Shown: positions 1-64,000 of the stretch, in pieces
Layout: every line of letters starts with the position of its first letter
How positions within the stretch are numbered: the stretch's first letter is position 1
From: Psychroserpens damuponensis
GTDB taxonomy: Bacteria > Bacteroidota > Bacteroidia > Flavobacteriales > Flavobacteriaceae
Reading direction: 5' to 3'
NCBI RefSeq assembly: GCF_000826655.1
Contig: NZ_JXJO01000003.1
Coordinates: 62,001-126,000 of the forward strand
Length of the DNA: 64,000 nucleotides
Notes under the pieces: model-generated
The model's input: only the letters and a program-made list of their open reading frames with translations
Database searches by the model: none
What the model was told of the DNA's origin: nothing
Translations under genes and position numbers: made by a program

Positions 1-1
1 C

Positions 2-2005
2 CATAACGACTTAAGAATAGATAATTATTTTTGGCTTAACCAAAGAGACGATCAAAATGTGTTAGATTATCTCAATGCAGAAAATGAGTATTATGAGAAA
101 GAAACAGCGCACACCAAAGAATTTGAGGTGCAGCTTTTTGAAGAAATGAAAGCTAGAATCAAGGAAGATGATTCTTCAGTTCCTTATAAATACAATGGGT
201 ATTGGTACATTGTTAGATATGAAAAAGGGAAAGGTTACCCTATTTATACACGAAGAAAAGAAACGCTAGATGCTGAAGAAGAATTGCTTTTTGATTGTAA
301 TAAAATGGCAGAAGGCCATGCTTATTTTAAATTAGTTGGGTTAAGTGTGAGTCCAGATAATACTATGATTACTTTTGGTATGGATCTCACTGGTAGACGA
401 CAATATACATTACAAATTAAGAGCTTGATTACAAATGAGGTGTTTTCAGATGCCATTGAAAATACGACAGGTTCTTCTACTTGGGCAAATGATAATTCAA
501 CCTTGTTTTATGCTAAAAAAGATGAGCAAACCTTAAGGTCTAATGAAATTTATAAGCATAAAATTGGTGATTCTGAAAAGCAAGATGTGTTAGTTTTTAC
601 AGAAGAAGATGATACCTTTGGCGCAGCAGTCTATAAAACAAAATCTAGAAAATATATTGTTATTGCTTGTTACAGTACATTAACAAATGAATTTCATATT
701 TTAAATGCAGACACTCCTGATGAGCCTTTTAACTTATTTCAACGACGAATTCGAGGACTAGAATACAGTATATCACATTTTGGTGATCACTTTTATATGT
801 TGACAAATAAAGACGAAGCCATCAATTTTAAATTGATGAAAACATCAGAAACAAAAACTGAAATTGATAATTGGGTTGAGGTAATCGCACATCGTGAAGA
901 GGTTTTGTTAGAAGATATTGAGATATTTAAAGATTATTTAGTAATCAACGAGCGTACCAATGGCTTAAATGAGATTAGAATCACACGTTGGGATAAAACC
1001 GAAGATTATTACTTTCCTTTTGATAATGAAACGTACACCGCAAATACTGGAACCAATGTTGATTTTGATACCGAAATTTTAAGATTTAGTTATAATTCGC
1101 TAACTAATCCAGCTTCGGTAATTGATTTCAATATGCGCACCAAAGAACGAGAAATCAAAAAAGAGCAACAAGTAATAGATGCTAGTTTTGACAAACATAA
1201 TTATACATCTGAGCGTATTTGGGCAACTGCCAATGATGGTACAAAAATCCCAATGTCTATTGTTAGACGAAAAGACACTAAGCTCAATGGTAATGCACCC
1301 TTACTTCAATATGCCTACGGAAGTTATGGTTCTACAATAGATCCTTACTTCTCTACCATACGATTAAGTTTATTAGATAGAGGTTTTATTTATGTAATAG
1401 CTCATGTTAGAGGAAGCGAGTACTTAGGCAGAGATTGGTATGAAAACGGAAAACTCCTAAAAAAGAAGAATACGTTCACCGATTTTATAGATTGCTCGAA
1501 ACATTTAATTGAGAACAATTATACTTCTGCAGCACATTTATACGCAATGGGAGGAAGTGCAGGAGGTTTATTAATGGGAGTAATCCTTAATGAAGCTCCA
1601 CAATTATATAATGGTATCATATCACAAGTACCTTTTGTGGATGTTATTTCTACAATGCTAGATGATACAATCCCTTTAACAACAGGAGAATATGACGAAT
1701 GGGGAAATCCTAATGATAAAGACTATTATGAGTATATAAAGAGTTATTCTCCTTATGATAATGTTAAGGCTCAAGATTATCCACATTTACTGGTTACTGC
1801 TGGTTTAAATGATTCTCAAGTACAATATTGGGAGCCAGCAAAGTGGGTAGCAAAGCTAAGAACATTAAAGAAAAATAATAACAAATTATTTTTTAGTACT
1901 AATATGGATGCTGGTCATGGTGGAGCTTCAGGAAGATTCGAATCTCTTAAAGAAGATGCTCAAGAATATGCATTTTTACTGGATTTAGAAGGTATTTTGG
2001 TCTAA
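2..2005 (+). CDS. ptrB: Oligopeptidase B (S9A prolyl oligopeptidase family), 5' truncated by window edge
   Basis: Serine peptidase of the prolyl oligopeptidase family, which cleaves short peptides after basic residues. The reading frame is open to the window edge: codons upstream of the GTG at 59 give HNDLRIDNYFWL, matching the family's H-G-x-x-R-x-D-x-Y-x-W-[LM] N-terminus, so the gene starts outside the window and the GTG at 59 is not the start. About 667 residues are visible. The N-terminal two thirds is the beta-propeller; the alpha/beta-hydrolase domain follows. The catalytic Ser is in GGSAGG (codon 1556-1558), the Asp in AGLND (codon 1811) and the His in AGHGG (codon 1916), so the triad is intact. 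No signal peptide can be judged. The assignment to oligopeptidase B rather than prolyl oligopeptidase rests on overall resemblance. Confidence 0.9.
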   Translation, partial: HNDLRIDNYFWLNQRDDQNVLDYLNAENEYYEKETAHTKEFEVQLFEEMKARIKEDDSSVPYKYNGYWYIVRYEKGKGYPIYTRRKETLDAEEELLFDCNKMAEGHAYFKLVGLSVSPDNTMITFGMDLTGRRQYTLQIKSLITNEVFSDAIENTTGSSTWANDNSTLFYAKKDEQTLRSNEIYKHKIGDSEKQDVLVFTEEDDTFGAAVYKTKSRKYIVIACYSTLTNEFHILNADTPDEPFNLFQRRIRGLEYSISHFGDHFYMLTNKDEAINFKLMKTSETKTEIDNWVEVIAHREEVLLEDIEIFKDYLVINERTNGLNEIRITRWDKTEDYYFPFDNETYTANTGTNVDFDTEILRFSYNSLTNPASVIDFNMRTKEREIKKEQQVIDASFDKHNYTSERIWATANDGTKIPMSIVRRKDTKLNGNAPLLQYAYGSYGSTIDPYFSTIRLSLLDRGFIYVIAHVRGSEYLGRDWYENGKLLKKKNTFTDFIDCSKHLIENNYTSAAHLYAMGGSAGGLLMGVILNEAPQLYNGIISQVPFVDVISTMLDDTIPLTTGEYDEWGNPNDKDYYEYIKSYSPYDNVKAQDYPHLLVTAGLNDSQVQYWEPAKWVAKLRTLKKNNNKLFFSTNMDAGHGGASGRFESLKEDAQEYAFLLDLEGILV

Positions 2006-2028
2006 TTAAAAAAAATAACGTAATTTTG
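1997..2028 (+). promoter_or_regulatory. Bacteroidetes-type promoter for the cysteine-synthase-like gene
   Basis: TTG at 1997-1999 and TAATTTTG at 2021-2028 (match to TAnnTTTG) are separated by 21 bases, within the range reported for Flavobacterium promoters. The expected start is just downstream, giving a leader of about 45 bases. The -33 element overlaps the end of the upstream peptidase gene. Confidence 0.6.
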
Positions 2029-2079
2029 CAAGGTTATACGTTTCAGATTTAAAAAGTAGGAAACTGATAAATAGCATTT

Positions 2080-3117
2080 ATGAAAAAAGACATTAAAGTA
2101 TTTGATAACGTTTTACAATTAATAGGTAAAACTCCCCTCATCAAATTAAATAAAGTGACTAAAGGTTTTGATGGTGACTTTTTTGCAAAAGTTGAAGCAT
2201 TTAATCCAGGTCATTCGTCAAAAGACAGAATTGCACTTCACATTATTGAAGAAGCTGAAAGAAAAGGTATCTTATCTCCTGGTGATACGATTATAGAAAC
2301 AACATCTGGTAATACAGGTTTTAGTATTGCTATGGTAAGTATCATTAAAGGATATGAATGTATTTTAGCTGTGAGTTCAAAATCATCTGCAGATAAGATT
2401 GATATGTTGAAGTCAATGGGAGCACAAGTTTATGTGTGTCCTGCAAATGTTAAAGCAGACGATCCTCGTTCATACTACCAAGTAGCAAAACGCTTACATC
2501 ATGAAATTAAAGGTTCTGTATATATTAACCAGTACTTTAACGAATTAAATTTAGACGCGCACTACCATTCTACAGGTCCAGAAATTTGGGAACAAACCGA
2601 AGGACAAATCACACATTTAGTAGCTTGTAGTGGGACAGGAGGAACCATCTCAGGTATATCTAAATACTTAAAAGAGCAAAATCCAAACGTAAAAGTTATT
2701 GGAGTTGATGCTTATGGTTCGGTATTAAAAAAATATCATGAAACTCGTGAGTTTGATGATAAAGAGATTTACCCTTACCGTATTGAAGGTTTAGGTAAAA
2801 ACTTAATTCCAACCGCTACAGACTTTGATTTAATAGACAAGTTTGTAAAAGTTACAGATGAAGAAAGTGCACATACAGCACGTGAGATTTCTAAAACAGA
2901 AGGTCTTTTTGTTGGGTATACTAGTGGAGCAGCAATGCAAGCTCTAAAACAACTTAGCGAAGAAGGCGAGTTTAAAAAAGACGATAAGGTCGTTGTAATT
3001 TTTCCAGATCATGGATCGCGTTATATGAGCAAAGTATATAGTGACAAATGGATGGAAGATCAAGGATTTTTTGATAGTAAAACAGCAATTGCTGAAAAAA
3101 TTCAGTATGTAAAATAA
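2080..3117 (+). CDS. capA: PLP-dependent cysteine-synthase-family enzyme, probable L-cysteate synthase (CapA-like)
   Basis: Fold-type II PLP enzyme of 345 residues. The PLP lysine is K48 in SSKDR, the phosphate-binding loop TSGNTG is at 75-80, and a second glycine loop GTGGT is near 185. It ends after the catalytic fold: there are no C-terminal CBS domains, so it is not a standard cystathionine beta-synthase. What ties it to sulfonolipids is context: the next gene on the same strand is an alpha-oxoamine synthase. Adjacent genes of these two families are known from capnine biosynthesis (CapA makes L-cysteate from O-phosphoserine and sulfite; CapB condenses cysteate with a fatty acyl thioester). 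Function is inferred from family and neighbour. An ordinary O-acetylserine sulfhydrylase or beta-synthase is the alternative. Confidence 0.6.
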
Positions 3118-3137
3118 ATAGCATCATCGATGCTTTT

Positions 3138-3176
3138 AAAAATCCTATTACACTATAAAGTAATAGGATTTTTTGT
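3138..3176 (+). terminator. Rho-independent terminator after the cysteine-synthase-like gene
   Basis: An 11-bp perfect stem (AATCCTATTAC at 3141-3151, GTAATAGGATT at 3160-3170) is followed by a T run to 3174. A smaller GCATC/GATGC hairpin sits just before it at 3121-3133. The terminator separates this gene from the following acyltransferase gene, so the two are adjacent but probably separate transcripts. Confidence 0.85.
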
Positions 3177-3236
3177 ATTTGAATTAATTATGAACATTGG
3201 TTCATAAAAATATTATGCTGTCATAATTTAATTAAC

Positions 3237-3258
3237 TAATTTTGCAGACAGTCTGTCT
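3237..3258 (+). promoter_or_regulatory. -7 element and adjacent palindrome upstream of the oxoamine synthase gene
   Basis: TAATTTTG at 3237-3244 fits the Bacteroidetes -7 element; no good TTG is seen at the usual distance. Directly downstream, over the expected transcription start, is a perfect 6-bp-arm palindrome AGACAG-T-CTGTCT (3246-3258), placed like an operator. A CTTCGGAA octamer follows at 3267. That the palindrome binds a regulator is inference. Confidence 0.45.
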
Positions 3259-3328
3259 TCTTTTTTCTTCGGAAAATTAGAACCCTAGGCAAACTCTAAC
3301 AACTAATATGACTAAAACTGACTTATAA

Positions 3329-4588
3329 ATGAAGGATTTATTTGCAAAGATATATAAGGACAAAGGACCATTAGGAAAATGGGCTTCTCAAGCAGAAGGC
3401 TATTTTGTGTTTCCTAAGCTAGAAGGAGAAATTTCTAATAGAATGAAATTTCAAGGAAAAGAAGTTATTACTTGGAGTATTAATGACTATTTAGGATTAG
3501 CTAATCATCCTGAAGTTCGTAAAGTAGATGCAGAAGCTGCTGCTCAATATGGATCCGCTTATCCAATGGGAGCACGTATGATGTCTGGTCACACTGAACT
3601 TCACGAACAACTGCAAAACGAACTTGCTGAGTTTGTAAATAAAGAAGCAGCATATTTGCTAAACTTTGGTTATCAAGGTATGGTGTCTACAGTAGATGCT
3701 TTAGTATCTAAAGATGACATTATTGTATATGATGTAGATGCTCATGCTTGTATTATTGATGGTGTGCGTTTACACATGGGTAAACGTTTTACTTATAAGC
3801 ATAATGATGTTGAGAGTTTAGAGAAAAACTTAGAGCGTGCTACTAAAATGGCAGAGCAAACTGGAGGAGGAATTCTTGTAATTTCTGAAGGTGTCTTTGG
3901 AATGAGAGGTGAGCAAGGTCGTTTAAAAGAAATTGTAGCGCTTAAAAAGAAATATAATTTTAGATTATTTGTTGATGATGCTCACGGTTTTGGAACCTTA
4001 GGAAAAACAGGAGCAGGAGCAGGTGAAGAGCAAGGCGTACAAGATGATATCGATGTGTATTTTGCAACATTTGCGAAGTCTCTAGCAAGTACTGGAGCTT
4101 TTATTGCAGCAGATCAAGAAATTATCGATTATTTGAAATATAATTTGCGTTCGCAAATGTTTGCTAAATCGTTACAAATGCAACTTGTTGTAGGTGCATT
4201 AAAACGATTAGATATGTTGCGTACAATGCCAGAATTGAAAAAGAATTTATGGACTATTGTCGATGCTTTACAATCTGGATTAAAAGAACGTGGTTTTGAT
4301 ATTGGTACTACGCAAAGTTGTGTAACGCCTGTATATCTTAAAGGTAGTATTCCTGAAGCGATGGCTTTAGTTCGTGATTTGCGTGAAAACTATGGCATTT
4401 TCTGTTCTATCGTTGTGTATCCAGTAATACCAAAAGGATTAATTTTATTAAGAATGATTCCTACAGCAACACACACATTACAAGATGTGTCTGATACACT
4501 TGATGCATTTGATGCTATTAGAGAGCGTTTAGTAAACGGAACTTACAAACGCTTATCTGCTTCAGTTATGGCTGCAATGGGTGAATAG
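3329..4588 (+). CDS. capB: Alpha-oxoamine synthase, probable cysteate fatty acyltransferase (CapB/SulA-like)
   Basis: Fold-type I PLP enzyme of the serine palmitoyltransferase / 8-amino-7-oxononanoate synthase group, 419 residues. Visible hallmarks are GARMMSGHTELHEQLQ near 81-96 (substrate/PLP entrance), DDAHGFGTLG (216-225; PLP-nitrogen Asp and stacking His region) and the Schiff-base lysine K250 in TFAKSLASTG. Known family members condense an amino acid with an acyl thioester with loss of CO2. In gliding Bacteroidetes the closest type uses cysteate and gives 3-ketocapnine, the precursor of sulfonolipids. The neighbouring cysteine-synthase-like gene favours cysteate over serine. Glycine (2-amino-3-ketobutyrate CoA ligase) and serine (sphingolipid) specificity remain possible, since these cannot be told apart by eye. 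Confidence 0.65.
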   Translation: MKDLFAKIYKDKGPLGKWASQAEGYFVFPKLEGEISNRMKFQGKEVITWSINDYLGLANHPEVRKVDAEAAAQYGSAYPMGARMMSGHTELHEQLQNELAEFVNKEAAYLLNFGYQGMVSTVDALVSKDDIIVYDVDAHACIIDGVRLHMGKRFTYKHNDVESLEKNLERATKMAEQTGGGILVISEGVFGMRGEQGRLKEIVALKKKYNFRLFVDDAHGFGTLGKTGAGAGEEQGVQDDIDVYFATFAKSLASTGAFIAADQEIIDYLKYNLRSQMFAKSLQMQLVVGALKRLDMLRTMPELKKNLWTIVDALQSGLKERGFDIGTTQSCVTPVYLKGSIPEAMALVRDLRENYGIFCSIVVYPVIPKGLILLRMIPTATHTLQDVSDTLDAFDAIRERLVNGTYKRLSASVMAAMGE

Positions 4589-4612
4589 TATAAAACTTTT
4601 ATAAAGATAAAA

Positions 4613-4645
4613 ATATCCGATTCTTAATTGATTCGGATTTTTTTT
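4613..4645 (+). terminator. Terminator between convergent capB-like and permease genes
   Basis: ATCCGA (4615-4620) pairs with TCGGAT (4633-4638), followed by a run of eight or more T. The stem is short, but its position right after the stop codon and before a convergent gene supports the call. Confidence 0.6.
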
Positions 4646-4647
4646 GT

Positions 4648-5934
4648 TTAAGATGCCTTTCTCTTTTCTGTAGTTTTATAAAGGTATTCTATTATAAAAC
4701 AAAATATAACAATAGCCAATGCTACTATAACTCCTGTTTGGTTAGATTCAAATTGTTTTATAATCAACACTATTAATGATAACATGCAAAGAATACAACC
4801 AATAAGAGGTATCCATCGTTTCGCATTGATGTGTTTACTTAATTTAAATCCGACATAATTTACAACAGCAAAAATGATTAAAAATCCTACGCTACCTGCT
4901 GTAGAAATACTCTCTAATTTTAAGAAATTGACAAGAATTAGGGTTGCCATTGCTGTAATGATTAGACCTATAGGTTGATTCCACAATTTACCGGTTAGCT
5001 CATGAGGTAGTTCATCATCTTCAGCAATTTGAAAACTAACGCGACTTCCGCCGTATAACGATGCATTTATTGCAGAAAACGTTGAAATTAAAGCCGCAAT
5101 TGTCATCACTGTAAAGCCTAGTTGGCCTAACATTGGTTTAGCGGCTTCGGCTAAAACATATTCTTCAGCCGATTTTATAGTTTCAAAAGATAATGAGCCT
5201 ACAGTTACAATAGAAATTATGATGTAAAGTAAAATTACAAATCCTACAGAGTAGTAATATGCTTTTGGAATATTTACTTTTGGGTTTATTATGTTTGATC
5301 CAGCATTAGCAATGAGCTCAAATCCTTCATAGGCTACAAAAATCACCATCCCTGCAGTTAGAATTTGGAGCGGAGTTTCCCAATTTTTAGCCGATAGTTG
5401 TGGTAAGTTAGCATTTCCGAAGAGACCATAAATACCTATTACAATAAAAGCTAATAGAATAATAAGCTTAATAGCTACGGAATAAGACTCTATCGTAGAT
5501 ACTACTTTTACGCTATAATAATTGATAATAGTTGCGACAATTACGATAGCACTAGAGTATATATGTGTATCGATATTGGTATTACCAGTTAGTTCTAAAA
5601 GATTTGGTGCATAGGATCCAAATGCCGAAGCATACAGTGATAGCATAATGATATAGCTAATCCATAATAAATTATTTATAGAACCGCTAAATATGGTTTT
5701 TCCAAACCCTTCATTTATATATTTTACGGTACCTCCATTGTCAGGAAAACTAAGTGTAAGTTTTACATAGGAGTAAGATGTGATTAAAGCCACAATGCCA
5801 GCAAAGAGAAAGGCCAATGGAGTTGCGCCTTTTGATAAGGATACAGCAAGGCCAAGCACAGCAAATATGCCGCCTCCAACCATGCCACCAATACCTATAG
5901 AAATTGCACTTTTTAAACTTATTTGGTCACTCAT
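4648..5934 (-). CDS. APC-superfamily amino-acid permease
   Basis: Integral membrane protein of 428 residues with about 12 hydrophobic segments. The N-terminus carries the glycine-rich first-helix motif of APC transporters (ISIGIGGMVGGGIF at about 11-24), and a second typical stretch lies near VFVAYEGFELIANAGSNI, the TM6 substrate-binding region with its conserved Glu. It would import an amino acid by proton or sodium coupling at the inner membrane; the substrate cannot be told. It is 22 bases downstream of the GNAT gene and is probably cotranscribed with it. It converges on the capB-like gene. Confidence 0.8.
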   Translation of the reverse strand: MSDQISLKSAISIGIGGMVGGGIFAVLGLAVSLSKGATPLAFLFAGIVALITSYSYVKLTLSFPDNGGTVKYINEGFGKTIFSGSINNLLWISYIIMLSLYASAFGSYAPNLLELTGNTNIDTHIYSSAIVIVATIINYYSVKVVSTIESYSVAIKLIILLAFIVIGIYGLFGNANLPQLSAKNWETPLQILTAGMVIFVAYEGFELIANAGSNIINPKVNIPKAYYYSVGFVILLYIIISIVTVGSLSFETIKSAEEYVLAEAAKPMLGQLGFTVMTIAALISTFSAINASLYGGSRVSFQIAEDDELPHELTGKLWNQPIGLIITAMATLILVNFLKLESISTAGSVGFLIIFAVVNYVGFKLSKHINAKRWIPLIGCILCMLSLIVLIIKQFESNQTGVIVALAIVIFCFIIEYLYKTTEKRKAS

Positions 5935-5956
5935 TGCAATTCTATGTTAGGGTTAA

Positions 5957-7075
5957 CTAAAGTGGTTTTCTAAATGTTTTACGTCTTCTATATACCTCAG
6001 GAAAAAAATGTTTCCATATTTTATGAATGGCTTCATTGTCTTCTAACTCTGGTGTTCTATAACACGTTTCTATACCAAGTTTTCTAAAGGTTTCATAGTA
6101 TTCGTTAAAAATTACAGCATGAACACCTTTATTTTGATATTTTGGGTGAATCCCAATTAAATAGAAAATAACGTCTTTACTATTTGTTTTCGCTTTTAAG
6201 ATATGTCTAAATCCAAAAGGGAATAATTTACCATTTGCTTTTTGAAGTGCTTTAGAAAATGCAGGCATTACAATAGCAAAACCAACAAGTTCATCATCTT
6301 TATCGACAACAAATTTGATATAGTCTGGGTTAATAAAACTAATAAATTTCTTTTTAAAATAGGCTTTTTGAATATCTGTTATGGCAACAAATGATGATAA
6401 TGAGGAGTAGCTTTCGTTAAATAAATCAAACATCTTATCAGCATATGGCATGACTTCAGAAGTTTTGGTGAATTTTAGTGCTTTGAGTTGGTAGCGCCTT
6501 TTAATAAGTTCTTGTGCTTTTTTAAAGAACTCTGGTTTTACGTTTTCAAAAGGGAAACGACTTTCAGAATAATTTTTTTCTATGGCATAACCATGAGCTT
6601 TGTAATGATTAACATAGTAGGGATGGTTGTACCATGTAATCATTGGTGCTATGGTATCAAAACCTTCGGTAATAACACCAACTTTATCTAGGTTTGAGAA
6701 TCCTACAGGACCTTCGGTATAATCGAGATTGTTTTCTTTTCCAATACGGTTTACTTCATTTAAAAGTGCTTTTGAAACTTCTAAATCATCAATAAAATCA
6801 AACCAACCAAAACGCATTTTTTTCTGGTTTTGGTTGTTAACCTCTAACCAGTTTATTATGGCTGCAATTCTACCAACAATTTCATCATTTTTATAAGCTA
6901 AGAAAAAGCGAGCCTCTGCATCTTCAAAAATGGGGTTTTTATCCTTATTAAAGGTTTCTAATTCTTGTCTAATAATAGGAGGAACCCAATATTTTGAATC
7001 TTGATAAATTTTAAAAGGGAATTTTACAAATTGTTTTAATTCCTTTTTTGAATGAATTTCTTTAACTGTAATCAT
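5957..7075 (-). CDS. Long GNAT-fold acyltransferase (possible lipid N-acyltransferase)
   Basis: 372 residues, about twice a normal GNAT. The N-terminal part has KFPFKIYQDSKYWVPP (about 18-33) and EARFFLAYKNDEIVGRIAAIIN, a GNAT beta-strand pattern. The C-terminal part has FYLIGIHPKYQNKGVHAVIF, the acyl-CoA-binding motif A (Q-x-x-G-x-x), and ends in a basic tail RRRKTFRKP. No signal peptide; likely cytoplasmic. Acyltransferases of this long type have been linked to N-acylation of sphingoid bases in bacteria (from memory, the Caulobacter ceramide synthase is annotated as a GNAT). Lying 1.4 kb from the cysteate acyltransferase candidate, it is a reasonable candidate for N-acylating capnine. That role is inference; the GNAT fold is fairly sure. 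Confidence 0.6.
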   Translation of the reverse strand: MITVKEIHSKKELKQFVKFPFKIYQDSKYWVPPIIRQELETFNKDKNPIFEDAEARFFLAYKNDEIVGRIAAIINWLEVNNQNQKKMRFGWFDFIDDLEVSKALLNEVNRIGKENNLDYTEGPVGFSNLDKVGVITEGFDTIAPMITWYNHPYYVNHYKAHGYAIEKNYSESRFPFENVKPEFFKKAQELIKRRYQLKALKFTKTSEVMPYADKMFDLFNESYSSLSSFVAITDIQKAYFKKKFISFINPDYIKFVVDKDDELVGFAIVMPAFSKALQKANGKLFPFGFRHILKAKTNSKDVIFYLIGIHPKYQNKGVHAVIFNEYYETFRKLGIETCYRTPELEDNEAIHKIWKHFFPEVYRRRKTFRKPL

Positions 7076-7084
7076 AGTTTATGC

Positions 7085-8074
7085 TTAAAGGCTTCCGTCG
7101 TCATCAAAATCATTTTCTCTTTTGTTTTTGCCTTTTTTCTTTTTTGGTTTCCGTTTGTCGGCATCTTTTCTAGAATTACCATTGTCTGTTTCTTTATCTA
7201 CATGAAAATCGAAGCGGTAAGACATTCCGAAGTTAACACCAAAAACAGAAGGTGTATCTTTACTATTAAAGGTTAAAGCAGTATCTAATTGAAAATCTTT
7301 ACTCCATAAATAGCCTCCTCCAAAACGGAATAGGTTATCTGCATAAAAATCACTTTTAATGCCTTGTGTTTCTGCAAATATTACCCATTGCGGATTGAAA
7401 GAATGGGTCAAAGTTATGATGTATTGAAACTCTGAGTAGTCTGTACCAATTCTATCCATTAATAGGTTAGTAACTAAAACCCAACCACCTGAAAAATTAT
7501 TTTGTGAAGCCACCATTATTTTAGGGCTAAAACCTTCAATTCCTGGTCCTGTATATGGGTTGTTTTTGGTGTCAAAATTGGCGCCAGCATATACGGCAAC
7601 TGCAGGAATTAGTGATTTCCATTTAAATGAATGGTTAGCATGATAGCTATATAAATTTGGTTTTTCTTCTTCTTCACCATCTTTTAATTTATAAGGATCA
7701 TAAACTAAATATTTTGCTCCAACGGTCAATTGCTTAAAATTTGAGCGCTTGTCTTCATAAGAAATTGTAGAGCGATTATCAGTAAAGGTGTCGTTTTGGT
7801 AGGTTCCTTCTATATTAAGTTCTAGTTCTTCAAAAAGTAAACCATAGCGTGCTGTAAAATCAACACCAAATCCAGAAACTTCATATTTTAATGGAGTATG
7901 CTCTTCATTAACAATATAAGGTCCTACTTCTACTTGTGCCACATTTGTACCTACAGAGAAAGCACTTTTAGAGACACCTGGTCTGTTAGAATTAATAACA
8001 TCAGTATATTGGGCAAACACAATCTGTACAAAGAGACAAGTAAAAAATATGAGTGCTTTTTTGATAGGTTTCAT
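7085..8074 (-). CDS. Outer-membrane transporter-like protein (MetA-pathway phenol-degradation type barrel) with basic tail
   Basis: 329 residues. A signal peptide ends at VFAQ (about residue 21) and is followed by TDVINSNRPG, the opening typical of the putative MetA-pathway phenol-degradation / transporter barrel family. Alternating aromatic strands run through the middle and end at VNFGMSYRFDFHV. The last 45 residues form a charged tail rich in K, R and D (for example RKPKKKKGKNKR), which is unusual after a barrel. Substrate unknown. It sits 9 bases upstream of the GNAT gene, so a GNAT-permease operon could start here. Family placement is by general resemblance. Confidence 0.6.
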   Translation of the reverse strand: MKPIKKALIFFTCLFVQIVFAQYTDVINSNRPGVSKSAFSVGTNVAQVEVGPYIVNEEHTPLKYEVSGFGVDFTARYGLLFEELELNIEGTYQNDTFTDNRSTISYEDKRSNFKQLTVGAKYLVYDPYKLKDGEEEEKPNLYSYHANHSFKWKSLIPAVAVYAGANFDTKNNPYTGPGIEGFSPKIMVASQNNFSGGWVLVTNLLMDRIGTDYSEFQYIITLTHSFNPQWVIFAETQGIKSDFYADNLFRFGGGYLWSKDFQLDTALTFNSKDTPSVFGVNFGMSYRFDFHVDKETDNGNSRKDADKRKPKKKKGKNKRENDFDDDGSL

Positions 8075-8153
8075 AGGTTATCGATTAAATTCAAATATAG
8101 AGATTTTATATAATTTTTAAGTATTAATAACAGTAATTATATAGAGATAATTG

Positions 8154-8161
8154 TATTTTTG
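8154..8161 (+). promoter_or_regulatory. -7 element for the DUF4834 gene
   Basis: TATTTTTG matches TAnnTTTG. It overlaps the TTG codon at 8159, so that codon cannot be in the transcript and the ATG at 8177 is the start. The leader would be only about 10 bases. No clear TTG is seen 17-23 bases upstream. Confidence 0.45.
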
Positions 8162-8176
8162 AATAAATTTAATTTA

Positions 8177-8458
8177 ATGTTACAACAAGCATCATTATAT
8201 GGTTTTGTAAGAACCATTCTTATTATACTTTTGGTGTGGTACGCTATAAAAATATTGTCACGATTTTTTGCACCATATTTAATGCGTTACATGTCTAAAA
8301 AAATGCAGCAAAAGTTTGAAGGTCAATTTGGTCAACAGCAACAACGTCAACAACCTAAGCAAAGGGAAGGTGAAACTGTTATAGATAAAATGCCAAATAG
8401 AAACTCTGGTTCAAACAAAAAAGTAGGTGAATATATTGATTATGAGGAAGTCGATTAA
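8177..8458 (+). CDS. DUF4834 family small membrane protein
   Basis: 93 residues from ATG 8177, which is chosen over an in-frame TTG at 8159 because a -7 promoter element overlaps that codon. There is one N-terminal membrane helix (about 9-30), a basic stretch RYMSKKMQQKFE, a Gln-rich linker, and a conserved acidic end KKVGEYIDYEEVD. This is the layout of DUF4834, a small Bacteroidetes family of unknown role, often next to YfhO-type genes as here. Membrane-anchored with a cytoplasmic tail. Confidence 0.75.
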   Translation: MLQQASLYGFVRTILIILLVWYAIKILSRFFAPYLMRYMSKKMQQKFEGQFGQQQQRQQPKQREGETVIDKMPNRNSGSNKKVGEYIDYEEVD

Positions 8459-8592
8459 TTCCTTTTTATAGTGTTTTATATAGTTCATTTTTTCTTCGGA
8501 AATTTTAATGACTCACACTTTGTAGCCTTTTTAAACCTTATCTTTTAAAAAAAATAGCTACTTTTCAGCAACAATCTATTTAATAGCGTTTC

Positions 8593-11058
8593 ATGCAATT
8601 TTCATTTAAAAAATTTCTGCCTCATTTATTGGTTTTAGTTGGTTTTGTAGCCATTTCATTAGCCTATTTTAGTCCGGTTTTACAAGGAAAAAAAATCTAC
8701 CAAAGTGATATCATGCATTATATTGGTATGGCTGAGCAGCAAAAAGAATTTAAAGCTACAACAGGAGAAGAAACCTATTGGACCAATAGTGCTTTTGGAG
8801 GTATGCCAACATACCAATTAGGTGCACGATATCCTCATAACTACATTAAAAAATTAGATACTGTATTGCGTTTTTTACCACGTCCTGCCGATTATCTTTT
8901 TATTTATTTTATAGGATTTTACATACTCTTACTTTGTCTCAAAGTAGATTTTAAACTCGCAGCTTTAGGTGCATTAGCCTTTGGTTTTTCTACATATCTC
9001 ATTATAATTTTAGGTGTTGGCCACAACAGTAAAGCACATGCCATTGCCTATATGCCTTTAGTTCTCGCAGGTATTGTACTCACGTTTAGGCACAAATATA
9101 TCGCAGGTTTTCTGCTTACAGCAGTGGCCTTAGGTTTAGAGATTGGAGCCAACCATTTTCAAATGACCTATTATTTAATGTTGTTAGTTGTGGTTTTAGG
9201 TCTTGCTTATTTAGTAGATGCTTTTAGAAAGAAAATGTTGCCACACTATTTTAAATCGGTTGGTTTAATGGTGGTTGCATTAATGTTGGCCATTGGACTC
9301 AATGCTACTAATATTCTTGCCACCCAAGAATATGTTAAAGAAAGTACACGCGGACAAAGTGAATTAACCATAAATCCTGATGGTTCACCAAAAGAAGTAT
9401 CCTCAGGTTTAAGTAAAGAATATATTACAGAGTACAGTTATGGTAAATTAGAAACATTTAACCTTTTTATCCCAAGGTTTTTAGGAGGCGGAAGTGGAGA
9501 AGACGTAGGTAAAGACTCAGAGATTTACAAATTTTTTAGAAATATAGGAGCAACACCTGTTCAAGCCTTACAAGAATCGCAAAGCGCTCCCACATATTGG
9601 GGAGAACAAACAATCGTTGAAGCACCAGCTTATATTGGAGCAGTACTAATATTTTTATTTGTATTTGCCTTGTTTTTAGTGAGAGGTCGTTTAAAATGGT
9701 GGCTTGTTGGTGGTACACTGTTAACACTCTTTTTATCCTACGGAAAAAATCTAGGGTTCCTAACCAACTTTTTTATCGATTACGTGCCGTTGTACAATAA
9801 ATTTAGAGCCGTGAGTTCTATACAAGTAATTGTAGAATTGTGCGTACCTGTGTTAGCCATTTTTGGTTTGGTAAGACTTTTTAATGATTTTGATAAAGAC
9901 GAACATAAACTTAAAGCACTTAAAATCTCTCTAGCAATTGTTGGAGGTTTAGCATTAATATTTCTACTTTTTAAATCAACATTCTTTGAATTTGTTGGAG
10001 CCAATGATGGTTATTATAGACAAGCCTATGGAGAATATGGTCAAGGTTATATTGATGCCCTTAGAGCAGATAGAAAAGCATTTTTCACCCAAGATACCTT
10101 GCGTACATTAATTTTGGTATTGCTGTCTGCAGGAACAATTTTTATGTTCCTTAGAAAGAAAATTTCTGAACCTCTAGTGGTTGGGATTTTTGCTATTTTA
10201 ATTCTGTTTGATTTAGTAGGAGTTGATAGACGTTACGTTAATACAGATAATTTTGTGTCAGCATATAAAGTTGATAAACCCTATCAACCCAATGCGGCAG
10301 ATTTAGAAATTCTAGAAGATAAAGGCCACTTTAGAGTTTTAGATATTTCAAATGAAGGTAGTAGAGCTCCAGCAAGAGCAGCCTATTTTCATAACTCATT
10401 AAGTGGGTATCATGCAGCAAAATTAAAACGCTTTGATGAGTTGTTTGATTTTCATATTGTAAAAAATAATATGAATGTTCTCAATATGCTCAATACCAAA
10501 TATTTTATTGCTGAAGAACAAGGGCAAGTCTTTCCCTATGTTAATGAAGATGCTAATGGAAATGCGTGGTTTGTATCTAAACTTAGACAAGTAGCTTCGG
10601 CGAATGATGCGATAACGGCTTTAGATAGTTTGAATACAATGGATGAGGCTATTTATGAATATCCCATTAGAGCGAAAGGATTAATTAAAGCGCTTCCAAT
10701 GCCTTCAAGTTATCAAGTAGATTCTACAGCTACCATAACATTAACAGCACATCAACCCAATAAATTAACCTACAAGTCATCAAACTCAAATGAAGGTTTT
10801 GCTGTGTTTTCTGAAATGTACTACGGAAACGGTTGGATAGCAACCATAGACGGAAAAGAAACACCAATACAACGCGTTGATTACACACTAAGAGGTTTAC
10901 AAATTCCTGCAGGAACTCATGATATCGAATTTAAATTTGAACCTAAAGTCGTACAAACCGGAAGCATGATTGCGCTTGGAAGTTCTGTGGTTTTTGGATT
11001 GTTGTTAATTGCTGGTGTTTGGTTTGGGTTTAGAACGAAAGAGACTAAAACTAATTAA
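8593..11058 (+). CDS. YfhO family polytopic membrane protein
   Basis: 821 residues with about a dozen membrane helices. The N-terminal half is GT-C-glycosyltransferase-like: a first helix followed by an extracytoplasmic loop with SDIMHYIGM and TYWTNSAFGGMPTYQ, then SKAHAIAYMP and NHFQMTYY between helices. The C-terminal third (from about 610) is a soluble extracytoplasmic beta domain ending with FSEMYYGNGWIATIDGKETPIQRVDYTLRGLQIPAG, typical of YfhO, followed by a last helix. Related Gram-positive proteins help glycosylate lipoteichoic acid. Here it heads a block with a glycosyltransferase and a flippase, so a role in surface glycan or glycolipid assembly is likely. Confidence 0.8.
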   Translation: MQFSFKKFLPHLLVLVGFVAISLAYFSPVLQGKKIYQSDIMHYIGMAEQQKEFKATTGEETYWTNSAFGGMPTYQLGARYPHNYIKKLDTVLRFLPRPADYLFIYFIGFYILLLCLKVDFKLAALGALAFGFSTYLIIILGVGHNSKAHAIAYMPLVLAGIVLTFRHKYIAGFLLTAVALGLEIGANHFQMTYYLMLLVVVLGLAYLVDAFRKKMLPHYFKSVGLMVVALMLAIGLNATNILATQEYVKESTRGQSELTINPDGSPKEVSSGLSKEYITEYSYGKLETFNLFIPRFLGGGSGEDVGKDSEIYKFFRNIGATPVQALQESQSAPTYWGEQTIVEAPAYIGAVLIFLFVFALFLVRGRLKWWLVGGTLLTLFLSYGKNLGFLTNFFIDYVPLYNKFRAVSSIQVIVELCVPVLAIFGLVRLFNDFDKDEHKLKALKISLAIVGGLALIFLLFKSTFFEFVGANDGYYRQAYGEYGQGYIDALRADRKAFFTQDTLRTLILVLLSAGTIFMFLRKKISEPLVVGIFAILILFDLVGVDRRYVNTDNFVSAYKVDKPYQPNAADLEILEDKGHFRVLDISNEGSRAPARAAYFHNSLSGYHAAKLKRFDELFDFHIVKNNMNVLNMLNTKYFIAEEQGQVFPYVNEDANGNAWFVSKLRQVASANDAITALDSLNTMDEAIYEYPIRAKGLIKALPMPSSYQVDSTATITLTAHQPNKLTYKSSNSNEGFAVFSEMYYGNGWIATIDGKETPIQRVDYTLRGLQIPAGTHDIEFKFEPKVVQTGSMIALGSSVVFGLLLIAGVWFGFRTKETKTN

Positions 11059-11065
11059 GGTTTTT

Positions 11066-11512
11066 ATGACGCTCTCAGAAGTTTACTTTTATATGCTAAT
11101 TATCATATACGTGATTTTTAGTGTGTTAATTGTTTTTTTTTCTGAAGATTTAAAAATTAGAAAATATTTTATACGCTTTTTTAAAATCACTTTTTTAATT
11201 GGATGGATTGGAGTTGTAATGCAATACTTTGGTTGGAATTATCTTTGTAAAAGACAGTTGTTATTAATGACATTTTCTCCTTGTATTACTTTGATTATAG
11301 TTAAAAGTATTATGAAATTGTTCGAATTTGTATTTAAAAAAGAACCATTTTTCGTTTCTCAAGGGAAAGAGCCTATTCATGGAATTTGGATTAAAAATGA
11401 ATGGAATAACAAAAACTTCTTCTATCACTTTCGGTATTCAACTTTTATAATGGCGTCTCCCATAATGACAATTGCAATTATATATGGTATAATTGGAAGA
11501 AATTTCTGTTGA
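11066..11512 (+). CDS. Orphan membrane protein, unknown function
   Basis: 148 residues from ATG 11066. An earlier in-frame start would overlap the YfhO gene by about 50 bases and is less likely. There are four predicted membrane segments (about 7-25, 35-53, 65-83 and 125-145) and a polar loop with WIKNEWNNKNFFYHFRYS. I do not recognise the family. It lies 7 bases after the YfhO gene and 3 bases before the glycosyltransferase gene, so it is in the same operon. Codons look slightly more AT-rich than its neighbours. Confidence 0.65.
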   Translation: MTLSEVYFYMLIIIYVIFSVLIVFFSEDLKIRKYFIRFFKITFLIGWIGVVMQYFGWNYLCKRQLLLMTFSPCITLIIVKSIMKLFEFVFKKEPFFVSQGKEPIHGIWIKNEWNNKNFFYHFRYSTFIMASPIMTIAIIYGIIGRNFC

Positions 11513-11515
11513 GTT

Positions 11516-12793
11516 ATGAAAAAACAAACCCTAATCATCACATACTATTGGCCACCAGCTGGAGGTCCAGGCGTTCAACGATGGTTGAAGTTTGTGAAAT
11601 ACTTGCCTGAGTTTGGCATTGAACCCATTGTCTATTGCCCTGAAAATCCAAGCTACCCAATTGTAGATGAGAGTTTATTAAATGAAGTTTCTTCGGAAAT
11701 TAAAATTTTAAAACAACCTATTAGCGAGCCTTACCGTTTTGCAAATTTATTATCAAAAAAAGATTCTAAACAGATTAGCTCTGGCGTAATTCCGAAGAAA
11801 AAAAAGCAAAGCGTCGTGCAACGTTTACTATTGTATGTTAGAGGTAATTTTTTTATACCTGATGCGCGAAAGGGTTGGGTAAAACCGTCTGTGCAATTTC
11901 TTGCGAAATATATTCAAGAAAATAATATTGAAACCATAATTACAACGGGTCCACCTCATAGTTTACATCTTATTGGTTTGCAATTAAAAGCGCAACTAGG
12001 CGTAAAGTGGATTGCCGATTTTAGAGATCCTTGGACAACCATTGGGTATCACAAAGCGTTGAAGTTATCTCCATCTTCAGCAGAAAAACATAAAACATTA
12101 GAAGCTCAAGCACTGCAAACTGCAGACGAAATTATTGTTACTAGTGAGAACACAAAAAAAGAATTTTTGTCTAAAACAAAACAGCCTGTAACGGTTATCA
12201 CTAATGGTTATGATGCTCATAAGATTGAACGTCCAGAAAAAGATAAAAAATTCACGTTAGCACATATTGGCTCTTTATTAAGTGAAAGAAACCCAAAGCA
12301 ATTATGGGCTTCAATAAAAGAACTTATTGATGAGAATGAAAATTTCCGAAGTGAATTTGAACTCAAATTAATAGGTGTTGTGAGTGAAGATGTGTTGCAT
12401 ACGCTTAAAGCATTTGGATTAGAATCCCACATCAATTCTGTTGGTTATGTAACGCATAAGGACGCTATAAAAGCGCAAATGGCATCTCGTGTGTTGTTGA
12501 TGGTTGAGATAGATTCTGATGATACTAAAGTGATTATTCCAGGAAAATTGTTTGAATACATGGCTTCGGGTACTCCAATTATTGCTGTTGGTCCAACCGA
12601 CTCTGATGTAGAAACCATTTTAAAATCTACAAATACTGGTCAGTATTTTTATTACAGTGACAAGGAACAGATGAAATCACAAATTTTGTCGTATTTTGAT
12701 GCTTATAAATCCAACACTTTAACAGTAAATGCAATAGGGTTGGAGCAATATAGCAGAAAATCACTAACCAAAGTATTGTCTAGAATTATCTAA
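11516..12793 (+). CDS. GT4-type glycosyltransferase
   Basis: 425 residues, two Rossmann halves. The N-terminus TYYWPPAGGPGVQRW (9-23) is the acceptor-side glycine loop of GT4 enzymes from Bacteroidetes. KWIADFRDPW lies near 163. The donor-side motif is KLFEYMASGTPIIAVGPTDSDVE, with the conserved E-x7-E-like arrangement. Cytoplasmic, using a nucleotide sugar. The stop codon overlaps the next start (TAATG), so the flippase is translationally coupled. Donor and acceptor cannot be told. Confidence 0.85.
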   Translation: MKKQTLIITYYWPPAGGPGVQRWLKFVKYLPEFGIEPIVYCPENPSYPIVDESLLNEVSSEIKILKQPISEPYRFANLLSKKDSKQISSGVIPKKKKQSVVQRLLLYVRGNFFIPDARKGWVKPSVQFLAKYIQENNIETIITTGPPHSLHLIGLQLKAQLGVKWIADFRDPWTTIGYHKALKLSPSSAEKHKTLEAQALQTADEIIVTSENTKKEFLSKTKQPVTVITNGYDAHKIERPEKDKKFTLAHIGSLLSERNPKQLWASIKELIDENENFRSEFELKLIGVVSEDVLHTLKAFGLESHINSVGYVTHKDAIKAQMASRVLLMVEIDSDDTKVIIPGKLFEYMASGTPIIAVGPTDSDVETILKSTNTGQYFYYSDKEQMKSQILSYFDAYKSNTLTVNAIGLEQYSRKSLTKVLSRII

Positions 12794-14250
12794 TGGGAAT
12801 TGTACTTAATCAATCCTTAAAAAACACAATAACCACCTATCTTGGGTTTGGTTTAGGAGCAATTAATGCACTGTTTTTATATACCAATTTTATAAGTGAT
12901 GAATATTACGGTCTTGTAGCATACATCCTTTCTGCAGCCAATATTATGATGCCATTAATGGCTTTTGGAGCGCATAATACAATTGTAAAATTCTACTCAA
13001 CTTTTAAAACCAAAAATGCACTCAATAGTTTTTTAACATTGATGCTTTTTTTACCAATAGTGTTGTCAATTCCGTTGGCATTTGTTGGTTATGTGGCTTA
13101 TGATACGATTGCAGATGCTTTAACAACAAAAAACGAAATCGTTAGAGATTACCTATGGTATATTTTTCTTACTGCCTTATCTATGGCGTATTTTGAAGTG
13201 TTCTATGCTTGGATGAAGGTACAAATGCAAACTGTATTTGGTAATTTTATGAAAGAAATATTTCATCGTGTAGGAGCCATGTTATTGTTATTTGCAATCT
13301 ACTTTAAATTTATAGATATAGATCAATTTATGTTGGGTATAGTAGGTGTGTATATATTAAGAGCGCTCATTATGATGTGTTATGCATTTAGCACAAGACT
13401 TCCTGTATTTAGATTTAATAGAATTGATAAATTAAGTGCTATTTTAAAATACTCATCACTAATTATTATTGCAGGTTCTATTGCAACAATCATCTTAGAT
13501 CTTGATAAATTTATGCTTAATAATTATATAGATATCGAGAAGGTTGCTTACTACAGTGTCGCTGTTTTTATTGCGACGGTAATTGCGGTTCCGCAACGCG
13601 CAATGCATCAAATATTATTACCGCTCACAGCTCAGTTTTTGAATGAAAACAACAAGGAAGGGCTTAAAAATTTGTATCAAAGAAGTTCACTAACACTTTA
13701 TATCATTAGCGGATTAATTTTTCTGTTAATCGTTTTAAATATCAATCAACTGTATGTCATTATTCCTTCGGAATTTAGTGGTGGCTTAGTTGTTGTTTTT
13801 CTCATAAGTATTGCTAAGCTTTATGACAACCTCTTGGGAAATAACAACGCGATTTTATTTAATAGCGATTATTATAGAATGGTATTGGTTTTTGGTGTTA
13901 TTTTGGCTGTATTGGCAATTATTCTTAATTTGATTTTAATTCCTAGATTTGGTATTAATGGTGCAGGATTGGCCACATTTATTGCCATTGTGGTTTACAA
14001 TACGATTAAAATCATATTTGTGAAGCAAAAATTTAAAATGCTTCCTTTTACTTCGGAAACTTTAAAAATCACAATCCTTTTGATACTATTGGTAGTTGGG
14101 TTCTATTTTTGGGAATTTCCGTTTAATGCCTATATGAATATTGCTCTAAAATCTTTGGTAATTAGTATCGTCTATGGCTTGTTAATTTTTAAATTAAATG
14201 TGTCTGTAGATATTTCCGAAGCTATTAGAAAATATTTGAAACTTAAATGA
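12793..14250 (+). CDS. Wzx-type polysaccharide flippase (MOP superfamily)
   Basis: 485 residues with about 14 hydrophobic helices and few charged residues in the helices. It begins LKNTITTYLGFGLGAINALF, the usual first helix of Wzx/RfbX flippases. These proteins move lipid-linked oligosaccharides across the inner membrane. The start overlaps the stop of the glycosyltransferase by one base. It is the last gene of the YfhO-GT4-flippase operon. Confidence 0.85.
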   Translation: MGIVLNQSLKNTITTYLGFGLGAINALFLYTNFISDEYYGLVAYILSAANIMMPLMAFGAHNTIVKFYSTFKTKNALNSFLTLMLFLPIVLSIPLAFVGYVAYDTIADALTTKNEIVRDYLWYIFLTALSMAYFEVFYAWMKVQMQTVFGNFMKEIFHRVGAMLLLFAIYFKFIDIDQFMLGIVGVYILRALIMMCYAFSTRLPVFRFNRIDKLSAILKYSSLIIIAGSIATIILDLDKFMLNNYIDIEKVAYYSVAVFIATVIAVPQRAMHQILLPLTAQFLNENNKEGLKNLYQRSSLTLYIISGLIFLLIVLNINQLYVIIPSEFSGGLVVVFLISIAKLYDNLLGNNNAILFNSDYYRMVLVFGVILAVLAIILNLILIPRFGINGAGLATFIAIVVYNTIKIIFVKQKFKMLPFTSETLKITILLILLVVGFYFWEFPFNAYMNIALKSLVISIVYGLLIFKLNVSVDISEAIRKYLKLK

Positions 14251-14403
14251 TGTGAGTAAGATTCTTTAATCATCTAGAATAATAGGTTTCCCTTCTCGAG
14301 GAAAGGTGGATTACGTTTACTCAAACGAAACACGAAAGGGGTAAGCTTTAATAGTTAAATCACTTCTCTTAAAAATTCCACAAGACGTTATGTGTTAAGT
14401 TTA

Positions 14404-14420
14404 AAATGAGATACTCATTT
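14404..14420. other. Small hairpin in the flippase / Arg-rich gene spacer
   Basis: A perfect 7-bp stem AAATGAG/CTCATTT with loop ATA. It lies in the 255-base spacer between convergent genes. The rest of that spacer holds the terminator below and a weaker TTTCC/GGAAA hairpin near 14290-14308, and I see no gene in it. Confidence 0.4.
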
Positions 14421-14438
14421 GTGATTATAAATGAGAAA

Positions 14439-14475
14439 GTCCCATAAGGTGCTTTGAGGCATACGCTTATGGGAC
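14439..14475 (-). terminator. Strong hairpin after the Arg-rich secreted protein gene
   Basis: A perfect 10-bp stem (GTCCCATAAG 14439-14448, CTTATGGGAC 14466-14475) with a 17-base loop. On the minus strand it is followed by the pyrimidine-rich TTTCTCATTT. It lies 30 bases past the stop of the minus-strand gene. Confidence 0.6.
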
Positions 14476-14505
14476 GATCTACTAACCAACCAAAACTTTA
14501 TGATG

Positions 14506-15636
14506 TTATGAGCGAGATCTCGATCTGCTCGTTCCAGAACTTCTAGAATTAGAAGACGTTCTTGAACTTGATTTTTTTATTTGCGAGCTACGCGTACTTC
14601 TAGATTGTGTCGCACTTCTTGAAGTTGTACTTCGCTTGTTATTAGATATACGAGAATTAGTTGTATTTGGTTTTCTAACACTCGTTTTTTTATTAGACAC
14701 TGCTCTAGGTGATTTGGTCACATTTGGAGTTCTTGGTGTCGATGTTCTAGGAGTAACTGTTCTAGGTGTTGATGTTCTAGGAGTTACTTTTGTGTTATTT
14801 CTATGTACTCGTGGAGTAGATGTTTGTCTATGAGACGTGCTTCGTGTTGATGTTGTTGCTCTATTATTTCTAGTTGACGTTCTTGGAGAGGACGTTACAT
14901 TTCTATTAGAAGTGCGTCTAGGCGTTGCTTCTTGTCTATAACGATTATTCATTGTAGTTTGTCTACGACTCGTTGTAGCAACTGTACCACGTCTACTATT
15001 CACCCTTACAGGTTGTCTAAAATTATCTCTGTAAGGTCTGTAATATGTATGTCTCACAGGTGTATAATATTGTCTATATGGTCTTGCATATACAACACAG
15101 TAATTTACCGGTGGAACCACATAATAAGTATGCCATGGTCTATATACATAAGCTCTATTATATGCATTTATAAAACCAGTATAATGCGTATAAACTCTGT
15201 TTCTATTATAATGTACATACAAACCTCCTAATCGAGTGATACGTCCAAACGAATTATAGTTAATATTCACATTGCCAATTTGAGTTACTCGACCATAATG
15301 ATCGTAATAAATTGCTGTGTTTTCAACTTGTATGATGGCTCCAAAATCGTCATATTGTACATAAGGATTGTAGTCAAAACCAGAGTTAAAACTAATAGAG
15401 AGTCCTGGTGTATTAATTCCGACAGTTACATCTGGACCGTAATTTTGCATGTAGAAATCAAATTGCCCATCAGGAAACACCGAAAACTCAACACCTCCTT
15501 CAACAAATATGAAAGAATTGCCATAACCTCTAACATAGTTGTTTGTAGTATTAGATTTTGCCGTGTTGGTGGTTGTTGCGCTTACCGTTGTTCCTGCTAG
15601 GAGCAAAAGGGTAAATATTGATAGTATCTTTTTCAT
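14506..15636 (-). CDS. Secreted FPDG-FDF family protein with long Arg/Ser/Thr-rich tail
   Basis: 376 residues, function unknown. A signal peptide at 1-20 ends VSA. The folded part (about 35-190) opens with FIFVEGGVEFSVFPDGQFDF (42-61) and then carries YD-x-x-GR-[VI]-x-x-[IL]-G-x-[VL] strand repeats (YDHYGRVTQIGNV, YNSFGRITRLGGL). A Tyr/Arg-rich stretch (VYRPWHTYYVVPP) leads to a tail of about 170 residues of R, S, T and N, including TPRT repeats (STPRTVTPRTSTPRTP). The tail is strongly basic and low-complexity. The same FPDG and YD-GR motifs occur in the gene at 16507-17187, and both have a sigma-54-like promoter. Exported; possibly surface- or nucleic-acid-binding, which is a guess. Confidence 0.75.
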   Translation of the reverse strand: MKKILSIFTLLLLAGTTVSATTTNTAKSNTTNNYVRGYGNSFIFVEGGVEFSVFPDGQFDFYMQNYGPDVTVGINTPGLSISFNSGFDYNPYVQYDDFGAIIQVENTAIYYDHYGRVTQIGNVNINYNSFGRITRLGGLYVHYNRNRVYTHYTGFINAYNRAYVYRPWHTYYVVPPVNYCVVYARPYRQYYTPVRHTYYRPYRDNFRQPVRVNSRRGTVATTSRRQTTMNNRYRQEATPRRTSNRNVTSSPRTSTRNNRATTSTRSTSHRQTSTPRVHRNNTKVTPRTSTPRTVTPRTSTPRTPNVTKSPRAVSNKKTSVRKPNTTNSRISNNKRSTTSRSATQSRSTRSSQIKKSSSRTSSNSRSSGTSRSRSRS

Positions 15637-15672
15637 AATTGTAAAGTGTTTTTTGATTACGTTGTATATAAA

Positions 15673-15690
15673 ACAATTAGCGTGCCAAAA
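15673..15690 (-). promoter_or_regulatory. Sigma-54 (RpoN)-type -24/-12 promoter
   Basis: Read on the minus strand: TTTTGGCACGCTAATTGT. It has GG, exactly 10 bases, then GT in a TTGT context, close to the sigma-54 consensus TGGCACG-N4-TTGC. The predicted start near 15661 gives a leader of about 25 bases before ATG 15636. An almost identical element precedes the paralogue. Confidence 0.65.
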
Positions 15691-15810
15691 ATCGAAAACA
15701 ATACTTATTGTGTTGACTTCTAGTATTTTGTAAAATCAGGTGTATTTACCTATAAATGGAAGCCGATAGATAATTAAATTGTACAAACTAAAATATGAGA
15801 TACAATTTAT

Positions 15811-16425
15811 ATGAAAACGTTACAGGAGATAATATTAGAAAAAGATCGTATTAAACTACCCTTTAATTTTGATGCAACTCTTATGCAGGAAGACTATTTA
15901 AAGTTACAGCTCAATGCATTTGAATATTATAACGTTATACAATTAAGAGCTCCAGCACATATGGTAGATACGTCATTACCAGTTCCGCCACCAGCAAAAG
16001 ATTATGCAAATGGATCATGGACAAATTGGTTAGATACAGATGAGTTAAACGCATCTCCATATTTGAAAAGTATAGTAGATAGTTTCAAAGAGATTACTAC
16101 TGTCACATTAGTGAGACTGCTTCGTCTAGCTCCAAAATCTGAAGTTAAAGAACACAAAGACCCAACCCTTGGATTAGAAATTGAAGAGTCTGTAATACGT
16201 TTAACAATACCAATTTTAAGCACTAATGAAACAACTTTTTATTTAAATAATAGTCCTGTAAATATGCAACCTGGTGAATGTTGGTATTTAAAATTAACCG
16301 ATGCACATCGTGTTGTAAACTCTGGAGATACAGAGCGGGTAAATTTAACCATGGATATGATACCAAATAAAAATATTAAAGAATTAATTGAAGAAAGTTT
16401 TTGTGGTACAATAACGATAACATAA
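15811..16425 (+). CDS. Aspartyl/asparaginyl beta-hydroxylase-like Fe(II)/2-oxoglutarate dioxygenase
   Basis: 204 residues. The double-stranded beta-helix metal site is visible: H115-x-D117 in VKEHKDPTLG, the distal H166 in LTDAHRVVNSGD, and R176 as the likely 2-oxoglutarate anchor. W159-Y160 sits before the second His strand, as in this family. It probably hydroxylates Asp/Asn or a related side chain; the substrate is unknown. No signal peptide, so it is cytoplasmic. It stands alone between the two sigma-54-linked secreted paralogues on the opposite strand, with its own terminator. Confidence 0.75.
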   Translation: MKTLQEIILEKDRIKLPFNFDATLMQEDYLKLQLNAFEYYNVIQLRAPAHMVDTSLPVPPPAKDYANGSWTNWLDTDELNASPYLKSIVDSFKEITTVTLVRLLRLAPKSEVKEHKDPTLGLEIEESVIRLTIPILSTNETTFYLNNSPVNMQPGECWYLKLTDAHRVVNSGDTERVNLTMDMIPNKNIKELIEESFCGTITIT

Positions 16426-16461
16426 AAATCCCGAAGGTTTGTGGAAACGCTTCGGGATTTT
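16425..16461. terminator. Bidirectional terminator between convergent genes
   Basis: A 12-bp perfect stem AAAATCCCGAAG / CTTCGGGATTTT (16425-16436 and 16450-16461) with an inner GTTT/AAAC stem in the loop. A-rich and T-rich flanks on the two sides allow use on either strand. It starts at the last base of the hydroxylase stop codon. Confidence 0.85.
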
Positions 16462-16506
16462 AGTCCTGTTCACCAAAAAGTGAACAATCAACCTAACTAC
16501 TACATT

Positions 16507-17187
16507 TTAACTTCTTTTATATTTTGTTTGCTTTTTTACATGACCATCTTTACGATAGTAATAATAGTCTTCATTAGTATTATAATTAGTATCATAACCA
16601 TCATAATGTTGTACGTTATCTCCATGATTAATACCATAATTATGGTTGGCATTACTATGGTTTACAACACCAGTAGCATGAATAATTTCTCCCCAATTGT
16701 TGTAATTAATTTTTAATCCGCCAACCTGACGAATTAACCCAGTAGTTCGTTGGTAACTCATATATACAGATCCTGCACGTTTAATTCTACCTTCTCTATC
16801 ATAATTGATAAATACATTTCCAATTCTACGTACCTTACCATTACGATCATGTGTAATAATTACACCTCTTGGTCTTGGTGTAGAAAAACGAACTCGATTT
16901 ACAGTTCCTGGAGCTCCATAAGTTGTATTTACCGAACTTCGTCTAGTTGGAGATGATCTGTAATACATTTGGGAAACATTGTTTTGAATTTCTGTATTGA
17001 AATCAAAGCTTCCATCAGGAAAAATTAAAAATTCTACACCACGTTCAATGAACACAATTGGTTCGGCAAAACGATAGCGTGTATTATTTAAATCTTCCCC
17101 ATGACTCACAACATATCCTGTTGAAGTTGCCTGTGCAGATGTTAATCCTATTAACACGGCTGCAATAAAAAGTACTTGCTTTTTCAT
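16507..17187 (-). CDS. Secreted FPDG-FDF family protein, short paralogue
   Basis: 226 residues, function unknown. A signal peptide at about 1-20 is cut near AQA. IVFIERGVEFLIFPDGSFDF (44-63) aligns with the same motif in the 376-residue protein at 14506-15636. The YD-x-x-G repeats are also present (HDRNGKVRRIGNV, YDREGRIKRAGSV, YNNWGEIIHATGV). The end is His/Asn/Tyr-rich (NHSNANHNYGINHGDNVQHYDGYD), with no Arg-rich tail. The repeats suggest a small beta-strand solenoid or sheet. It shares its promoter type with the long paralogue, so the two are probably induced together. Confidence 0.75.
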   Translation of the reverse strand: MKKQVLFIAAVLIGLTSAQATSTGYVVSHGEDLNNTRYRFAEPIVFIERGVEFLIFPDGSFDFNTEIQNNVSQMYYRSSPTRRSSVNTTYGAPGTVNRVRFSTPRPRGVIITHDRNGKVRRIGNVFINYDREGRIKRAGSVYMSYQRTTGLIRQVGGLKINYNNWGEIIHATGVVNHSNANHNYGINHGDNVQHYDGYDTNYNTNEDYYYYRKDGHVKKQTKYKRS

Positions 17188-17266
17188 AATTATAGGTTTT
17201 TAGATTTCGTCTTAATTTCTAACTCTTTTAGAAACTTTCAGACTTACGCTATTTGAAAGGAATAAA

Positions 17267-17284
17267 ACAACTTGTGTGCCAAAA
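17267..17284 (-). promoter_or_regulatory. Sigma-54 (RpoN)-type -24/-12 promoter
   Basis: Read on the minus strand: TTTTGGCACACAAGTTGT, with GG-N10-GT spacing. The upstream GATTTTTGGCAC and downstream TTGTTTTAT are identical to those at 15673-15690. The leader to ATG 17187 is about 65-70 bases. Confidence 0.65.
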
Positions 17285-17444
17285 ATCATAAATAGTTAAT
17301 AATCAATTTGTTGTTGTTTGTCAAATAACTGCCTTTATCGGTATGATATTATTTTATTTAGGGTTATTTATTTTTTCTTCGGAAATATCTCATACACAAA
17401 ACCATCATTTTTATTACATTTATGGCAACAACCAATCTATAGTA

Positions 17445-18542
17445 ATGGGAAGCCAATTAATCACATGTCAGAATTGCGAATCTGAGATTAAAGAAGAATT
17501 TGAATTTTGTCCCAAATGCGGACAAAAAGTAAATGAAGATCTCACCTTAGGCGTTTTATTCTATAATACCATAAGTAACTACTTTTCATTTGATGCTCGT
17601 TTTTTAAAAAGCTTTATTCCTTTAATGTTTAGACCAGGATACTTAGCTAGAAAATTTCTTGAAGGTAAACGTTTATTGTATCTGCATCCTGCTCAAATGT
17701 ATTTGTTTATTACTGTTGTTTTTTTCTTTATATTTTCTTTTACAGTACGTAACCAAACCGAAACCCTTAATAGAGAATTAAAAAAAGAACTGTCTAATGA
17801 AAATGCTGTTGTATTCACCGATTCATTAAAGCAACGCAAAAAGGATTCGTTAAATAGGGTTGAAGCTAGGCGTAAAGATTCTATTGGACGAGCCCAAGTT
17901 AAAGAGGCATTAGTGGATAATAAATGGCTCACAGGTATGGATGAAAAGCAAATAGATTCCATTGTGACTAGAGATGATTATAGAAAAAATAAAGCCACAC
18001 ATTTTGATTTTGCAACTAAAGATATGGACTCTCTAATAGCAATAAATGCTTCAGATAAGGAGATTTATACAGCCATGGGATTAGAACCAGATGATGGTTG
18101 GATGACAAGAAAATTGTATGCACAAGCTTTAAAATTTTATAAAGCTAGAGATGGAGGTAATATTTTAAAAGCGTTTTATGATACCGTACCACTAGCAATG
18201 TTCTTCTTATTACCAATTTTTGCACTCATTTTAAAAGTTTTATATTTTAGAAAAGGAAGGTATGCTCATCACCTCGTGTTTAGCTTTTATTACTTCTCAT
18301 TCCTTTTTATGGTATTTAGTTTCATTTTTGGAATAAACATTTTTTGGGATGTGCCAGACGGAATAGATTGGTTAATAGCGCTTTCAACGTTTTTTTACTT
18401 ATTTATAGCGCTCAAACGGTTTTATGGTCAAGGTTGGTTTTTGAGTTTCTTTAAATGTAGCGTGGCAACATTCACATTTATGACCTTAGTGGTACCAACA
18501 GCAGTGATGATTATTGGCTTATTATCTTTTATGATGTATTAA
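17445..18542 (+). CDS. DUF3667 family membrane protein with N-terminal zinc ribbon
   Basis: 365 residues from ATG 17445 (M-G-S-Q). An upstream in-frame ATG at 17343 is possible but would put 34 unlike residues before the zinc ribbon. C8-x2-C11 and C22-x2-C25 form a rubredoxin-like zinc ribbon. Next is the DUF3667 block with PGYLARKFLEGKRLLYLHPAQMYLF leading into a first membrane helix, a charged cytoplasmic stretch of about 130 residues, then four or so helices. Role unknown. The upstream region holds a CTTCGGAA octamer at 17377. Confidence 0.75.
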   Translation: MGSQLITCQNCESEIKEEFEFCPKCGQKVNEDLTLGVLFYNTISNYFSFDARFLKSFIPLMFRPGYLARKFLEGKRLLYLHPAQMYLFITVVFFFIFSFTVRNQTETLNRELKKELSNENAVVFTDSLKQRKKDSLNRVEARRKDSIGRAQVKEALVDNKWLTGMDEKQIDSIVTRDDYRKNKATHFDFATKDMDSLIAINASDKEIYTAMGLEPDDGWMTRKLYAQALKFYKARDGGNILKAFYDTVPLAMFFLLPIFALILKVLYFRKGRYAHHLVFSFYYFSFLFMVFSFIFGINIFWDVPDGIDWLIALSTFFYLFIALKRFYGQGWFLSFFKCSVATFTFMTLVVPTAVMIIGLLSFMMY

Positions 18543-18553
18543 AAGGTTTTAGA

Positions 18554-21337
18554 TTATAATTTGTCTTTTAAATAAACACCTGTAATTGACTTTTTGTTTT
18601 TAGCAATGTCTTCTGGTGTACCTTGAGCCATAAGCTGTCCGCCTCGAATTCCTCCTTCAGGACCCAAGTCAATAATATAATCGGCACTTTTTATTAAATC
18701 TAAATTATGTTCTATAACAATGATAGAATGACCTTTTTTGATGAGGGCTTGAAATGATTTCAAAAGTTTCTTAATATCATGAAAGTGTAATCCTGTAGTT
18801 GGCTCATCAAAAATAAATAGCGCATTATCGCTTTTACTCCCTTTTCCGAGGAAAGAAGCCAATTTAATACGTTGGGCTTCACCACCAGAAAGCGTTGAAG
18901 AACTTTGCCCTAAAGCCACATAACCCAAACCAACATCTTGAAGAGGTTGTAGCTTATTTTTAATTTTTGTGACATTATGAGTGTCAAAAAATGCAATAGC
19001 ATCATCAATGGTCATGGTTAAAATATCATCAATGTTTTTGCCTTCAAAAGTTACCTCGAGCACATCTTTTTTGAAACGTTTACCATGACAAGTTTCACAA
19101 GTTAAATGCACATCTGCCATAAATTGCATTTCTATGGTAACTTCACCATCACCTTTACAAGTTTCACATCGACCACCATCAACATTGAAACTAAAATGTT
19201 TAGCCTGGTAGTTTCTAATATTACTTAATTTTTGTTTGGCGTATAACGCTCTAATATCATCATATGCTTTAATGTATGTCACAGGATTAGAACGAGATGA
19301 TCGTCCTATTGGATTTTGATCAACAAATTCAATATGTTTTATATTCGCGAAATTGCCTTTAAGTTCTGTAAACTGACCAGGTTTATCACCAAAACCAGTT
19401 AGCTTTTTTTGCATGGCTGGAAACAATATTTTTTTAACTAGCGTACTTTTTCCACTACCAGAAACACCTGTGATGACCGTTAACATTTCCAACGGAAAAA
19501 TAACATCTATATTTTTAAGGTTATTAGCTTTGGCACCAACAATCTCGACTTGGTATTTTGAGGTTCTTCTTTTCTGCGGAAGCTCAATTTGAAGCGTTTC
19601 ATTTAAATATTGTGCTGTTAATGATTTAGATTTTAGAATGTCTTTAAACGTTCCGGTAGCGACAACTTCGCCACCTAATGTTCCAGCTTTAGGACCAATA
19701 TCTATGATTTCGTCTGCAGCTTTCATGATGTCTTCATCATGCTCAACAACAATTACAGTATTGCCTAAATCACGAAGCGCAATGAGCACTTTAATTAATT
19801 TTTCGGTATCTTTTGGATGTAGACCAATACTGGGTTCATCTAAAATATACATTGAACCAACAAGGCTACTACCAAGAGATGTTGCTAGATTTATTCGTTG
19901 ACTTTCACCACCAGAAAGTGTGTTTGATTTTCTATTAAGCGTTAAATAATCTAAACCTACATTACTTAAAAATGTGAGTCTATTATTAATTTCTTTTAAT
20001 AAGCGCTTGGCAATGGTTGTATCATGATCATCTAATTCTAATTGTTTGAAAAATGACGCTAATTGATCTAGAGGCATTTCAACCAAATCTGTAATTGTTA
20101 CATTGGCAACTTTCACATAATTAGCTTCTTCACGTAGGCGTTTACCTTTACAAACCGTACATTTTGTTTTTCCGCGATAGCGAGATAACATTACGCGATT
20201 TTGGATTTTATAGGCTTTAGATTCTAGTTCTGAAAAAAAAGAATGAAGTCCTTCAAAATATTGATTCCCATCCCAAACCAATTGTTTTTGTTCTGTGGTG
20301 AGTTCAAAAAATGGCTTATGAATAGGGAAATCAAATTTATGACAGTTATTTACTAATTGATCACGATAGTAGCTCATACTTTCACCTCTCCATGGAAAAA
20401 TGGCATTTTCATAAACTGATAATCCTGTATTTGGGATGACTAACTCTTCATCAATACCTATAACATCACCATAACCTTCACATTTTGGACATGCTCCATA
20501 AGGGTTGTTGAAACTAAATAAATGCGGATTAGGTTCTAAAAACGTCATCCCATCTAATTCAAATTTATTATTGAATTCTGTTCGTTGTCTATTAGAAAGT
20601 ACTTCTATAATGGTTGTTCCTTTACCTTCAAAAAAAGCTGTTTCAATGGCATCTGCTAGCCTGTTATAAAAATCTTCTTCGTGTTTAACGATAATTCGAT
20701 CAACCACTAAAAAAACATCTTTTTTTATGTCTTTCTCTATAGCATCATCAATTCTTAAAACATCATTTTTGTATTGAACTCTAGCATATCCTTGTTGTTT
20801 AAGAACATTGAGTTTGTCTTTCATTGTTCGTCCTTCTTCAAGAATAATGGGAGATAGGAGTAAGAGTTTTTCCCGCTCGTCAAATGACTTTACTAATTCT
20901 AAAACATCTTTAGTGCGATGTTTTTTGACTATATTACCCGAAATAGGAGAGTATGTTTTTCCTACTCTAGCAAATAACAGTTTTAAATAATCGTAAATTT
21001 CTGTTGTGGTACCAACCGTAGACCTTGGATTTGTACTATTCACTTTTTGCTCAATAGCAATGGCAGGAGCAATTCCTTTTATAACATCAACTTTTGGTTT
21101 ATTAAGTCGGCCTAAAAATTGACGAGCATAACTAGATAAACTTTCTACATAACGTCGTTGGCCCTCTGCATACAAAGTGTCAAACGCTAAACTAGATTTT
21201 CCAGATCCTGATAAACCAGTGATTACCACTAATTTATTTCTTGGGATAACCACATCGATATTTTTTAAATTGTGCAGTTTTGCACCTTTTATGATGATGT
21301 TTTCTTTTGGATTAAGATCTAGAATATTAATGTTCAT
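18554..21337 (-). CDS. uvrA: Excinuclease ABC subunit A
   Basis: 927 residues, full length. UvrA is the ATP-dependent damage sensor of nucleotide excision repair and loads UvrB. It has two ABC modules: the first Walker A is GLSGSGKSS (about 41-49), the second GVSGSGKST. Two LSGGE signatures are visible (NTLSGGESQRINLA and STLSGGEAQRIKLA). Zinc-finger cysteines are present (CPKCEGYG, CTVCKGKR, GRCETCKGDGE and CETCHGKRF). The promoter has a -7 element at 21363-21370. It is divergent from the sigma-factor gene. Confidence 0.97.
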   Translation of the reverse strand: MNINILDLNPKENIIIKGAKLHNLKNIDVVIPRNKLVVITGLSGSGKSSLAFDTLYAEGQRRYVESLSSYARQFLGRLNKPKVDVIKGIAPAIAIEQKVNSTNPRSTVGTTTEIYDYLKLLFARVGKTYSPISGNIVKKHRTKDVLELVKSFDEREKLLLLSPIILEEGRTMKDKLNVLKQQGYARVQYKNDVLRIDDAIEKDIKKDVFLVVDRIIVKHEEDFYNRLADAIETAFFEGKGTTIIEVLSNRQRTEFNNKFELDGMTFLEPNPHLFSFNNPYGACPKCEGYGDVIGIDEELVIPNTGLSVYENAIFPWRGESMSYYRDQLVNNCHKFDFPIHKPFFELTTEQKQLVWDGNQYFEGLHSFFSELESKAYKIQNRVMLSRYRGKTKCTVCKGKRLREEANYVKVANVTITDLVEMPLDQLASFFKQLELDDHDTTIAKRLLKEINNRLTFLSNVGLDYLTLNRKSNTLSGGESQRINLATSLGSSLVGSMYILDEPSIGLHPKDTEKLIKVLIALRDLGNTVIVVEHDEDIMKAADEIIDIGPKAGTLGGEVVATGTFKDILKSKSLTAQYLNETLQIELPQKRRTSKYQVEIVGAKANNLKNIDVIFPLEMLTVITGVSGSGKSTLVKKILFPAMQKKLTGFGDKPGQFTELKGNFANIKHIEFVDQNPIGRSSRSNPVTYIKAYDDIRALYAKQKLSNIRNYQAKHFSFNVDGGRCETCKGDGEVTIEMQFMADVHLTCETCHGKRFKKDVLEVTFEGKNIDDILTMTIDDAIAFFDTHNVTKIKNKLQPLQDVGLGYVALGQSSSTLSGGEAQRIKLASFLGKGSKSDNALFIFDEPTTGLHFHDIKKLLKSFQALIKKGHSIIVIEHNLDLIKSADYIIDLGPEGGIRGGQLMAQGTPEDIAKNKKSITGVYLKDKL

Positions 21338-21362
21338 AGGTGTTTTGGCGAATATAAAGATG

Positions 21363-21370
21363 CAAAGATA
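21363..21370 (-). promoter_or_regulatory. -7 element for uvrA
   Basis: On the minus strand it reads TATCTTTG, a match to TAnnTTTG, about 26 bases before the uvrA ATG. No clear -33 TTG is seen. Confidence 0.45.
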
Positions 21371-21436
21371 AGTCTTTTATAAATGCCTAAAAAATGGATT
21401 ATTATTGACAAAAATGTTAAAGTTTGATCGTTTTTT

Positions 21437-21468
21437 TTGGAATTACGGAATGATTGTTGTTATATTTG
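21437..21468 (+). promoter_or_regulatory. Bacteroidetes-type promoter for the sigma-factor gene
   Basis: TTG at 21437-21439 and TATATTTG at 21461-21468, 21 bases apart. The expected start is near 21473, leaving an unusually long leader of about 95 bases before ATG 21568. Confidence 0.65.
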
Positions 21469-21567
21469 GGAACATAAACTATTAAAACAGAGTGCTTATA
21501 AAATAATATTACTTTAAACATTTAACCCCAAGCTAAGATTAAATTCTTTGCCATTAAAGTAATTATT

Positions 21568-22152
21568 ATGAGACACGAGCTTATCACGGACGCTGTTTTA
21601 GTTAAGAACTACATGAATGGAGACGAAAGCGCTCTATCAATCCTTATCAACAGACACAAACAACGCATTTACAGTTTTATTTATTCAAAAGTATTTGATA
21701 GAGATATCACTGAAGATATTTTTCAAGATGCCTTTATTAAGGTGATTAAGAATTTAAAATTAGGTAAATACAACGAAGAAGGTAAGTTTTTACCTTGGGT
21801 TATGCGTATTTCTCATAATTTGGTTATAGATCATTTCCGTAGAAATAATAGAATGCCAAAATTTGATAATACTGGAGATTTTAATATTTTTTCTGTGCTT
21901 GGTGATCCTGCTCTAAATGCAGAAAAGCGGTTAATTAAAGATCAAGTAGAATGTGATTTACGACGACTTATACAAGAACTACCTAATGATCAAAAAGAGG
22001 TTTTGGTTATGCGTATGTATAAAGATATGAGTTTTAAGGAAATTTCTGAGCGTACAGGTGTGAGTATCAATACAGCTTTGGGAAGAATGCGTTATGCACT
22101 CATTAATTTAAGAAAGGTGATAGATCAAAATAATATCGTTTTAACAAACTGA
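21568..22152 (+). CDS. ECF-type RNA polymerase sigma factor
   Basis: 194 residues. Region 2 is at about 25-95, with YSKVFDRDITEDIFQDAFIKVIKNL (2.2) and FLPWVMRISHNLVIDHFRR (2.3/2.4, -10 recognition). Region 4 is at about 130-185, with ELPNDQKEVLVMRMYKDMSFKEISERTGVSINTALGRMRYAL forming the helix-turn-helix. There is no region 1 or 3 and no anti-sigma gene next to it. The next gene is a 47-residue ORF and then a strong terminator, so the two probably form one transcript. Divergent from uvrA; nth and bcp lie downstream. Confidence 0.9.
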   Translation: MRHELITDAVLVKNYMNGDESALSILINRHKQRIYSFIYSKVFDRDITEDIFQDAFIKVIKNLKLGKYNEEGKFLPWVMRISHNLVIDHFRRNNRMPKFDNTGDFNIFSVLGDPALNAEKRLIKDQVECDLRRLIQELPNDQKEVLVMRMYKDMSFKEISERTGVSINTALGRMRYALINLRKVIDQNNIVLTN

Positions 22153-22209
22153 TATAATAAAGTATATTTTATTGCGTTATTGAGTTTATAACAAACTAAA
22201 AAACGTAAA

Positions 22210-22353
22210 ATGGCAAAACTTTACTCAGAATGCACCCTAAAACAATACGAACTCAACCCAAAAGAAGAGACAGTGGATTTTCTTTTGAATTATAGCAAGG
22301 CTTTAAGTGTTATACATTGTAATAATTTGAAGTTTGAAGCACTTCAAAACTAA
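22210..22353 (+). CDS. 47-residue small protein downstream of the sigma factor
   Basis: ATG 22210 to TAA 22353 encodes a 47-residue protein beginning MAKLYSECTLKQYELNPK and ending FEALQN. It follows the sigma-factor stop by 57 bases and is followed 9 bases later by a strong terminator, so it fills the end of that transcript neatly. It has two cysteines (C8, C37), a KEETVDFLLNYSKAL amphipathic helix, and neither signal peptide nor membrane segment. Function unknown; I infer only that it is translated, from its clean boundaries and normal codon use. It could act with the sigma factor. Confidence 0.65.
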   Translation: MAKLYSECTLKQYELNPKEETVDFLLNYSKALSVIHCNNLKFEALQN

Positions 22354-22362
22354 ATTTAAAAT

Positions 22363-22395
22363 GTCCCAAAACATTAGGTTTTGGGACTTTTTTTT
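22363..22395 (+). terminator. Rho-independent terminator after the sigma-factor operon
   Basis: A perfect 10-bp stem GTCCCAAAAC / GTTTTGGGAC with loop ATTAG, followed by eight T. Confidence 0.92.
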
Positions 22396-22426
22396 ATGTC
22401 TAAAGAAATAGTATTTAATACAACAT

Positions 22427-23044
22427 TTAAATTCTATCTTCATATATTTCTAACGTTTTCATTGCAGCTAAACTTTCTTGAAAGAAGTGATCTGTTTGAG
22501 GTAAATTAGTGAAAAAAGTGAATTCAATGCGCTCATTATCCAAATTTGTAGCAAAAATGATGATCTTTTCAATACTATCGCTATAAGGTGAAATGACCTT
22601 TAAAACGCCAAAGTCAGTATTATTTATGGTTATGGAATCTATAATTACCTCAATATTTACTTTTTCCTCTTCTAACATTTGTTTTTTTTCTGAAGCCCAA
22701 GTTTTTGATTCAAATGGTGGGAAAAATTTTTCGTCGCCTAATGATAATGGTTCTGAAATAGTGAACTGTTCAAATTGAGTAATATCGGTTGAAAAAGCGA
22801 AACCAGATTCCATTAATAGTGGTAAATTTGAGTTTTGAACTCTATAATATTTTCTATCATCCATGATATTATCAGAGTAATTATTCCAAATATTGAGAGT
22901 GTCATATTGCTTTGGTAAATTAATAGAAACGGAGCGTTGATAATGCGCTAAGTAGATCTCATATCTATTATCATCTTCTCTTTTAGCACATGAGAAAATG
23001 ATGAGGAGTAATACAACAGTTGTGCAAGTCCTAAATATGGTCAT
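22427..23044 (-). CDS. Lipoprotein of unknown function
   Basis: 205 residues. The signal peptide has a lipobox IFSC with C19 as the likely lipidated residue. The rest is a mixed alpha/beta domain with no motif I recognise. IDSITINNTDFGVLKVIS followed by EKIIIFATNLDNERIEFTFFTNL suggests an antiparallel sheet. It is 4 bases downstream of nth on the same strand and so cotranscribed. Likely faces the periplasm from the inner or outer membrane. Confidence 0.65.
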   Translation of the reverse strand: MTIFRTCTTVVLLLIIFSCAKREDDNRYEIYLAHYQRSVSINLPKQYDTLNIWNNYSDNIMDDRKYYRVQNSNLPLLMESGFAFSTDITQFEQFTISEPLSLGDEKFFPPFESKTWASEKKQMLEEEKVNIEVIIDSITINNTDFGVLKVISPYSDSIEKIIIFATNLDNERIEFTFFTNLPQTDHFFQESLAAMKTLEIYEDRI

Positions 23045-23047
23045 AGT

Positions 23048-23704
23048 TTACTTTTTCTTCGCATAGTAATCTTTCAATACAGTGGATCTTCCAATGGTTT
23101 TAGTAATGACATCTTTTTCTAAATCCCAACTTCTGGCAGGCGAGTATTCTCGTCCGTACCAAATGATTTGAAGGTGTAAATCATTCCATAATTCCTTCGG
23201 AAATAGGCGTTTTGCATCTTTTTCGGTCTGTACCACATTTTTTCCGTTAGTGAGATTCCAACGGTACATTAATCGATGAATATGTGTATCTACAGGAAAA
23301 GCAGGAATTCCAAAAGCTTGCGATAGCACAACAGCAGCTGTTTTATGTCCAACGGCTGGTAACTCCTCTAAATCGGCATAATTTTGAGGTACTTCTCCAT
23401 TATGTTTATCAATTAAAATATGTGATAAGCCATGTATACCTTTACTTTTCATTGGAGATAACCCTACAGGTTTGATAATCTCTCTAATCTCTTCTATAGA
23501 TAATTTAATCATATCATAAGGATTATCTGCTTTTGCAAATAGGAGAGGAGTGATTTTATTAACGCGAACATCTGTGCTTTGGGCAGACATTAATACTGCA
23601 ATTAATAAGGTGTAAGGGTCTTTATGATCTAACGGAATAGGAATCGTTGGATATAATTCTTTTAACGTATTAATAACAAAATCTACCTTTTCTTGCTTAG
23701 TCAT
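23048..23704 (-). CDS. nth: Endonuclease III-type DNA glycosylase lacking the Fe-S cluster
   Basis: 218 residues from ATG 23704; a longer frame upstream overlaps the divergent bcp gene and is not used. HhH-GPD fold: the helix-hairpin-helix LPAVGHKTAAVVLSQAFG carries the catalytic Lys K121, and VDTHIHRL carries the catalytic Asp D139, equivalent to E. coli K120 and D138. It excises oxidised pyrimidines and nicks abasic sites in base excision repair. The C-terminal C-x6-C-x2-C-x5-C loop of E. coli Nth is absent: that region reads REYSPARSWDLEKDVITKTIGR, and the protein appears to have no cysteine at all. The active site is intact. Confidence 0.88.
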   Translation of the reverse strand: MTKQEKVDFVINTLKELYPTIPIPLDHKDPYTLLIAVLMSAQSTDVRVNKITPLLFAKADNPYDMIKLSIEEIREIIKPVGLSPMKSKGIHGLSHILIDKHNGEVPQNYADLEELPAVGHKTAAVVLSQAFGIPAFPVDTHIHRLMYRWNLTNGKNVVQTEKDAKRLFPKELWNDLHLQIIWYGREYSPARSWDLEKDVITKTIGRSTVLKDYYAKKK

Positions 23705-23725
23705 AAGTTGTATTTTTACTAAAAT

Positions 23726-23733
23726 CAAAGTTA
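23726..23733 (-). promoter_or_regulatory. -7 element for nth within the nth-bcp divergent gap
   Basis: On the minus strand it reads TAACTTTG (TAnnTTTG). It is only 7 bases from the bcp ATG, so the nth promoter must extend into the bcp coding region. The 35-base gap forces the two divergent promoters to overlap. Confidence 0.4.
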
Positions 23734-23739
23734 ACAAAT

Positions 23740-24195
23740 ATGACACAATTAAAAGCAGGAGATCAAGCTCCAAATTTTACAGCAAAGGATGAACAAGGTA
23801 ATACGATTTCTTTAAACGATTATAAAGGAAAAAAATTGGTTGTTTTCTTTTATCCTAAGGCGAGTACGCCAGGTTGTACTGTTGAAGCCTGTAATTTAAA
23901 CGATAATTTTGAGCGTTTTCAATCGTTAGGTTATGAGATTTTGGGTGTTAGTGCAGATAGTGAAAAACGTCAAACTAATTTTAAAACTAAATACGGATTT
24001 CAATACCCATTGTTAGCAGACGAAGATAAAGCTGTCATTGAAGCATTTGGCGTTTGGGGACCAAAGAAGTTTATGGGAAGAGAATATGATGGTATTCATA
24101 GAACTACATTTGTAATCGACGAAAACGGTGTGATTGAAAATGTAATAACCAAAGTAAAAACTAAAGATCATACCAATCAAATATTATCAGAGTAA
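23740..24195 (+). CDS. bcp: Thioredoxin-dependent peroxiredoxin, BCP/PrxQ type
   Basis: 151 residues, thioredoxin fold. It reduces hydroperoxides with thioredoxin as electron donor, in the cytoplasm. The peroxidatic Cys46 is in the PKASTPGCT motif. Cys51, five residues later, is the expected resolving Cys of atypical 2-Cys BCP proteins. It is divergent from nth with 35 bases between the starts. A CTTCGGAA octamer lies just after the stop (24214-24221), before the terminator. Confidence 0.95.
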   Translation: MTQLKAGDQAPNFTAKDEQGNTISLNDYKGKKLVVFFYPKASTPGCTVEACNLNDNFERFQSLGYEILGVSADSEKRQTNFKTKYGFQYPLLADEDKAVIEAFGVWGPKKFMGREYDGIHRTTFVIDENGVIENVITKVKTKDHTNQILSE

Positions 24196-24252
24196 TTTCA
24201 AAGCTTAGACGATTTCCGAAGTAACAACATTTAGAAGTAATGCTTTAAAATA

Positions 24253-24283
24253 AAAAAACCACATGAATGTCATGTGGTTTTTT
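24253..24283. terminator. Bidirectional terminator between bcp and a conserved unknown
   Basis: A perfect 14-bp inverted repeat, AAAAAACCACATGA / TCATGTGGTTTTTT, with a 3-base spacer. A and T runs at the two ends allow termination on both strands of this convergent pair. Confidence 0.92.
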
Positions 24284-24302
24284 AAATATCTAATCATAAA
24301 GA

Positions 24303-25754
24303 TTATTCTCCTAAATAAGCTTGTTCGGTTTCACAACCAAATAGGCTTTTCTCTTTTATAAGGTTTGATACACCTTCTGGCAACATGGTTTCCCAACCCT
24401 CATCACTTTGAGCAATCATTTTTAATACTTTTCTTGAGAATACAGACAATGTAGATTCATCATAATCTGCAATATCTACAACTTTACCATTGTATTTGAA
24501 AAACTTATACAGTTCTTTCATACGAGGATGTACTTTTAAGTTTTCACTGTTTGTGAGCGTGCCATCTTCATTTTTCATTGGATATAAGTATACTCTTAAA
24601 TCTTTGTAGAATAATTTACCAAAAGCTTCTAAAATACCACCACTTAAATGACGATAGTATTTCTCATCAAAAATATCAACAAGGTTATTTACACCCATTG
24701 CTAATCCCATACGAGCTCTAGTATATTGAGAGAAATACTCAACAAGTTTGTAATATTCTTGGAAATTTGAAATCAAAACAGTTTGACCTAAAGAGCACAA
24801 TAGTTTTGCACGATCCATGAAATCTTGTTCGTCTATTTCTCCTTCGGCACGAAGATTAGACAGTGTAATTTCAAAAATAACTTGAGTTTTTTCTAGATCA
24901 ACCTTATTTTCTTTAATGAACATTTCATAAGATTTCTTATACATGTCCATATTGACTTTCGTAACTGGTCTAAAACTACCACGTAGAGCTAAAATATTCT
25001 TTTTATAAAGCACTCTAGCCGGTAATACGTTGTTTCCATCTGGAGCAAACATGACAGCATCTGTCATTCCATTTTTTACCAGTTGCAAGCTCATTAAACG
25101 ATTATCTACATTATCAAAAACAGGACCTTCAAAATTAATGGTATCAATTTCTACTTGATCTTTATCTAGATGATCATATAAATAGCGTAACAATTTTTTA
25201 GGTTCATTATACTTATAAAAAGCACCATAAATTAAATTAGTACCTAAAACACCTAATGTTTCTTGCTGTAATCTCGCATCTGTTTCTTTAAATCTTAGGT
25301 GTAAAACAATTTCGTTATAGCCTTGATCTGGGTCAACTTGGTATTTTATTCCTACCCAACCATGACCTTTATATTTTTTAGCAAAGTCAATTGTGGCTAC
25401 TGTATTGGCATAGGCAAAAAACATTTTATTGGGATGCGTTTCTCTTTTAATACGCTCTTCAACGAGGTTCACTTCGTGATCTAGCATTTTTCTAAGTCGC
25501 GCTTCGGTTACATAGCGTTTATCATCCTCAATACCATAAATGGCATCACTAAAGGCTTTATCATAAGCCGACATTGCTTTTGCAATCGTACCTGATGCAC
25601 CACCAGCTCTAAAAAACTGACGTACAGTTTCTTGACCTGCACCAATCTCGGCGAAGGTTCCGTAGATGTTTTCATTTAAGTTGATGCGTAGGCATTTCGT
25701 CCTCAACGACGGAATTTCATCAAACTCTCTATCTCCTTTTAAGGTTATTTCCAT
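24303..25754 (-). CDS. Conserved protein of unknown function (483 aa)
   Basis: Soluble 483-residue protein with no signal peptide or membrane helix. The N-terminus DREFDEIPSLRTKCLRINLNENIYGTFAEIGAGQETVRQFFRAGGASGTIAKAMSAYDKAFSDAIYG is very Gly/Ala-regular and looks like a ligand-binding or catalytic segment. Other regular blocks are NFEGPVFDNVDNRLMSLQLVKNGMTDAVMFAPDG and FEITLSNLRAEGEIDEQDFMDRAKLLCSLGQTVLISNFQEYYKLVEYFSQYTRARMGLAMGVNNL. In my memory close homologues carry unreliable annotations such as nicotinate-nucleotide adenylyltransferase; I see no HxGH motif supporting that. Single-gene unit with its own -7 element and terminator. Confidence 0.7.
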   Translation of the reverse strand: MEITLKGDREFDEIPSLRTKCLRINLNENIYGTFAEIGAGQETVRQFFRAGGASGTIAKAMSAYDKAFSDAIYGIEDDKRYVTEARLRKMLDHEVNLVEERIKRETHPNKMFFAYANTVATIDFAKKYKGHGWVGIKYQVDPDQGYNEIVLHLRFKETDARLQQETLGVLGTNLIYGAFYKYNEPKKLLRYLYDHLDKDQVEIDTINFEGPVFDNVDNRLMSLQLVKNGMTDAVMFAPDGNNVLPARVLYKKNILALRGSFRPVTKVNMDMYKKSYEMFIKENKVDLEKTQVIFEITLSNLRAEGEIDEQDFMDRAKLLCSLGQTVLISNFQEYYKLVEYFSQYTRARMGLAMGVNNLVDIFDEKYYRHLSGGILEAFGKLFYKDLRVYLYPMKNEDGTLTNSENLKVHPRMKELYKFFKYNGKVVDIADYDESTLSVFSRKVLKMIAQSDEGWETMLPEGVSNLIKEKSLFGCETEQAYLGE

Positions 25755-25781
25755 TTTATAGTCTGGGTTTTATCAACTACA

Positions 25782-25789
25782 CAAAGGTA
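25782..25789 (-). promoter_or_regulatory. -7 element for the 483-residue conserved protein
   Basis: On the minus strand it reads TACCTTTG (TAnnTTTG), 28 bases before ATG 25754. The nearest -33-like TTG is only 14 bases further upstream, so that element is uncertain. Confidence 0.45.
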
Positions 25790-25849
25790 TTAAATTAGCA
25801 GGTCAAACTAAAAAAATTAGTTTTATTTTTGTTCTAAACATATTCAAGG

Positions 25850-26611
25850 TTGAAAGTAACATTTTTAGGTACAGGTACATCTCAAGGAATTCCAGTAATT
25901 GGAAGCGATCATCCTGTGTGTTTGAGTACAAATCCAAAGGATAAACGTCTACGAGTTTCTGTTTTAATAGAATGGGATGATTATGCTTTTGTAATTGATT
26001 GCGGACCCGATTTTAGACAGCAGATGCTGAGAACAAATTGCCATAAAATTGATGGTATTGTTTTTACTCATGAACATGCAGATCACACAGCAGGTTTAGA
26101 TGATATTCGTCCGTTTTATTTTCGTCAAGGTGATATTCCGTTTTATGCACATAAACGTGTATTTGGTGAGTTACAAAAGCGATTTGACTATATTTTTACT
26201 AAAGAAGAAAAATATCCTGGAGTGCCTAGCGTAATTCAGCATGAAATAAAAAATGAACCTTTTCTCCTCGGAAATGTAACGGTATTACCAATAAATGGCT
26301 ACCATCATAAACTTCAGGTTTTTGGGTTTCGTTTTGGTGATTTTGCTTATCTCACAGATATGAAAACCGTAGCCAAAGAGGAAATTGAAAAGCTTAAAGG
26401 TGTAAAAGTATTAGTAGTTAATGCATTGCGAGAAAAAGAACATCTATCACATTTCAACCTAAAAGAAGCTTTAAATTTTATTAATAAAGTACAACCAAAA
26501 ACGGCGTATTTAACACATATAAGTCATTATTTAGGTTTTCATGATGTCGTGCAACAAACCTTACCAGAAAACGTTAAATTAGCCTACGATAATTTAGTCA
26601 TAGAATTATAA
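25850..26611 (+). CDS. Metallo-beta-lactamase-fold hydrolase (PhnP/RNase Z-like)
   Basis: 253 residues. The TTG at 25850 is taken as start because the family begins right there with MKVTFLGTGTSQGIP and no in-frame ATG fits. Motif HEHADH is at 74-79 (two-metal site). VIDCGPDFR (48-56) precedes it and GYHHKLQVFGFR supplies a later His. LTDMKTV and the late His in LTHISH complete the metal site. It resembles PhnP-type phosphodiesterases acting on cyclic phosphates. The exact substrate is unknown. Cytoplasmic. Confidence 0.85.
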   Translation: MKVTFLGTGTSQGIPVIGSDHPVCLSTNPKDKRLRVSVLIEWDDYAFVIDCGPDFRQQMLRTNCHKIDGIVFTHEHADHTAGLDDIRPFYFRQGDIPFYAHKRVFGELQKRFDYIFTKEEKYPGVPSVIQHEIKNEPFLLGNVTVLPINGYHHKLQVFGFRFGDFAYLTDMKTVAKEEIEKLKGVKVLVVNALREKEHLSHFNLKEALNFINKVQPKTAYLTHISHYLGFHDVVQQTLPENVKLAYDNLVIEL

Positions 26612-26707
26612 AAAAATTATAAAAAATAGACGCTATAGTTTAGACGTTTATTATTAAAAACAATTATTAACTAAACCTTATTACAACTCAAAAAATAAAA
26701 CTATCAG

Positions 26708-27211
26708 ATGAAAAAAAGATTGTTTATGTACCTGTTTATTTTCACGTTATTACTTGTGATTTTTCAATTCGTAAATTCAAAAAACATTATTGAAAATTAC
26801 GATCAGAAACTCACAACTTATATAGAAAAAAATAAGCAGTTAAAGGATTCTATTACCTCAATTGAAGATAATTTAACAACAGATTTATACACCTTTAGAT
26901 TTGATACAAATGATGATGCCATGACCTATTGGGAAAATGAAGGCTATCGTATCTCTGAGTTTGTGCCTTTTTTAAAAGACCAACTTATGAGTCTTAATAT
27001 TTATGAAACCGAAGATCATCCTTTAGTGCCATATGCTTCAATGACTGGTAAAAAAATGCTTATTGAACAAATTAGAATTTTAAATCATAAATGGATTATC
27101 GCAAGCTTTACAGATGGTACATATTGGGGAGAAATGCTATTAGCTTATGACATTGAAAACAAAGAGAATTTGAAGTTTAAGGTTGTTGAATCTATTTTGT
27201 ATCAGCCTTAG
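26708..27211 (+). CDS. Membrane-anchored coiled-coil protein, unknown function
   Basis: 167 residues. One N-terminal membrane helix (5-22) is followed by a short coiled coil (about 28-57) and a globular domain containing DAMTYWENEGYRISEFVPFLKDQL and IASFTDGTYWGEMLLAYDI. The anchor and coil suggest a periplasmic or membrane-attached domain. I do not recognise a named family. It is 15 bases upstream of another small unknown gene and likely cotranscribed with it. Confidence 0.6.
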   Translation: MKKRLFMYLFIFTLLLVIFQFVNSKNIIENYDQKLTTYIEKNKQLKDSITSIEDNLTTDLYTFRFDTNDDAMTYWENEGYRISEFVPFLKDQLMSLNIYETEDHPLVPYASMTGKKMLIEQIRILNHKWIIASFTDGTYWGEMLLAYDIENKENLKFKVVESILYQP

Positions 27212-27225
27212 TTACTATCATCTCT

Positions 27226-27720
27226 ATGAAATTAATTCCTTCAGAAACTATTGAAATTAAATCTTCGCTTTCTATCGATCAAATTAGAGAGCTTTTAGCT
27301 CATAATATTGAGCCAAAAATGAAATTTAAATTTTCTAAAAATCATAAGATTTTTGAAGGTTTTATAGAACAAGATACTTTTGAGATACAACGCATTATTA
27401 GAGGGAGAAATTCATTTAAACCATACATAAAAGGTGATATTAAAAGTCATAATAATGGTACTCTATTAAGCGCATCGCTTAAAATGAATCATTTTGTAAT
27501 CACTTTTATTTTGATTTGGCTTGGTATGGTTTGTTTCGGTTTTTTTGTTTCAATATACGCAGTTTTAAGGCAAGACTTAAATCCAATAGCAGCGTTTGGT
27601 CCATTGATAATGATTGTTTTTGCTTATGGTTTAATGAATTACGGCTTTGATAGCGAAAAGAAAAAAGGGATTGAAGCTTTAGAAACCCTTTTAAAAGGGA
27701 AAGCTAATCGTAAGTCCTAA
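27226..27720 (+). CDS. Small membrane protein, unknown function
   Basis: 164 residues. The soluble N-terminal domain (1-85) has FEGFIEQDTFEIQRIIRGRNSFKPYIKGDIKSHNNGT, a beta-rich pattern typical of a recurring family of short Bacteroidetes membrane proteins. Two membrane helices follow (about 88-113 and 122-140). Cytoplasmic N-terminus likely. Function unknown. Second gene of a two-gene unit. Confidence 0.6.
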   Translation: MKLIPSETIEIKSSLSIDQIRELLAHNIEPKMKFKFSKNHKIFEGFIEQDTFEIQRIIRGRNSFKPYIKGDIKSHNNGTLLSASLKMNHFVITFILIWLGMVCFGFFVSIYAVLRQDLNPIAAFGPLIMIVFAYGLMNYGFDSEKKKGIEALETLLKGKANRKS

Positions 27721-27746
27721 AGGTAATGCTGTTGTTTTTATTTATA

Positions 27747-28274
27747 TTAAAGCAGCAACCATTCAGCTCTTGTCATACTAAACACCTTAAATTCGTCTAC
27801 TTGTTTTTCAAGTGACATACCATTTTTAATAGCGACCATTTCCGAAGCTATATTATCTACATGCATCATAGAAATAAGATGATTTGAGAATTCGTTTTTA
27901 AAACAAAAATCTCTGCATGTTTTGGCTGCTTCTTGAGCGTAACCTTGTCCCCAAAACTCAGGCAGTATAGAGTAACCAACTTCTAGGCGTTTTTCATGGT
28001 CTACGGTTTGTATTAATAATCCTGCTTGCCCAATAAAATGACCAGTTGCTTTATCAATGAGGGCATTCATTCCTCCAAGATTGTTTTCATAACGATGCCA
28101 AACTTTATTAAACCAAAAATCACATTGTTCTTTTTGGGATAAACCAGTTGGCATACCTAGAAATTTGTCTACATTTTTTTCTTTAAATAAAGGCAACCAT
28201 AAATTGTAATCGTCTTTTTTAACGCGTCTAAATTGTAATCGATTAGATTCTTGATCTGTAAGAAGAAGGTTCAT
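27747..28274 (-). CDS. GNAT family N-acetyltransferase, RimJ/RimL-like
   Basis: 175 residues. LQFRRVKKDDYNLWLPLF starts the fold. EVGYSILPEFWGQGYAQEAAKTCRDFCF contains acetyl-CoA-binding motif A (Q/G-x-G-x-A pattern GQGYAQEA). MMHVDNIASEMVAIKNGM matches the [HD]-x-x-N-x-x-S-x-x-[LV]-x-x-K-x-G motif near the C-terminus. These features fit RimJ/RimL-type acetyltransferases, which acetylate protein N-termini or small molecules. Substrate unknown. A CTTCGGAA octamer lies inside the gene at 27839. Confidence 0.85.
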   Translation of the reverse strand: MNLLLTDQESNRLQFRRVKKDDYNLWLPLFKEKNVDKFLGMPTGLSQKEQCDFWFNKVWHRYENNLGGMNALIDKATGHFIGQAGLLIQTVDHEKRLEVGYSILPEFWGQGYAQEAAKTCRDFCFKNEFSNHLISMMHVDNIASEMVAIKNGMSLEKQVDEFKVFSMTRAEWLLL

Positions 28275-28309
28275 CTGTTAATTTTCAGACAATTTAAGAA
28301 TATACAATG

Positions 28310-28374
28310 AGATTCCTCGTCCCTCGGAATGACAATAGCAGTTTAAATGTCATTCAGAGCGTAGCAAAGAATCT
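28310..28374. repeat. Dispersed intergenic palindromic repeat of flavobacterial type
   Basis: Inverted arms AGATTC...GAATGAC (28310-28333) and GTCATTC...GAATCT (28349-28374) flank a 15-base centre. The wording GTCATTCAGAGCG...GAATCT is a recurring intergenic repeat type in flavobacterial genomes (from general knowledge). It lies in the 146-base gap between two minus-strand genes. It has no coding potential and could fold as a long imperfect hairpin. Confidence 0.65.
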
Positions 28375-28420
28375 AATGTAGAAGTTTTCAATTTTCACTA
28401 CTTACTCAATTACAATAAAT

Positions 28421-29062
28421 CTATATCTTCGTATCCAACCAACTCTTAAACTCATAAAAGTTTTGAGGCGCAACGCCATGGCCAACAGGAAATTCTGAAA
28501 ATGTATTTTTAATATTTAAGTTGTTTAAAAACTCAGGTGCTTTTCTAGCCCAACTTATAGGTATCACTTGATCTGCGCTACCATGAGAACAATAAAAATC
28601 TAGATGAGAGTAATCGTTATCTGCTAAATTATCGTTGAGCATATCGTCACTAACATAACCGCTTAGTGCAATAATGTTCTTCACTTTTTCAGGATAGGTG
28701 AGTGCCACAGCATAACTTAAAATGGTACCTTGACTAAATCCTAAAAGCGTCACGTTATCTTTATTTACTGGGTATTTTGCACAAGCTTCATCAATAAATT
28801 TGGCGATGTTATCACGAGATTCTAGAGCTTGTTCAACATCATTCCATTTGTTTTGATTGGCGTCAAAATTAATAGCATACCAAGCATTTCCGTAGGGTTG
28901 CATTGGGTGAGGAGCTCTCACAGAAATGATAAATAACTCTTCTGGCAATTCTTGAGCAAACGAAAATAAATCGTTCTCGTCGCTTCCATATCCATGTAAC
29001 ATGATGAGTAATGGTGCATTTTCTTTTAAAGACGAAGGTCTTGTGATGTGGTGTAACGTCAT
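28421..29062 (-). CDS. Phospholipase/carboxylesterase-type alpha/beta hydrolase
   Basis: 213 residues, close to the usual size for the family. Catalytic triad visible: S110 in LLGFSQGT, D164 in HGSADQVIP and H195 in FPVGHGVAP. The oxyanion-side HGYGSDEND is at 23-31. No signal peptide, so it is cytoplasmic. Likely a carboxylesterase or thioesterase. It is 6 bases downstream of the DUF4870-like gene and part of an operon running from the BatA protein. Confidence 0.88.
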   Translation of the reverse strand: MTLHHITRPSSLKENAPLLIMLHGYGSDENDLFSFAQELPEELFIISVRAPHPMQPYGNAWYAINFDANQNKWNDVEQALESRDNIAKFIDEACAKYPVNKDNVTLLGFSQGTILSYAVALTYPEKVKNIIALSGYVSDDMLNDNLADNDYSHLDFYCSHGSADQVIPISWARKAPEFLNNLNIKNTFSEFPVGHGVAPQNFYEFKSWLDTKI

Positions 29063-29068
29063 ATTTTA

Positions 29069-29398
29069 TTAACCTATGTTAGAAAACCATTTTTGAAACA
29101 ATGGTCCTAAAATTGGAACTTCATTCATTTTTTTTCCTACAGCTCCAATAATTCCGTAGATAAAAAGGGCAATAAAAAATATCCAAAATGACATTGAAAT
29201 CATCCAGCTATTAAATGCGCCAATAAAATACCCTAATAGCATTTGTAGTAACCATAAACCTAAGGCTTGGCGAATGTGAAAAGAGACTAAAGGGTTTGGT
29301 TTATCACGATTCAAAAAAAAGGCAATTAGAGTTCCGATAAGCGTTATATAGGCTATAATTGCTAAGTTGTCGTTGTTGTTTTCAGCTGTATGTTGCAT
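29069..29398 (-). CDS. DUF4870/Tic20-like small membrane protein
   Basis: 109 residues. Three membrane segments at about 13-30, 48-64 and 68-87. PLVSFHIRQALGLWL (36-50) is the signature helix of the DUF4870 family, whose fold resembles Tic20. The pattern KKMNEVPILGPLFQKWF at the C-terminus is also usual. Function unknown. It lies between the esterase and dihydroorotase-like genes with gaps of 4-6 bases. Confidence 0.75.
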   Translation of the reverse strand: MQHTAENNNDNLAIIAYITLIGTLIAFFLNRDKPNPLVSFHIRQALGLWLLQMLLGYFIGAFNSWMISMSFWIFFIALFIYGIIGAVGKKMNEVPILGPLFQKWFSNIG

Positions 29399-29402
29399 GT
29401 AT

Positions 29403-30656
29403 TTATTTTAATATCAATTGATTGTTAGAGAAAATGCCGTAAACCGTTCCTTTTAATTCTCTATCTAAAAACATAGAATTTTTGGATGTAGATAAGATAT
29501 TTTCCGAAGAAAAAGTAGACGTGTCATTTGGATTAAACAAAGTTAAATTTGCTTCGTTTCCTATTGAAACAGATGTGTTTTCAATATTAAAACGCTCTTT
29601 TCCTTTGGTGAGTAATTCAATAGTTTTTTTAATGGTGAATATAGAATTTAAGGCTCCAAAAGCACTTTCTAAACCAATGGTTCCGTATTTGGCGTAATCA
29701 AATTCTATCTTTTTATGCTCGATGTCTATCGGGTTATGATCGCTTGTGACCATGTCAATAGTTCCATCTTTAAGACCCTCAATTAATGCCTCGATATCGC
29801 TTTGAGTTCTCAGAGGTGGCAACACTTTAAAATTGGTATCAAATGTTGTTAAATTCTCATCTGTAAACACCAAATTATGAATGGCAACGCTACATGTCAC
29901 ATCTAGTTTTTTAAGTTTCGCTGCTCGTATTAATTCTACCGATTTTGCAGTAGATATGGTTGGGATATGCAATTTACCTTCGGTATATTCTAAGATGAAT
30001 AGATCTCGAGCAATTTGTAATTCTTCGGCTAAAGCAGGATTTCCTTTTAAACCTAGAGAGGTACTTGTCACATTTTCATTCATGACACCTAAACCGCTAA
30101 TTTTTGATTCCTGCGGAAATGAGCACACCAAACCACCAAAATTGCTTGCGTACTGTAAGGCAACTTTCATTAAGTTTGGATTAGTGATTGGTTTTTGATA
30201 ATCATAAAATGCTACAGCTCCTGCTGATGTCATATCAAATAACTCTGCTAAGTCAACACCTGCACTATCTTTTGTTAATGCACCAATGGGTAATAATTGG
30301 ACAGCATTTTTTGCCGATTTAGATTTCAAGAAAGCAATATCGGCATAACTATCAATCACAGGATTGGTGTTAGCATTCACAGCAACCGAAGTAAATCCAG
30401 AAAGTGCAGCAGTTTTAAGTCCGTTTTCAATCGTCTCACGTTCTTCATAACCTGGTTCACCAAAACTTACCGAACTATCAAACCAACCTTGAGATACATG
30501 AAGGTTATCTAGTGTAATCTCTTTATAGTTTTTTGGATTTTGAATGTGTTTAGATATTTGAGAAATTAATCCCTTTTCAATTAGAATATCAACGGTTTGA
30601 TTGTGAAAATCGCTTTTAGGGTCAACTATAATGGCAGATTTTACAAGTACGTTCAT
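29403..30656 (-). CDS. Degenerate dihydroorotase-like protein
   Basis: 417 residues with the full amidohydrolase / dihydroorotase layout, including ENGLKTAALSGFTSVAVNANTNPV and TSDHNPI near the C-terminus. The metal-binding D-x-H-x-H-x-REPG motif is altered: residues 60-69 read DSSVSFGEPG, so both histidines are Ser (S62, S64) and the substrate Arg is Gly (G66). The later HAEDP-type motif reads SFPQES, and the H-x-x-H-x-S motif has only one His. It is therefore unlikely to be an active zinc dihydroorotase. It may be a structural partner (as with PyrC-prime of some aspartate transcarbamoylases) or have a new role. Its start overlaps the stop of the BatA-like gene by 4 bases. Confidence 0.8.
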   Translation of the reverse strand: MNVLVKSAIIVDPKSDFHNQTVDILIEKGLISQISKHIQNPKNYKEITLDNLHVSQGWFDSSVSFGEPGYEERETIENGLKTAALSGFTSVAVNANTNPVIDSYADIAFLKSKSAKNAVQLLPIGALTKDSAGVDLAELFDMTSAGAVAFYDYQKPITNPNLMKVALQYASNFGGLVCSFPQESKISGLGVMNENVTSTSLGLKGNPALAEELQIARDLFILEYTEGKLHIPTISTAKSVELIRAAKLKKLDVTCSVAIHNLVFTDENLTTFDTNFKVLPPLRTQSDIEALIEGLKDGTIDMVTSDHNPIDIEHKKIEFDYAKYGTIGLESAFGALNSIFTIKKTIELLTKGKERFNIENTSVSIGNEANLTLFNPNDTSTFSSENILSTSKNSMFLDRELKGTVYGIFSNNQLILK

Positions 30657-32578
30657 TTTAGAAATTTTAAGATGAGCATTTCAATGATTAAAAAAATCAC
30701 TGCAAAAATAACAAACCATTTCCATAGTTCATTAACATTTGTAGCACTTTTAATCTCACTTATTGCAGATGCTACAGAATTGTCTATAGTCACATTTGTG
30801 ATGCTTTGAGTATCAAAATAATTGAGATGACTTTCCTTACGATTAAAATTAAAACTCAAATTTTTAAGAAAGGTGTCTTTATTTTTTACTGAAATAATTC
30901 CGGCAACATCAGGATACGTATTCGTAATCAGTTCTACTTTATTATCATAGGTTTGTTGCAACGGTATTACAGAATTCTCACCATTTACCAAAGTCAAAAT
31001 ATCGTCCTGTTGTAGTTGTGTAGCGATATCAATGGTGTTTTCTTCTCCAATAGTATAGTATAAATTTCCGGTTTTTAAACTCTGTTTTCCAATATTATAT
31101 AACACAGGAACGATTAAAGGTGAGTTCTTAAAATTAGAATTTTTAGTATCTATAGCTGCGGAAAATCTAAAGGCGTTACCACTTTGAGCGAGAAAGGATG
31201 TGCCATCTTCATAGCTTAAAATCGAAGACACAGAGCTCGTGATATTTGTATAAAAGCCATTTACTTTTGGATATTGAAAATTAGACACTTGTTTATCAAA
31301 AACATTAGACAATAATGGATGCGCATAATTAATTGTCGTAATTTTCTTTTCTACCGTATTTAGTGTGCTAAATTGAGAAAACCCATAACCATTAAAAAGT
31401 TGATTATAGGTGTTAACTCTAATGTTATTTGAAGGGATTACTAGTAATTTCCCTCCATTTTCAGTAAACGATTTTAAAGCAGTAGTTAATGAGCTGGGAA
31501 TATCTACCAACTCATTTAAAATAATTAAATTCTGTTGTTCTAACGTGTTATAATTTAAAGCACTAAACTTTGATGCTGTATAGTTAAATTCATCACTTGT
31601 ATAAATTTTTTGAAGAAATGTATCATCAACTTCGTTAATGGCTAACACATTAATTTTTTCGCGTTGATCTATATTAAAATAGAGTGTATTATCATATTGC
31701 AAATTACGATCTTCAATAACTAGTTTACCATTAAACACCGAATTTGTAGGTATTGTAAAGCTTGTTGTGGCTTCATCTGTAATAGTTACTGCAGTTTTTG
31801 CAATAAGCTTATCATCGTTAAAAAGTGATACAGGTAAGGTTTCAATAGCATCACCTTGGTTTTTAACATGAACTGTAAGTTCTAAATTTTCTACTGTTGT
31901 TTTACTAATGTAAACACTATCAACAGTAATATTATTTTGGTTTACTGGTTTAAGTTGTACTAATTTAAGCTTAATTAAACTATCATTTGTAGCTGTAAGA
32001 CTTTCGTTTTTTTGTTGAAAATCTGAGACTAAAACTAAATTTTTAATAGCACTCTCATCATTAGAAAACAGCTTTTTTCCTTTTAAAACGGCTGCATCAT
32101 AAGCCAATTGGTTTGGAGAATGCTTGAGTTGAATTAAATCATTTTTAATAGCTTTTACCGTTGTTTTATTAAAATTAGCGTCATTAGTGAAAATGGATAT
32201 AGGCTCATTCTCATCAATATTCTCAATTATATCTTGGATAGCTATATTAAGTAAACTCCCATTAGTACTAGGAGATTGCATACTAAACGAATTATCGAGA
32301 TAAATAACGGTTTCACTTTTGGTATTAAAACTATTAGAGTTTGATATATAAGGTTGTGCAAATGCAATAATCACAAAAGCCAATAATAACATTCTCGTTA
32401 TTAAGGTCAGCCATTTTTTTAGTTGTGAGCTTTTACGTGTTTGTATTGTCAATTCTTTTAAAAACTGAACATTAGTAAACGCAACACTTTTAAATTTTCT
32501 AAGTTGAAATAAGTGAACAATAATAGGAATAATGAGCAGAAGTAAAGCGTAAAGTAGTTCTGGATGTTTAAACTGCAT
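30653..32578 (-). CDS. BatA-domain/VWA-like membrane protein
   Basis: 641 residues. The N-terminus MQFKHPELLYALLLLIIPIIVHLFQLRKFKSVAFTNVQFL is the BatA N-terminal domain, with a second membrane helix at about 58-76. A VWA-like domain follows: VIYLDNSFSMQSP is the MIDAS-like D-x-S-x-S. A beta-rich periplasmic region with CARDB-like repeats comes next, and a C-terminal helix ends in LKFLK. Inner membrane, bulk in periplasm. Overlaps the dihydroorotase-like gene by ATGA, so the two are translationally coupled. Confidence 0.8.
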   Translation of the reverse strand: MQFKHPELLYALLLLIIPIIVHLFQLRKFKSVAFTNVQFLKELTIQTRKSSQLKKWLTLITRMLLLAFVIIAFAQPYISNSNSFNTKSETVIYLDNSFSMQSPSTNGSLLNIAIQDIIENIDENEPISIFTNDANFNKTTVKAIKNDLIQLKHSPNQLAYDAAVLKGKKLFSNDESAIKNLVLVSDFQQKNESLTATNDSLIKLKLVQLKPVNQNNITVDSVYISKTTVENLELTVHVKNQGDAIETLPVSLFNDDKLIAKTAVTITDEATTSFTIPTNSVFNGKLVIEDRNLQYDNTLYFNIDQREKINVLAINEVDDTFLQKIYTSDEFNYTASKFSALNYNTLEQQNLIILNELVDIPSSLTTALKSFTENGGKLLVIPSNNIRVNTYNQLFNGYGFSQFSTLNTVEKKITTINYAHPLLSNVFDKQVSNFQYPKVNGFYTNITSSVSSILSYEDGTSFLAQSGNAFRFSAAIDTKNSNFKNSPLIVPVLYNIGKQSLKTGNLYYTIGEENTIDIATQLQQDDILTLVNGENSVIPLQQTYDNKVELITNTYPDVAGIISVKNKDTFLKNLSFNFNRKESHLNYFDTQSITNVTIDNSVASAISEIKSATNVNELWKWFVIFAVIFLIIEMLILKFLK

Positions 32579-32724
32579 TCCTGTTTTTGGGATTGTTATT
32601 GATAATGCTCAAATATAGAAAATGATGAGGGATTTGTAGGTTTTGGTTTTGAGAAATTTAACTTTTAGTTATTTTTTCGTTATGACTTTTATTTTGGTAA
32701 AAACGTCTTGGTATCATAATTTAG

Positions 32725-33732
32725 TTAACAGAAAAAGAAATAATCCATCATGGATGCCATTTGTAATGATTTTAAATACTGTTTAATTTCTAATTGAGCT
32801 TCAGTATTGGCGACACTTACAATGCTTTGAGGATGTTTTAAGGTGTTTAAATGTTCAAAACTATAGAGTAGCTCATCATATATATGTTTACCAATTTTTT
32901 TTGGATTGTCACAAATCCATATAAAAGGAACGTTTCTTTCTTTTAAAAGTTTTGCTACTTTTTTACCTTTTTGTCCTGCTCCCCAAATGGTTAATGGTCG
33001 CGAAGGTTCATAATTGAGTTCTAAAAAATAATCGACTTTGAGTTCTAAAAAATGATTTTCGGCATAATGGTCATCGGTTCTTGATGCTCTTGTGCTATAA
33101 TCTCTCCAATAGTGTAAAACAGATGTGGTTGGTATGCAGCACATTTCATTTTTATAAAACCTGAAAGCTAGGTCGTAATCTTCAGGGTAACGGTTAGGTG
33201 TAAAGGCTCCGCATAACTCAAAATCATTGCGATGTAACATCCAACAAGGTGAGGGTATGACACATTCTTTATAAATTTCTGAGTAGTTATCACCTTTCGA
33301 GGTTAATGCGTTTAACCAAGATTCATATTTGGCATAACCGTCTCCAATACCAGCTTTACTAAAATAGTTCACCAACCCTAATGCTATATGTTTAGGTCCA
33401 TGCGTTTGTAAATCGTTGAGCATAATGCTCAATTTGTTTGGATGCATGATATCGTCACTATCCATTCTTGTGATGTACGTTCCGTTACTTTTAGAATATG
33501 CTAAACGTAATGCATCAATAATGCCTGCTCCTGAATTTTTTATCAGTTTTATGCGTTTATCCATTTCCGCGAAAGCGAAAACAATAGCATAACTGTCATC
33601 TGTAGAGTGATCGTCAACAATAATTAGCTCCCAATTGGTATGGCTTTGATTCACAATAGATTCTAAGCATTCTGTTAAAAATTGTGATGTGTTTTTAAAA
33701 GGTGTAAGGATGCTAATAAGAGGATTTTCCAT
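32725..33732 (-). CDS. Family 2 glycosyltransferase with C-terminal Rossmann-like domain
   Basis: 335 residues. N-terminal GT-A domain: ISILTPFKNTSQFLTECLESIVNQSH (7-32), WELIIVDDHSTDDS and TYITRMDSDDIMHPNK, where DSD is the divalent-metal motif. CWMLHRNDFELCGAFTP and EDYDLAFRFY follow. The C-terminal 90 residues are an extra domain beginning PLTIWGAGQKGKKVAKLLKERNVPFIWICDNPKKIG, a glycine-rich nucleotide-binding-like fold found fused to some Bacteroidetes GT2 enzymes. The codons for FAFAE carry the TTTCCGCGAAAGCGAAA palindromic motif. Sugar unknown. Confidence 0.85.
   Translation of the reverse strand: MENPLISILTPFKNTSQFLTECLESIVNQSHTNWELIIVDDHSTDDSYAIVFAFAEMDKRIKLIKNSGAGIIDALRLAYSKSNGTYITRMDSDDIMHPNKLSIMLNDLQTHGPKHIALGLVNYFSKAGIGDGYAKYESWLNALTSKGDNYSEIYKECVIPSPCWMLHRNDFELCGAFTPNRYPEDYDLAFRFYKNEMCCIPTTSVLHYWRDYSTRASRTDDHYAENHFLELKVDYFLELNYEPSRPLTIWGAGQKGKKVAKLLKERNVPFIWICDNPKKIGKHIYDELLYSFEHLNTLKHPQSIVSVANTEAQLEIKQYLKSLQMASMMDYFFFC
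33564..33580. repeat. Flavobacterial CGCGAAAGCG-type palindromic motif inside a gene
   Basis: TTTCCGCGAAAGCGAAA contains CGCTTTCGCG on the minus strand, a word that recurs in many flavobacterial genomes (general knowledge). It is inside the GT2 gene and encodes FAFAE. Its end resembles the TTTCCGAAG octamer family. Confidence 0.4.
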
Positions 33733-33787
33733 GTTACAAAAGTACCATATTTAACAAAACCTTAGCTAAAATAGTAGTAACAGATTG

Positions 33788-33795
33788 TAGTTTTG
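33788..33795 (+). promoter_or_regulatory. -7 element for the M61 peptidase gene
   Basis: TAGTTTTG (TAnnTTTG). The inferred start near 33800 lies downstream of an in-frame upstream start codon at 33797, which supports ATG 33833 as the true start. No clear -33 TTG. Confidence 0.45.
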
Positions 33796-33832
33796 CGTGA
33801 CTAAAATAAAAACAAAAATTAATTATTTTATA

Positions 33833-35722
33833 ATGAAACACATTTTATCAACGTTTGCATTAGGCGCTTTATTATTCTCTTGTGGAGGATCAAAATCTAC
33901 TGTAAATGATTTGGCGACAGCCAACCCAATTTCTACAGCAATACACCTATCATCTGTTAAAGACGATAAAGCACCTGTGACCATAAATCCAGGTCGATTT
34001 GTTGAAGAGACAGTAACCTATAGGTTGCCTAAAGTTGTTCAAGGAACGTACTCTATTAGTAATTTTGGTAAATATATAGATGGTTTTAAGGCCTTAGATT
34101 ACAACGGTAATGAAATGACAGTAACTCGTGTAGATGACAACACTTGGACGATAGCTGATGCAAAAAATCTTGATAAAATAGAATATTTAGTTAACGATAC
34201 GTTTGATCAAGAAGCTGTTGGAGGCATTGGAGGTGAACAACCTTTTTCACCTTCAGGAACTAATATAGAACCCGATAATTATGTGCTTAATCTTCATGGG
34301 TTTATTGGATATTTTGATTCTTTAAAAAATGCACAATATACTTTAGATGTGACCGCTCCAGCAAATTTTGTACGTACATCTGCGTTACAAACTACAAATA
34401 CAACCTCTAGTAGTGATGGTACTCAAATTACTACATCTTATGTGGCTCCACGTTATTTTGATATTACCGATAACCCAATGATGTATGGGAAATTAGATGT
34501 TGAAGAGTTTATGGTTGGTGATATCAACATTGTGTTGAGTGTGTATTCACCAAATAACATGCATACTGCAGTAAGTATGAAGGAGACGGTTTTTAATATG
34601 ATGGAGGCTCAAAAATCGTATTTAGGCGATGTAAACACGACACCTCGTTATGACATTTATTTATATTTATCTGATGGTAGCCAAGGTGCACCTAAAGGCT
34701 TTGGTGCTTTAGAGCATCATACCTCTACAGTTGTTGTATTGCCAGAGCAATCGACAAAAGATCAATTAGCTGCATCAATTATAGATGTTGTTGCGCATGA
34801 GTTTTTTCATATTGTAACGCCTTTATCTGTTCATTCTGAAGATGTGCATTATTTTGATTATTATGAACCTACTTTTTCTAAACATTTATGGATGTATGAA
34901 GGTGTAACCGAGTATTTTGCTCAGCATTTTCAAGTGTATGAAGGATTAGTAGATGCAGAGACTTTTTATAATACGATGGATCAAAAAATTAGAGGTTCAT
35001 TACGAATGGATGACACCATGAGTTTCACAACAATGAGTGAAAATGTTATTGATGAGCCATATGCATCTAATTATTATAATGTGTATCAAAAAGGAGCATT
35101 AATTGGTATGTGTATTGATATTTTAATGCGTGAAGAGAGTAATGGTAATAGAAGTATGTTATCACTAATGAAAGAATTATCTGCTAAATATGGTAAAGAA
35201 AAACCATTTGTAGACGATAATTTGATTGCAGAAATTACTGCAATGACTTACCCATCAGTAGGAGCGTTTTTAAATACGCATGTGGTTGGTACAACTCCAA
35301 TTGATTATAGTATGTATTTTGAGAAGGCAGGTTTGCAATATAAAGATGTGAATGTAGAAACCTCTTTTATACAAGATGGTAACGGATTTATTTTTGATGG
35401 AGATCGAGAAAAAATGGTGATTTTCTTTTCTGAAGGAGTAAAGAATAATAGTTTTTGGTCAGACCAAGGTGTATTGCCAGGTGATGTTATAAAAACGGTG
35501 AATGGAGAAGCGTTAACAGTAGTTAATGCTCAAGCTGTGATTGGCGCAATGTATCAATGGGCTCCTGGTCAAGACATTACTGTTGTGCTTGATAGAGATG
35601 GAAGTGAAGTGGTTATTGAAACAACATTAACTCAAGCTTATACAATGGTTGTGAAATTAGTAGAAATGGAAAACGCAACTGCTAAACAAATTGAGTTAAG
35701 AAAAGCTTGGTTAAAGGGCTAA
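33833..35722 (+). CDS. M61 glycyl-aminopeptidase-like lipoprotein with PDZ domain
   Basis: 629 residues from ATG 33833, where a lipoprotein signal (LLFSCGG) begins directly. An N-terminal beta domain precedes the peptidase. The gluzincin motif HEFFH (His codon at 34796) and the downstream glutamate ligand in YEGVTEYFAQHF are intact, so it should be an active zinc peptidase. The C-terminus holds a PDZ-like domain (DQGVLPGDVIKTVNGEAL). Likely anchored in the cell envelope, cutting peptides in the periplasm or at the surface. Single-gene unit with promoter and terminator. Confidence 0.9.
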   Translation: MKHILSTFALGALLFSCGGSKSTVNDLATANPISTAIHLSSVKDDKAPVTINPGRFVEETVTYRLPKVVQGTYSISNFGKYIDGFKALDYNGNEMTVTRVDDNTWTIADAKNLDKIEYLVNDTFDQEAVGGIGGEQPFSPSGTNIEPDNYVLNLHGFIGYFDSLKNAQYTLDVTAPANFVRTSALQTTNTTSSSDGTQITTSYVAPRYFDITDNPMMYGKLDVEEFMVGDINIVLSVYSPNNMHTAVSMKETVFNMMEAQKSYLGDVNTTPRYDIYLYLSDGSQGAPKGFGALEHHTSTVVVLPEQSTKDQLAASIIDVVAHEFFHIVTPLSVHSEDVHYFDYYEPTFSKHLWMYEGVTEYFAQHFQVYEGLVDAETFYNTMDQKIRGSLRMDDTMSFTTMSENVIDEPYASNYYNVYQKGALIGMCIDILMREESNGNRSMLSLMKELSAKYGKEKPFVDDNLIAEITAMTYPSVGAFLNTHVVGTTPIDYSMYFEKAGLQYKDVNVETSFIQDGNGFIFDGDREKMVIFFSEGVKNNSFWSDQGVLPGDVIKTVNGEALTVVNAQAVIGAMYQWAPGQDITVVLDRDGSEVVIETTLTQAYTMVVKLVEMENATAKQIELRKAWLKG

Positions 35723-35745
35723 TAACTTATCATTATTAATTATTG

Positions 35746-35779
35746 AAAAGCCGATAGACATTACTGTTTATCGGCTTTT
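35746..35779. terminator. Terminator between M61 peptidase and histidine kinase genes
   Basis: An 11-bp stem AAAAGCCGATA / TATCGGCTTTT with a 12-base loop; symmetric A/T ends suit both strands of the convergent pair. Confidence 0.85.
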
Positions 35780-35811
35780 GGTTTCTTAAAAATCAACTAT
35801 TTCAACAATAG

Positions 35812-36999
35812 TTATTTAGCAAGAGTAAATGAAAATGTACTTCCTACACCTTCTGTGGATTCTACGGAAATATCACCACCCAATTTCTCAACTAAATCTT
35901 TTACAGTACTTAAACCAATTCCGGTACTTGATTTTCCGAAGTCATTTTTAACCGTTTTAAAAATTTCAAAAATGTCCTCTTGTTTGTCTTTTGGAATGCC
36001 AATACCATTATCCCTAACACTAAACTTGTGCTTAAACAAATTAGATGTATAGGTGATTTCAATCAAACGATTAGGTTTATCGTTATATTTTAGAGCATTG
36101 TCAACGAGGTTTATTAATATTTGAGACAGTGCCGCTTTATTAATATTATAGACAATTAAATCATTAGGAAAAATTAATTCATCAGTTTTAGAGATGAGTA
36201 TTTGTTTTATATCTTCGGAAAGTTCATCAAGTCTAACATCTTCTCTTTTTGATTTTAAAAGGTCATCGGCTTTATAATGTAATAAAATACCATCTATATA
36301 ATCACTAAGCACTTTAGTGGATTCTTCAATGTATTTAATATACTCAATAGATTCTTTAGATAATTTGTTTGCATCGTCATCACGAAGTAAATCGGTAAGT
36401 GAAATAATATTTGCCAAAGGTGATTTTAAATCATGAGACACATGACTTGCAAATGAATTAAGTTTACTATTTCGTTTTTCTAATTCTTGTTTCGCTTTTT
36501 CAAGTACTGTGTTTTTCTTTCGTAGTTCAAAAAGATTAATCACTTGTTTACTTAAAGTTCTTAAAGCCTCAATTTGGGTCGTACTAAGTACTCTAGGTTT
36601 GTGATCAAAAACGCAAAGACTGCCTAATTGATAACCTTCCGGATTTATTAAAGGCATACCAGCATAAAAAATAGCATCTAGGTCTGTAATTAAAGGATTG
36701 TTTATAAAACGTTCATCTAAGCGAGCATCAGGAACTATTAAGATGTCATCTTGTAAAATAGCATGTCCACAAAAAGAAATATCTCTTGGAGAATCTCTAA
36801 AAGGAATGCCGTAATGTGACTTAAAATAGTTTCGGTTTTCATCAAGCACTGTGATTAATGAAATAGGAACATCACAAATATTGGCAATTAATTTAGTAAT
36901 ATTATCATAGTCACTTTCAGGAAGTGAGTCTAAAATATTATAAGATTTTACTGCATCTAAACGCTGTAGCTCATTTTCTGGTACTTTTGGGCTTTGCAT
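35812..36999 (-). CDS. GAF-domain sensor histidine kinase
   Basis: 395 residues, no membrane helix, so a cytoplasmic kinase. GAF domain at about 20-155 (PISLITVLDENRNYFKSHYG, FCGHAILQDDILIVPDA, FYAGMPL). A coiled coil leads to HisKA with the phospho-acceptor H189 in SHVSHDLKSPLANI. The HATPase domain has the N box NLVDNALKYN, the G1 box DNGIGIP and the G2 box STGIGLSTV. No receiver domain or regulator gene is adjacent, so the partner is unknown. Two CTTCGGAA octamers are within the gene. Confidence 0.92.
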   Translation of the reverse strand: MQSPKVPENELQRLDAVKSYNILDSLPESDYDNITKLIANICDVPISLITVLDENRNYFKSHYGIPFRDSPRDISFCGHAILQDDILIVPDARLDERFINNPLITDLDAIFYAGMPLINPEGYQLGSLCVFDHKPRVLSTTQIEALRTLSKQVINLFELRKKNTVLEKAKQELEKRNSKLNSFASHVSHDLKSPLANIISLTDLLRDDDANKLSKESIEYIKYIEESTKVLSDYIDGILLHYKADDLLKSKREDVRLDELSEDIKQILISKTDELIFPNDLIVYNINKAALSQILINLVDNALKYNDKPNRLIEITYTSNLFKHKFSVRDNGIGIPKDKQEDIFEIFKTVKNDFGKSSTGIGLSTVKDLVEKLGGDISVESTEGVGSTFSFTLAK

Positions 37000-37057
37000 G
37001 TCGTTAATTAATTTGGGTGAAATATGTACGTAATATAAATGTTATTGGTTTTGTAAT

Positions 37058-37822
37058 TTAAAATCCTTCAAAAACCCCTAATCCAAACAGGGCAAAATCG
37101 TATTTTACAGGATCTTTAGGGTCTAGTTTTCTTAAGGCTGAATCGAGTTCAAATAAGGCTTTACCATCATTTTGTTTACGTGTTAATAGTTTTAATTTTC
37201 TAGCTACATTTCCTGAATGTACATCTAAAGGGCATGATAAAAGAGCAGGAGATATGCTGTTCCAAATTCCAAAATCTACACCGTGATTATCTTGTCTTAC
37301 CATCCAACGTAAATACATGTTAATGCGTTTGGCTGCTGAATTTTTAAGCGGATCACTTACATGCTTTTTAGTACGTTCTAAATGATTAATCTCAAAAAAA
37401 ATAGTTTTAAAATCATGAATGGCTTCTTGAAGATTTTGCGTTTTTAAATTTTTAGAAAACACAGATTCTAATCCGTTATGATTCGTATAAATATGTTTTA
37501 AACTGGTTATAAACTGAATAAAATCATTACCATTAAAAGTTCTGTGAACAAACGGCAAGAGTTTTTCTAAATCTGCGTCTTCGTGATTTATAACAAAATC
37601 GTGAGGCGATTGATCGAGAAAATTCATCATTTTACTAGCGTTATTGATGATGCTTTTACGATTTCCCCAAGCAATAGTTGCCGTTAAAAACCCTGAAATT
37701 TCAATATCTTTCTTTTTAGAAAATTGATGTGGAATTTGAATAGGATCACTCTCAATAAATCTAGGATGATTGTATTGTTCTACTTTAGTGTCTAGAAATT
37801 CTTTGAGATCTTTTTTGTTCAA
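37058..37822 (-). CDS. TIGR02757 family protein
   Basis: 254 residues. Matches the TIGR02757 (DUF2400) family by IEISGFLTATIAWGNRKSIINNASKMM, FVHRTFNGNDFIQF, KRINMYLRWMVRQDNHGVDFGIW and LDVHSGNVARKLKLLTRKQNDGKALFELDSALRKLDPKDPVKYDFALFGLGV. All-helical, related in layout to HhH-GPD DNA glycosylases (the LDPKDPVKYDFALFGLG end), but no catalytic motif is sure. Role unknown; possibly DNA repair. Confidence 0.88.
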   Translation of the reverse strand: MNKKDLKEFLDTKVEQYNHPRFIESDPIQIPHQFSKKKDIEISGFLTATIAWGNRKSIINNASKMMNFLDQSPHDFVINHEDADLEKLLPFVHRTFNGNDFIQFITSLKHIYTNHNGLESVFSKNLKTQNLQEAIHDFKTIFFEINHLERTKKHVSDPLKNSAAKRINMYLRWMVRQDNHGVDFGIWNSISPALLSCPLDVHSGNVARKLKLLTRKQNDGKALFELDSALRKLDPKDPVKYDFALFGLGVFEGF

Positions 37823-37899
37823 GTGTTTATAACGTTTTTTTATTAAATTTATGTTTCTTTACAACATAAATTAACATCAATAAAGACTTAAAATTCTTG

Positions 37900-37907
37900 T
37901 ATTTTTG
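37900..37907 (+). promoter_or_regulatory. -7 element for the small lipoprotein gene
   Basis: TATTTTTG (TAnnTTTG). It overlaps an upstream in-frame TTG at 37905, so the start codon is ATG 37926, with a leader of about 12-15 bases. Confidence 0.5.
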
Positions 37908-37925
37908 CCATATAAACTAATTTTT

Positions 37926-38381
37926 ATGAAATCTTTAATATACCTATTCGCCTGTTCATTTTTGCTCTTGTTCTCTTGTGAGCGTGTTAAAAATAAGACG
38001 CATGAAACCATAAATGCTGGAGGTGAAGTTGTTGGGAAATCTGCTACAGAGTTTGTTGAGGGTATATCTGAAGGTATAGATGAAACCTTAGAGGCCAAAA
38101 TAAAATTATCACCTCTTTTAGTAGAAAACGGATTGGCTACAGGAAAGTTTGAGATTACTGATAACCCATTAGGAGGTAAAGATAATTTACTAACGTTATA
38201 CCTTATTTTTAATAGAGATTTTAATGAGATACTTAGAATAAAAGTTTATGATAAAAACGGACTAGAAACAGGTCGTGCTAAATTAGAAATTAATGAAATT
38301 AAGGGTGATGCTGGCTATTTTGATTTCACCTTTGGAAAACGTGTTCAAATAGAAAATAGAAGTCTCATTGTAATTGAGTAA
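37926..38381 (+). CDS. Small lipoprotein, unknown function
   Basis: 151 residues from ATG 37926. The signal ends in the lipobox LFSC (C18 likely lipidated). The N-terminal part after it is charged (ERVKNKTHETINAGGEVVGKSATEFVEGISEGI). The second half reads as a beta-rich domain (LLTLYLIFNRDFNEILRIKVYDKNGLETGRAKLEIN). No family recognised. Convergent with the LolD-like gene. Confidence 0.7.
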   Translation: MKSLIYLFACSFLLLFSCERVKNKTHETINAGGEVVGKSATEFVEGISEGIDETLEAKIKLSPLLVENGLATGKFEITDNPLGGKDNLLTLYLIFNRDFNEILRIKVYDKNGLETGRAKLEINEIKGDAGYFDFTFGKRVQIENRSLIVIE

Positions 38382-38398
38382 GTATTAAGACTGGTGTT

Positions 38399-38436
38399 GG
38401 GATAATTTTGTGGTATTACCTGATAATCATTATCCC
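38399..38436. terminator. Possible hairpin terminator between lipoprotein and LolD-like genes
   Basis: GGGATAAT / ATTATCCC arms are 22 bases apart and overlap the stop codon of the minus-strand gene. No clear T run follows, so this is weak. Confidence 0.3.
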
Positions 38437-39092
38437 ATAATTTTACCGTCAACCATGGTTAACTTACGATCTGCCATATCAGCTAATTCGTCGTTATGTG
38501 TAACGATTACGAAAGTTTGTCCAAATTCATCACGCAGCTTAAAAAAGAGATTATGAAGATTTTCGGCAGCTTCACTATCTAGGTTTCCTGAAGGTTCATC
38601 GGCAAAAATTAAACTGGGATTATTAACTAAAGCTCTTGCTACAGCAACGCGCTGTTGTTCGCCTCCTGAGAGCTCATTAGGCTTGTGATGGTATCGATGA
38701 GAAAGTCCTAAAAAGTCTAATAATTCTTTGGCGCGAGTTTCGGCTTGCGATTGCGATTTTCCGAAGATATAAGCAGGAATACACACGTTTTCTAAAGCTG
38801 TAAATTCTGGTAATAATTGATGAAATTGAAATATAAACCCGATATGTTCATTTCTAAATTTAGCTAAAGCCTTGTCTCCTAATTGCGGAATTGATACATT
38901 ATTAATCACTAACTCACTAGCTGTGTTTTTATCAATTTGATCTAAAGTACCAATTATTTGAAGTAGTGTCGTTTTTCCTGCTCCAGAAGCACCAACAATA
39001 GACACAACTTCTCCTTTTTTTATGGCTAAATCTACACCTTTTAAAACCTGTAGATCTCCGTAATATTTATGTATGTTTTTTGCTTTAATCAT
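38430..39092 (-). CDS. LolD/MacB-type ABC transporter ATP-binding protein
   Basis: 220 residues. Walker [10 protein letters not shown] at 34-42, Q-loop [17 protein letters not shown], signature [15 protein letters not shown], Walker [16 protein letters not shown]-loop VTHND. The [15 protein letters not shown] wording is typical of LolD, the ATPase that releases lipoproteins from the inner membrane. No permease gene is next to it, which is common for Bacteroidetes lolD. It starts 50 bases downstream of the DUF5916 gene. A MacB-like function cannot be excluded. Confidence 0.88.
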
Positions 39093-39142
39093 GTTATTAG
39101 AATGAATCTCGAAAATACTACTTTAATCTGACTTATTGTAAT

Positions 39143-41644
39143 TTATAAATAGCGAGAACTGCTTTGATTAAACTGGGAGATACTACTTAGTTTATCAATG
39201 TTTTTGTCGTTCTTTTTAAAGATCCCTTTTAAATTATTGTAATCTATAAAATATTGTAAGCGTAAAGAAAACGAGTGTAAAATTGGCTCTTCAAAAAGAG
39301 TGTTTAAACTTTGACTATAACGTCTAGAAGCCTCTCTATCGCTATTAAATAATTGATTTCTATATAAAGCTGTTAAAAAACTTCCTGGAGCAAATTGCCA
39401 GGTATAGTTTAGGTCCAAATTCCATGTACTAAAATTTATGTCAGAGCTATCTAAGCCTAAACTGTCATAAGTGCTGCCTGTGTTTTGAAGCTGGCCATTT
39501 TCTTCTAAAAAATACACATTGTCTTCATATTCTACTGTAGACCAATAATTTCTAAAGGTTAATCCTAATGCGTGAAATGGGTTAAAGTTATAAGTGCCAC
39601 GTACTTGATTTACAATGGTTGTTTGATTTCGTTGTCCAAACACAATCTCATCATCTAAGCTGTTAGAGTTATTTGCAAAGCCTCGATCTTTATAAACTTT
39701 ATTAATATCAAATGAATAGATCACTAAAAAGTTATCGTTAATTCTAACTCTTGGGTCTAGACCAAGCCAATATTCTTTGGTGTCTCTACCATCTTCAAAA
39801 AACAACACACCTCCAACATTAATATCATAAGCAAAGGTTTTATTATAATTTGATGAGAAGTATAGGCTACCATTTGCACGATTTTCATATACAAAAAAGC
39901 GATTATCTTTTCTAGCTTCAAAATAATCATATTGTTTGCCTGCTAGCAAATTTAAATTACCACCAAAACCATGTAGTTTATCTTTAAGCTGAAAGTTGAT
40001 GTTTCCTCCAAAACCGAACCCAGTAAACTCATCAGGATTAGCTAATCGTGTGTAGTTAATATAAGTGCTCCAATTTCTACTAATAAAGTTTTTGGTAGGT
40101 TCAAAAATTCTGTGGCTAAAATCAACTCCAAAATTATTGTAGTTATTTCTATTAAGCAATCCTAAATCATTGATATCAAATTTAGTATCTGCATAACTGT
40201 GATCAAAACTATATCTATAATTTCCATGGGTTTTGCTAATAAGAGCAAATGTGCTATAACCAGACGTTGTACCTTCTACATGATTAACATGACTCATTTT
40301 TGCTTGGCCATATATGTTATACGTGTTTCTTTTATTGGTGAGATCTGCAATTAAAGCTGTTACATTTGCATCTCTAAAATGACCATCTCTAGTTACATTT
40401 GTGTTCACCAAACTAATTGATGAGTTTTTATTAAACTGCTGGTCTAAAACCAATATATTATAGTTTGAGAGCGGTTCTATAAGTTGTTCTCTATGGTCTC
40501 CAGTAATTGTATCTCTCGATGTAGCGTATGTTTTTTCTGTTACTGCATTAAAAAACCCAATTCCAAGACCGTTTTTTGTTCGTCCAGAAATTTTAGCTGC
40601 ATTTAATACTTTTACAGTGTGAGGTCTATCAATAATGACTTCATTATCATTGAGTGTTACATTTCCGCTAGGTCTACTACCTACACGTCTAGAAAAAAAT
40701 AAGTTACCTTTACTAAAGAGGTCAACACCTTCGGTAAAAAATTGTCGCTGCTCAGAAAACGTTTGTTCAAAAGGCCCTAAGTTTAATGATAAGTTATCAA
40801 AACCAGCTTGGCTAAAATCGGGTACCAAAGTCATATCAAGTGTGAAATTTTCTGTGATTCCATATTTTACATCTAGGCCAAATTTTAAATCGGTTTCTGT
40901 TACGCCATCAAAACTGTTTATAATTCCTGTAGAAAACGGATAAAAAGCCAGTCGAGTAGGAGGTTCTATATTTTGAATTCCGGTGAGTTCACCATGATAT
41001 AAGCTCGTGTTTCCTATGGTGATGTCTATAGGATTCCAGGTATATTGAGAGCGATGACGTCTAAATTGCCTATGAAATTGGATGCCCCAAGTTTGTATAT
41101 CTTGGTTAGAAAACCGAAGGCATCGATACGGGATTTCCATCTCTACAACCCAACCATCATTGTTAATTTTAACTTTACTGTCCCAAACAGCATTCCATCC
41201 AAAATCTTCACCGTTACTAGGCGTTGCTAGAGCATCTGCTTGAGTTCCAGAGCTAAATACAAAAAACTCTGTGTCATTTTGGGCATCGTTATTTGGGTTC
41301 AGGATGAGCCCAAAAAAGTCGGCTTGACCAAAATCATCTCTACTTGTTAATTGACTCATTATTTTAGTAGGATCATCATATAAATATGCAGCGACATAAA
41401 TAGCTTTGTCGTCATAGGTCATTTTTATAATGCTGCGATTTTCTAGAGAATCTTTAACACCTGCATCTGGTTTAAATTGAGTAAACCCTTTTGCTTCTTT
41501 TGCAGTTTGCCAAACCGCATCATTTAAAATACCATCAATTTTTGGAGGAGTTGTAGTGCGTTCTATTTGTAATTGTTTTTTCTCTTGCGCGTATGAGTAG
41601 TTGCATAGCAGCAATAAGGCAGCAAAGAATGTTTGAAAATTCAT
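39143..41644 (-). CDS. DUF5916 protein: CBM9-like domain plus outer-membrane barrel
   Basis: 833 residues. The signal peptide ends SYAQ (20). A CBM9-like domain (about 28-210) reads PPKIDGILNDAVWQTAKEAKGFTQFKPD, then DDKAIYVAAYLYD and GWVVEMEIPYRCLRF. The rest is a large beta barrel with SFSRRVGSRP-type wording (LFFSRRVGSRPSG) and FTEGVDLF, hallmarks of DUF5916. The last strand ends in SQFNQSSSRYL. Outer membrane; the natural ligand is unknown, although CBM9 folds bind sugars and heme-like groups. Own -7 element upstream. Confidence 0.88.
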   Translation of the reverse strand: MNFQTFFAALLLLCNYSYAQEKKQLQIERTTTPPKIDGILNDAVWQTAKEAKGFTQFKPDAGVKDSLENRSIIKMTYDDKAIYVAAYLYDDPTKIMSQLTSRDDFGQADFFGLILNPNNDAQNDTEFFVFSSGTQADALATPSNGEDFGWNAVWDSKVKINNDGWVVEMEIPYRCLRFSNQDIQTWGIQFHRQFRRHRSQYTWNPIDITIGNTSLYHGELTGIQNIEPPTRLAFYPFSTGIINSFDGVTETDLKFGLDVKYGITENFTLDMTLVPDFSQAGFDNLSLNLGPFEQTFSEQRQFFTEGVDLFSKGNLFFSRRVGSRPSGNVTLNDNEVIIDRPHTVKVLNAAKISGRTKNGLGIGFFNAVTEKTYATSRDTITGDHREQLIEPLSNYNILVLDQQFNKNSSISLVNTNVTRDGHFRDANVTALIADLTNKRNTYNIYGQAKMSHVNHVEGTTSGYSTFALISKTHGNYRYSFDHSYADTKFDINDLGLLNRNNYNNFGVDFSHRIFEPTKNFISRNWSTYINYTRLANPDEFTGFGFGGNINFQLKDKLHGFGGNLNLLAGKQYDYFEARKDNRFFVYENRANGSLYFSSNYNKTFAYDINVGGVLFFEDGRDTKEYWLGLDPRVRINDNFLVIYSFDINKVYKDRGFANNSNSLDDEIVFGQRNQTTIVNQVRGTYNFNPFHALGLTFRNYWSTVEYEDNVYFLEENGQLQNTGSTYDSLGLDSSDINFSTWNLDLNYTWQFAPGSFLTALYRNQLFNSDREASRRYSQSLNTLFEEPILHSFSLRLQYFIDYNNLKGIFKKNDKNIDKLSSISQFNQSSSRYL

Positions 41645-41721
41645 TGGATTGTTGATTGATGATTAGTGACTTTATTAAAATAAAGACACCAATAAATTTA
41701 GCGTGTTACAGTTAGGCGTTA

Positions 41722-41729
41722 CAAATCTA
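41722..41729 (-). promoter_or_regulatory. -7 element for the DUF5916 gene
   Basis: On the minus strand it reads TAGATTTG (TAnnTTTG), about 78 bases before the ATG. The nearest TTG is 27 bases further upstream, longer than usual. Confidence 0.4.
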
Positions 41730-41859
41730 GCAATGAGAGCCCTTTTTTTTCATAAACAAACGTTAAAAAGCAGCTTATAATTGTCAATTATGCAATTGGA
41801 GCCTGTGTTTTGTGTGATTTTTTTTACTTATTTTTATTAAAAATTAATAGACCCATACC

Positions 41860-42456
41860 ATGCCTTATAAAAATTTTGAAGAATATAACATGCAAGTTAC
41901 AGATGACGTCAAGCAACGTTATAAGCAAATAATTGAAGAGTTAGGAGAAGATACTCAACGAGAAGGCTTGTTAAAAACACCTGAACGTGCCTCAAAAGCT
42001 ATGCAGTTTTTAACGCAAGGCTACCACCAAAATGCTGCTGAGATACTTAAAGGAGCCATGTTTAAAGAATCATATAATGATATGGTTATAGTAAAAGATA
42101 TTGAACTGTATTCACTTTGTGAGCATCATATTCTTCCTTTCTTCGGAAAAGCGCACATTGCATATATACCTAATGGACATATAGTTGGTTTAAGTAAATT
42201 ACCACGAATCGTAGATGTTTTTGCTCGAAGACTTCAAGTACAAGAACGCTTAACACATCAAATTTTAGATTGTATAAATGATACACTAAAACCTGCAGGA
42301 GTGGCAGTCGTGATAGAAGCTTCTCACATGTGTATGATGATGCGAGGTGTACAAAAGCAGAACTCGGTAACTACAACCTCAGGATTTAGAGGTGCTTTTG
42401 AAAACATAGAAACTAGAACCGAATTTCTAAACCTTATTAACGCAAAGTTGTCTTAA
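41860..42456 (+). CDS. folE: GTP cyclohydrolase I
   Basis: 198 residues. It converts GTP to 7,8-dihydroneopterin triphosphate, the first step of folate (and pterin) synthesis. The zinc ligands C87 and H90 in LCEHHILPF and C158 in [11 protein letters not shown] are all present. The ending RTEFLNLI is normal. The start [10 protein letters not shown] is as usual for flavobacterial FolE. A CTTCGGAA octamer encodes part of PFFGKAH. It is followed 54 bases later by a small membrane protein gene, then a terminator. Confidence 0.97.
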
Positions 42457-42510
42457 TTTTATTTTTTGGAATACTATTTGCTTTACTATAAGTAAATTAC
42501 AATTCATTTT

Positions 42511-42807
42511 ATGACATTAGAAAACACATCCAAAACAAAAAAACTAGCTTTAAGTATATTATTTGATGCTTTAGGTTATGTTTCATTTATTTTTCCACCA
42601 TTTGATTTTGTTTGGGCACCAGCATCGGCTTGGTTAATGACCAAGCTCTATAAAGGGAAAAAGGGGAAAATAGCTGCAGCAATTTCGTTTGTAGAAGAAG
42701 CCTTACCATTTTTAGATATTGTACCTACATTTACGCTCATGTGGTTATACACGTTTGTTTTTTCTTCGGAAAAAGGAAAAGGCGAGACCGTTATCGATCT
42801 TAATTAA
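42511..42807 (+). CDS. Small membrane protein, unknown function
   Basis: 98 residues. Two or three membrane segments: ALSILFDALGYVSFIFPPFDFVWAPASAWL (about 13-42) and FLDIVPTFTLMWLYTFVF (68-85), with a basic loop KLYKGKKGKIAAA between. The C-terminus is polar (SSEKGKGETVIDLN). The pattern is well conserved in flavobacteria in my memory but has no known role. Probably cotranscribed with folE. Confidence 0.7.
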   Translation: MTLENTSKTKKLALSILFDALGYVSFIFPPFDFVWAPASAWLMTKLYKGKKGKIAAAISFVEEALPFLDIVPTFTLMWLYTFVFSSEKGKGETVIDLN

Positions 42808-42827
42808 AAATTAATATTAAATAATAA

Positions 42828-42859
42828 AAAACGCTCAACTTTTTAAAGTTGAGCGTTTT
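42828..42859. terminator. Bidirectional terminator after the folE unit
   Basis: A perfect 15-bp inverted repeat AAAACGCTCAACTTT / AAAGTTGAGCGTTTT with a 2-base spacer (the loop opens to the TTT/AAA part). It is shared with the convergent lipoprotein gene. Confidence 0.9.
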
Positions 42860-42882
42860 AATTTAATAGAGTAACCTATGTT

Positions 42883-43437
42883 TTATTGCACAGTTATTGG
42901 GAATGTTACAGAAATATCTGTTTCTCCACCAGCATTTGTGATGTCACCATTACTTACACCTTCAGCCGATTTTGCAGGCTCATGACGTAAAGTAATCGTT
43001 AAATTACCTGTTCCTGCATCTGTTGTTGTTACAGTAAATAATAATCCAACTGGGTTACCATCTTCATCCATATCTGCATAGGTTGTGCTCACTAAACCAC
43101 TAGAAAAGAAAAACTGGTGTTCATCATCTTCTTCTTCAATTTCTTCTGTAATAGACTCTGCAGGATTTTCAGTTTCGTTTAAAAGATCTAAGCTACCAGT
43201 ATACGTCGTGTTTGATACTAAAGGCGATGATACATTTATAACTGGTGCATCAGGTCCATCACCATCTAAATCTTGAGAGGTTAATGTAATTGTACTTCCT
43301 GCTGTAGTTAGAGTAGCGGTTAATGTTGTGATTATTTCTTCTTCATTAACAGGAGCAGGAGCATCATCATCACTTGAACATGATACAAAAGCTATTGATA
43401 TTAAAGCTATGGCGAATATTGATTTTAAATTTTTCAT
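42883..43437 (-). CDS. Acidic lipoprotein partner of the TonB receptor
   Basis: 184 residues. The lipobox FVSC is followed by SSDDD, a typical Bacteroidetes lipoprotein export signal for the outer membrane or surface (Cys20 lipidated, acidic residues at +3 to +5). The body is a small beta domain with an acidic loop EEIEEEDDEHQFFF. Small proteins of this kind are often paired with TonB receptors in flavobacteria; acidic and His residues would suit metal binding. It starts 29 bases after the receptor stop, in the same operon. Role inferred from position. Confidence 0.65.
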   Translation of the reverse strand: MKNLKSIFAIALISIAFVSCSSDDDAPAPVNEEEIITTLTATLTTAGSTITLTSQDLDGDGPDAPVINVSSPLVSNTTYTGSLDLLNETENPAESITEEIEEEDDEHQFFFSSGLVSTTYADMDEDGNPVGLLFTVTTTDAGTGNLTITLRHEPAKSAEGVSNGDITNAGGETDISVTFPITVQ

Positions 43438-43466
43438 TATTTATAATTTTAATGTTATTTGTTTGT

Positions 43467-45866
43467 TTAATAATTTAATTTTAATTGAAGCATTATGTTT
43501 CGTCCAAGATCATCGGCAAAATATCTTAATCGATTTAAATAATTTCTATAAGAGGTGTTTAATACGTTTTGTACACTTAGACCAACATTTAAATTTGTTT
43601 TGTGATTTAAAGCAAATGTGATATCACTATTAAAATGTAATAAGTGATATGTTGGAGGAGGTGTACTAATATCTACTAAAACAGTTTCATTTGTAGTTGG
43701 TATAAACGCTTCAAAATTGTTATTAGGAAAGTCATTTTGACGTAATACTAATTCACTTTCTATAGACGCGTTAAAATTGAGCCACTTTTTATTTGAATAC
43801 TGAAAGCTATTTACTGTTTTGTTAGAAGGCATATCTATTAATGGCCTATTTAATTCTAAGTTTCGTCCTCTTAAAACCGAAGACCTATTTTTAAATGACC
43901 AATCTTTTGAAATGTTATAATCAAGAGAAAAGTCTAAACCAATTAACGATGCATTTGTTTGTTTATAGCTCCATACAGGAAAGGCGCCTCTTAAGGTTTG
44001 CTCTGTACCAGTTGGTTCTATATAAATAAAATCTGTTATATGGTTGTAGAACGTTTCTATGTTAACTATCAACTTTTCCGAAGAAAAAAGATAAGAAAGC
44101 GCAAAACGATTTGAGGTTTCTTGATCAATCCTTAAATCTCCCAATTCAATTCTTGCAGCAGAGTGATGTAAACCGTCGCTAAATAACTCTGACGGATTTG
44201 GCGCGCGATTAGATAAACTATAATTAAACAAAATACTATGTTCATCATTTATCTTATACGTTGTACCTGCAGATGCAGATATATTATGATACTTAAATTT
44301 TGGATTGACTAGTAGTTGTGTGCCTAAATCGTCTATAACTAAATCTGCAAAATCTACGTCATAACCTCGTTCTTCCCATCGTGATGTTAGGTAAAATTTT
44401 TGAGCATCATAATAATTAAAATCATAACGTACTCCAAAATCTAATCGTAAATTATCATTGATTGTAATATCTGTGATGGCATAAATACCAAAATCATATT
44501 TATCATAATCTGGGATAAGTCGACGAACACCAGTATTAGGATTAGCAAAATTATTTTGATAATTGGCACTTAATCCAATTTCATAAGTGTTACCGTGATT
44601 GCTATCTAATTTTAAGGCTGTTTTTATACTATGTGTTTTTAATTTTAGATCTATGGCAGCTTTATCTCTGTCATCACCAACACGAATGTCATACTCAAAT
44701 CGTTGATTATTTTGAAAATCATACTGAATTTCTAATCGTCCAAATTTTTTGAAACGTTTGTAAAATTCTGCTTTAAAAATTTGATGAGTTACATCTTGTC
44801 TTGGCGCATTGATATCATAACTAAAATCTTCGACTATTGATGGTTGTTGACTATTAATTGCATTTACCAAATCTTCAATATTACCAATATGTGATGATCT
44901 TAAAATGGCAATTTCATTATTTAGATAACTATAAAAGACATTAAATCCTTGCTCAAATGTTTTAAATCCAGCATGTATTGAAAAGCCATTTGAATTTAAA
45001 CCAGTATTAGTAAGGCTGTAATTTGGAGCTTTAAAATCTCCATATTTTTTTAAAGTTCCTTGCCCTGAAACATACCATCCTTCAGTATACGTTTTAGTGA
45101 GCTTGCTAGATAAACTAAATCCTCTTCCATTATTTTGAGTTGTTGCAATGGTTTTTCCAAATAGTGAGTCTTTTAAAAATACACGTTGCGGACTCATTAC
45201 GACTACTCCTCCTAGTGCATCACCTCCAAAAGCTAGAGCGCCAGAGCCTTTAATAACAGAGATCGTTTCTGCAGAATTGATATCAATATTTGGTGCATGT
45301 TCAATTCCCCATTCTTGATCTTGAAGTCTTACACCATTAGTCATCACAATAATTCTACTACTATGTAAACCATTAATAACTGGTTTTACTATTGTATTAC
45401 CAGTATTTAACGAGTTAACACCACTTATTTGCTTTAAAGCATCGCCTAAACTACCAGAGCTGTAAGTTTCTAAATCTTTAGATTTAAGCACAGTTTCTTG
45501 GCTAGAATGCGTTTGTGTTTTTATAGCAGAACCCTTTACATTAACTAGTTCTAGTTCTTCAACATGATGCTCTAAAGTAATATTATATACTGTATTACCT
45601 TTAACTTCTATGTTTAAGATTTTAGTTTCACAAGCAATGTGAGAGACTTTTATGTTATAATTTCCGTCGCAGAGTTTTGAGAATTTAAAATCTCCATTTA
45701 AATCTGTAACAGCATAAACATCTAGTGATTCAATATACAAGGACGCTCCAATAATTTTGCTACCGTCATGAAAATCATCTATTGTACCACTGAGTTTAGA
45801 ATTGCAATTTTGAGCCATTACTACAGCAGAAAAGCATATAGCGCATAGCGTTACAAAAAACTTCAT
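43467..45866 (-). CDS. TonB-dependent receptor, ZnuD-like (putative zinc/metal uptake)
   Basis: 799 residues. The signal peptide ends VMAQ (19), then a carboxypeptidase-like regulatory domain (about 22-105), the plug (about 118-235; SLGDALKQISGVNSLNTGNTIVKPVINGL, VIKGSGALAFGGDALGGVV) and a 22-strand-type barrel ending LQLKLNY. The extracellular stretch PSELFSDGLHHSAARIELGDLRIDQETSN is close in wording to ZnuD-type zinc receptors (ELY-x-DGPHHAT-x-x-x-EIG). An upstream His-rich small protein and a downstream acidic lipoprotein fit metal uptake. The ligand is not proven; copper or a metal chelate is possible. Confidence 0.75.
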   Translation of the reverse strand: MKFFVTLCAICFSAVVMAQNCNSKLSGTIDDFHDGSKIIGASLYIESLDVYAVTDLNGDFKFSKLCDGNYNIKVSHIACETKILNIEVKGNTVYNITLEHHVEELELVNVKGSAIKTQTHSSQETVLKSKDLETYSSGSLGDALKQISGVNSLNTGNTIVKPVINGLHSSRIIVMTNGVRLQDQEWGIEHAPNIDINSAETISVIKGSGALAFGGDALGGVVVMSPQRVFLKDSLFGKTIATTQNNGRGFSLSSKLTKTYTEGWYVSGQGTLKKYGDFKAPNYSLTNTGLNSNGFSIHAGFKTFEQGFNVFYSYLNNEIAILRSSHIGNIEDLVNAINSQQPSIVEDFSYDINAPRQDVTHQIFKAEFYKRFKKFGRLEIQYDFQNNQRFEYDIRVGDDRDKAAIDLKLKTHSIKTALKLDSNHGNTYEIGLSANYQNNFANPNTGVRRLIPDYDKYDFGIYAITDITINDNLRLDFGVRYDFNYYDAQKFYLTSRWEERGYDVDFADLVIDDLGTQLLVNPKFKYHNISASAGTTYKINDEHSILFNYSLSNRAPNPSELFSDGLHHSAARIELGDLRIDQETSNRFALSYLFSSEKLIVNIETFYNHITDFIYIEPTGTEQTLRGAFPVWSYKQTNASLIGLDFSLDYNISKDWSFKNRSSVLRGRNLELNRPLIDMPSNKTVNSFQYSNKKWLNFNASIESELVLRQNDFPNNNFEAFIPTTNETVLVDISTPPPTYHLLHFNSDITFALNHKTNLNVGLSVQNVLNTSYRNYLNRLRYFADDLGRNIMLQLKLNY

Positions 45867-45906
45867 TTAGTTAATTTGTTTAATTAAATATCTTTGATGC
45901 GAGTAT

Positions 45907-46242
45907 TTAAATTAAACGTGGTGGTCCTCTAAGAGAAAAAGATAAAGACCGATGATTATTTAAGAAATAATAATTTGAATTGATACTTTGTTGAGTAAAC
46001 TCCTGTATAAGAAGTTCATTATAATTTTGAAACGTTACAAAGTTGTTATAAGCTGTAAATTTATAAAGTTCACAGTGTAAATCTTTGGTGTGGAAATGAG
46101 AATCTGTAAGATCATCAATACAAATATCATGATGATGCTCTTCAAAAATAAAAGTAGATTTTACAACAATTGGCATCAATAAAGCCACTATCACAAATGC
46201 TGTGAATAGCCTTAACATAGGATGTAAGTTGTTGTTTTGCAT
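45907..46242 (-). CDS. His/Cys-rich small exported protein upstream of the TonB receptor
   Basis: 111 residues. One N-terminal membrane or signal helix (about 10-30), then a dense metal-ligand-like stretch at 33-57 with H36, H37, H38, C41, H49, H51, H56 and C57. The C-terminus is SFSLRGPPRLI; such RGPP ends recur in small flavobacterial proteins next to outer-membrane metal systems (from memory). Its start overlaps the DUF6787 stop (TAATG) and it is 40 bases before the receptor. Likely periplasmic and metal-binding or metal-sensing, by inference. Confidence 0.7.
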   Translation of the reverse strand: MQNNNLHPMLRLFTAFVIVALLMPIVVKSTFIFEEHHHDICIDDLTDSHFHTKDLHCELYKFTAYNNFVTFQNYNELLIQEFTQQSINSNYYFLNNHRSLSFSLRGPPRLI

Positions 46243-46739
46243 TACTCTATAAATCTACCGAGACCAAATCGTCGTAACATTTTCTTTTCAAATTCCCAGA
46301 AAAATTTAAACTGGCCAAATAACCATCCAAAAGTTACTAAGAGAATTTGGTAAAAAATAAGGCCAATGATAATGAATAAAACCCAATAAAGTATAGGGTT
46401 TAAGTTTTCTTTAGTAATTCCTATAGCTCTAATAATTGGTTTGCCAACAAAAAGAGAAGATGATCCAGTAACAGCAAAAACGATAAAAATTCTAATCATT
46501 TCCCAACGTTGCTCTACAATCCATTTTTTTTCTAGTTTTTTAAATAGAAATAAAGAGACTTTTAATAGTATGAAGCATACAATAAGGGTTAAGCTAATTT
46601 TGAGAACTATAGGGAGGTTTTTGGCAAAGTTAAATGCAAGTTTATAGCTGCTATAAGCTAGACCTAAAACACCAAGAATAGGAAATAGTAATTGCCAATT
46701 GTGTTGTATCTCCCAATTTTGTTTAAACGTTTTTAACAT
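46242..46739 (-). CDS. DUF6787 family membrane protein
   Basis: 165 residues. Four membrane helices (about 17-35, 43-65, 83-103 and 118-143). EQRWEMIRIFIVFAVTGSSSLFVGKPIIRAIGI and PILYWVLFIIIGLIFYQILLVTFGWLFGQFKFFWEFEKKMLRRFG match the DUF6787 family. Here the family block is preceded by an extra helix pair. It is the first gene of the operon with the His-rich protein, the TonB receptor and the acidic lipoprotein. Role unknown. Confidence 0.8.
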   Translation of the reverse strand: MLKTFKQNWEIQHNWQLLFPILGVLGLAYSSYKLAFNFAKNLPIVLKISLTLIVCFILLKVSLFLFKKLEKKWIVEQRWEMIRIFIVFAVTGSSSLFVGKPIIRAIGITKENLNPILYWVLFIIIGLIFYQILLVTFGWLFGQFKFFWEFEKKMLRRFGLGRFIE

Positions 46740-46759
46740 AGATTACAAGAGTCTAACTG

Positions 46760-46767
46760 CAAAAGTA
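46760..46767 (-). promoter_or_regulatory. -7 element for the DUF6787-TonB receptor operon
   Basis: On the minus strand it reads TACTTTTG (TAnnTTTG), 21 bases before ATG 46739. A TTG lies 16 bases further up, inside the end of the DUF6146 gene. No obvious Zur-like palindrome is seen around it. Confidence 0.45.
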
Positions 46768-46769
46768 AT

Positions 46770-47198
46770 TTAAATTCTAGGAACAAAAGACGATAATCGT
46801 TGCTTATAAGTGATTTGAAAGTAAGTAAAATAGTTAAATAGTTTATAATTAACATCGTAACCATAATCTATACTAGGATTGTAATCTATGCGCAATTCAT
46901 AAAGGTTTGAATCGTATTGATGTGGTTGTAACACTCTATTGTTCCATTCTTTTACATTTACATTGTTTCTAGCTTCCATATAAGATTGTGAGTAGTAACC
47001 TTCTGGTCTTGCCATTGAGGCTAACCAAGTATTAAAACCAGGTTCTATGATGATAATTTCATATTCTATATCGTCATTCGCAATTCTAACAATATCTTCT
47101 TCAGGGACATTTGTTAAATTGGTTTCTGGAGTTGTTTGATAAGATCCACAACTTACTAAAAGTAGTGTTATGATAAAAAGTTGAGTAATACGTGTCAT
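46770..47198 (-). CDS. DUF6146 family lipoprotein
   Basis: 142 residues. The lipobox LVSCGSYQ places the lipidated Cys at about 16. The conserved core is YEIIIIEPGFNTWLASMARPEGYYSQSYMEARNNVNVKEWNNRV, followed by LYELRIDYNPSIDYGYDVNYKLFNYFTYFQITY, as in DUF6146. Exported, probably at the outer membrane. Function unknown. It lies directly upstream of the DUF6787 gene (30-base gap), which has its own -7 element. Confidence 0.8.
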   Translation of the reverse strand: MTRITQLFIITLLLVSCGSYQTTPETNLTNVPEEDIVRIANDDIEYEIIIIEPGFNTWLASMARPEGYYSQSYMEARNNVNVKEWNNRVLQPHQYDSNLYELRIDYNPSIDYGYDVNYKLFNYFTYFQITYKQRLSSFVPRI

Positions 47199-47391
47199 GA
47201 TGCTATATATGTTTTAAAGTTACAAAAATCATTCTGAAGCAAATAGCCACAAAAATCATTTTTTTGTTATAATAAGCCAAAAATATAATGTAAATCTAAC
47301 TTGATAAAACTGTAATGAGTGAACCGCACTTATGAATGAGTTATGTGGTTTTTTTAATGTGTAAACAATATAACAACAGGTTTGTTAACCA

Positions 47392-48552
47392 TCATGTCGT
47401 CTGTTTTTTAAATGTAAGAATAAATGTTGAGCCTTCACCCAAAGCGCTTTCTACCTTTATTGTGCCGCCTATGGTCTCCATTTGAGTTTTAGTAATATAC
47501 AATCCTACACCACGAGAATCGTCTCTACTAGTACCATGAAAGGTTTGATAAATTTCAAAAAGTTGATTTTTATATTTATTGGTATCAATCCCTATACCAT
47601 TATCTGAAATTAATATTTTAAGTTCGTCTTTAGTATGTAAAGATTGTAACATAATTTTAGAATTACGATCATCTGCTCTGTACTTGATGCCATTTGAAAT
47701 CAAATTGTAAAGTATACTTTCTAAATAAGAACTATTTACGTTTATAATATCATTTTTTCTAATTGAATTGTAAATGGCAATATTATTATGCGCAATATCC
47801 ATTTTTAAACTATGAATAACTTTTTCTGCACAATTGTATATACTTACACGCTCATTGAGTTCTTTAGCATTTGATTTAGACTTAATACTAATGATATCAT
47901 CTAAGTCTACAATTGTTGTTGAGAGTGCTCCGGAAATCGTCTTGAGATGATCAATAAGTTCATGTTTTTCTTCTTCGGAAACTGCTTCGTCATAAAATTC
48001 TAGAATATTTTTAAAATTTCCAATATGTGTTTTTAAATTATGAGATACAATATGGGTGAAATTATGTAAGCGTTCATTTTGACTTGTGATTAGCTGAAGA
48101 TAACGTTCAGACTGTACTTCTTTTTTCTTTCTGTAAGTGATATCGGTATGTGTACCAATAATACGTGTTGGTTTGCCTTGAGCATTTTTTTCAATAATTT
48201 TACCTTTATCTAAAATCCATTTGTATTGGCCATCACGACAAAGGATGCGATGTTCGTTTCTATAGGTATCTAACGATCCATTTACATGTGCATTAAAATC
48301 ATTGAAATAGGTTTCAGAATCTTCAGGATGTACTCTACGATCCCATTCTGTTACAGAGTTGGATAGCTCGTGTTCTTCAAAACCAAGAAGCATTTTAGAC
48401 TCTTTAGAATAATACACTTCATTTTTAATGATGTCATAATCCCATAGACCAACATTAGTGTTTTCTAATGCTATTTGCCATCTCTTATCATTAATAGAAT
48501 CTTGATTCTCAATTTTAGGTTGAGGATTTGGTTCTTTTTTTTTCCAAAACAT
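47392..48552 (-). CDS. PAS-domain sensor histidine kinase
   Basis: 386 residues, cytoplasmic. PAS (PAS_3 type) at about 25-140: VGLWDYDIIKNEVYYSKESKMLLGF, WDRRVHPEDSETYF, RILCRDGQYKWILDKGKII, IIGTHTDIT. The H box is NFTHIVSHNLKTHIGN with H171, a variant with N-L-K where most kinases have E-L-R. The HATPase part has NLISNGIKYR, DNGIGID and SRGVGLYITK. It has a close paralogue directly downstream. No response regulator is adjacent. Confidence 0.92.
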   Translation of the reverse strand: MFWKKKEPNPQPKIENQDSINDKRWQIALENTNVGLWDYDIIKNEVYYSKESKMLLGFEEHELSNSVTEWDRRVHPEDSETYFNDFNAHVNGSLDTYRNEHRILCRDGQYKWILDKGKIIEKNAQGKPTRIIGTHTDITYRKKKEVQSERYLQLITSQNERLHNFTHIVSHNLKTHIGNFKNILEFYDEAVSEEEKHELIDHLKTISGALSTTIVDLDDIISIKSKSNAKELNERVSIYNCAEKVIHSLKMDIAHNNIAIYNSIRKNDIINVNSSYLESILYNLISNGIKYRADDRNSKIMLQSLHTKDELKILISDNGIGIDTNKYKNQLFEIYQTFHGTSRDDSRGVGLYITKTQMETIGGTIKVESALGEGSTFILTFKKQTT

Positions 48553-48814
48553 GCTGAGGCTTTTTTTTTATTTGGACACTTTTTTTTTAAAAACGTCACT
48601 CAAAAATATATCATTTTTTGTTTATACAATACGATATCATTGATTATGAGATTGTTGTTTTTTAAAGGTAATCCATGCTATATTTAAAACTGTTTTGTTA
48701 ATGTATTTGTATCGAGATAGTTGGCGTGTTTTGTGATAGGTGTTTTTAGTTTTATTTAGGATGCGATTGAGGTGTAGTTTTAACATTTCCGAAGAAAAAA
48801 AACTTAGAAATTAT

Positions 48815-49960
48815 TTAATTTTCTCTCAAATTAGGTGCTATAATTTTAAAGGTAGTCCCTTTACCTAACGTACTCTCAACTTTAATTTGACCATTAAAAC
48901 TTTCTATTTGATTTTTAATGAGGTACAAGCCAACACCTTCAGAGTCTTTATTGGGATGAAACGTTTTATAGAGGCCAAAAATGTCTTTTCCAAATTTTTC
49001 TAGATCTATACCTGTACCATTGTCTGCCACGCTTAACTCAATGGTTTTATGATTAAATGTACTGTCTATATGTATCACAGGATCTCTATCTGGATGTTTG
49101 TATTTTAATGCATTGGTAAGCAGGTTTTGAACGATACTTTCAAAATAAGATTTGTTGTAAAGTATGTACAGTTTTTTATTGATATTATTATGGATTATAG
49201 CATTAGATTCTTTAATTACATAGTCTAATGTATTGAGAATGCGGTCTACTTCATTTGAGATATATATTTTTTCTACACGTTTATTTTTATTGGTTTGTAC
49301 AGAGACTATATTGTTTAAATCTTTTATGGTTTTACTTAATGAACTAGAGAGTGTTAACAGGTGATTAAAAATGTTTGCTTTTTCATTATCGTTGGTTTCT
49401 TCTTGGTAAAAGTCTAGTAGGCTTTCTAGGTTACCTGTGTGCTGTTTGAGATTATGTGTTACTATGTGAGCAAAATTTTTAAGTCGATTATTTTGTTCTG
49501 AGGCTATAGTGAGTGCGTTGTTAATTTTCTTCTCATTGTTTTTAAGTATGGTAATATCGGTATGTGTGCCAATAGCTCTTTTGCACTTGCCATTTGGCAA
49601 CCACTCGATAACTTTCCCTCGATCTCTAATCCATTTATATTTACCGTTTTCACATCTTACTCTATGCACATTGTCGTACATCGCTTTTTTTCCATTTAAA
49701 TGGTCTTGAAAATCTTGAAAATATTTTGTTTGATCGTCTGGATGAACACGATTATTCCAGTCTTGAGGGTTTTTGCCAAAATCTGGATCATTAATTCCAA
49801 TTATTTGTATGGAGCCTTCTGAGAAATATACGCGGTTTTCTTGAGCGTTATATTCCCAAACGCCTATGCTAGAGTATTCTAATGCAAGTTTAGATTTTAA
49901 ATCTTCTTTGTAGTCAAGATTTTTAAAACCATTGTGAAGTTCCAAATTAAAAAAAGTCAT
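48815..49960 (-). CDS. PAS-domain sensor histidine kinase, tandem paralogue
   Basis: 381 residues, same layout as the kinase at 47392-48552: PAS at about 25-140 (IGVWEYNAQENRVYFSEGSIQIIGI, NNRVHPDDQTKYFQDF, KYKWIRDRGKVIEW, AIGTHTDIT), H box NFAHIVTHNLKQHTGN with H169, N box NLLTNALKYK, DNGTGID and EGVGLYLIK. No membrane helix. The first 20 residues differ and look non-conserved. The two genes are 262 bases apart; that gap has a CTTCGGAA octamer (48787) and no gene. Confidence 0.92.
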   Translation of the reverse strand: MTFFNLELHNGFKNLDYKEDLKSKLALEYSSIGVWEYNAQENRVYFSEGSIQIIGINDPDFGKNPQDWNNRVHPDDQTKYFQDFQDHLNGKKAMYDNVHRVRCENGKYKWIRDRGKVIEWLPNGKCKRAIGTHTDITILKNNEKKINNALTIASEQNNRLKNFAHIVTHNLKQHTGNLESLLDFYQEETNDNEKANIFNHLLTLSSSLSKTIKDLNNIVSVQTNKNKRVEKIYISNEVDRILNTLDYVIKESNAIIHNNINKKLYILYNKSYFESIVQNLLTNALKYKHPDRDPVIHIDSTFNHKTIELSVADNGTGIDLEKFGKDIFGLYKTFHPNKDSEGVGLYLIKNQIESFNGQIKVESTLGKGTTFKIIAPNLREN

Positions 49961-50076
49961 AACAGTGTATTATAAGAATAGCGTTAGGGACTTTAATTCT
50001 TTATTTATTAATTAATTTAGTTATGGGATTAAAAATAGTTAATTAACTGTAAAGCAGCAAGATAAATTAAGTTTTT

Positions 50077-50985
50077 CTATCGTCTAGGGTGAAATTGCAT
50101 GAGTGCATCTTTAAGATGCGATCTATCAACATGCATATAAATCTCAGTTGTGGTAATGCTTTCATGGCCAAGCATAAGTTGAATGGCTCTTAAATCGGCA
50201 CCATTTTCTAAAAGATGCGTCGCAAATGAATGTCTAAAGGTATGAGGAGAAATTATTTTATTTAAATTAATTGCTTTTGCAAGATCCTTTATAATTGTAA
50301 AAATCATTGCTCTTGTTAACTGTTTGCCTCTGTTGTTTAAAAAGAGTGTATCTGTATAATCAGGATGTACAGTAATGTGAGTTCTCATATCTCTCCAAAT
50401 ATTAATATATTTTTGGGTATTAAGTCCAATTGGGACAAAGCGCTGTTTGTCACCTTTACCTGTTACTTTAATAAAACCTTCATCAAAAAATAAATCTGAA
50501 ATCTTCAAATTTGTGAGTTCGCTTACTCTTAGTCCGCAACTATATAACGTTTCTAAAATGGCTCTATTACGTTCTCCAATATGAACACCATTATAGGTTT
50601 TAGTAAGGTCAATAGCATTAATAAGATTGTCAATATCGTCTATAGATAAGGTGTCTGGTAATTTTCTACCTATTTTAGGAGATTCAATTTGATCTAAAGG
50701 GTTTGTTTCACGGTAATCTTCAAAAACTAAGTAATTAAAAAAGCTTCGTAAACCCGAAATGACTCGAGATTGTGATCTCGAATTTAATTGCTTTGAAACA
50801 TCGTATATAAACGCTTGTACTTGATCGTGATCAATTTTAACAGGAGAAACAATGATATCATTTGTTTCAAGATAACTCATAAGCTTCTCTACATCTAATG
50901 CATAGTTTACGATAGAGTTATTTGATAAACCTCGCTCAATTTTAAGATAGTATTTGTAATCGTTAAGGGCATTTTGCCATTTCAT
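50077..50985 (-). CDS. xerD: Site-specific tyrosine recombinase XerD
   Basis: 302 residues. The N-terminal SAM-like core-binding domain (1-95) and C-terminal catalytic domain are complete: R153 (CGLRVSEL), K in GKGDKQR (about 177-180), H248-x-x-R251 (HTFRHSFATHLL), H274 (LGHESITTT) and the nucleophile Y283 (EIYMHV). It resolves chromosome dimers at dif, normally at the septum with FtsK. The ends and neighbours (no repeats, no phage genes) point to the housekeeping Xer enzyme rather than a mobile-element integrase. Confidence 0.93.
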   Translation of the reverse strand: MKWQNALNDYKYYLKIERGLSNNSIVNYALDVEKLMSYLETNDIIVSPVKIDHDQVQAFIYDVSKQLNSRSQSRVISGLRSFFNYLVFEDYRETNPLDQIESPKIGRKLPDTLSIDDIDNLINAIDLTKTYNGVHIGERNRAILETLYSCGLRVSELTNLKISDLFFDEGFIKVTGKGDKQRFVPIGLNTQKYINIWRDMRTHITVHPDYTDTLFLNNRGKQLTRAMIFTIIKDLAKAINLNKIISPHTFRHSFATHLLENGADLRAIQLMLGHESITTTEIYMHVDRSHLKDALMQFHPRR

Positions 50986-50999
50986 ATGATATAAAAATA

Positions 51000-51030
51000 A
51001 AAAACCATTCTATACAAGATAGAATGGTTT
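51000..51030 (-). terminator. Terminator between TM2 gene and xerD
   Basis: A perfect 13-bp stem AAAACCATTCTAT / ATAGAATGGTTTT with a 5-base loop, downstream of the minus-strand TM2 gene. Confidence 0.85.
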
Positions 51031-51052
51031 TAAGATTATTTTGAAAAAAGTT

Positions 51053-51391
51053 TTAGAAATTATCTGTAAGCATATTGATTAAATCAATAATTGCCCATAC
51101 ACCTAATCCTCCTAAAGTTACAATAAATAAAATATTCCAACCAACAGGTTTTTTATAATACCATCTATGTGCAGCAAATACACCTAAGAAAAACCATAAG
51201 GCAACTCCAACCCATTTATCCTTACCAGATTTTGCAGCTGGAGAGTATAAATCACTAGCTCCAGCATCATTTGATGTAGAGATGTTAGTTGTAGTTACGG
51301 TAGCAACAGTTCTTTTAACAGGAAATGAAGCATGAGACAAAGATATTGCCCCAAAAAAGAGTAAAAACGAAAGTAAAAATTTAAATTTCAT
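51053..51391 (-). CDS. TM2-domain protein
   Basis: 112 residues. Signal peptide 1-21 (SHA|SF). A Ser/Thr-rich linker leads to the TM2 domain: WVGVALWFFLGVFAAHRWYYKKPVGWNILFIVTLGGLGVWAIIDLINML, two helices with the G-x-x-G/A-x-HR-x-Y turn. Inner membrane; function unknown, as for most TM2 proteins. Confidence 0.88.
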   Translation of the reverse strand: MKFKFLLSFLLFFGAISLSHASFPVKRTVATVTTTNISTSNDAGASDLYSPAAKSGKDKWVGVALWFFLGVFAAHRWYYKKPVGWNILFIVTLGGLGVWAIIDLINMLTDNF

Positions 51392-51403
51392 ATAATATTG
51401 GTT

Positions 51404-51411
51404 TAAGTTTG
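51404..51411 (+). promoter_or_regulatory. -7 element for the secreted protein gene at 51432
   Basis: TAAGTTTG (TAnnTTTG), 21 bases before ATG 51432. No TTG at the usual distance, as that place lies within the divergent TM2 gene. Confidence 0.4.
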
Positions 51412-51431
51412 TCCAACAATAATATGAAAAT

Positions 51432-52310
51432 ATGGCAAATTATAGTGTAAGAATTCTCTTTATTTTATTATCAAGTTTACAACTCATTGGGCAAGAATCG
51501 AATGAATATATTGGAGCTATAAAATTAAATGATTCTGCAATCATTACCTATAAGGTTAAGTTTGATATTAATTATGATCAAGTTGAAGGATATTCTGTTA
51601 CAGATTTTGGAGGAGATCATGAAACAAAGTCAAAAATAACGGGAACTTACAATTCTGCTACCAGAGAGTTGTCTTTTAATGAATATGATATTATATACAC
51701 CAAATCTGATGTTATTCATGATGATTTTTGTTTCGTGCATTTTAAACCTACGTATTTCAAACCAGGTAAAACAAAATATTTTAAAGGTGATTTTAAAGGT
51801 GAGTTTTCAGACGGTGAAGAGTGTATAAGTGGCGAACTATTTCTTAATTCGGCAGAGAATGTTGAAAAACGCATGGAAAAAATGACTAAAAAAATCAATA
51901 GATCCAACCGTGTACCAGATAGTATAAAACAAAAAACAAATGAGTTAAAGATTTTGGAAAAACTCAATATGAATATTTTAAAGACCTCTCAAGTGACAAG
52001 TGTTTTTTCTAGCGATCAAAAGGTGTCTTTACATATATATGATGGCGGACAAGAAGATGGAGATATGATATCTATTAAAGTAAATGGCAACATCATACTT
52101 AGAAGACATACAATTTCTAAAGAGATCAAAGTATTAACAATACCACTTACTTCAAAAAAAACAGTTATCGAGATAATTGCAGATGGAGTGGGTAGCGTAA
52201 CAACCAACACGGCTGTTTTAGAAATCCAGGATAGTAAAAATAAAATAAAAGCTATGACTAATCTTGAGAAAAATCAATCTACGTTAATCCATATACTAAA
52301 GAGACATTGA
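51432..52310 (+). CDS. Secreted protein of unknown function
   Basis: 292 residues. A signal peptide of about 21 residues ends LIGQ. The first half is beta-rich with repeated YFKGDFKGEFSDGEECISGELFLN-type strands. A charged helix (about 138-175; RMEKMTKKINRSN, KQKTNELKILEKL) follows. The last part is an Ig-like or C2-like sheet (KVSLHIYDGGQEDGDMISIKVNGNIILRRHTISKEIKVLTIPL). No family recognised. The last sheet resembles a calcium- or ligand-binding beta sandwich, but this is only an impression. Confidence 0.6.
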   Translation: MANYSVRILFILLSSLQLIGQESNEYIGAIKLNDSAIITYKVKFDINYDQVEGYSVTDFGGDHETKSKITGTYNSATRELSFNEYDIIYTKSDVIHDDFCFVHFKPTYFKPGKTKYFKGDFKGEFSDGEECISGELFLNSAENVEKRMEKMTKKINRSNRVPDSIKQKTNELKILEKLNMNILKTSQVTSVFSSDQKVSLHIYDGGQEDGDMISIKVNGNIILRRHTISKEIKVLTIPLTSKKTVIEIIADGVGSVTTNTAVLEIQDSKNKIKAMTNLEKNQSTLIHILKRH

Positions 52311-52409
52311 GATATTCAAATTGTTAATAACTATATTTTGTACATCCCTAAAAAATAGAGTGTTTGATAAAATATGTTTATAAAATTGTTAATAAGTTGT
52401 GGGGATTTG

Positions 52410-52440
52410 TTGATAGTCTGAAAAAAAAGCGTTTAGTTTG
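52410..52440 (+). promoter_or_regulatory. Promoter of the first beta-barrel gene
   Basis: TTG 52410-52412 and TAGTTTG 52434-52440 (one base shorter than TAnnTTTG), 21 bases apart. The leader would be about 20 bases to ATG 52468. Confidence 0.45.
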
Positions 52441-52467
52441 TACTAATCAATTTTAAAACTTTTTTTT

Positions 52468-53070
52468 ATGAAAAAATTAATGTTATTAGCTGCAGTTGCA
52501 GTATTTGGATTATCGAGTGTAAATGCTCAGGAAGTGAAATTTGGAGCCAAAGCTGGTCTTAATATGTCTAATATCGGTGGAGATGCTGATGATTTAGATG
52601 GTCTTACATCTTTTCATTTAGGTGGTGTTGCAGAGATTGTGATTTCTGATAAATTTTCGGTACAACCAGAATTAGTATATTCTGCTCAAGGTGCTAAAAA
52701 TGAAGAAACATTTGAAGGTATTACTTTTGAATCTAAATTAAAGCTTGACTATCTTAATATTCCAATTATGGCGAAATATTATGTAGCTGAAGGTTTTAGT
52801 GTAGAAGCAGGACCACAGATTGGTCTTTTATTATCTGCAAATGAAGAATTTGAAGGTGGTGGAGAGTCTGGTGAAGAAGATGTTAAAGACGGGTTTAAAG
52901 GAATAGACTTTGGATTTGGTATTGGAGCTGGATACAAAATGGATAGTGGATTAAATTTCTCTGCTAGATATGTATTAGGTTTATCTAATATTGCAGATGG
53001 AGAAGAGTCTGATGATTACAGTATTCAAAACAACGTTTTTCAAATATCAGTTGGGTATTTCTTCAACTAA
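52468..53070 (+). CDS. Outer-membrane beta-barrel protein (porin-like)
   Basis: 200 residues. The signal peptide at 1-21 ends VNAQ. The small 8-strand-type barrel of the PF13568 kind starts FGAKAGLNMSNIGG and continues SFHLGGVAEIVISDKFSVQPELVYSAQG, with LDYLNIPIMAKYYVAEGFSVEAGPQIGLLLSA, ending with aromatic ISVGYFFN. An acidic loop (GGGESGEEDVKDG) lies outside. Structural or ligand-binding role unknown. The gene at 53262 has an almost identical signal peptide but a different barrel. Confidence 0.85.
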   Translation: MKKLMLLAAVAVFGLSSVNAQEVKFGAKAGLNMSNIGGDADDLDGLTSFHLGGVAEIVISDKFSVQPELVYSAQGAKNEETFEGITFESKLKLDYLNIPIMAKYYVAEGFSVEAGPQIGLLLSANEEFEGGGESGEEDVKDGFKGIDFGFGIGAGYKMDSGLNFSARYVLGLSNIADGEESDDYSIQNNVFQISVGYFFN

Positions 53071-53090
53071 TAAGTAAAAATATTCATTAA

Positions 53091-53121
53091 AAAAAGGAAA
53101 CTTAACGGTTTCCTTTTTTTT
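53091..53121 (+). terminator. Terminator between the two beta-barrel genes
   Basis: GGAAAC (53096-53101) pairs with GTTTCC (53108-53113), extended by A/T pairs, followed by about ten T. Confidence 0.85.
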
Positions 53122-53183
53122 TTGCTAAAATCGATAAAAGGTGTTATTTTATCGTTAAAGCGCTTAAATTTATGTTATTTAAC

Positions 53184-53214
53184 TTGTGTGTTATAAAAAA
53201 TAGATATAAGTTTG
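53184..53214 (+). promoter_or_regulatory. Consensus Bacteroidetes promoter of the second beta-barrel gene
   Basis: TTG 53184-53186 and TAAGTTTG 53207-53214 with 20 bases between: the best -33/-7 match in the window. The leader is about 45 bases. Together with the gene's codon choice (AAC, TTC and GGT rather than the AT-richest options) it suggests strong expression. Confidence 0.7.
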
Positions 53215-53261
53215 CCGACCATTAAAAAAATCAAATCTCAAATTATTTAAACATTATTATT

Positions 53262-53882
53262 ATGAAAAAATTATTACTTATGGCTGCAGTAGCAGTTTTC
53301 GGATTATCAAATGTAAACGCTCAAGATGAGCAACCAACTTTCAGCTTTTCTGAAGGAGATATCTTCATTGAAGGTAACGTAGGTTTTAACAGTACAAATG
53401 ATAAAAATACTGAAGAAAAATTTAACAGTTTAACAATCGCTCCTAAAGTTGGTTTCTTTTTAAACGAAGATTTAGCTATTGGTGGTACAGTATTTTATAA
53501 CTCAGCAAAAACTGAAGTTGCTGGAACTGATATTTCAGATATCTCTGGTTTTGGTGTTGGAGGTTTTGCTCGTTACTACTTTTTAGATTTAGGTGAGCGT
53601 TTCAAAACTTACGGTGAATTTGGTGTTGGGTACAGCTCAAACAAAAACAACATTGATGATTTTAAATTAAACACTATTAACGCTGGTTTAGACTTAGGGA
53701 TCAACTATTTCGTAACAGAAAAAATCGCTTTATCTTTCGCATTAAGAAATGTATTAGGTTTCTCTTCAACTAAAGCAGATGTTGATGGAGCAGAAGCTGT
53801 TTCTGAGTTCAACTTAGGTTTTGGAGATGTTGCTAACCCATTTGGTGGAAACGCTGCATTTGGTATCTTATTTGTTTTATAA
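53262..53882 (+). CDS. Abundant outer-membrane beta-barrel protein
   Basis: 206 residues. The signal peptide at 1-21 ends VNAQ and is near-identical to that of the preceding barrel gene. The barrel starts FSEGDIFIEGNVGFNSTND, continues LTIAPKVGFFLNEDLAIGGTVFYNSAKTE and ends GNAAFGILFVL. Codon use differs from the neighbours (AAC, TTC and GCT favoured), as in highly expressed genes. It has a consensus promoter and a strong terminator of its own. Function unknown; an abundant small outer-membrane protein is likely. Confidence 0.85.
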   Translation: MKKLLLMAAVAVFGLSNVNAQDEQPTFSFSEGDIFIEGNVGFNSTNDKNTEEKFNSLTIAPKVGFFLNEDLAIGGTVFYNSAKTEVAGTDISDISGFGVGGFARYYFLDLGERFKTYGEFGVGYSSNKNNIDDFKLNTINAGLDLGINYFVTEKIALSFALRNVLGFSSTKADVDGAEAVSEFNLGFGDVANPFGGNAAFGILFVL

Positions 53883-53908
53883 GATAAACAAACACATTAA
53901 TATATTAA

Positions 53909-53936
53909 ACCGAAGCTTAACAGCTTCGGTTTTTTT
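53909..53936 (+). terminator. Terminator after the second beta-barrel gene
   Basis: A 9-bp stem ACCGAAGCT / AGCTTCGGT with loop TAAC, followed by seven T. Confidence 0.92.
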
Positions 53937-53963
53937 ATGCCCAAAATTTAATACCTTTACTAT

Positions 53964-54386
53964 ATGAAGCAACTCATTATTATAAACGGTCCAAATCTAA
54001 ACCTCTTAGGTAAACGTGAAACTAATATCTACGGAAATTTAACCTTCACAGAATTTCATGAACAAGCCATTAAAAAATACCCTAACATAACCTTAGAGCA
54101 TTTTCAATCTAATATAGAAGGCGAATTAATTGATAAAATTCAAGAGGTTGGCTTTACATATGATGGTATTATACTCAATGCTGCAGCATATACACATACA
54201 TCTGTAGGCATTGGTGACGCTGTAAAAGCCATTACAACGCCTGTGGTAGAGGTTCATATTTCAAACACATTCTCTAGAGAAGAGTTTAGACATCAATCCT
54301 ACATTTCACCAAATGCTAAAGGTGTAATTCTCGGTTTTGGTTTGCAAAGCTATGAGTTGGCAATACAGAGTTTTCTAGAAGATTAA
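53964..54386 (+). CDS. aroQ: 3-dehydroquinate dehydratase, type II
   Basis: 140 residues. Third step of the shikimate pathway, in the cytoplasm as a dodecamer. Type II hallmarks: NGPNLNLLGKRE (8-19), catalytic Y23 in NIYG, N72 in LNAAAYTHTS, H98 in VEVHISN, and EEFRHQSYISP. Downstream, 29 bases on, is a small beta-barrel gene on the same strand. Confidence 0.96.
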   Translation: MKQLIIINGPNLNLLGKRETNIYGNLTFTEFHEQAIKKYPNITLEHFQSNIEGELIDKIQEVGFTYDGIILNAAAYTHTSVGIGDAVKAITTPVVEVHISNTFSREEFRHQSYISPNAKGVILGFGLQSYELAIQSFLED

Positions 54387-54415
54387 ATGGTCAAATTATG
54401 CGTTAGCAGTTCATC

Positions 54416-54901
54416 ATGAGATATTATATTACACTTTTTTGTTTCCTTTTCTTTTGTTCTATGCTGAAATGTAACGCACAACCCAATGTAGACTTTGGTA
54501 TTAAAGGAGGTCTCAATCTCACCTTTTTTAAAGTCCCAGAAGCTCAATTTGGAAATACCATACAAACCGAAACTGGATTTTATGGAGGCCTCTTTACCGA
54601 TTTTAAAATTGATGAAACTGTCCATCTTCAACCCGAATTGCTTTACATTCAATTAAATGACTTCAAATTTATAAACGCACCTATCTATGCCAAATTTCAA
54701 TTATCTAATAAATTGAGCTTTATGGCTGGTCCAAGTTTAAACTATTTTTTCGATTTTTTTGTCAACAAGTTTAAGGTAAGAGGCGATCTAGCTTCAGCCT
54801 ATAATATTTCTAATCATCTAGACATCCATATGAAATTTGTAGTAGGATTCACTGAGGTAGCTCCAAATGGGTTGTTTTTAGGTATAGGCTATACCTTTTA
54901 A
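54416..54901 (+). CDS. Small outer-membrane beta-barrel protein (PorT-like family)
   Basis: 161 residues. A signal peptide ends KCNAQ (about 22). VDFGIKGGLNLTFFKVPEAQ, ETGFYGGLFTDFKIDETVHLQPELLYIQ, FINAPIYAKFQLSNKLSFMAGPSLNYFFDF and GLFLGIGYTF are strands of a PF13568-type 8-strand barrel, with fewer loops than the pair at 52-54 kb. It converges on the acyltransferase gene with only 3 bases between stops. Role unknown. Confidence 0.8.
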   Translation: MRYYITLFCFLFFCSMLKCNAQPNVDFGIKGGLNLTFFKVPEAQFGNTIQTETGFYGGLFTDFKIDETVHLQPELLYIQLNDFKFINAPIYAKFQLSNKLSFMAGPSLNYFFDFFVNKFKVRGDLASAYNISNHLDIHMKFVVGFTEVAPNGLFLGIGYTF

Positions 54902-54904
54902 ATA

Positions 54905-55984
54905 TTAGCTCTTGTCCAGTTTTTTGTAAAAACGTTTCTCAATATACGTGTACGTAAGGTAAGAGTAATAGCAAAGTATTACAGTAGTTAAGAGTTCAAA
55001 TACAACTGCCAAACCACTTGAATTAGGAAAGGCTTTTAAAACCATTTTGTTGTAGATAATGATAATTAACACCTGATTTAAATAGATGGAGTAGGACCAA
55101 GCTCCTAATTTTTGAAATATCTTGGATTTTAAAATATGTGATAGTATGCCTTTTTCAATAGAAAACACAAAAATTAATAGCGCAAAAACGATGTGCATGA
55201 TATAGTAGTAGTTTTTAGCGATGAGATCAACATTTATGGTAGCTATTACAACTAATACAATACTTATAAATTCTAAAACAGTGTACGTGTTTTTTGAAAT
55301 AGAAGGTAATAAAGTTGCTAGTGAATCTCTTAGTACATACACAACAATACCAATATAAAACCCAATACAAGCTCTCATAAAACTATACCCAAAATCAATA
55401 ACTAGATTGAATTGACCATATTTTAAATAGAAAAACAAATAGCCAATAATTATAAAAGTGACTGCTGTAATTACAGTTAATTGTTTTTTGCCAAAACACC
55501 ATAAAGAGGCACTCACAAACAGTAAGTAAGATATAATTTCTGCGCTAATGGACCAATTTGGGAAGTTCCAGCTAAAGTCTACAAATAATGGTGTAGCATT
55601 TAATACAAACAATTGCGGATAAAGCGTATTAAATGTATTTATTGAAAAAGGAGGATTAGAATATGCACCAGGATTATAGGTGACATATTTAAACATTTCT
55701 AAAGCGATCAACACAAATAGAGTGTAATAGTGTAATGGTAATAAACGTTTTAGTCTATTTACAATAAATGTTGTTCTAGAAGTTAAGTCATTAAGTCGGT
55801 CTTTATAATTATGATAGATCACAAAACCACTTAAAATAAAAAACAGGTCCACAAAAAGTCCAGAATTAGACACAAAAGCATTAGCAGTAAGCCATGATTT
55901 ATTTGGCATATGGTATAAAAACACCAATACAGCAGCAAAGCCTCTAAATGCATCTAAAGCATGAAATCGTTTATTTGAATTCAA
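54905..55984 (-). CDS. Acyltransferase-3 family membrane protein (OafA-like)
   Basis: 359 residues, about 10 membrane helices. The N-terminus FHALDAFRGFAAVLVFLYHM (7-26) carries the conserved R-G and His of acyltransferase 3, and SGLFVDLFFILSGFVIYHNY carries the F-F-x-L-S-G-F motif. WNFPNWSISAEIISYLLF gives the W-S-x-x-x-E motif. These proteins O-acylate surface sugars or other envelope molecules using acyl-CoA. The acceptor is unknown. Followed by a terminator shared with lpdA. Confidence 0.9.
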   Translation of the reverse strand: MNSNKRFHALDAFRGFAAVLVFLYHMPNKSWLTANAFVSNSGLFVDLFFILSGFVIYHNYKDRLNDLTSRTTFIVNRLKRLLPLHYYTLFVLIALEMFKYVTYNPGAYSNPPFSINTFNTLYPQLFVLNATPLFVDFSWNFPNWSISAEIISYLLFVSASLWCFGKKQLTVITAVTFIIIGYLFFYLKYGQFNLVIDFGYSFMRACIGFYIGIVVYVLRDSLATLLPSISKNTYTVLEFISIVLVVIATINVDLIAKNYYYIMHIVFALLIFVFSIEKGILSHILKSKIFQKLGAWSYSIYLNQVLIIIIYNKMVLKAFPNSSGLAVVFELLTTVILCYYSYLTYTYIEKRFYKKLDKS

Positions 55985-56023
55985 TAATTTATTTAAACAG
56001 TTATTCTTGCTCTAATCTAGGCA

Positions 56024-56056
56024 AAAAAAAACGAACCATTTTGGTTCGTTTTTTTT
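56024..56056. terminator. Terminator between lpdA and the acyltransferase gene
   Basis: A stem AAAACGAACCA / TGGTTCGTTTT extended by A/T pairs, loop TTT. It lies after lpdA on the minus strand; its symmetric ends would also work on the plus strand. Confidence 0.85.
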
Positions 56057-56077
56057 ATTATGTAAATGTGATACTTA

Positions 56078-57454
56078 TTATAAGTGTATGACTTCATCAT
56101 AAGCAGCAGCAACAGCTTCCATTACCGCTTCACTCATAGTTGGGTGAGGGTGAATTGCTTTTAATACTTCATGGCCAGTTGTTTCTAGTTTACGTCCTAA
56201 AACGGCTTCTGCAATCATGTCAGTTACACCAGCTCCAATCATATGGCAGCCTAACCATTCGCCATATTTAGCATCAAAAATAACTTTTACAAAGCCGTCT
56301 TTAGCTCCAGAAGCACTTGCCTTACCCGAAGCTGAGAATGGAAATTTACCAACTTTAATATCAATACCTTGCTCTTTTGCTTGTTTTTCAGTTAAGCCAA
56401 CACTTGCAATTTCTGGAGAACAATAGGTGCAGCCTGGCACATTTCCGTAGTCAATAGCTTCAACATGCATACCAGCGATTTTTTCTACACATAAAATACC
56501 TTCAGCAGAAGCAACGTGTGCTAAAGCTTGGCCTGGAGTAATATCACCGATAGCGTAGTAGCCAGGAATGTTTGTTTGGTAGTAATCGTTAACTAATATT
56601 TTATCTCTATCTACAGCGATACCAACATCTTCTAATCCAATGTTTTCAATATTAGATTTGATACCTACAGCAGATAATACGATATCTGCTTCAAGAATTT
56701 CTTCACCTTTTTTAGTTTTCACTGTCGCTTTTACACCTTTTCCTGAGGTGTCAACATGTGTCACTTCCGCAGATGTCATGACTTTAATTCCGCTTTTCTT
56801 AAATGAGCGTTCTAATTGTTTAGAAACCTCTTCATCTTCAACAGGAACAATATTTGGTAAATATTCAACAACGGTTACCTCAGTCCCAATTGAATTGTAG
56901 AAATATGCAAATTCAACACCTATTGCACCAGAACCAACAACAATTAATTTCTTTGGTTGTTCTTCTAGAGACATGGCTTGTCTATAACCAATTACTTTTT
57001 TACCATCTTGAGGTAAGCTAGGCAACTCACGAGAACGAGCTCCTGTGGCAATAATAATATGGTCTGCAGTGTATTCTTTACCGTCTACTTCAACTTTTTT
57101 ACCCGTTTTTAAGGTTCCGAAGCCATCAATAACATCAATTTTGTTTTTCTTCATTAAAAACTTGACACCATTACTCATACCATTTGCAACGCCTCGACTA
57201 CGTTTTACAATGGCATTAAAATCTTTGTCATATTCTTTAACAGAAAGCCCATAATCTTCTGCATGTTTTAAATAGTCAAAAACTTGAGCAGATTTTAATA
57301 AAGCTTTTGTTGGGATACAGCCCCAATTTAAACAAATACCACCTAAATTTTCTTTTTCTATAACTGCGGTTTTTAATCCTAATTGTGAAGCTCTAATTGC
57401 TGCAACGTAGCCTCCAGGACCACTACCAAGTACTATAATATCGTATTTACTCAT
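56078..57454 (-). CDS. lpdA: Dihydrolipoyl dehydrogenase (E3)
   Basis: 458 residues from ATG 57454 (MSKYD); 15 extra upstream residues in frame are not part of the family. FAD-binding GSGPGGYVAAIRASQ (10-24), redox disulfide C41/C46 in GGICLNWGCIPTK, NAD-binding GSGAIGVEFAYFY, second FAD contact AIGDITPGQALAHVA, active-site HPHPTMSEA near the end. It reoxidises lipoyl groups of the 2-oxoacid dehydrogenase complexes or the glycine cleavage system. No E1/E2 gene is in the window. Confidence 0.97.
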   Translation of the reverse strand: MSKYDIIVLGSGPGGYVAAIRASQLGLKTAVIEKENLGGICLNWGCIPTKALLKSAQVFDYLKHAEDYGLSVKEYDKDFNAIVKRSRGVANGMSNGVKFLMKKNKIDVIDGFGTLKTGKKVEVDGKEYTADHIIIATGARSRELPSLPQDGKKVIGYRQAMSLEEQPKKLIVVGSGAIGVEFAYFYNSIGTEVTVVEYLPNIVPVEDEEVSKQLERSFKKSGIKVMTSAEVTHVDTSGKGVKATVKTKKGEEILEADIVLSAVGIKSNIENIGLEDVGIAVDRDKILVNDYYQTNIPGYYAIGDITPGQALAHVASAEGILCVEKIAGMHVEAIDYGNVPGCTYCSPEIASVGLTEKQAKEQGIDIKVGKFPFSASGKASASGAKDGFVKVIFDAKYGEWLGCHMIGAGVTDMIAEAVLGRKLETTGHEVLKAIHPHPTMSEAVMEAVAAAYDEVIHL

Positions 57455-57728
57455 GAGTTTTCTTGTCTTATTTTTAAGGTAACGAAGATACAAAACCAAA
57501 TTGTAATATTAAAACCTGAATTCACCCTAAAATTTTTTTTTAATTTGACTCAATTTTTAGTCGATGAGTAGATGGTATTTTGAAGGACTAACTCGTTAAT
57601 TTAAAGAATTATGACACGACTTGGAGCGTGAAATAAATTCTATTAGAACACTCAAAATAAGGCAATTTTACATTATAATTCTTACGTTTTTTATTTCCTA
57701 TAAATACAGGTTGAGATGGTAATTTGGT

Positions 57729-58283
57729 TTAGAGGTCGTCTGTAAAGTGTCTACGACCTTGTTCTTGGCTAAATTTTTTTGTGTTATAAGTGGTTGATTG
57801 TCCTTTAGGTATAGATAGTGATTCCCAGTGTTTACCTTTTGTTAGTTTTCCTAGAAATACAAGTTGACCAATATGATATGCATAGTGTGCTAATTGTCTA
57901 TTTATGGCTTCGGTTACTGTGTGCCCTTGATTTCTAATATATATAATATGCTCTAAATTAGTATGAGTTAATGGAGTTATAGCATTAAATAAACAGGTCC
58001 ATCCTCGGTTCCAGTAGTTGAGTAATTCTTCTTTATTCTGAAATGTATCTTCAAACTCACCATCGCGATGTCTCCAGTTTTTTTCGCCATCTTCGGTTAA
58101 AAAGTTAGTCAACCTACTGAGCATATTGCCAACTATATGTTTTACTATAATGGCAATAGAGTTGGAGTCTTCTGCAAATTCATGTTTCAGTTCTTCAAAG
58201 GATAATTGAGCAATAGTTTTATCTCCAAGACTTTTGTAATATTCAAATTGTTTAATGGCACTTGATAAATATGAATTTTCCAT
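57729..58283 (-). CDS. DUF1572/DinB-like four-helix protein
   Basis: 184 residues. Four-helix bundle of the DinB/YfiT type: SSAIKQFEYYKSLGDKTIAQLSFEEL, then AIIVKHIVGNMLSRLTNFL (His in the second helix) and INRQLAHYAYHIGQLVFLGKLTKGKHWESLSIPKGQS with two His (H-x3-H) in the last helix, the usual metal-ligand trio. DUF1572 members may be thiol-dependent metalloenzymes; the substrate is unknown. The 274-base gap to lpdA holds no gene that I can see. Confidence 0.85.
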   Translation of the reverse strand: MENSYLSSAIKQFEYYKSLGDKTIAQLSFEELKHEFAEDSNSIAIIVKHIVGNMLSRLTNFLTEDGEKNWRHRDGEFEDTFQNKEELLNYWNRGWTCLFNAITPLTHTNLEHIIYIRNQGHTVTEAINRQLAHYAYHIGQLVFLGKLTKGKHWESLSIPKGQSTTYNTKKFSQEQGRRHFTDDL

Positions 58284-58385
58284 GAGTTTAAATTAATGTC
58301 ATAAAAATAGCGATACCATTTCAGTGAAACTATAGTTTGTTATAGTTAGAAATTATATCGCTATTATTAGGTTTATGATAAAAAC

Positions 58386-58868
58386 TTATTGCGCAGGCAC
58401 AAACTTCAAAGCGTCACCATTAATACAATGACGTTTACCGGTTGTGTTTCTAGGGCCATCATTAAAAACGTGTCCTAAGTGTCCACCACAAGTAGCGCAA
58501 TGTTCTTCATCTCTACTGTAGCCTAATTTGTTATCTGACCCGTAGGCTACATTGCCTTTAATTTCTCTATCAAAACTTGGCCATCCTGTACCAGAATCAA
58601 ATTTATGTTCGCTTTTAAATAATGGCGTGTTGCAAGCCGCACAATGAAATGTGCCTTTGCGCTTTTCATCATTTAGTGGGCTGCTAAAAGGACGTTCGGT
58701 ACCTTCTTGACGCAACACATAATACGCATCACTTGATAATTCTTTTTTCCATTCGGCATCGGTTTTGCTAATAGGAAATTTCTCTTCTACTTTACTTTCT
58801 TTTTTCTGAGCAGAAGAGTTGCAATTAAAAAATAAAGCTATTGTTAATAATGTTATAAACTTTTTCAT
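58386..58868 (-). CDS. msrB: Exported peptide-methionine (R)-S-oxide reductase
   Basis: 160 residues. MsrB domain (about 35-158) with zinc cysteines C76/C79 (HCAACN) and C124/C127 (HCATCG), FDSGTGWPSF, and catalytic C148 in RHCINGD. It reduces methionine-R-sulfoxide in proteins. An added N-terminus of about 20 hydrophobic residues ending NSSAQ is a signal peptide, so this copy works outside the cytoplasm. A lipidated Cys (C16) is possible, but the -1 Asn is atypical of a lipobox. The electron donor in the periplasm is unknown. Confidence 0.93.
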   Translation of the reverse strand: MKKFITLLTIALFFNCNSSAQKKESKVEEKFPISKTDAEWKKELSSDAYYVLRQEGTERPFSSPLNDEKRKGTFHCAACNTPLFKSEHKFDSGTGWPSFDREIKGNVAYGSDNKLGYSRDEEHCATCGGHLGHVFNDGPRNTTGKRHCINGDALKFVPAQ

Positions 58869-59033
58869 AGTATAAAATAGGGTTTGTTTTTATTTACTTT
58901 TCAGTCGGTTTTTTTATAATTTCATTACGAAATCGTTTTAGAATTATTAATAATTTAACAATGTATAGAGCAATGTAATATTTTTAGGAATATTTTAGTA
59001 AGTTTATAAAATATCATTTAAAAAAGATAAGAA

Positions 59034-60434
59034 ATGAGAATAATGCATATGAGCGCCGAATGTTATCCAGTCGCTAAAATTGGAGGTTTGGCCGATGTTG
59101 TAGGAGCTTTACCAAAGTATCAAAATTCTATTGGTGCTGTAAGCAGTGTGATTATGCCTTTTTACAATAATGCATTTACCCAAAAGCATACATTTGTTTC
59201 CGTTTATGATTCTCAAATTAACTTAGGAAACACTCAGATAGATTTTAGCGTATTAAAATTATCAGAATCTGTTTTAGATTTCGATATTCATTTTATACAT
59301 ATTAATGAGTTATTATATAAAGAATATGTGTACTCTGATAATGATACCGATCGATTTTTAGCATTTCAAATTGCAGCATTAGATTGGATTTTGACTTTAA
59401 AAGACAAACCAGATTATATACACTGTCATGATCATCACACAGGTTTAATTCCTTTTATGGCACAAGAAAGTTTTAAATATGAATCTTTAAATAAAATCCC
59501 TGTAATTACAACAATTCATAATGCACAATATCAAGGATGGATGTCTTATGAAAACTTATATAAATTGCCTCGATTTAATATTGAAAGAGTAGGTTTACTT
59601 ATGTGGGATGGGCTAATTAATCCATTGGCAGCTGCAATAAAATGTGCTTGGCGTGTCACTACAGTATCACCAAGTTATATGGAAGAATTAAAATTTAATG
59701 CCAATGGACTTGAACACTTATTAAGTGCTGAAAGCTCTAAAGCTATTGGGATTTTAAATGGAATAGATTCTGAAGTTTGGAATCCTGATAAAGACGAATA
59801 CATTATTAAAAATTACAATAAAACCTCAGTAGATGCTGGGAAAAAGGCAAACAAGAAATGGTTATGTGACCAATTTAACTTAGATGACAGTAAACCGCTA
59901 TTTGCTTTTATTGGACGTTTAGTAGGTGAGAAAGGCGCAGAGTTATTGCCTCACGCTCTTGATTATGCATTACGTTCTAAAGATTTATCTGTGATTGTAT
60001 TAGGTTCTGGATCTAAAGATACTGAACGACAATTACTTGATCTAATACCTAAACATCCTGGACTTTATAATGCTTACATTGGGTACGATGAAAAACTGTC
60101 GCATATTATTTATGCTGGAGCCGATTTTTTATTAATGCCTTCGCGCGTAGAGCCTTGTGGTTTAAATCAAATGTATTCATTAAGATATGGAACAGTGCCT
60201 GTTGTTAGAAAAATTGGCGGATTAAAAGATACAGTTGTAGATATAGGAGACCAAGGTTTTGGTATTTGTCATAACGACGTTTCTGTAAATGATATCGTTA
60301 TGGCTATTAGTCGAGCAAAAGACTTTTATAACCTCAAAGCATTTAAAGTAAATAGAAAACATATAATGAGTATAGATCATTCTTGGAAGGTCTCTGCTAA
60401 AGCATATATAAATTTATACAATTCAATTCACTAA
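59034..60434 (+). CDS. glgA: Glycogen synthase (GT5)
   Basis: 466 residues. Transfers glucose from ADP-glucose to glycogen. The N-terminal ADP-glucose contact is MSAECYPVAKIGGLADVVGALP (K15-x-GG). HCHDHHTGLIPF lies near 125, and PVITTIHNAQYQGW follows. The catalytic C-terminal loop is SRVEPCGLNQMYSLRYGTVPVVRKIGGLKDTV. First gene of the glg operon. Its stop codon falls inside a CTAAA tandem repeat just before glgC. Confidence 0.96.
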   Translation: MRIMHMSAECYPVAKIGGLADVVGALPKYQNSIGAVSSVIMPFYNNAFTQKHTFVSVYDSQINLGNTQIDFSVLKLSESVLDFDIHFIHINELLYKEYVYSDNDTDRFLAFQIAALDWILTLKDKPDYIHCHDHHTGLIPFMAQESFKYESLNKIPVITTIHNAQYQGWMSYENLYKLPRFNIERVGLLMWDGLINPLAAAIKCAWRVTTVSPSYMEELKFNANGLEHLLSAESSKAIGILNGIDSEVWNPDKDEYIIKNYNKTSVDAGKKANKKWLCDQFNLDDSKPLFAFIGRLVGEKGAELLPHALDYALRSKDLSVIVLGSGSKDTERQLLDLIPKHPGLYNAYIGYDEKLSHIIYAGADFLLMPSRVEPCGLNQMYSLRYGTVPVVRKIGGLKDTVVDIGDQGFGICHNDVSVNDIVMAISRAKDFYNLKAFKVNRKHIMSIDHSWKVSAKAYINLYNSIH

Positions 60435-60455
60435 ACTAAACTAAACTAAACTAAA
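60431..60455 (+). repeat. Five tandem CTAAA units between glgA and glgC
   Basis: CTAAA x5, overlapping the glgA stop (TAA at 60432-60434) and ending 7 bases before the glgC ATG at 60463. Gain or loss of units would change the glgA-glgC spacing by 5 bases per unit without altering the GlgA protein. Confidence 0.9.
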
Positions 60456-60462
60456 CAAAGCT

Positions 60463-61728
60463 ATGATAAACAATAAAGTATTGTCAATTATACTTGGTGG
60501 AGGCCAAGGATCTAGATTATATCCTCTAACTGCTGATAGGTCAAAACCAGCAGTGCCAATTGCCGGAAAGTATAGATTAGTAGATATCCCAATTTCGAAT
60601 TGTATAAATTCTGATATTAAAAGAATATATGTGTTAACACAATTTAATTCTGCGTCTTTAAATCAGCATATTAAAAACACCTATCACTTTAGTTTTTTTA
60701 GTAGTGCTTTTGTAGACGTTTTAGCAGCAGAGCAAACAATGCAAAGCGATAAATGGTTTCAAGGTACAGCAGATGCTGTAAGGCAAAGTATGCATCACTT
60801 TTTGCAAAACGATTTTGAGTATGCGCTCATTCTTTCAGGAGATCAGCTGTATAACATGGATCTTGAAGATATGATAGCAAAACATCAAGAAAGTAAAGCA
60901 GAAATAACCATTGCAACGTATCCAGTTACAGCTAAAGACGCAACTGGTTTCGGTCTTTTAAAAACAGATGATGATGATATCATAACGTCATTTATTGAAA
61001 AACCAGCACCTGAGTTATTACCAGATTGGACCTCAGAGGTGAGTCAAGAAATGAAAAATGAAGGTAGAAATTATCTAGCTTCAATGGGAATTTATATTTT
61101 TAATAGAGAGTTGTTAATAAAATTAATGGATAATCCAGATACCAATGATTTTGGTAAAGAGATAATTCCTCAATCCATACATAATCATAAAACACTAAGT
61201 TATCAATATGAAGGTTATTGGACAGATATTGGAACTATTGAATCTTTCTTCGAAGCCAATTTAGGGTTAACAGATGATATTCCTAAGTTTAATTTGTATG
61301 ATGAAAATAGAGTCTATACAAGAGCTAGAATATTGCCTACCTCTAAAATTTCAGGAACAACAATTAATAATTCTGTAATTTCTGATGGCTGTATAATTCA
61401 TGCCGATAAAATAGAAAGATGTGTCATTGGGATTAGATCAAGAATTGGTAAAAGGTCAGTAGTGCATAATACGTATATGATGGGTAATGATTCATATGAA
61501 TCGTTGGCAGATATAGAAGCCAATCATATTGAGAACCTTTTAGGTATCGGTAATGATTGTATAATAAATTATTGTATAGTTGATAAAAATTGTAGAATAG
61601 GTGATAATGTGAGAATTGAAGGAGGAAAACACCTAGAGGATAAAGAAACTGAAAGCTATTTTATAAAAGACGGTATTGTAGTTATCAAAAAAGGTGCTAC
61701 TATCCCTAAAGGCACAATAATTAAATAA
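60463..61728 (+). CDS. glgC: Glucose-1-phosphate adenylyltransferase
   Basis: 421 residues. Makes ADP-glucose from ATP and glucose-1-phosphate, the control step of glycogen synthesis. GGGQGSRLYPLTADRSKPAVPIAGKYRLVDIPISNC (11-46) is the nucleotide and activator site. SGDQLYNMDLEDM is the metal site, FIEKPAP follows, and YWTDIGTIESFFEANL is near 255. The C-terminal left-handed beta-helix has hexapeptide-like repeats (SKISGTTINNSVISDGCIIHADKIERCVIGIRSRIGK). Allosteric control by metabolites is usual in the family. Confidence 0.97.
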   Translation: MINNKVLSIILGGGQGSRLYPLTADRSKPAVPIAGKYRLVDIPISNCINSDIKRIYVLTQFNSASLNQHIKNTYHFSFFSSAFVDVLAAEQTMQSDKWFQGTADAVRQSMHHFLQNDFEYALILSGDQLYNMDLEDMIAKHQESKAEITIATYPVTAKDATGFGLLKTDDDDIITSFIEKPAPELLPDWTSEVSQEMKNEGRNYLASMGIYIFNRELLIKLMDNPDTNDFGKEIIPQSIHNHKTLSYQYEGYWTDIGTIESFFEANLGLTDDIPKFNLYDENRVYTRARILPTSKISGTTINNSVISDGCIIHADKIERCVIGIRSRIGKRSVVHNTYMMGNDSYESLADIEANHIENLLGIGNDCIINYCIVDKNCRIGDNVRIEGGKHLEDKETESYFIKDGIVVIKKGATIPKGTIIK

Positions 61729-61747
61729 TTTTATTCCAATACAATAC

Positions 61748-63658
61748 ATGGCAGAAGTAATAGCACACAGTCTTTTTACAGATTTTGATATCTCCCTTTT
61801 TAAATCAGGAAAACATTATCGTTTATACGAGAAATTTGGTTCGCACATAACAACGGTAGAAGGAGTTGAAGGTGTTTATTTTGCTGTTTGGGCTCCAAGT
61901 GCAAAAATGGTATCTGTAATTGGAGATTTTAATTTTTGGACAGAAAGTGAGCATAAACTTAATGTACGTTGGGATTCTAGCGGAATATGGGAAGGCTTCA
62001 TTCCTGGAGTTGGGAAAGGCACACAATATAAATACAAAATTCTTAGTAGTAATAACGATATAACAACCGAAAAAGCAGATCCTTACGCTAGACGAGCAGA
62101 GCACAATCCCAAAACAGCATCTATTGTTTGGGACGATACCTATAAATGGAAAGATGCAAAATGGATGAAAATGCGAAAAAAGCACAATGCTCTAAACGCA
62201 CCATACTCGGTTTATGAAGTCCATTTAGGATCTTGGAAAAAACAAATTGAAGAGAATCGATTTATGTCATATGTTGAGCTAGCAGACGATTTAGTGAGCT
62301 ATGTTAAAGACATGAATTTTACTCACGTTGAGTTAATGCCAATAATGGAGTTTCCTTATGACCCTTCTTGGGGTTATCAAGTGACAGGTTATTTTGCACC
62401 AACATCACGTTTTGGATATCCTGAAGAATTTAAATTATTAGTTGATAAATTACACCAAAACGATATTGGGATCATTCTAGATTGGGTACCGTCACATTTC
62501 CCAGAAGATGCTCACGGACTCGGTTTCTTTGATGGATCTGCGCTTTATGAGCATCCAGATAAACGAAAAGGATACCACCAAGATTGGAAGAGTTTAATTT
62601 TTAACTACGGAAGAAACGAAGTCAAGTCCTTTTTAATAAGTAATGCCATTTTTTGGTTAGATCAATTCCATGTAGATGGTTTTAGAGTAGACGCAGTCGC
62701 TTCCATGTTATTTTTAGATTATAGTAGAGAAGATGGTGAATGGGAACCAAATATGTATGGCGGACGAGAGAATCTAGAAGCCATGTCATTTTTGCGAGAA
62801 TTTAACGAAGCCGTATATTCAGCTTTTCCAGATGTTCAAACCATTGCCGAAGAATCTACCGCATTCCCAATGGTCTCAAAACCAACCTTTCTTGGAGGTT
62901 TAGGTTTTGGCATGAAATGGATGATGGGTTGGATGCACGATACATTAGAGTATTTTTCTAAAGAACCTATCTATAGAAAATACCATCAAAATGACCTTAC
63001 ATTTTCTATGACCTATACATTCACAGAGAATTTCATGTTACCATTAAGTCACGATGAAGTCGTGTATGGTAAAAAATCAATTTTGGGTAGAATGCCAGGC
63101 GATGAATGGCAACGTTTTGCAAATTTGAGATTATTATACAGCTATATGTTTACACATCCTGGAACTAATGTTTTATTTCAAGGTGGTGAATTTGGTCAAA
63201 GTTCAGAGTGGAATTTTGAACAAAGTTTAGATTGGCATTTGCTAAAATACGCACCACATAAAGGTATAAAAGAGTTGTACAAAGATTTAAATACATTTTA
63301 TAAATCGCAACCTGCATTATATCAAAAGCAATTTTCTTCGGAAGGTTTTGAATGGATCGACTATAATGATCACGAAAACTCAATAATAACCTTCATTAGA
63401 AAAGGAGATAAGCCAAAAGATGATATCATCGTCGTTTGCAACATGACACCTAATCCCAGTAACAATTACCGCATCGGAATTCCGAAGAAAGGAAAATTAA
63501 AAGAAGTGTTCAATAGTGATTTAAAAAAATACTTTGGAACAGGAGAGTACAAAAATAAAGCTTTAACATCTAAAGCCGTAGCGCATCATTTTAGAGATAA
63601 TTCTGTAGAGATAAATGTGCCACCATTAGGTATGATTGCTTTTAAGTATGGAAAATGA
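61748..63658 (+). CDS. glgB: 1,4-alpha-glucan branching enzyme (GH13)
   Basis: 636 residues, the usual short bacterial form. N-terminal CBM48 (FAVWAPSAKMVSVIGDFNFW), then the GH13 barrel: DWVPSHFP (region I), DGFRVDAVAS with the nucleophile Asp (region II), IAEEST with the acid/base Glu (region III) and PLSHDEVVYGK (region IV). It makes alpha-1,6 branches. It is 19 bases after glgC, so cotranscribed. Two CTTCGGAA octamers are in the last 330 bases. Confidence 0.97.
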   Translation: MAEVIAHSLFTDFDISLFKSGKHYRLYEKFGSHITTVEGVEGVYFAVWAPSAKMVSVIGDFNFWTESEHKLNVRWDSSGIWEGFIPGVGKGTQYKYKILSSNNDITTEKADPYARRAEHNPKTASIVWDDTYKWKDAKWMKMRKKHNALNAPYSVYEVHLGSWKKQIEENRFMSYVELADDLVSYVKDMNFTHVELMPIMEFPYDPSWGYQVTGYFAPTSRFGYPEEFKLLVDKLHQNDIGIILDWVPSHFPEDAHGLGFFDGSALYEHPDKRKGYHQDWKSLIFNYGRNEVKSFLISNAIFWLDQFHVDGFRVDAVASMLFLDYSREDGEWEPNMYGGRENLEAMSFLREFNEAVYSAFPDVQTIAEESTAFPMVSKPTFLGGLGFGMKWMMGWMHDTLEYFSKEPIYRKYHQNDLTFSMTYTFTENFMLPLSHDEVVYGKKSILGRMPGDEWQRFANLRLLYSYMFTHPGTNVLFQGGEFGQSSEWNFEQSLDWHLLKYAPHKGIKELYKDLNTFYKSQPALYQKQFSSEGFEWIDYNDHENSIITFIRKGDKPKDDIIVVCNMTPNPSNNYRIGIPKKGKLKEVFNSDLKKYFGTGEYKNKALTSKAVAHHFRDNSVEINVPPLGMIAFKYGK

Positions 63659-63894
63659 CACAAAGAAATCACCATTGTAAATTCTAAACAGGACTAAATT
63701 TATAATTACTATTGATATGTTACTCCCAATACATATTATGAAATTATAAATATATCACGTTTTAATTTTTTTATTATTACAAACAAAGCTCGAAATCGTT
63801 ATAGTTAACAATTCCTAATAATAACTATTTACAACGTTTCTTTACGTCCTGATTTTTCCGTTTTTTTGTGTGTTTCATACTATAAATTTAGCTT

Positions 63895-64000
63895 ATGATT
63901 GTAAATACAGAATTAGAGAATAAAGGAAATTTAAGTCCTTCAAAAATTATCAACTTTAAAAAAGATGTAGATACGCTCTATTTTTCTACCGAAAACGATG
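63895..64000 (+). CDS. Start of a GH31 alpha-glucosidase-like gene, cut by window edge
   Basis: ATG 63895 opens a frame running to the window end. The 35 visible residues begin MIVNTELENKGNLSP and include KKDVDTLYFSTEND, the wording of flavobacterial GH31 proteins that follow glgB in glycogen loci (from memory). The active site is outside the window. The 236-base gap after glgB shows no clear terminator or -7 element. Confidence 0.5.
   Translation, partial: MIVNTELENKGNLSPSKIINFKKDVDTLYFSTEND

What the first reader, a model, noticed from the sequence alone, without database searches (positions are those of the whole stretch)
3267..63487. Over-represented octamer CTTCGGAA: candidate DNA uptake, Chi-like or other genome-wide signal
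Seen directly: 24 copies, 12 per orientation, about one per 2.7 kb. All 24 occurrences of the heptamer TTCGGAA are preceded by C, so the unit is at least 8 bases; 19 extend to CTTCGGAAA, and about half are preceded by T runs (TTTTTCTTCGGAAA). At about one third GC my rough estimate is one chance copy on both strands, so the excess is around twenty-fold. Copies encode unrelated peptides (PFFGK, SSEI, FRSE, IPKK, IPSEF), so selection is on DNA. Balanced orientation fits an uptake sequence better than a polar Chi/KOPS signal; T-rich extension next to a core also resembles known uptake sequences. I do not know of a described uptake sequence in flavobacteria.
Basis: partly seen in the sequence, partly recalled or inferred. 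Interest (0 to 1): 0.78.

Follow-up and report, generated by a model that had tools for sequence, protein, structure and literature searches.

The report
Probable DNA-uptake tag in Psychroserpens
A short DNA word, CTTCGGAA with a run of T before it, is scattered about 1,500 times through this marine bacterium's genome, far above chance, and looks like the 'self' tag that some bacteria use to choose which free DNA to take up; that use has not been tested here.

Summary
The genome, a Psychroserpens species, holds 741 + 779, against 175 for the reversed word. The unit is larger: a T-rich tract (-12 to -1), core CTNCGGAA, A at +8, and a C-enriched 3' side to about +25. One-mismatch cores sit at chance. 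Synonymous codon shuffling removes the signal (116 observed, 6.2 expected). Where four motif-rich relatives keep the amino acids they keep the DNA word about four times as often as controls. There is no strand polarity and no copy in a 38-kb polysaccharide island. Copy number varies from 278 to 2174 within the genus and is patchy across the family. Best reading, inferred: an uptake sequence read at the cell surface during natural transformation; the genome has ComEC and an outer-membrane gene pair like one required in Riemerella. Uptake is untested, and attempts to link the motif to these genes were null or inconclusive. Chi, KOPS and hairpin readings are disfavoured.

The parts
3267..3274 (+). 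CTTCGGAA copy, intergenic
5415..5422 (-). CTTCGGAA copy
7225..7232 (-). CTTCGGAA copy; same 8 bases kept in 4 of 5 relatives
8494..8501 (+). CTTCGGAA copy, intergenic
11691..11698 (+). CTTCGGAA copy
11790..11797 (-). CTTCGGAA copy; kept in 4 of 5 relatives
12344..12351 (-). CTTCGGAA copy
13766..13773 (+). CTTCGGAA copy
14051..14058 (+). CTTCGGAA copy; kept in 3 of 5 relatives
14214..14221 (-). CTTCGGAA copy
17377..17384 (+). CTTCGGAA copy
23195..23202 (+). CTTCGGAA copy
24214..24221 (-). CTTCGGAA copy, intergenic
27840..27847 (-). CTTCGGAA copy
29502..29509 (-). CTTCGGAA copy
35934..35941 (-). CTTCGGAA copy
36213..36220 (+). CTTCGGAA copy
38759..38766 (-). CTTCGGAA copy; kept in 3 of 4 aligned relatives
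42141..42148 (+). CTTCGGAA copy
42764..42771 (+). CTTCGGAA copy; kept in 3 of 4 aligned relatives
44076..44083 (-). CTTCGGAA copy
47973..47980 (+). CTTCGGAA copy
48787..48794 (-). CTTCGGAA copy, intergenic
57115..57122 (-). CTTCGGAA copy
63336..63343 (+). CTTCGGAA copy
63480..63487 (-). CTTCGGAA copy
1315..1322 (+). variant core CTACGGAA
5475..5482 (+). variant core CTACGGAA
9738..9745 (+). variant core CTACGGAA
10821..10828 (+). variant core CTACGGAA
19574..19581 (+). variant core CTGCGGAA
21835..21842 (-). variant core CTACGGAA
25658..25665 (-). variant core CTACGGAA
28888..28895 (-). variant core CTACGGAA
29152..29159 (-). variant core CTACGGAA
30111..30118 (+). variant core CTGCGGAA
31156..31163 (+). 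variant core CTGCGGAA
35862..35869 (+). variant core CTACGGAA
47928..47935 (+). variant core CTCCGGAA
54029..54036 (+). variant core CTACGGAA
56443..56450 (-). variant core CTACGGAA
56765..56772 (-). variant core CTGCGGAA
62605..62612 (+). variant core CTACGGAA

Best explanation
The motif is an uptake sequence. A DNA-binding component of the transformation machinery at the cell surface prefers double-stranded DNA that carries a T-rich tract followed by CTNCGGAA(A) and a C-enriched, T-poor 3' flank. DNA from the own species is therefore taken up and recombined more often, so copies that arise by mutation are spread by recombination and accumulate in the exchanged core genome over long times. 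Shown: a strict, non-polar, DNA-level genome-wide motif with a footprint of about 38 bp, kept at synonymous sites, variable between species and absent from one exchangeable island. Inferred: that the reader of the motif is the transformation apparatus. The apparatus is likely the pilus-free one described for Riemerella (ComEC, DprA, ComF, a TonB-receptor-like outer-membrane protein with a DUF5689 partner and others), because the genome encodes ComEC and an adjacent pair with the same domains. Which protein reads the motif is not known.
For: Genome-wide excess on both strands, 741/779 and 1085/1089 in the single-contig genome G008; no preference for the G-rich strand, 129 vs 116 of 245 sites, 46-59%. 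Strict consensus: CTNCGGAA 193 found against 13.3 expected, its 21 one-mismatch classes 405 against 410 (own sample). Cores that vary at position 3 carry the same T tract, T at -3 in 68-70% of sites against 74% for the main core; of the 18 other one-mismatch cores with ten or more copies, 16 have 19-43%. Flank signal remains after matching gene and reading phase. Synonymous shuffles: own 116 vs 6.2, G008 261 vs 15.7. With identical amino acids the motif DNA is kept in 7/9, 9/10, 5/9 and 6/7 against 13-23% of control 8-mers in four relatives. Enriched in many but not all species of the genus and of the family. No copy in a 38-kb O-antigen-type island where 14.7 are expected; the two poorest of 24 stretches of G008, 2 copies each, carry restriction/defence and metal-resistance genes. 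ComEC and the adjacent TonB-receptor-like + DUF5689 pair are present, and PMC8459023 itself lists homologues in Psychroserpens (passages). R. columbina prefers its own DNA in a competition experiment (PMC7965970, section 16 read).
Against: No uptake was measured. Most Flavobacteriaceae have these genes without the motif: ComEC in 266 of 299 and DUF5689 in 271 of 299 genomes, whereas by my hand tally only about 37 of the 299 have at least twice the control count. Of 33 genomes without ComEC, 2 are in that set (one only 68% complete, one with 26 copies), against about 35 of 266 with ComEC; among genomes at least 90% complete it is 0 of 11 without ComEC; neither is significant. The type IV pilus platform domain does not track the motif, 10 of 31 high and 8 of 35 low genomes. 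In the outer-membrane protein tree the motif label is clustered across the family, but the own genome sits in the branch otherwise held by motif-poor or weakly enriched genomes, and within the genus receptor type does not separate high from low. Spacing is random rather than regular, and the non-coding excess is small, 0.62 vs 0.46 per kb. In raw numbers perfect cores do not outnumber one-mismatch cores. The R. columbina paper listed only A/T-rich words.
Confidence: 0.62

Rival explanations
1. Chi-like recombination hotspot: the motif is read as single strand by an AddAB or RecBCD type helicase-nuclease and switches it from degradation to repair.
For: Octamer length, genome-wide excess and strict consensus also fit a Chi site; a missing motif in an exchangeable island fits too.
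Against: No strand preference, 129 vs 116, whereas Chi in E. coli is mostly on the leading strand (recalled). A 12-base T tract and a 3' flank belong to the element. Copy number differs about 8-fold between species of one genus. The helicase-nuclease genes were not searched.
Confidence: 0.12
2. Binding site of an abundant intracellular architectural or segregation protein, a non-polar chromosome organiser.
For: Non-polar, randomly spaced, with a T tract and a footprint of about 3.5 helical turns.
Against: One-mismatch sites are at chance, while sites of intracellular regulatory proteins are usually relaxed, as argued in PMC1626085 (passages seen). Absent from a 38-kb island.
Confidence: 0.12
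3. Replication- or FtsK-oriented polar signal such as KOPS.
For: Length and abundance alone.
Against: No orientation bias along the chromosome of G008.
Confidence: 0.02
4. RNA element: a C(UUCG)G tetraloop hairpin, for example in terminators.
For: The core holds CTTCGG and is flanked by T on the left and A on the right.
Against: Copies lie in genes in both orientations. Variants CTACGGAA and CTGCGGAA, which break the tetraloop, are enriched 8-fold and carry the same T tract. Flanking bases do not covary beyond shuffles in own and G008; of 24 informative flank pairs over four genomes one, -3/+8 in G034, exceeded shuffles (2 of 300 as high).
Confidence: 0.02
5. By-product of codon or dinucleotide bias, or of DNA modification.
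For: Coding copies rarely lie in the two frames that need CGG or CGA arginine codons (5 of 117 own, 22 of 264 G008).
Against: Within-gene synonymous shuffles and third-order Markov both fall about 17-20-fold short. Restriction-modification would deplete, not enrich (general knowledge). Methylation was not testable.
Confidence: 0.03

Closest known systems
Pasteurellaceae uptake signal sequences (USS; AAGTGCGGT and ACAAGCGGT types)
   Same: Short strict core plus A/T-rich flanking tracts, both strands equally, many copies in genes, shared by relatives (PMC1626085, abstract and passages seen).
   Different: Core CTNCGGAA is unrelated; the T tract lies 5' of the core, not 3'; density 0.39 per kb here and 0.57 per kb in G008 against close to one per kb; other phylum; no pilus is known in the Riemerella uptake system; uptake not shown.
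Neisseriaceae DNA uptake sequences (DUS dialects)
   Same: Non-polar repeated word that varies within a family and acts as a label for gene exchange (PMC3630211, abstract and passages seen; non-polarity from PMC1626085).
   Different: There dialects replace one another; in the motif-poor genomes sampled here I found no clear replacing word, with one weak candidate. Reader ComP is a type IV pilin (recalled for the fold); the pilus platform domain is absent from 50 of 68 genomes tested, G008 included.
Riemerella natural transformation system
   Same: Same family in the papers' taxonomy; ComEC, and a PF13620 outer-membrane protein followed by a DUF5689 protein, are in the own genome. R. columbina prefers own DNA (PMC7965970 section 16).
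   Different: No uptake motif was identified there; only A/T-rich words were listed.
E. coli Chi (GCTGGTGG)
   Same: Over-represented octamer, about a thousand copies (recalled).
   Different: Chi is strand-polar (recalled); this motif is not.
HIP1 of cyanobacteria
   Same: Very abundant octamer of unknown role (recalled).
   Different: HIP1 is a palindrome (recalled); this is asymmetric with asymmetric flanks.

Membership tests
Uptake sequences (USS/DUS) | DNA with the motif is preferentially taken up by competent cells | not testable with these tools
   Needs a bench assay.
Uptake sequences (USS/DUS) | Strongly over-represented word with very many copies, near one per kb | tested here: met
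   Top 8-mer of own and G008 samples; 1520 copies, 0.39 per kb, own; 2174, 0.57 per kb, G008. Density is lower than the one per kb of the type cases.
Uptake sequences (USS/DUS) | No orientation bias | tested here: met
   741/779; 1085/1089; 129/116 relative to GC skew.
Uptake sequences (USS/DUS) | Unusually strict consensus | tested here: met
   Perfect 193 vs 13.3 expected, one-mismatch 405 vs 410.1 (own). But in raw counts perfect copies do not outnumber one-mismatch copies, as they do for the 9-bp USS.
Uptake sequences (USS/DUS) | Flanking A/T-rich tract (USS type) | tested here: met
   T at -12..-1 and A at +8 over a phase-matched background, 546 sites.
Uptake sequences (USS/DUS) | Preference for non-coding DNA and closely spaced opposite pairs | tested here: inconclusive
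   Weak: 0.62 vs 0.46 per kb, p 0.03; convergent 30 vs divergent 14 pairs under 300 bp, p 0.02, but 4 vs 3 under 60 bp.
Uptake sequences (USS/DUS) | Spacing more regular than random | tested here: inconclusive
   CV of 493 gaps 0.98, i.e. random; but gaps were measured inside stretches of at most 20 kb in most cases, which cuts long gaps.
Uptake sequences (USS/DUS) | Shared by relatives, in parallel with transformation genes | tested here: inconclusive
   Shared by relatives; parallel with genes not shown.
Chi sites | Strand polarity with replication | tested here: not met
   129 vs 116.
Chi sites | Recognition by AddAB/RecBCD | not testable with these tools
   Biochemistry needed.
KOPS | Orientation towards the terminus | tested here: not met
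UUCG hairpin or terminator element | Complementary, covarying flanks | tested here: not met
   No excess over shuffles in own or G008; one of 24 informative pairs over four genomes exceeded them; loop-breaking variants are also enriched.
HIP1-type palindrome | Palindromic octamer | tested here: not met
   CTTCGGAA is not a palindrome; flanks asymmetric.

The most novel reading that the evidence does not exclude
A sequence-specific DNA-uptake system in Bacteroidota that needs no type IV pilus: an outer-membrane TonB-receptor-like protein and its DUF5689 partner, or another envelope component, reads an element of about 38 bp (T tract, CTNCGGAA, C-enriched flank). Related motif preferences, gained and lost by species, would act as a partial gene-exchange label across many Flavobacteriaceae.
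Probability: 0.35. Interest if true: 0.88.

Novelty: new variant of a known kind. Interest (0 to 1): 0.76.

Why it matters
In 2006 uptake sequences were known in Pasteurellaceae and Neisseriaceae only (PMC1626085, passages seen). My searches of the held library found no described one in Bacteroidota (two Riemerella papers came up, without a motif). A third, unrelated lineage with a core-plus-tract element and with apparently pilus-free uptake genes would show that sequence-biased uptake evolved more than once. It would give the missing recognition signal for the family's transformation system, predict which species exchange DNA, and provide a tag for getting DNA into hard-to-transform marine flavobacteria.

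Tried and rejected
Hairpin or terminator element: flanks do not covary in own or G008, and variants that break the loop carry the same T tract. Polar signals (Chi, KOPS): no strand preference. Codon or peptide cause: synonymous shuffles. Type IV pilus as the correlate: 10 of 31 high vs 8 of 35 low genomes; two further genomes of the 68, G003 and G014, were left out of both groups and lack the domain. ComEC and DUF5689 as correlates: almost universal, underpowered. One suggestive case is the near-complete genome G052, which lacks both genes and has the lowest count of the seven species of its genus (91, against 227-897); other genomes that lack both exist in the 299 (for example G026, G120, G208) and are motif-poor too. 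Receptor type as the cause: clustered with the motif over 43 chosen genomes (9 changes, shuffled mean 13.6, as low in 3 of 500), but relatedness alone can do that, and within the genus the three genomes of the one type have motif/control ratios 1.6, 2.0 and 8.7, inside the range of the other twenty (1.1-18.4). A replacing dialect in motif-poor genomes: over 10 genomes of 40 kb each and pooled sets no word came near the strength of CTTCGGAA; apparent hits in G192, G142 and part of those in G045 are local repeats, while CTAACGAC in G045 (10 vs 0.7) is dispersed on both strands and remains a weak candidate. 40 kb each would miss a sparse word. Of the ten samples labelled high, G006 is in fact only about 2-fold enriched, and in G275 (8 vs 2.0) and G121 (10 vs 1.9) CTTCGGAA was not the top word. 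A search of papers for the bare octamer returned only unrelated hits among the 20 listed of 852.
Full report
WHAT WAS CHECKED. The window is G000:C30:62001-126000 of a 3.95-Mb, 106-contig genome. One window protein finds Psychroserpens as nearest named relatives, for example 91 percent identity to an uncultured Psychroserpens and 89 percent to P. burtonensis DSM 12212. CTTCGGAA occurs 26 times in the window, 12 on + and 14 on -, against 1.04 in shuffles, and 1520 times in the genome against 175 for the reversed word. It is the most enriched 8-mer of a 322-kb sample, 135 vs 6.7.

ANATOMY. I pooled 546 copies from own-genome, G008, G002, G018, G021, G013 and G007 stretches and compared each flank position with random positions of the same gene in the same reading phase, or of other non-coding DNA. 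T is enriched from -12 to -1 (least at -11 and -10), most at -3 (74 vs 35 percent), -2, -1 and -6. A is enriched at +8 (65 vs 33 percent). Downstream, C is enriched at +15, +17, +19, +21 and +25, A at +21 and +22, and T depleted at +15, +16, +21 and +22. The third core position is free: CTACGGAA and CTGCGGAA are enriched about 8-fold, CTCCGGAA 3.5-fold, and these carry the same T tract (T at -3 in 68-70 percent). Of the other 21 one-mismatch cores, three have fewer than ten copies; CCTCGGAA and CGTCGGAA (15 and 10 copies, hardly enriched) also have T at -3 in 67 and 80 percent; the remaining 16 have 19-43 percent. With the core written CTNCGGAA, perfect copies are 193 vs 13.3 expected and one-mismatch copies 405 vs 410 (own); G008 gives 465 vs 33 and 760 vs 780. 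The consensus is thus unusually strict. Gaps between copies follow a random distribution (CV 0.98 over 493 gaps). Convergent neighbours within 300 bp outnumber divergent ones, 30 to 14.

IT ACTS AS DNA. Copies are mostly inside genes and in both orientations; four of the six frames are well used and the two that need CGG or CGA arginine codons are rare. Shuffling synonymous codons within each gene leaves on average 6.2 of 116 (own), 15.7 of 261 (G008), 9.7 of 79 (G299) and 7.8 of 65 (G034). In syntenic 80-kb pieces of five relatives the 8 bases are conserved in 8/20, 10/20, 6/17 and 6/18 aligned sites in the motif-rich G002, G018, G021 and G013 and in 1/9 in the motif-poor G003, against 6-16 percent for other CG-containing 8-mers with four G+C. 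Restricting to sites whose amino acids are identical gives 7/9, 9/10, 5/9, 6/7 and 1/1 against 20, 23, 13, 19 and 11 percent. These comparisons share one reference and are not independent.

DISTRIBUTION. In the 23 held genomes of the genus, own included, the count runs from 278 to 2174, with controls of 118 to 376. Among 299 genomes of the family, about 37 have at least twice the control count (my hand tally), up to 2678 in G299 of another genus; most of the rest are near or below control. Samples of G299 and G034 (37 and 44 percent GC) also have CTTCGGAA as the top 8-mer, but the tolerated variants differ: in G299 CTTCAGAA (4.2-fold, without the T tract) rather than CTACGGAA (2.3-fold) stands out, and the T tract of the main core is weaker, nearly absent in G034. 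Whether these are one system is therefore open. One search looked at 246 genomes of the order, 206 of them outside the family; there I saw no strong excess, the largest ratios among genomes with over 90 copies being just under three-fold. Ten motif-poor genomes sampled at 40 kb each showed no comparable replacing word; CTAACGAC in G045, 10 vs 0.7 and dispersed, is a weak candidate.

NOT POLAR, SLOW TO ACCUMULATE. In 24 stretches along the single-contig genome G008 the counts do not follow GC skew: 129 copies on the G-rich strand and 116 on the other over 20 stretches; the four stretches near position 1 were left out, and one stretch with skew near zero (L053) was counted with its neighbours. 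A 38-kb gap in the own genome, C1:161746-199848, has no copy where 14.7 are expected. Of ten proteins tested there, five are group-1 glycosyltransferases, and single ones match an ABC exporter ATPase (with a sub-threshold Wzt C-terminal match), an MBOAT acyltransferase, an ATP-grasp protein and, below cut-off, an exostosin-type glycosyltransferase; one had no match. It is a surface-polysaccharide locus, of a kind often exchanged between strains (general knowledge). In G008 the two poorest stretches carry a type I restriction system with reverse-transcriptase and SIR2-like genes, and copper/heavy-metal genes beside a glutamate-synthase-like and a permease gene. This fits a motif that builds up slowly in resident DNA, but would fit Chi as well.

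MACHINERY. In Riemerella anatipestifer transformation requires ComEC, DprA, ComF, RecA, a helix-hairpin-helix protein, a PF13620 outer-membrane protein with its adjacent DUF5689 partner, and a DUF1343 protein, and no pilus homologue was found (PMC8459023, abstract, section 19 and passages). The paper reports homologues of its four new genes in Psychroserpens (passages). The own genome has ComEC and, on contig C11, a 926-aa TonB-receptor-like protein with PF13620 directly before a 493-aa DUF5689 protein. I did not search the other genes here. R. columbina took up its own DNA in preference to R. anatipestifer or E. coli DNA in a competition experiment (PMC7965970, section 16); its authors' word counts listed only A/T-rich words.

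TESTS OF THE LINK, MOSTLY NEGATIVE. The pilus platform domain PF00482 is in 10 of 31 motif-rich and 8 of 35 motif-poor genomes. ComEC is in 266 of 299 and DUF5689 in 271 of 299 genomes, so neither explains patchiness. Of 33 genomes without ComEC (13 of them inferred by difference, as the list was cut) two are in the motif-rich set, one of them only 68 percent complete and one with 26 copies; this is not distinguishable from about 35 of 266. One suggestive case: G052, near-complete, lacks both genes and is the motif-poorest of seven species in its genus. A tree of the outer-membrane protein from 43 chosen genomes groups motif-rich ones more than shuffles do (9 changes vs 13.6, as low in 3 of 500). 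However, the own protein belongs to a branch with motif-poor and weakly enriched genomes: it is 90 percent identical to that of G006 and 86 percent to G003, but 58-64 percent to those of the other twenty congeners (G014 in pieces of 54-68 percent), although a window protein is 88-91 percent identical to G017, G002 and G018 and 77 percent to G006 and G003. The gene has therefore probably moved between lineages.

JUDGEMENT. Strictness, lack of polarity, a T-tract flank, synonymous conservation, density and rapid change between relatives match the published description of uptake sequences (PMC1626085, passages) better than any rival I weighed. Regular spacing and strong non-coding preference are not seen. 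The functional feature that defines the class, preferred uptake, is untested. I put uptake at 0.62.

Noticed in passing
L245:3631-7873 (G000:C11): TonB-receptor-like and DUF5689 gene pair of the own genome is of a type shared with G003, G006 and motif-poor genera, unlike its nearest congeners: probable horizontal replacement (for DUF5689 bit scores).
   Followed up: partly
G000:C1:161746-199848 (L009, L010): 38-kb motif-free surface-polysaccharide island; the two 20-kb stretches have 29-31 percent GC.
   Followed up: partly
L046 and L054 (G008): Motif-poor stretches with a reverse transcriptase, SIR2-like and type I restriction genes, and with multicopper oxidase and heavy-metal ATPase genes.
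   Followed up: partly
G052: Near-complete genome lacking both ComEC and DUF5689, lowest motif count of its genus.
   Followed up: partly
L196, L197 (G045): CTAACGAC, 10 copies against 0.7 in 40 kb, dispersed on both strands in a genome poor in CTTCGGAA: possible other dialect.
   Followed up: partly
L001:2090-7078: Repeats at multiples of about 249 bp, rich in GGCTAGCC; the stretch also holds all 17 GAGCCAGCAC of the sample; probably one repeat-protein gene.
   Followed up: no
L025-L031, L216-L217, L220-L221, L224-L225, L232-L233: Other genera with CTTCGGAA excess also over-use TTCAGAA/TTCTGAA or its extensions, an odd-length palindrome-like word.
   Followed up: no
motif-poor genome samples: GATTTTGA/TCAAAATC is about three-fold enriched in motif-poor genomes, 64 vs 21 and 57 vs 19; unexplained.
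   Followed up: no
2080-4588: Cysteate synthase (NCBIfam match over cut-off) next to a serine-palmitoyltransferase-like protein (below cut-off), probably sulfonolipid synthesis (pathway recalled).
   Followed up: no
59034-63658: Glycogen synthase and branching enzyme genes, the latter with two convergent motif copies 144 bases apart.
   Followed up: no
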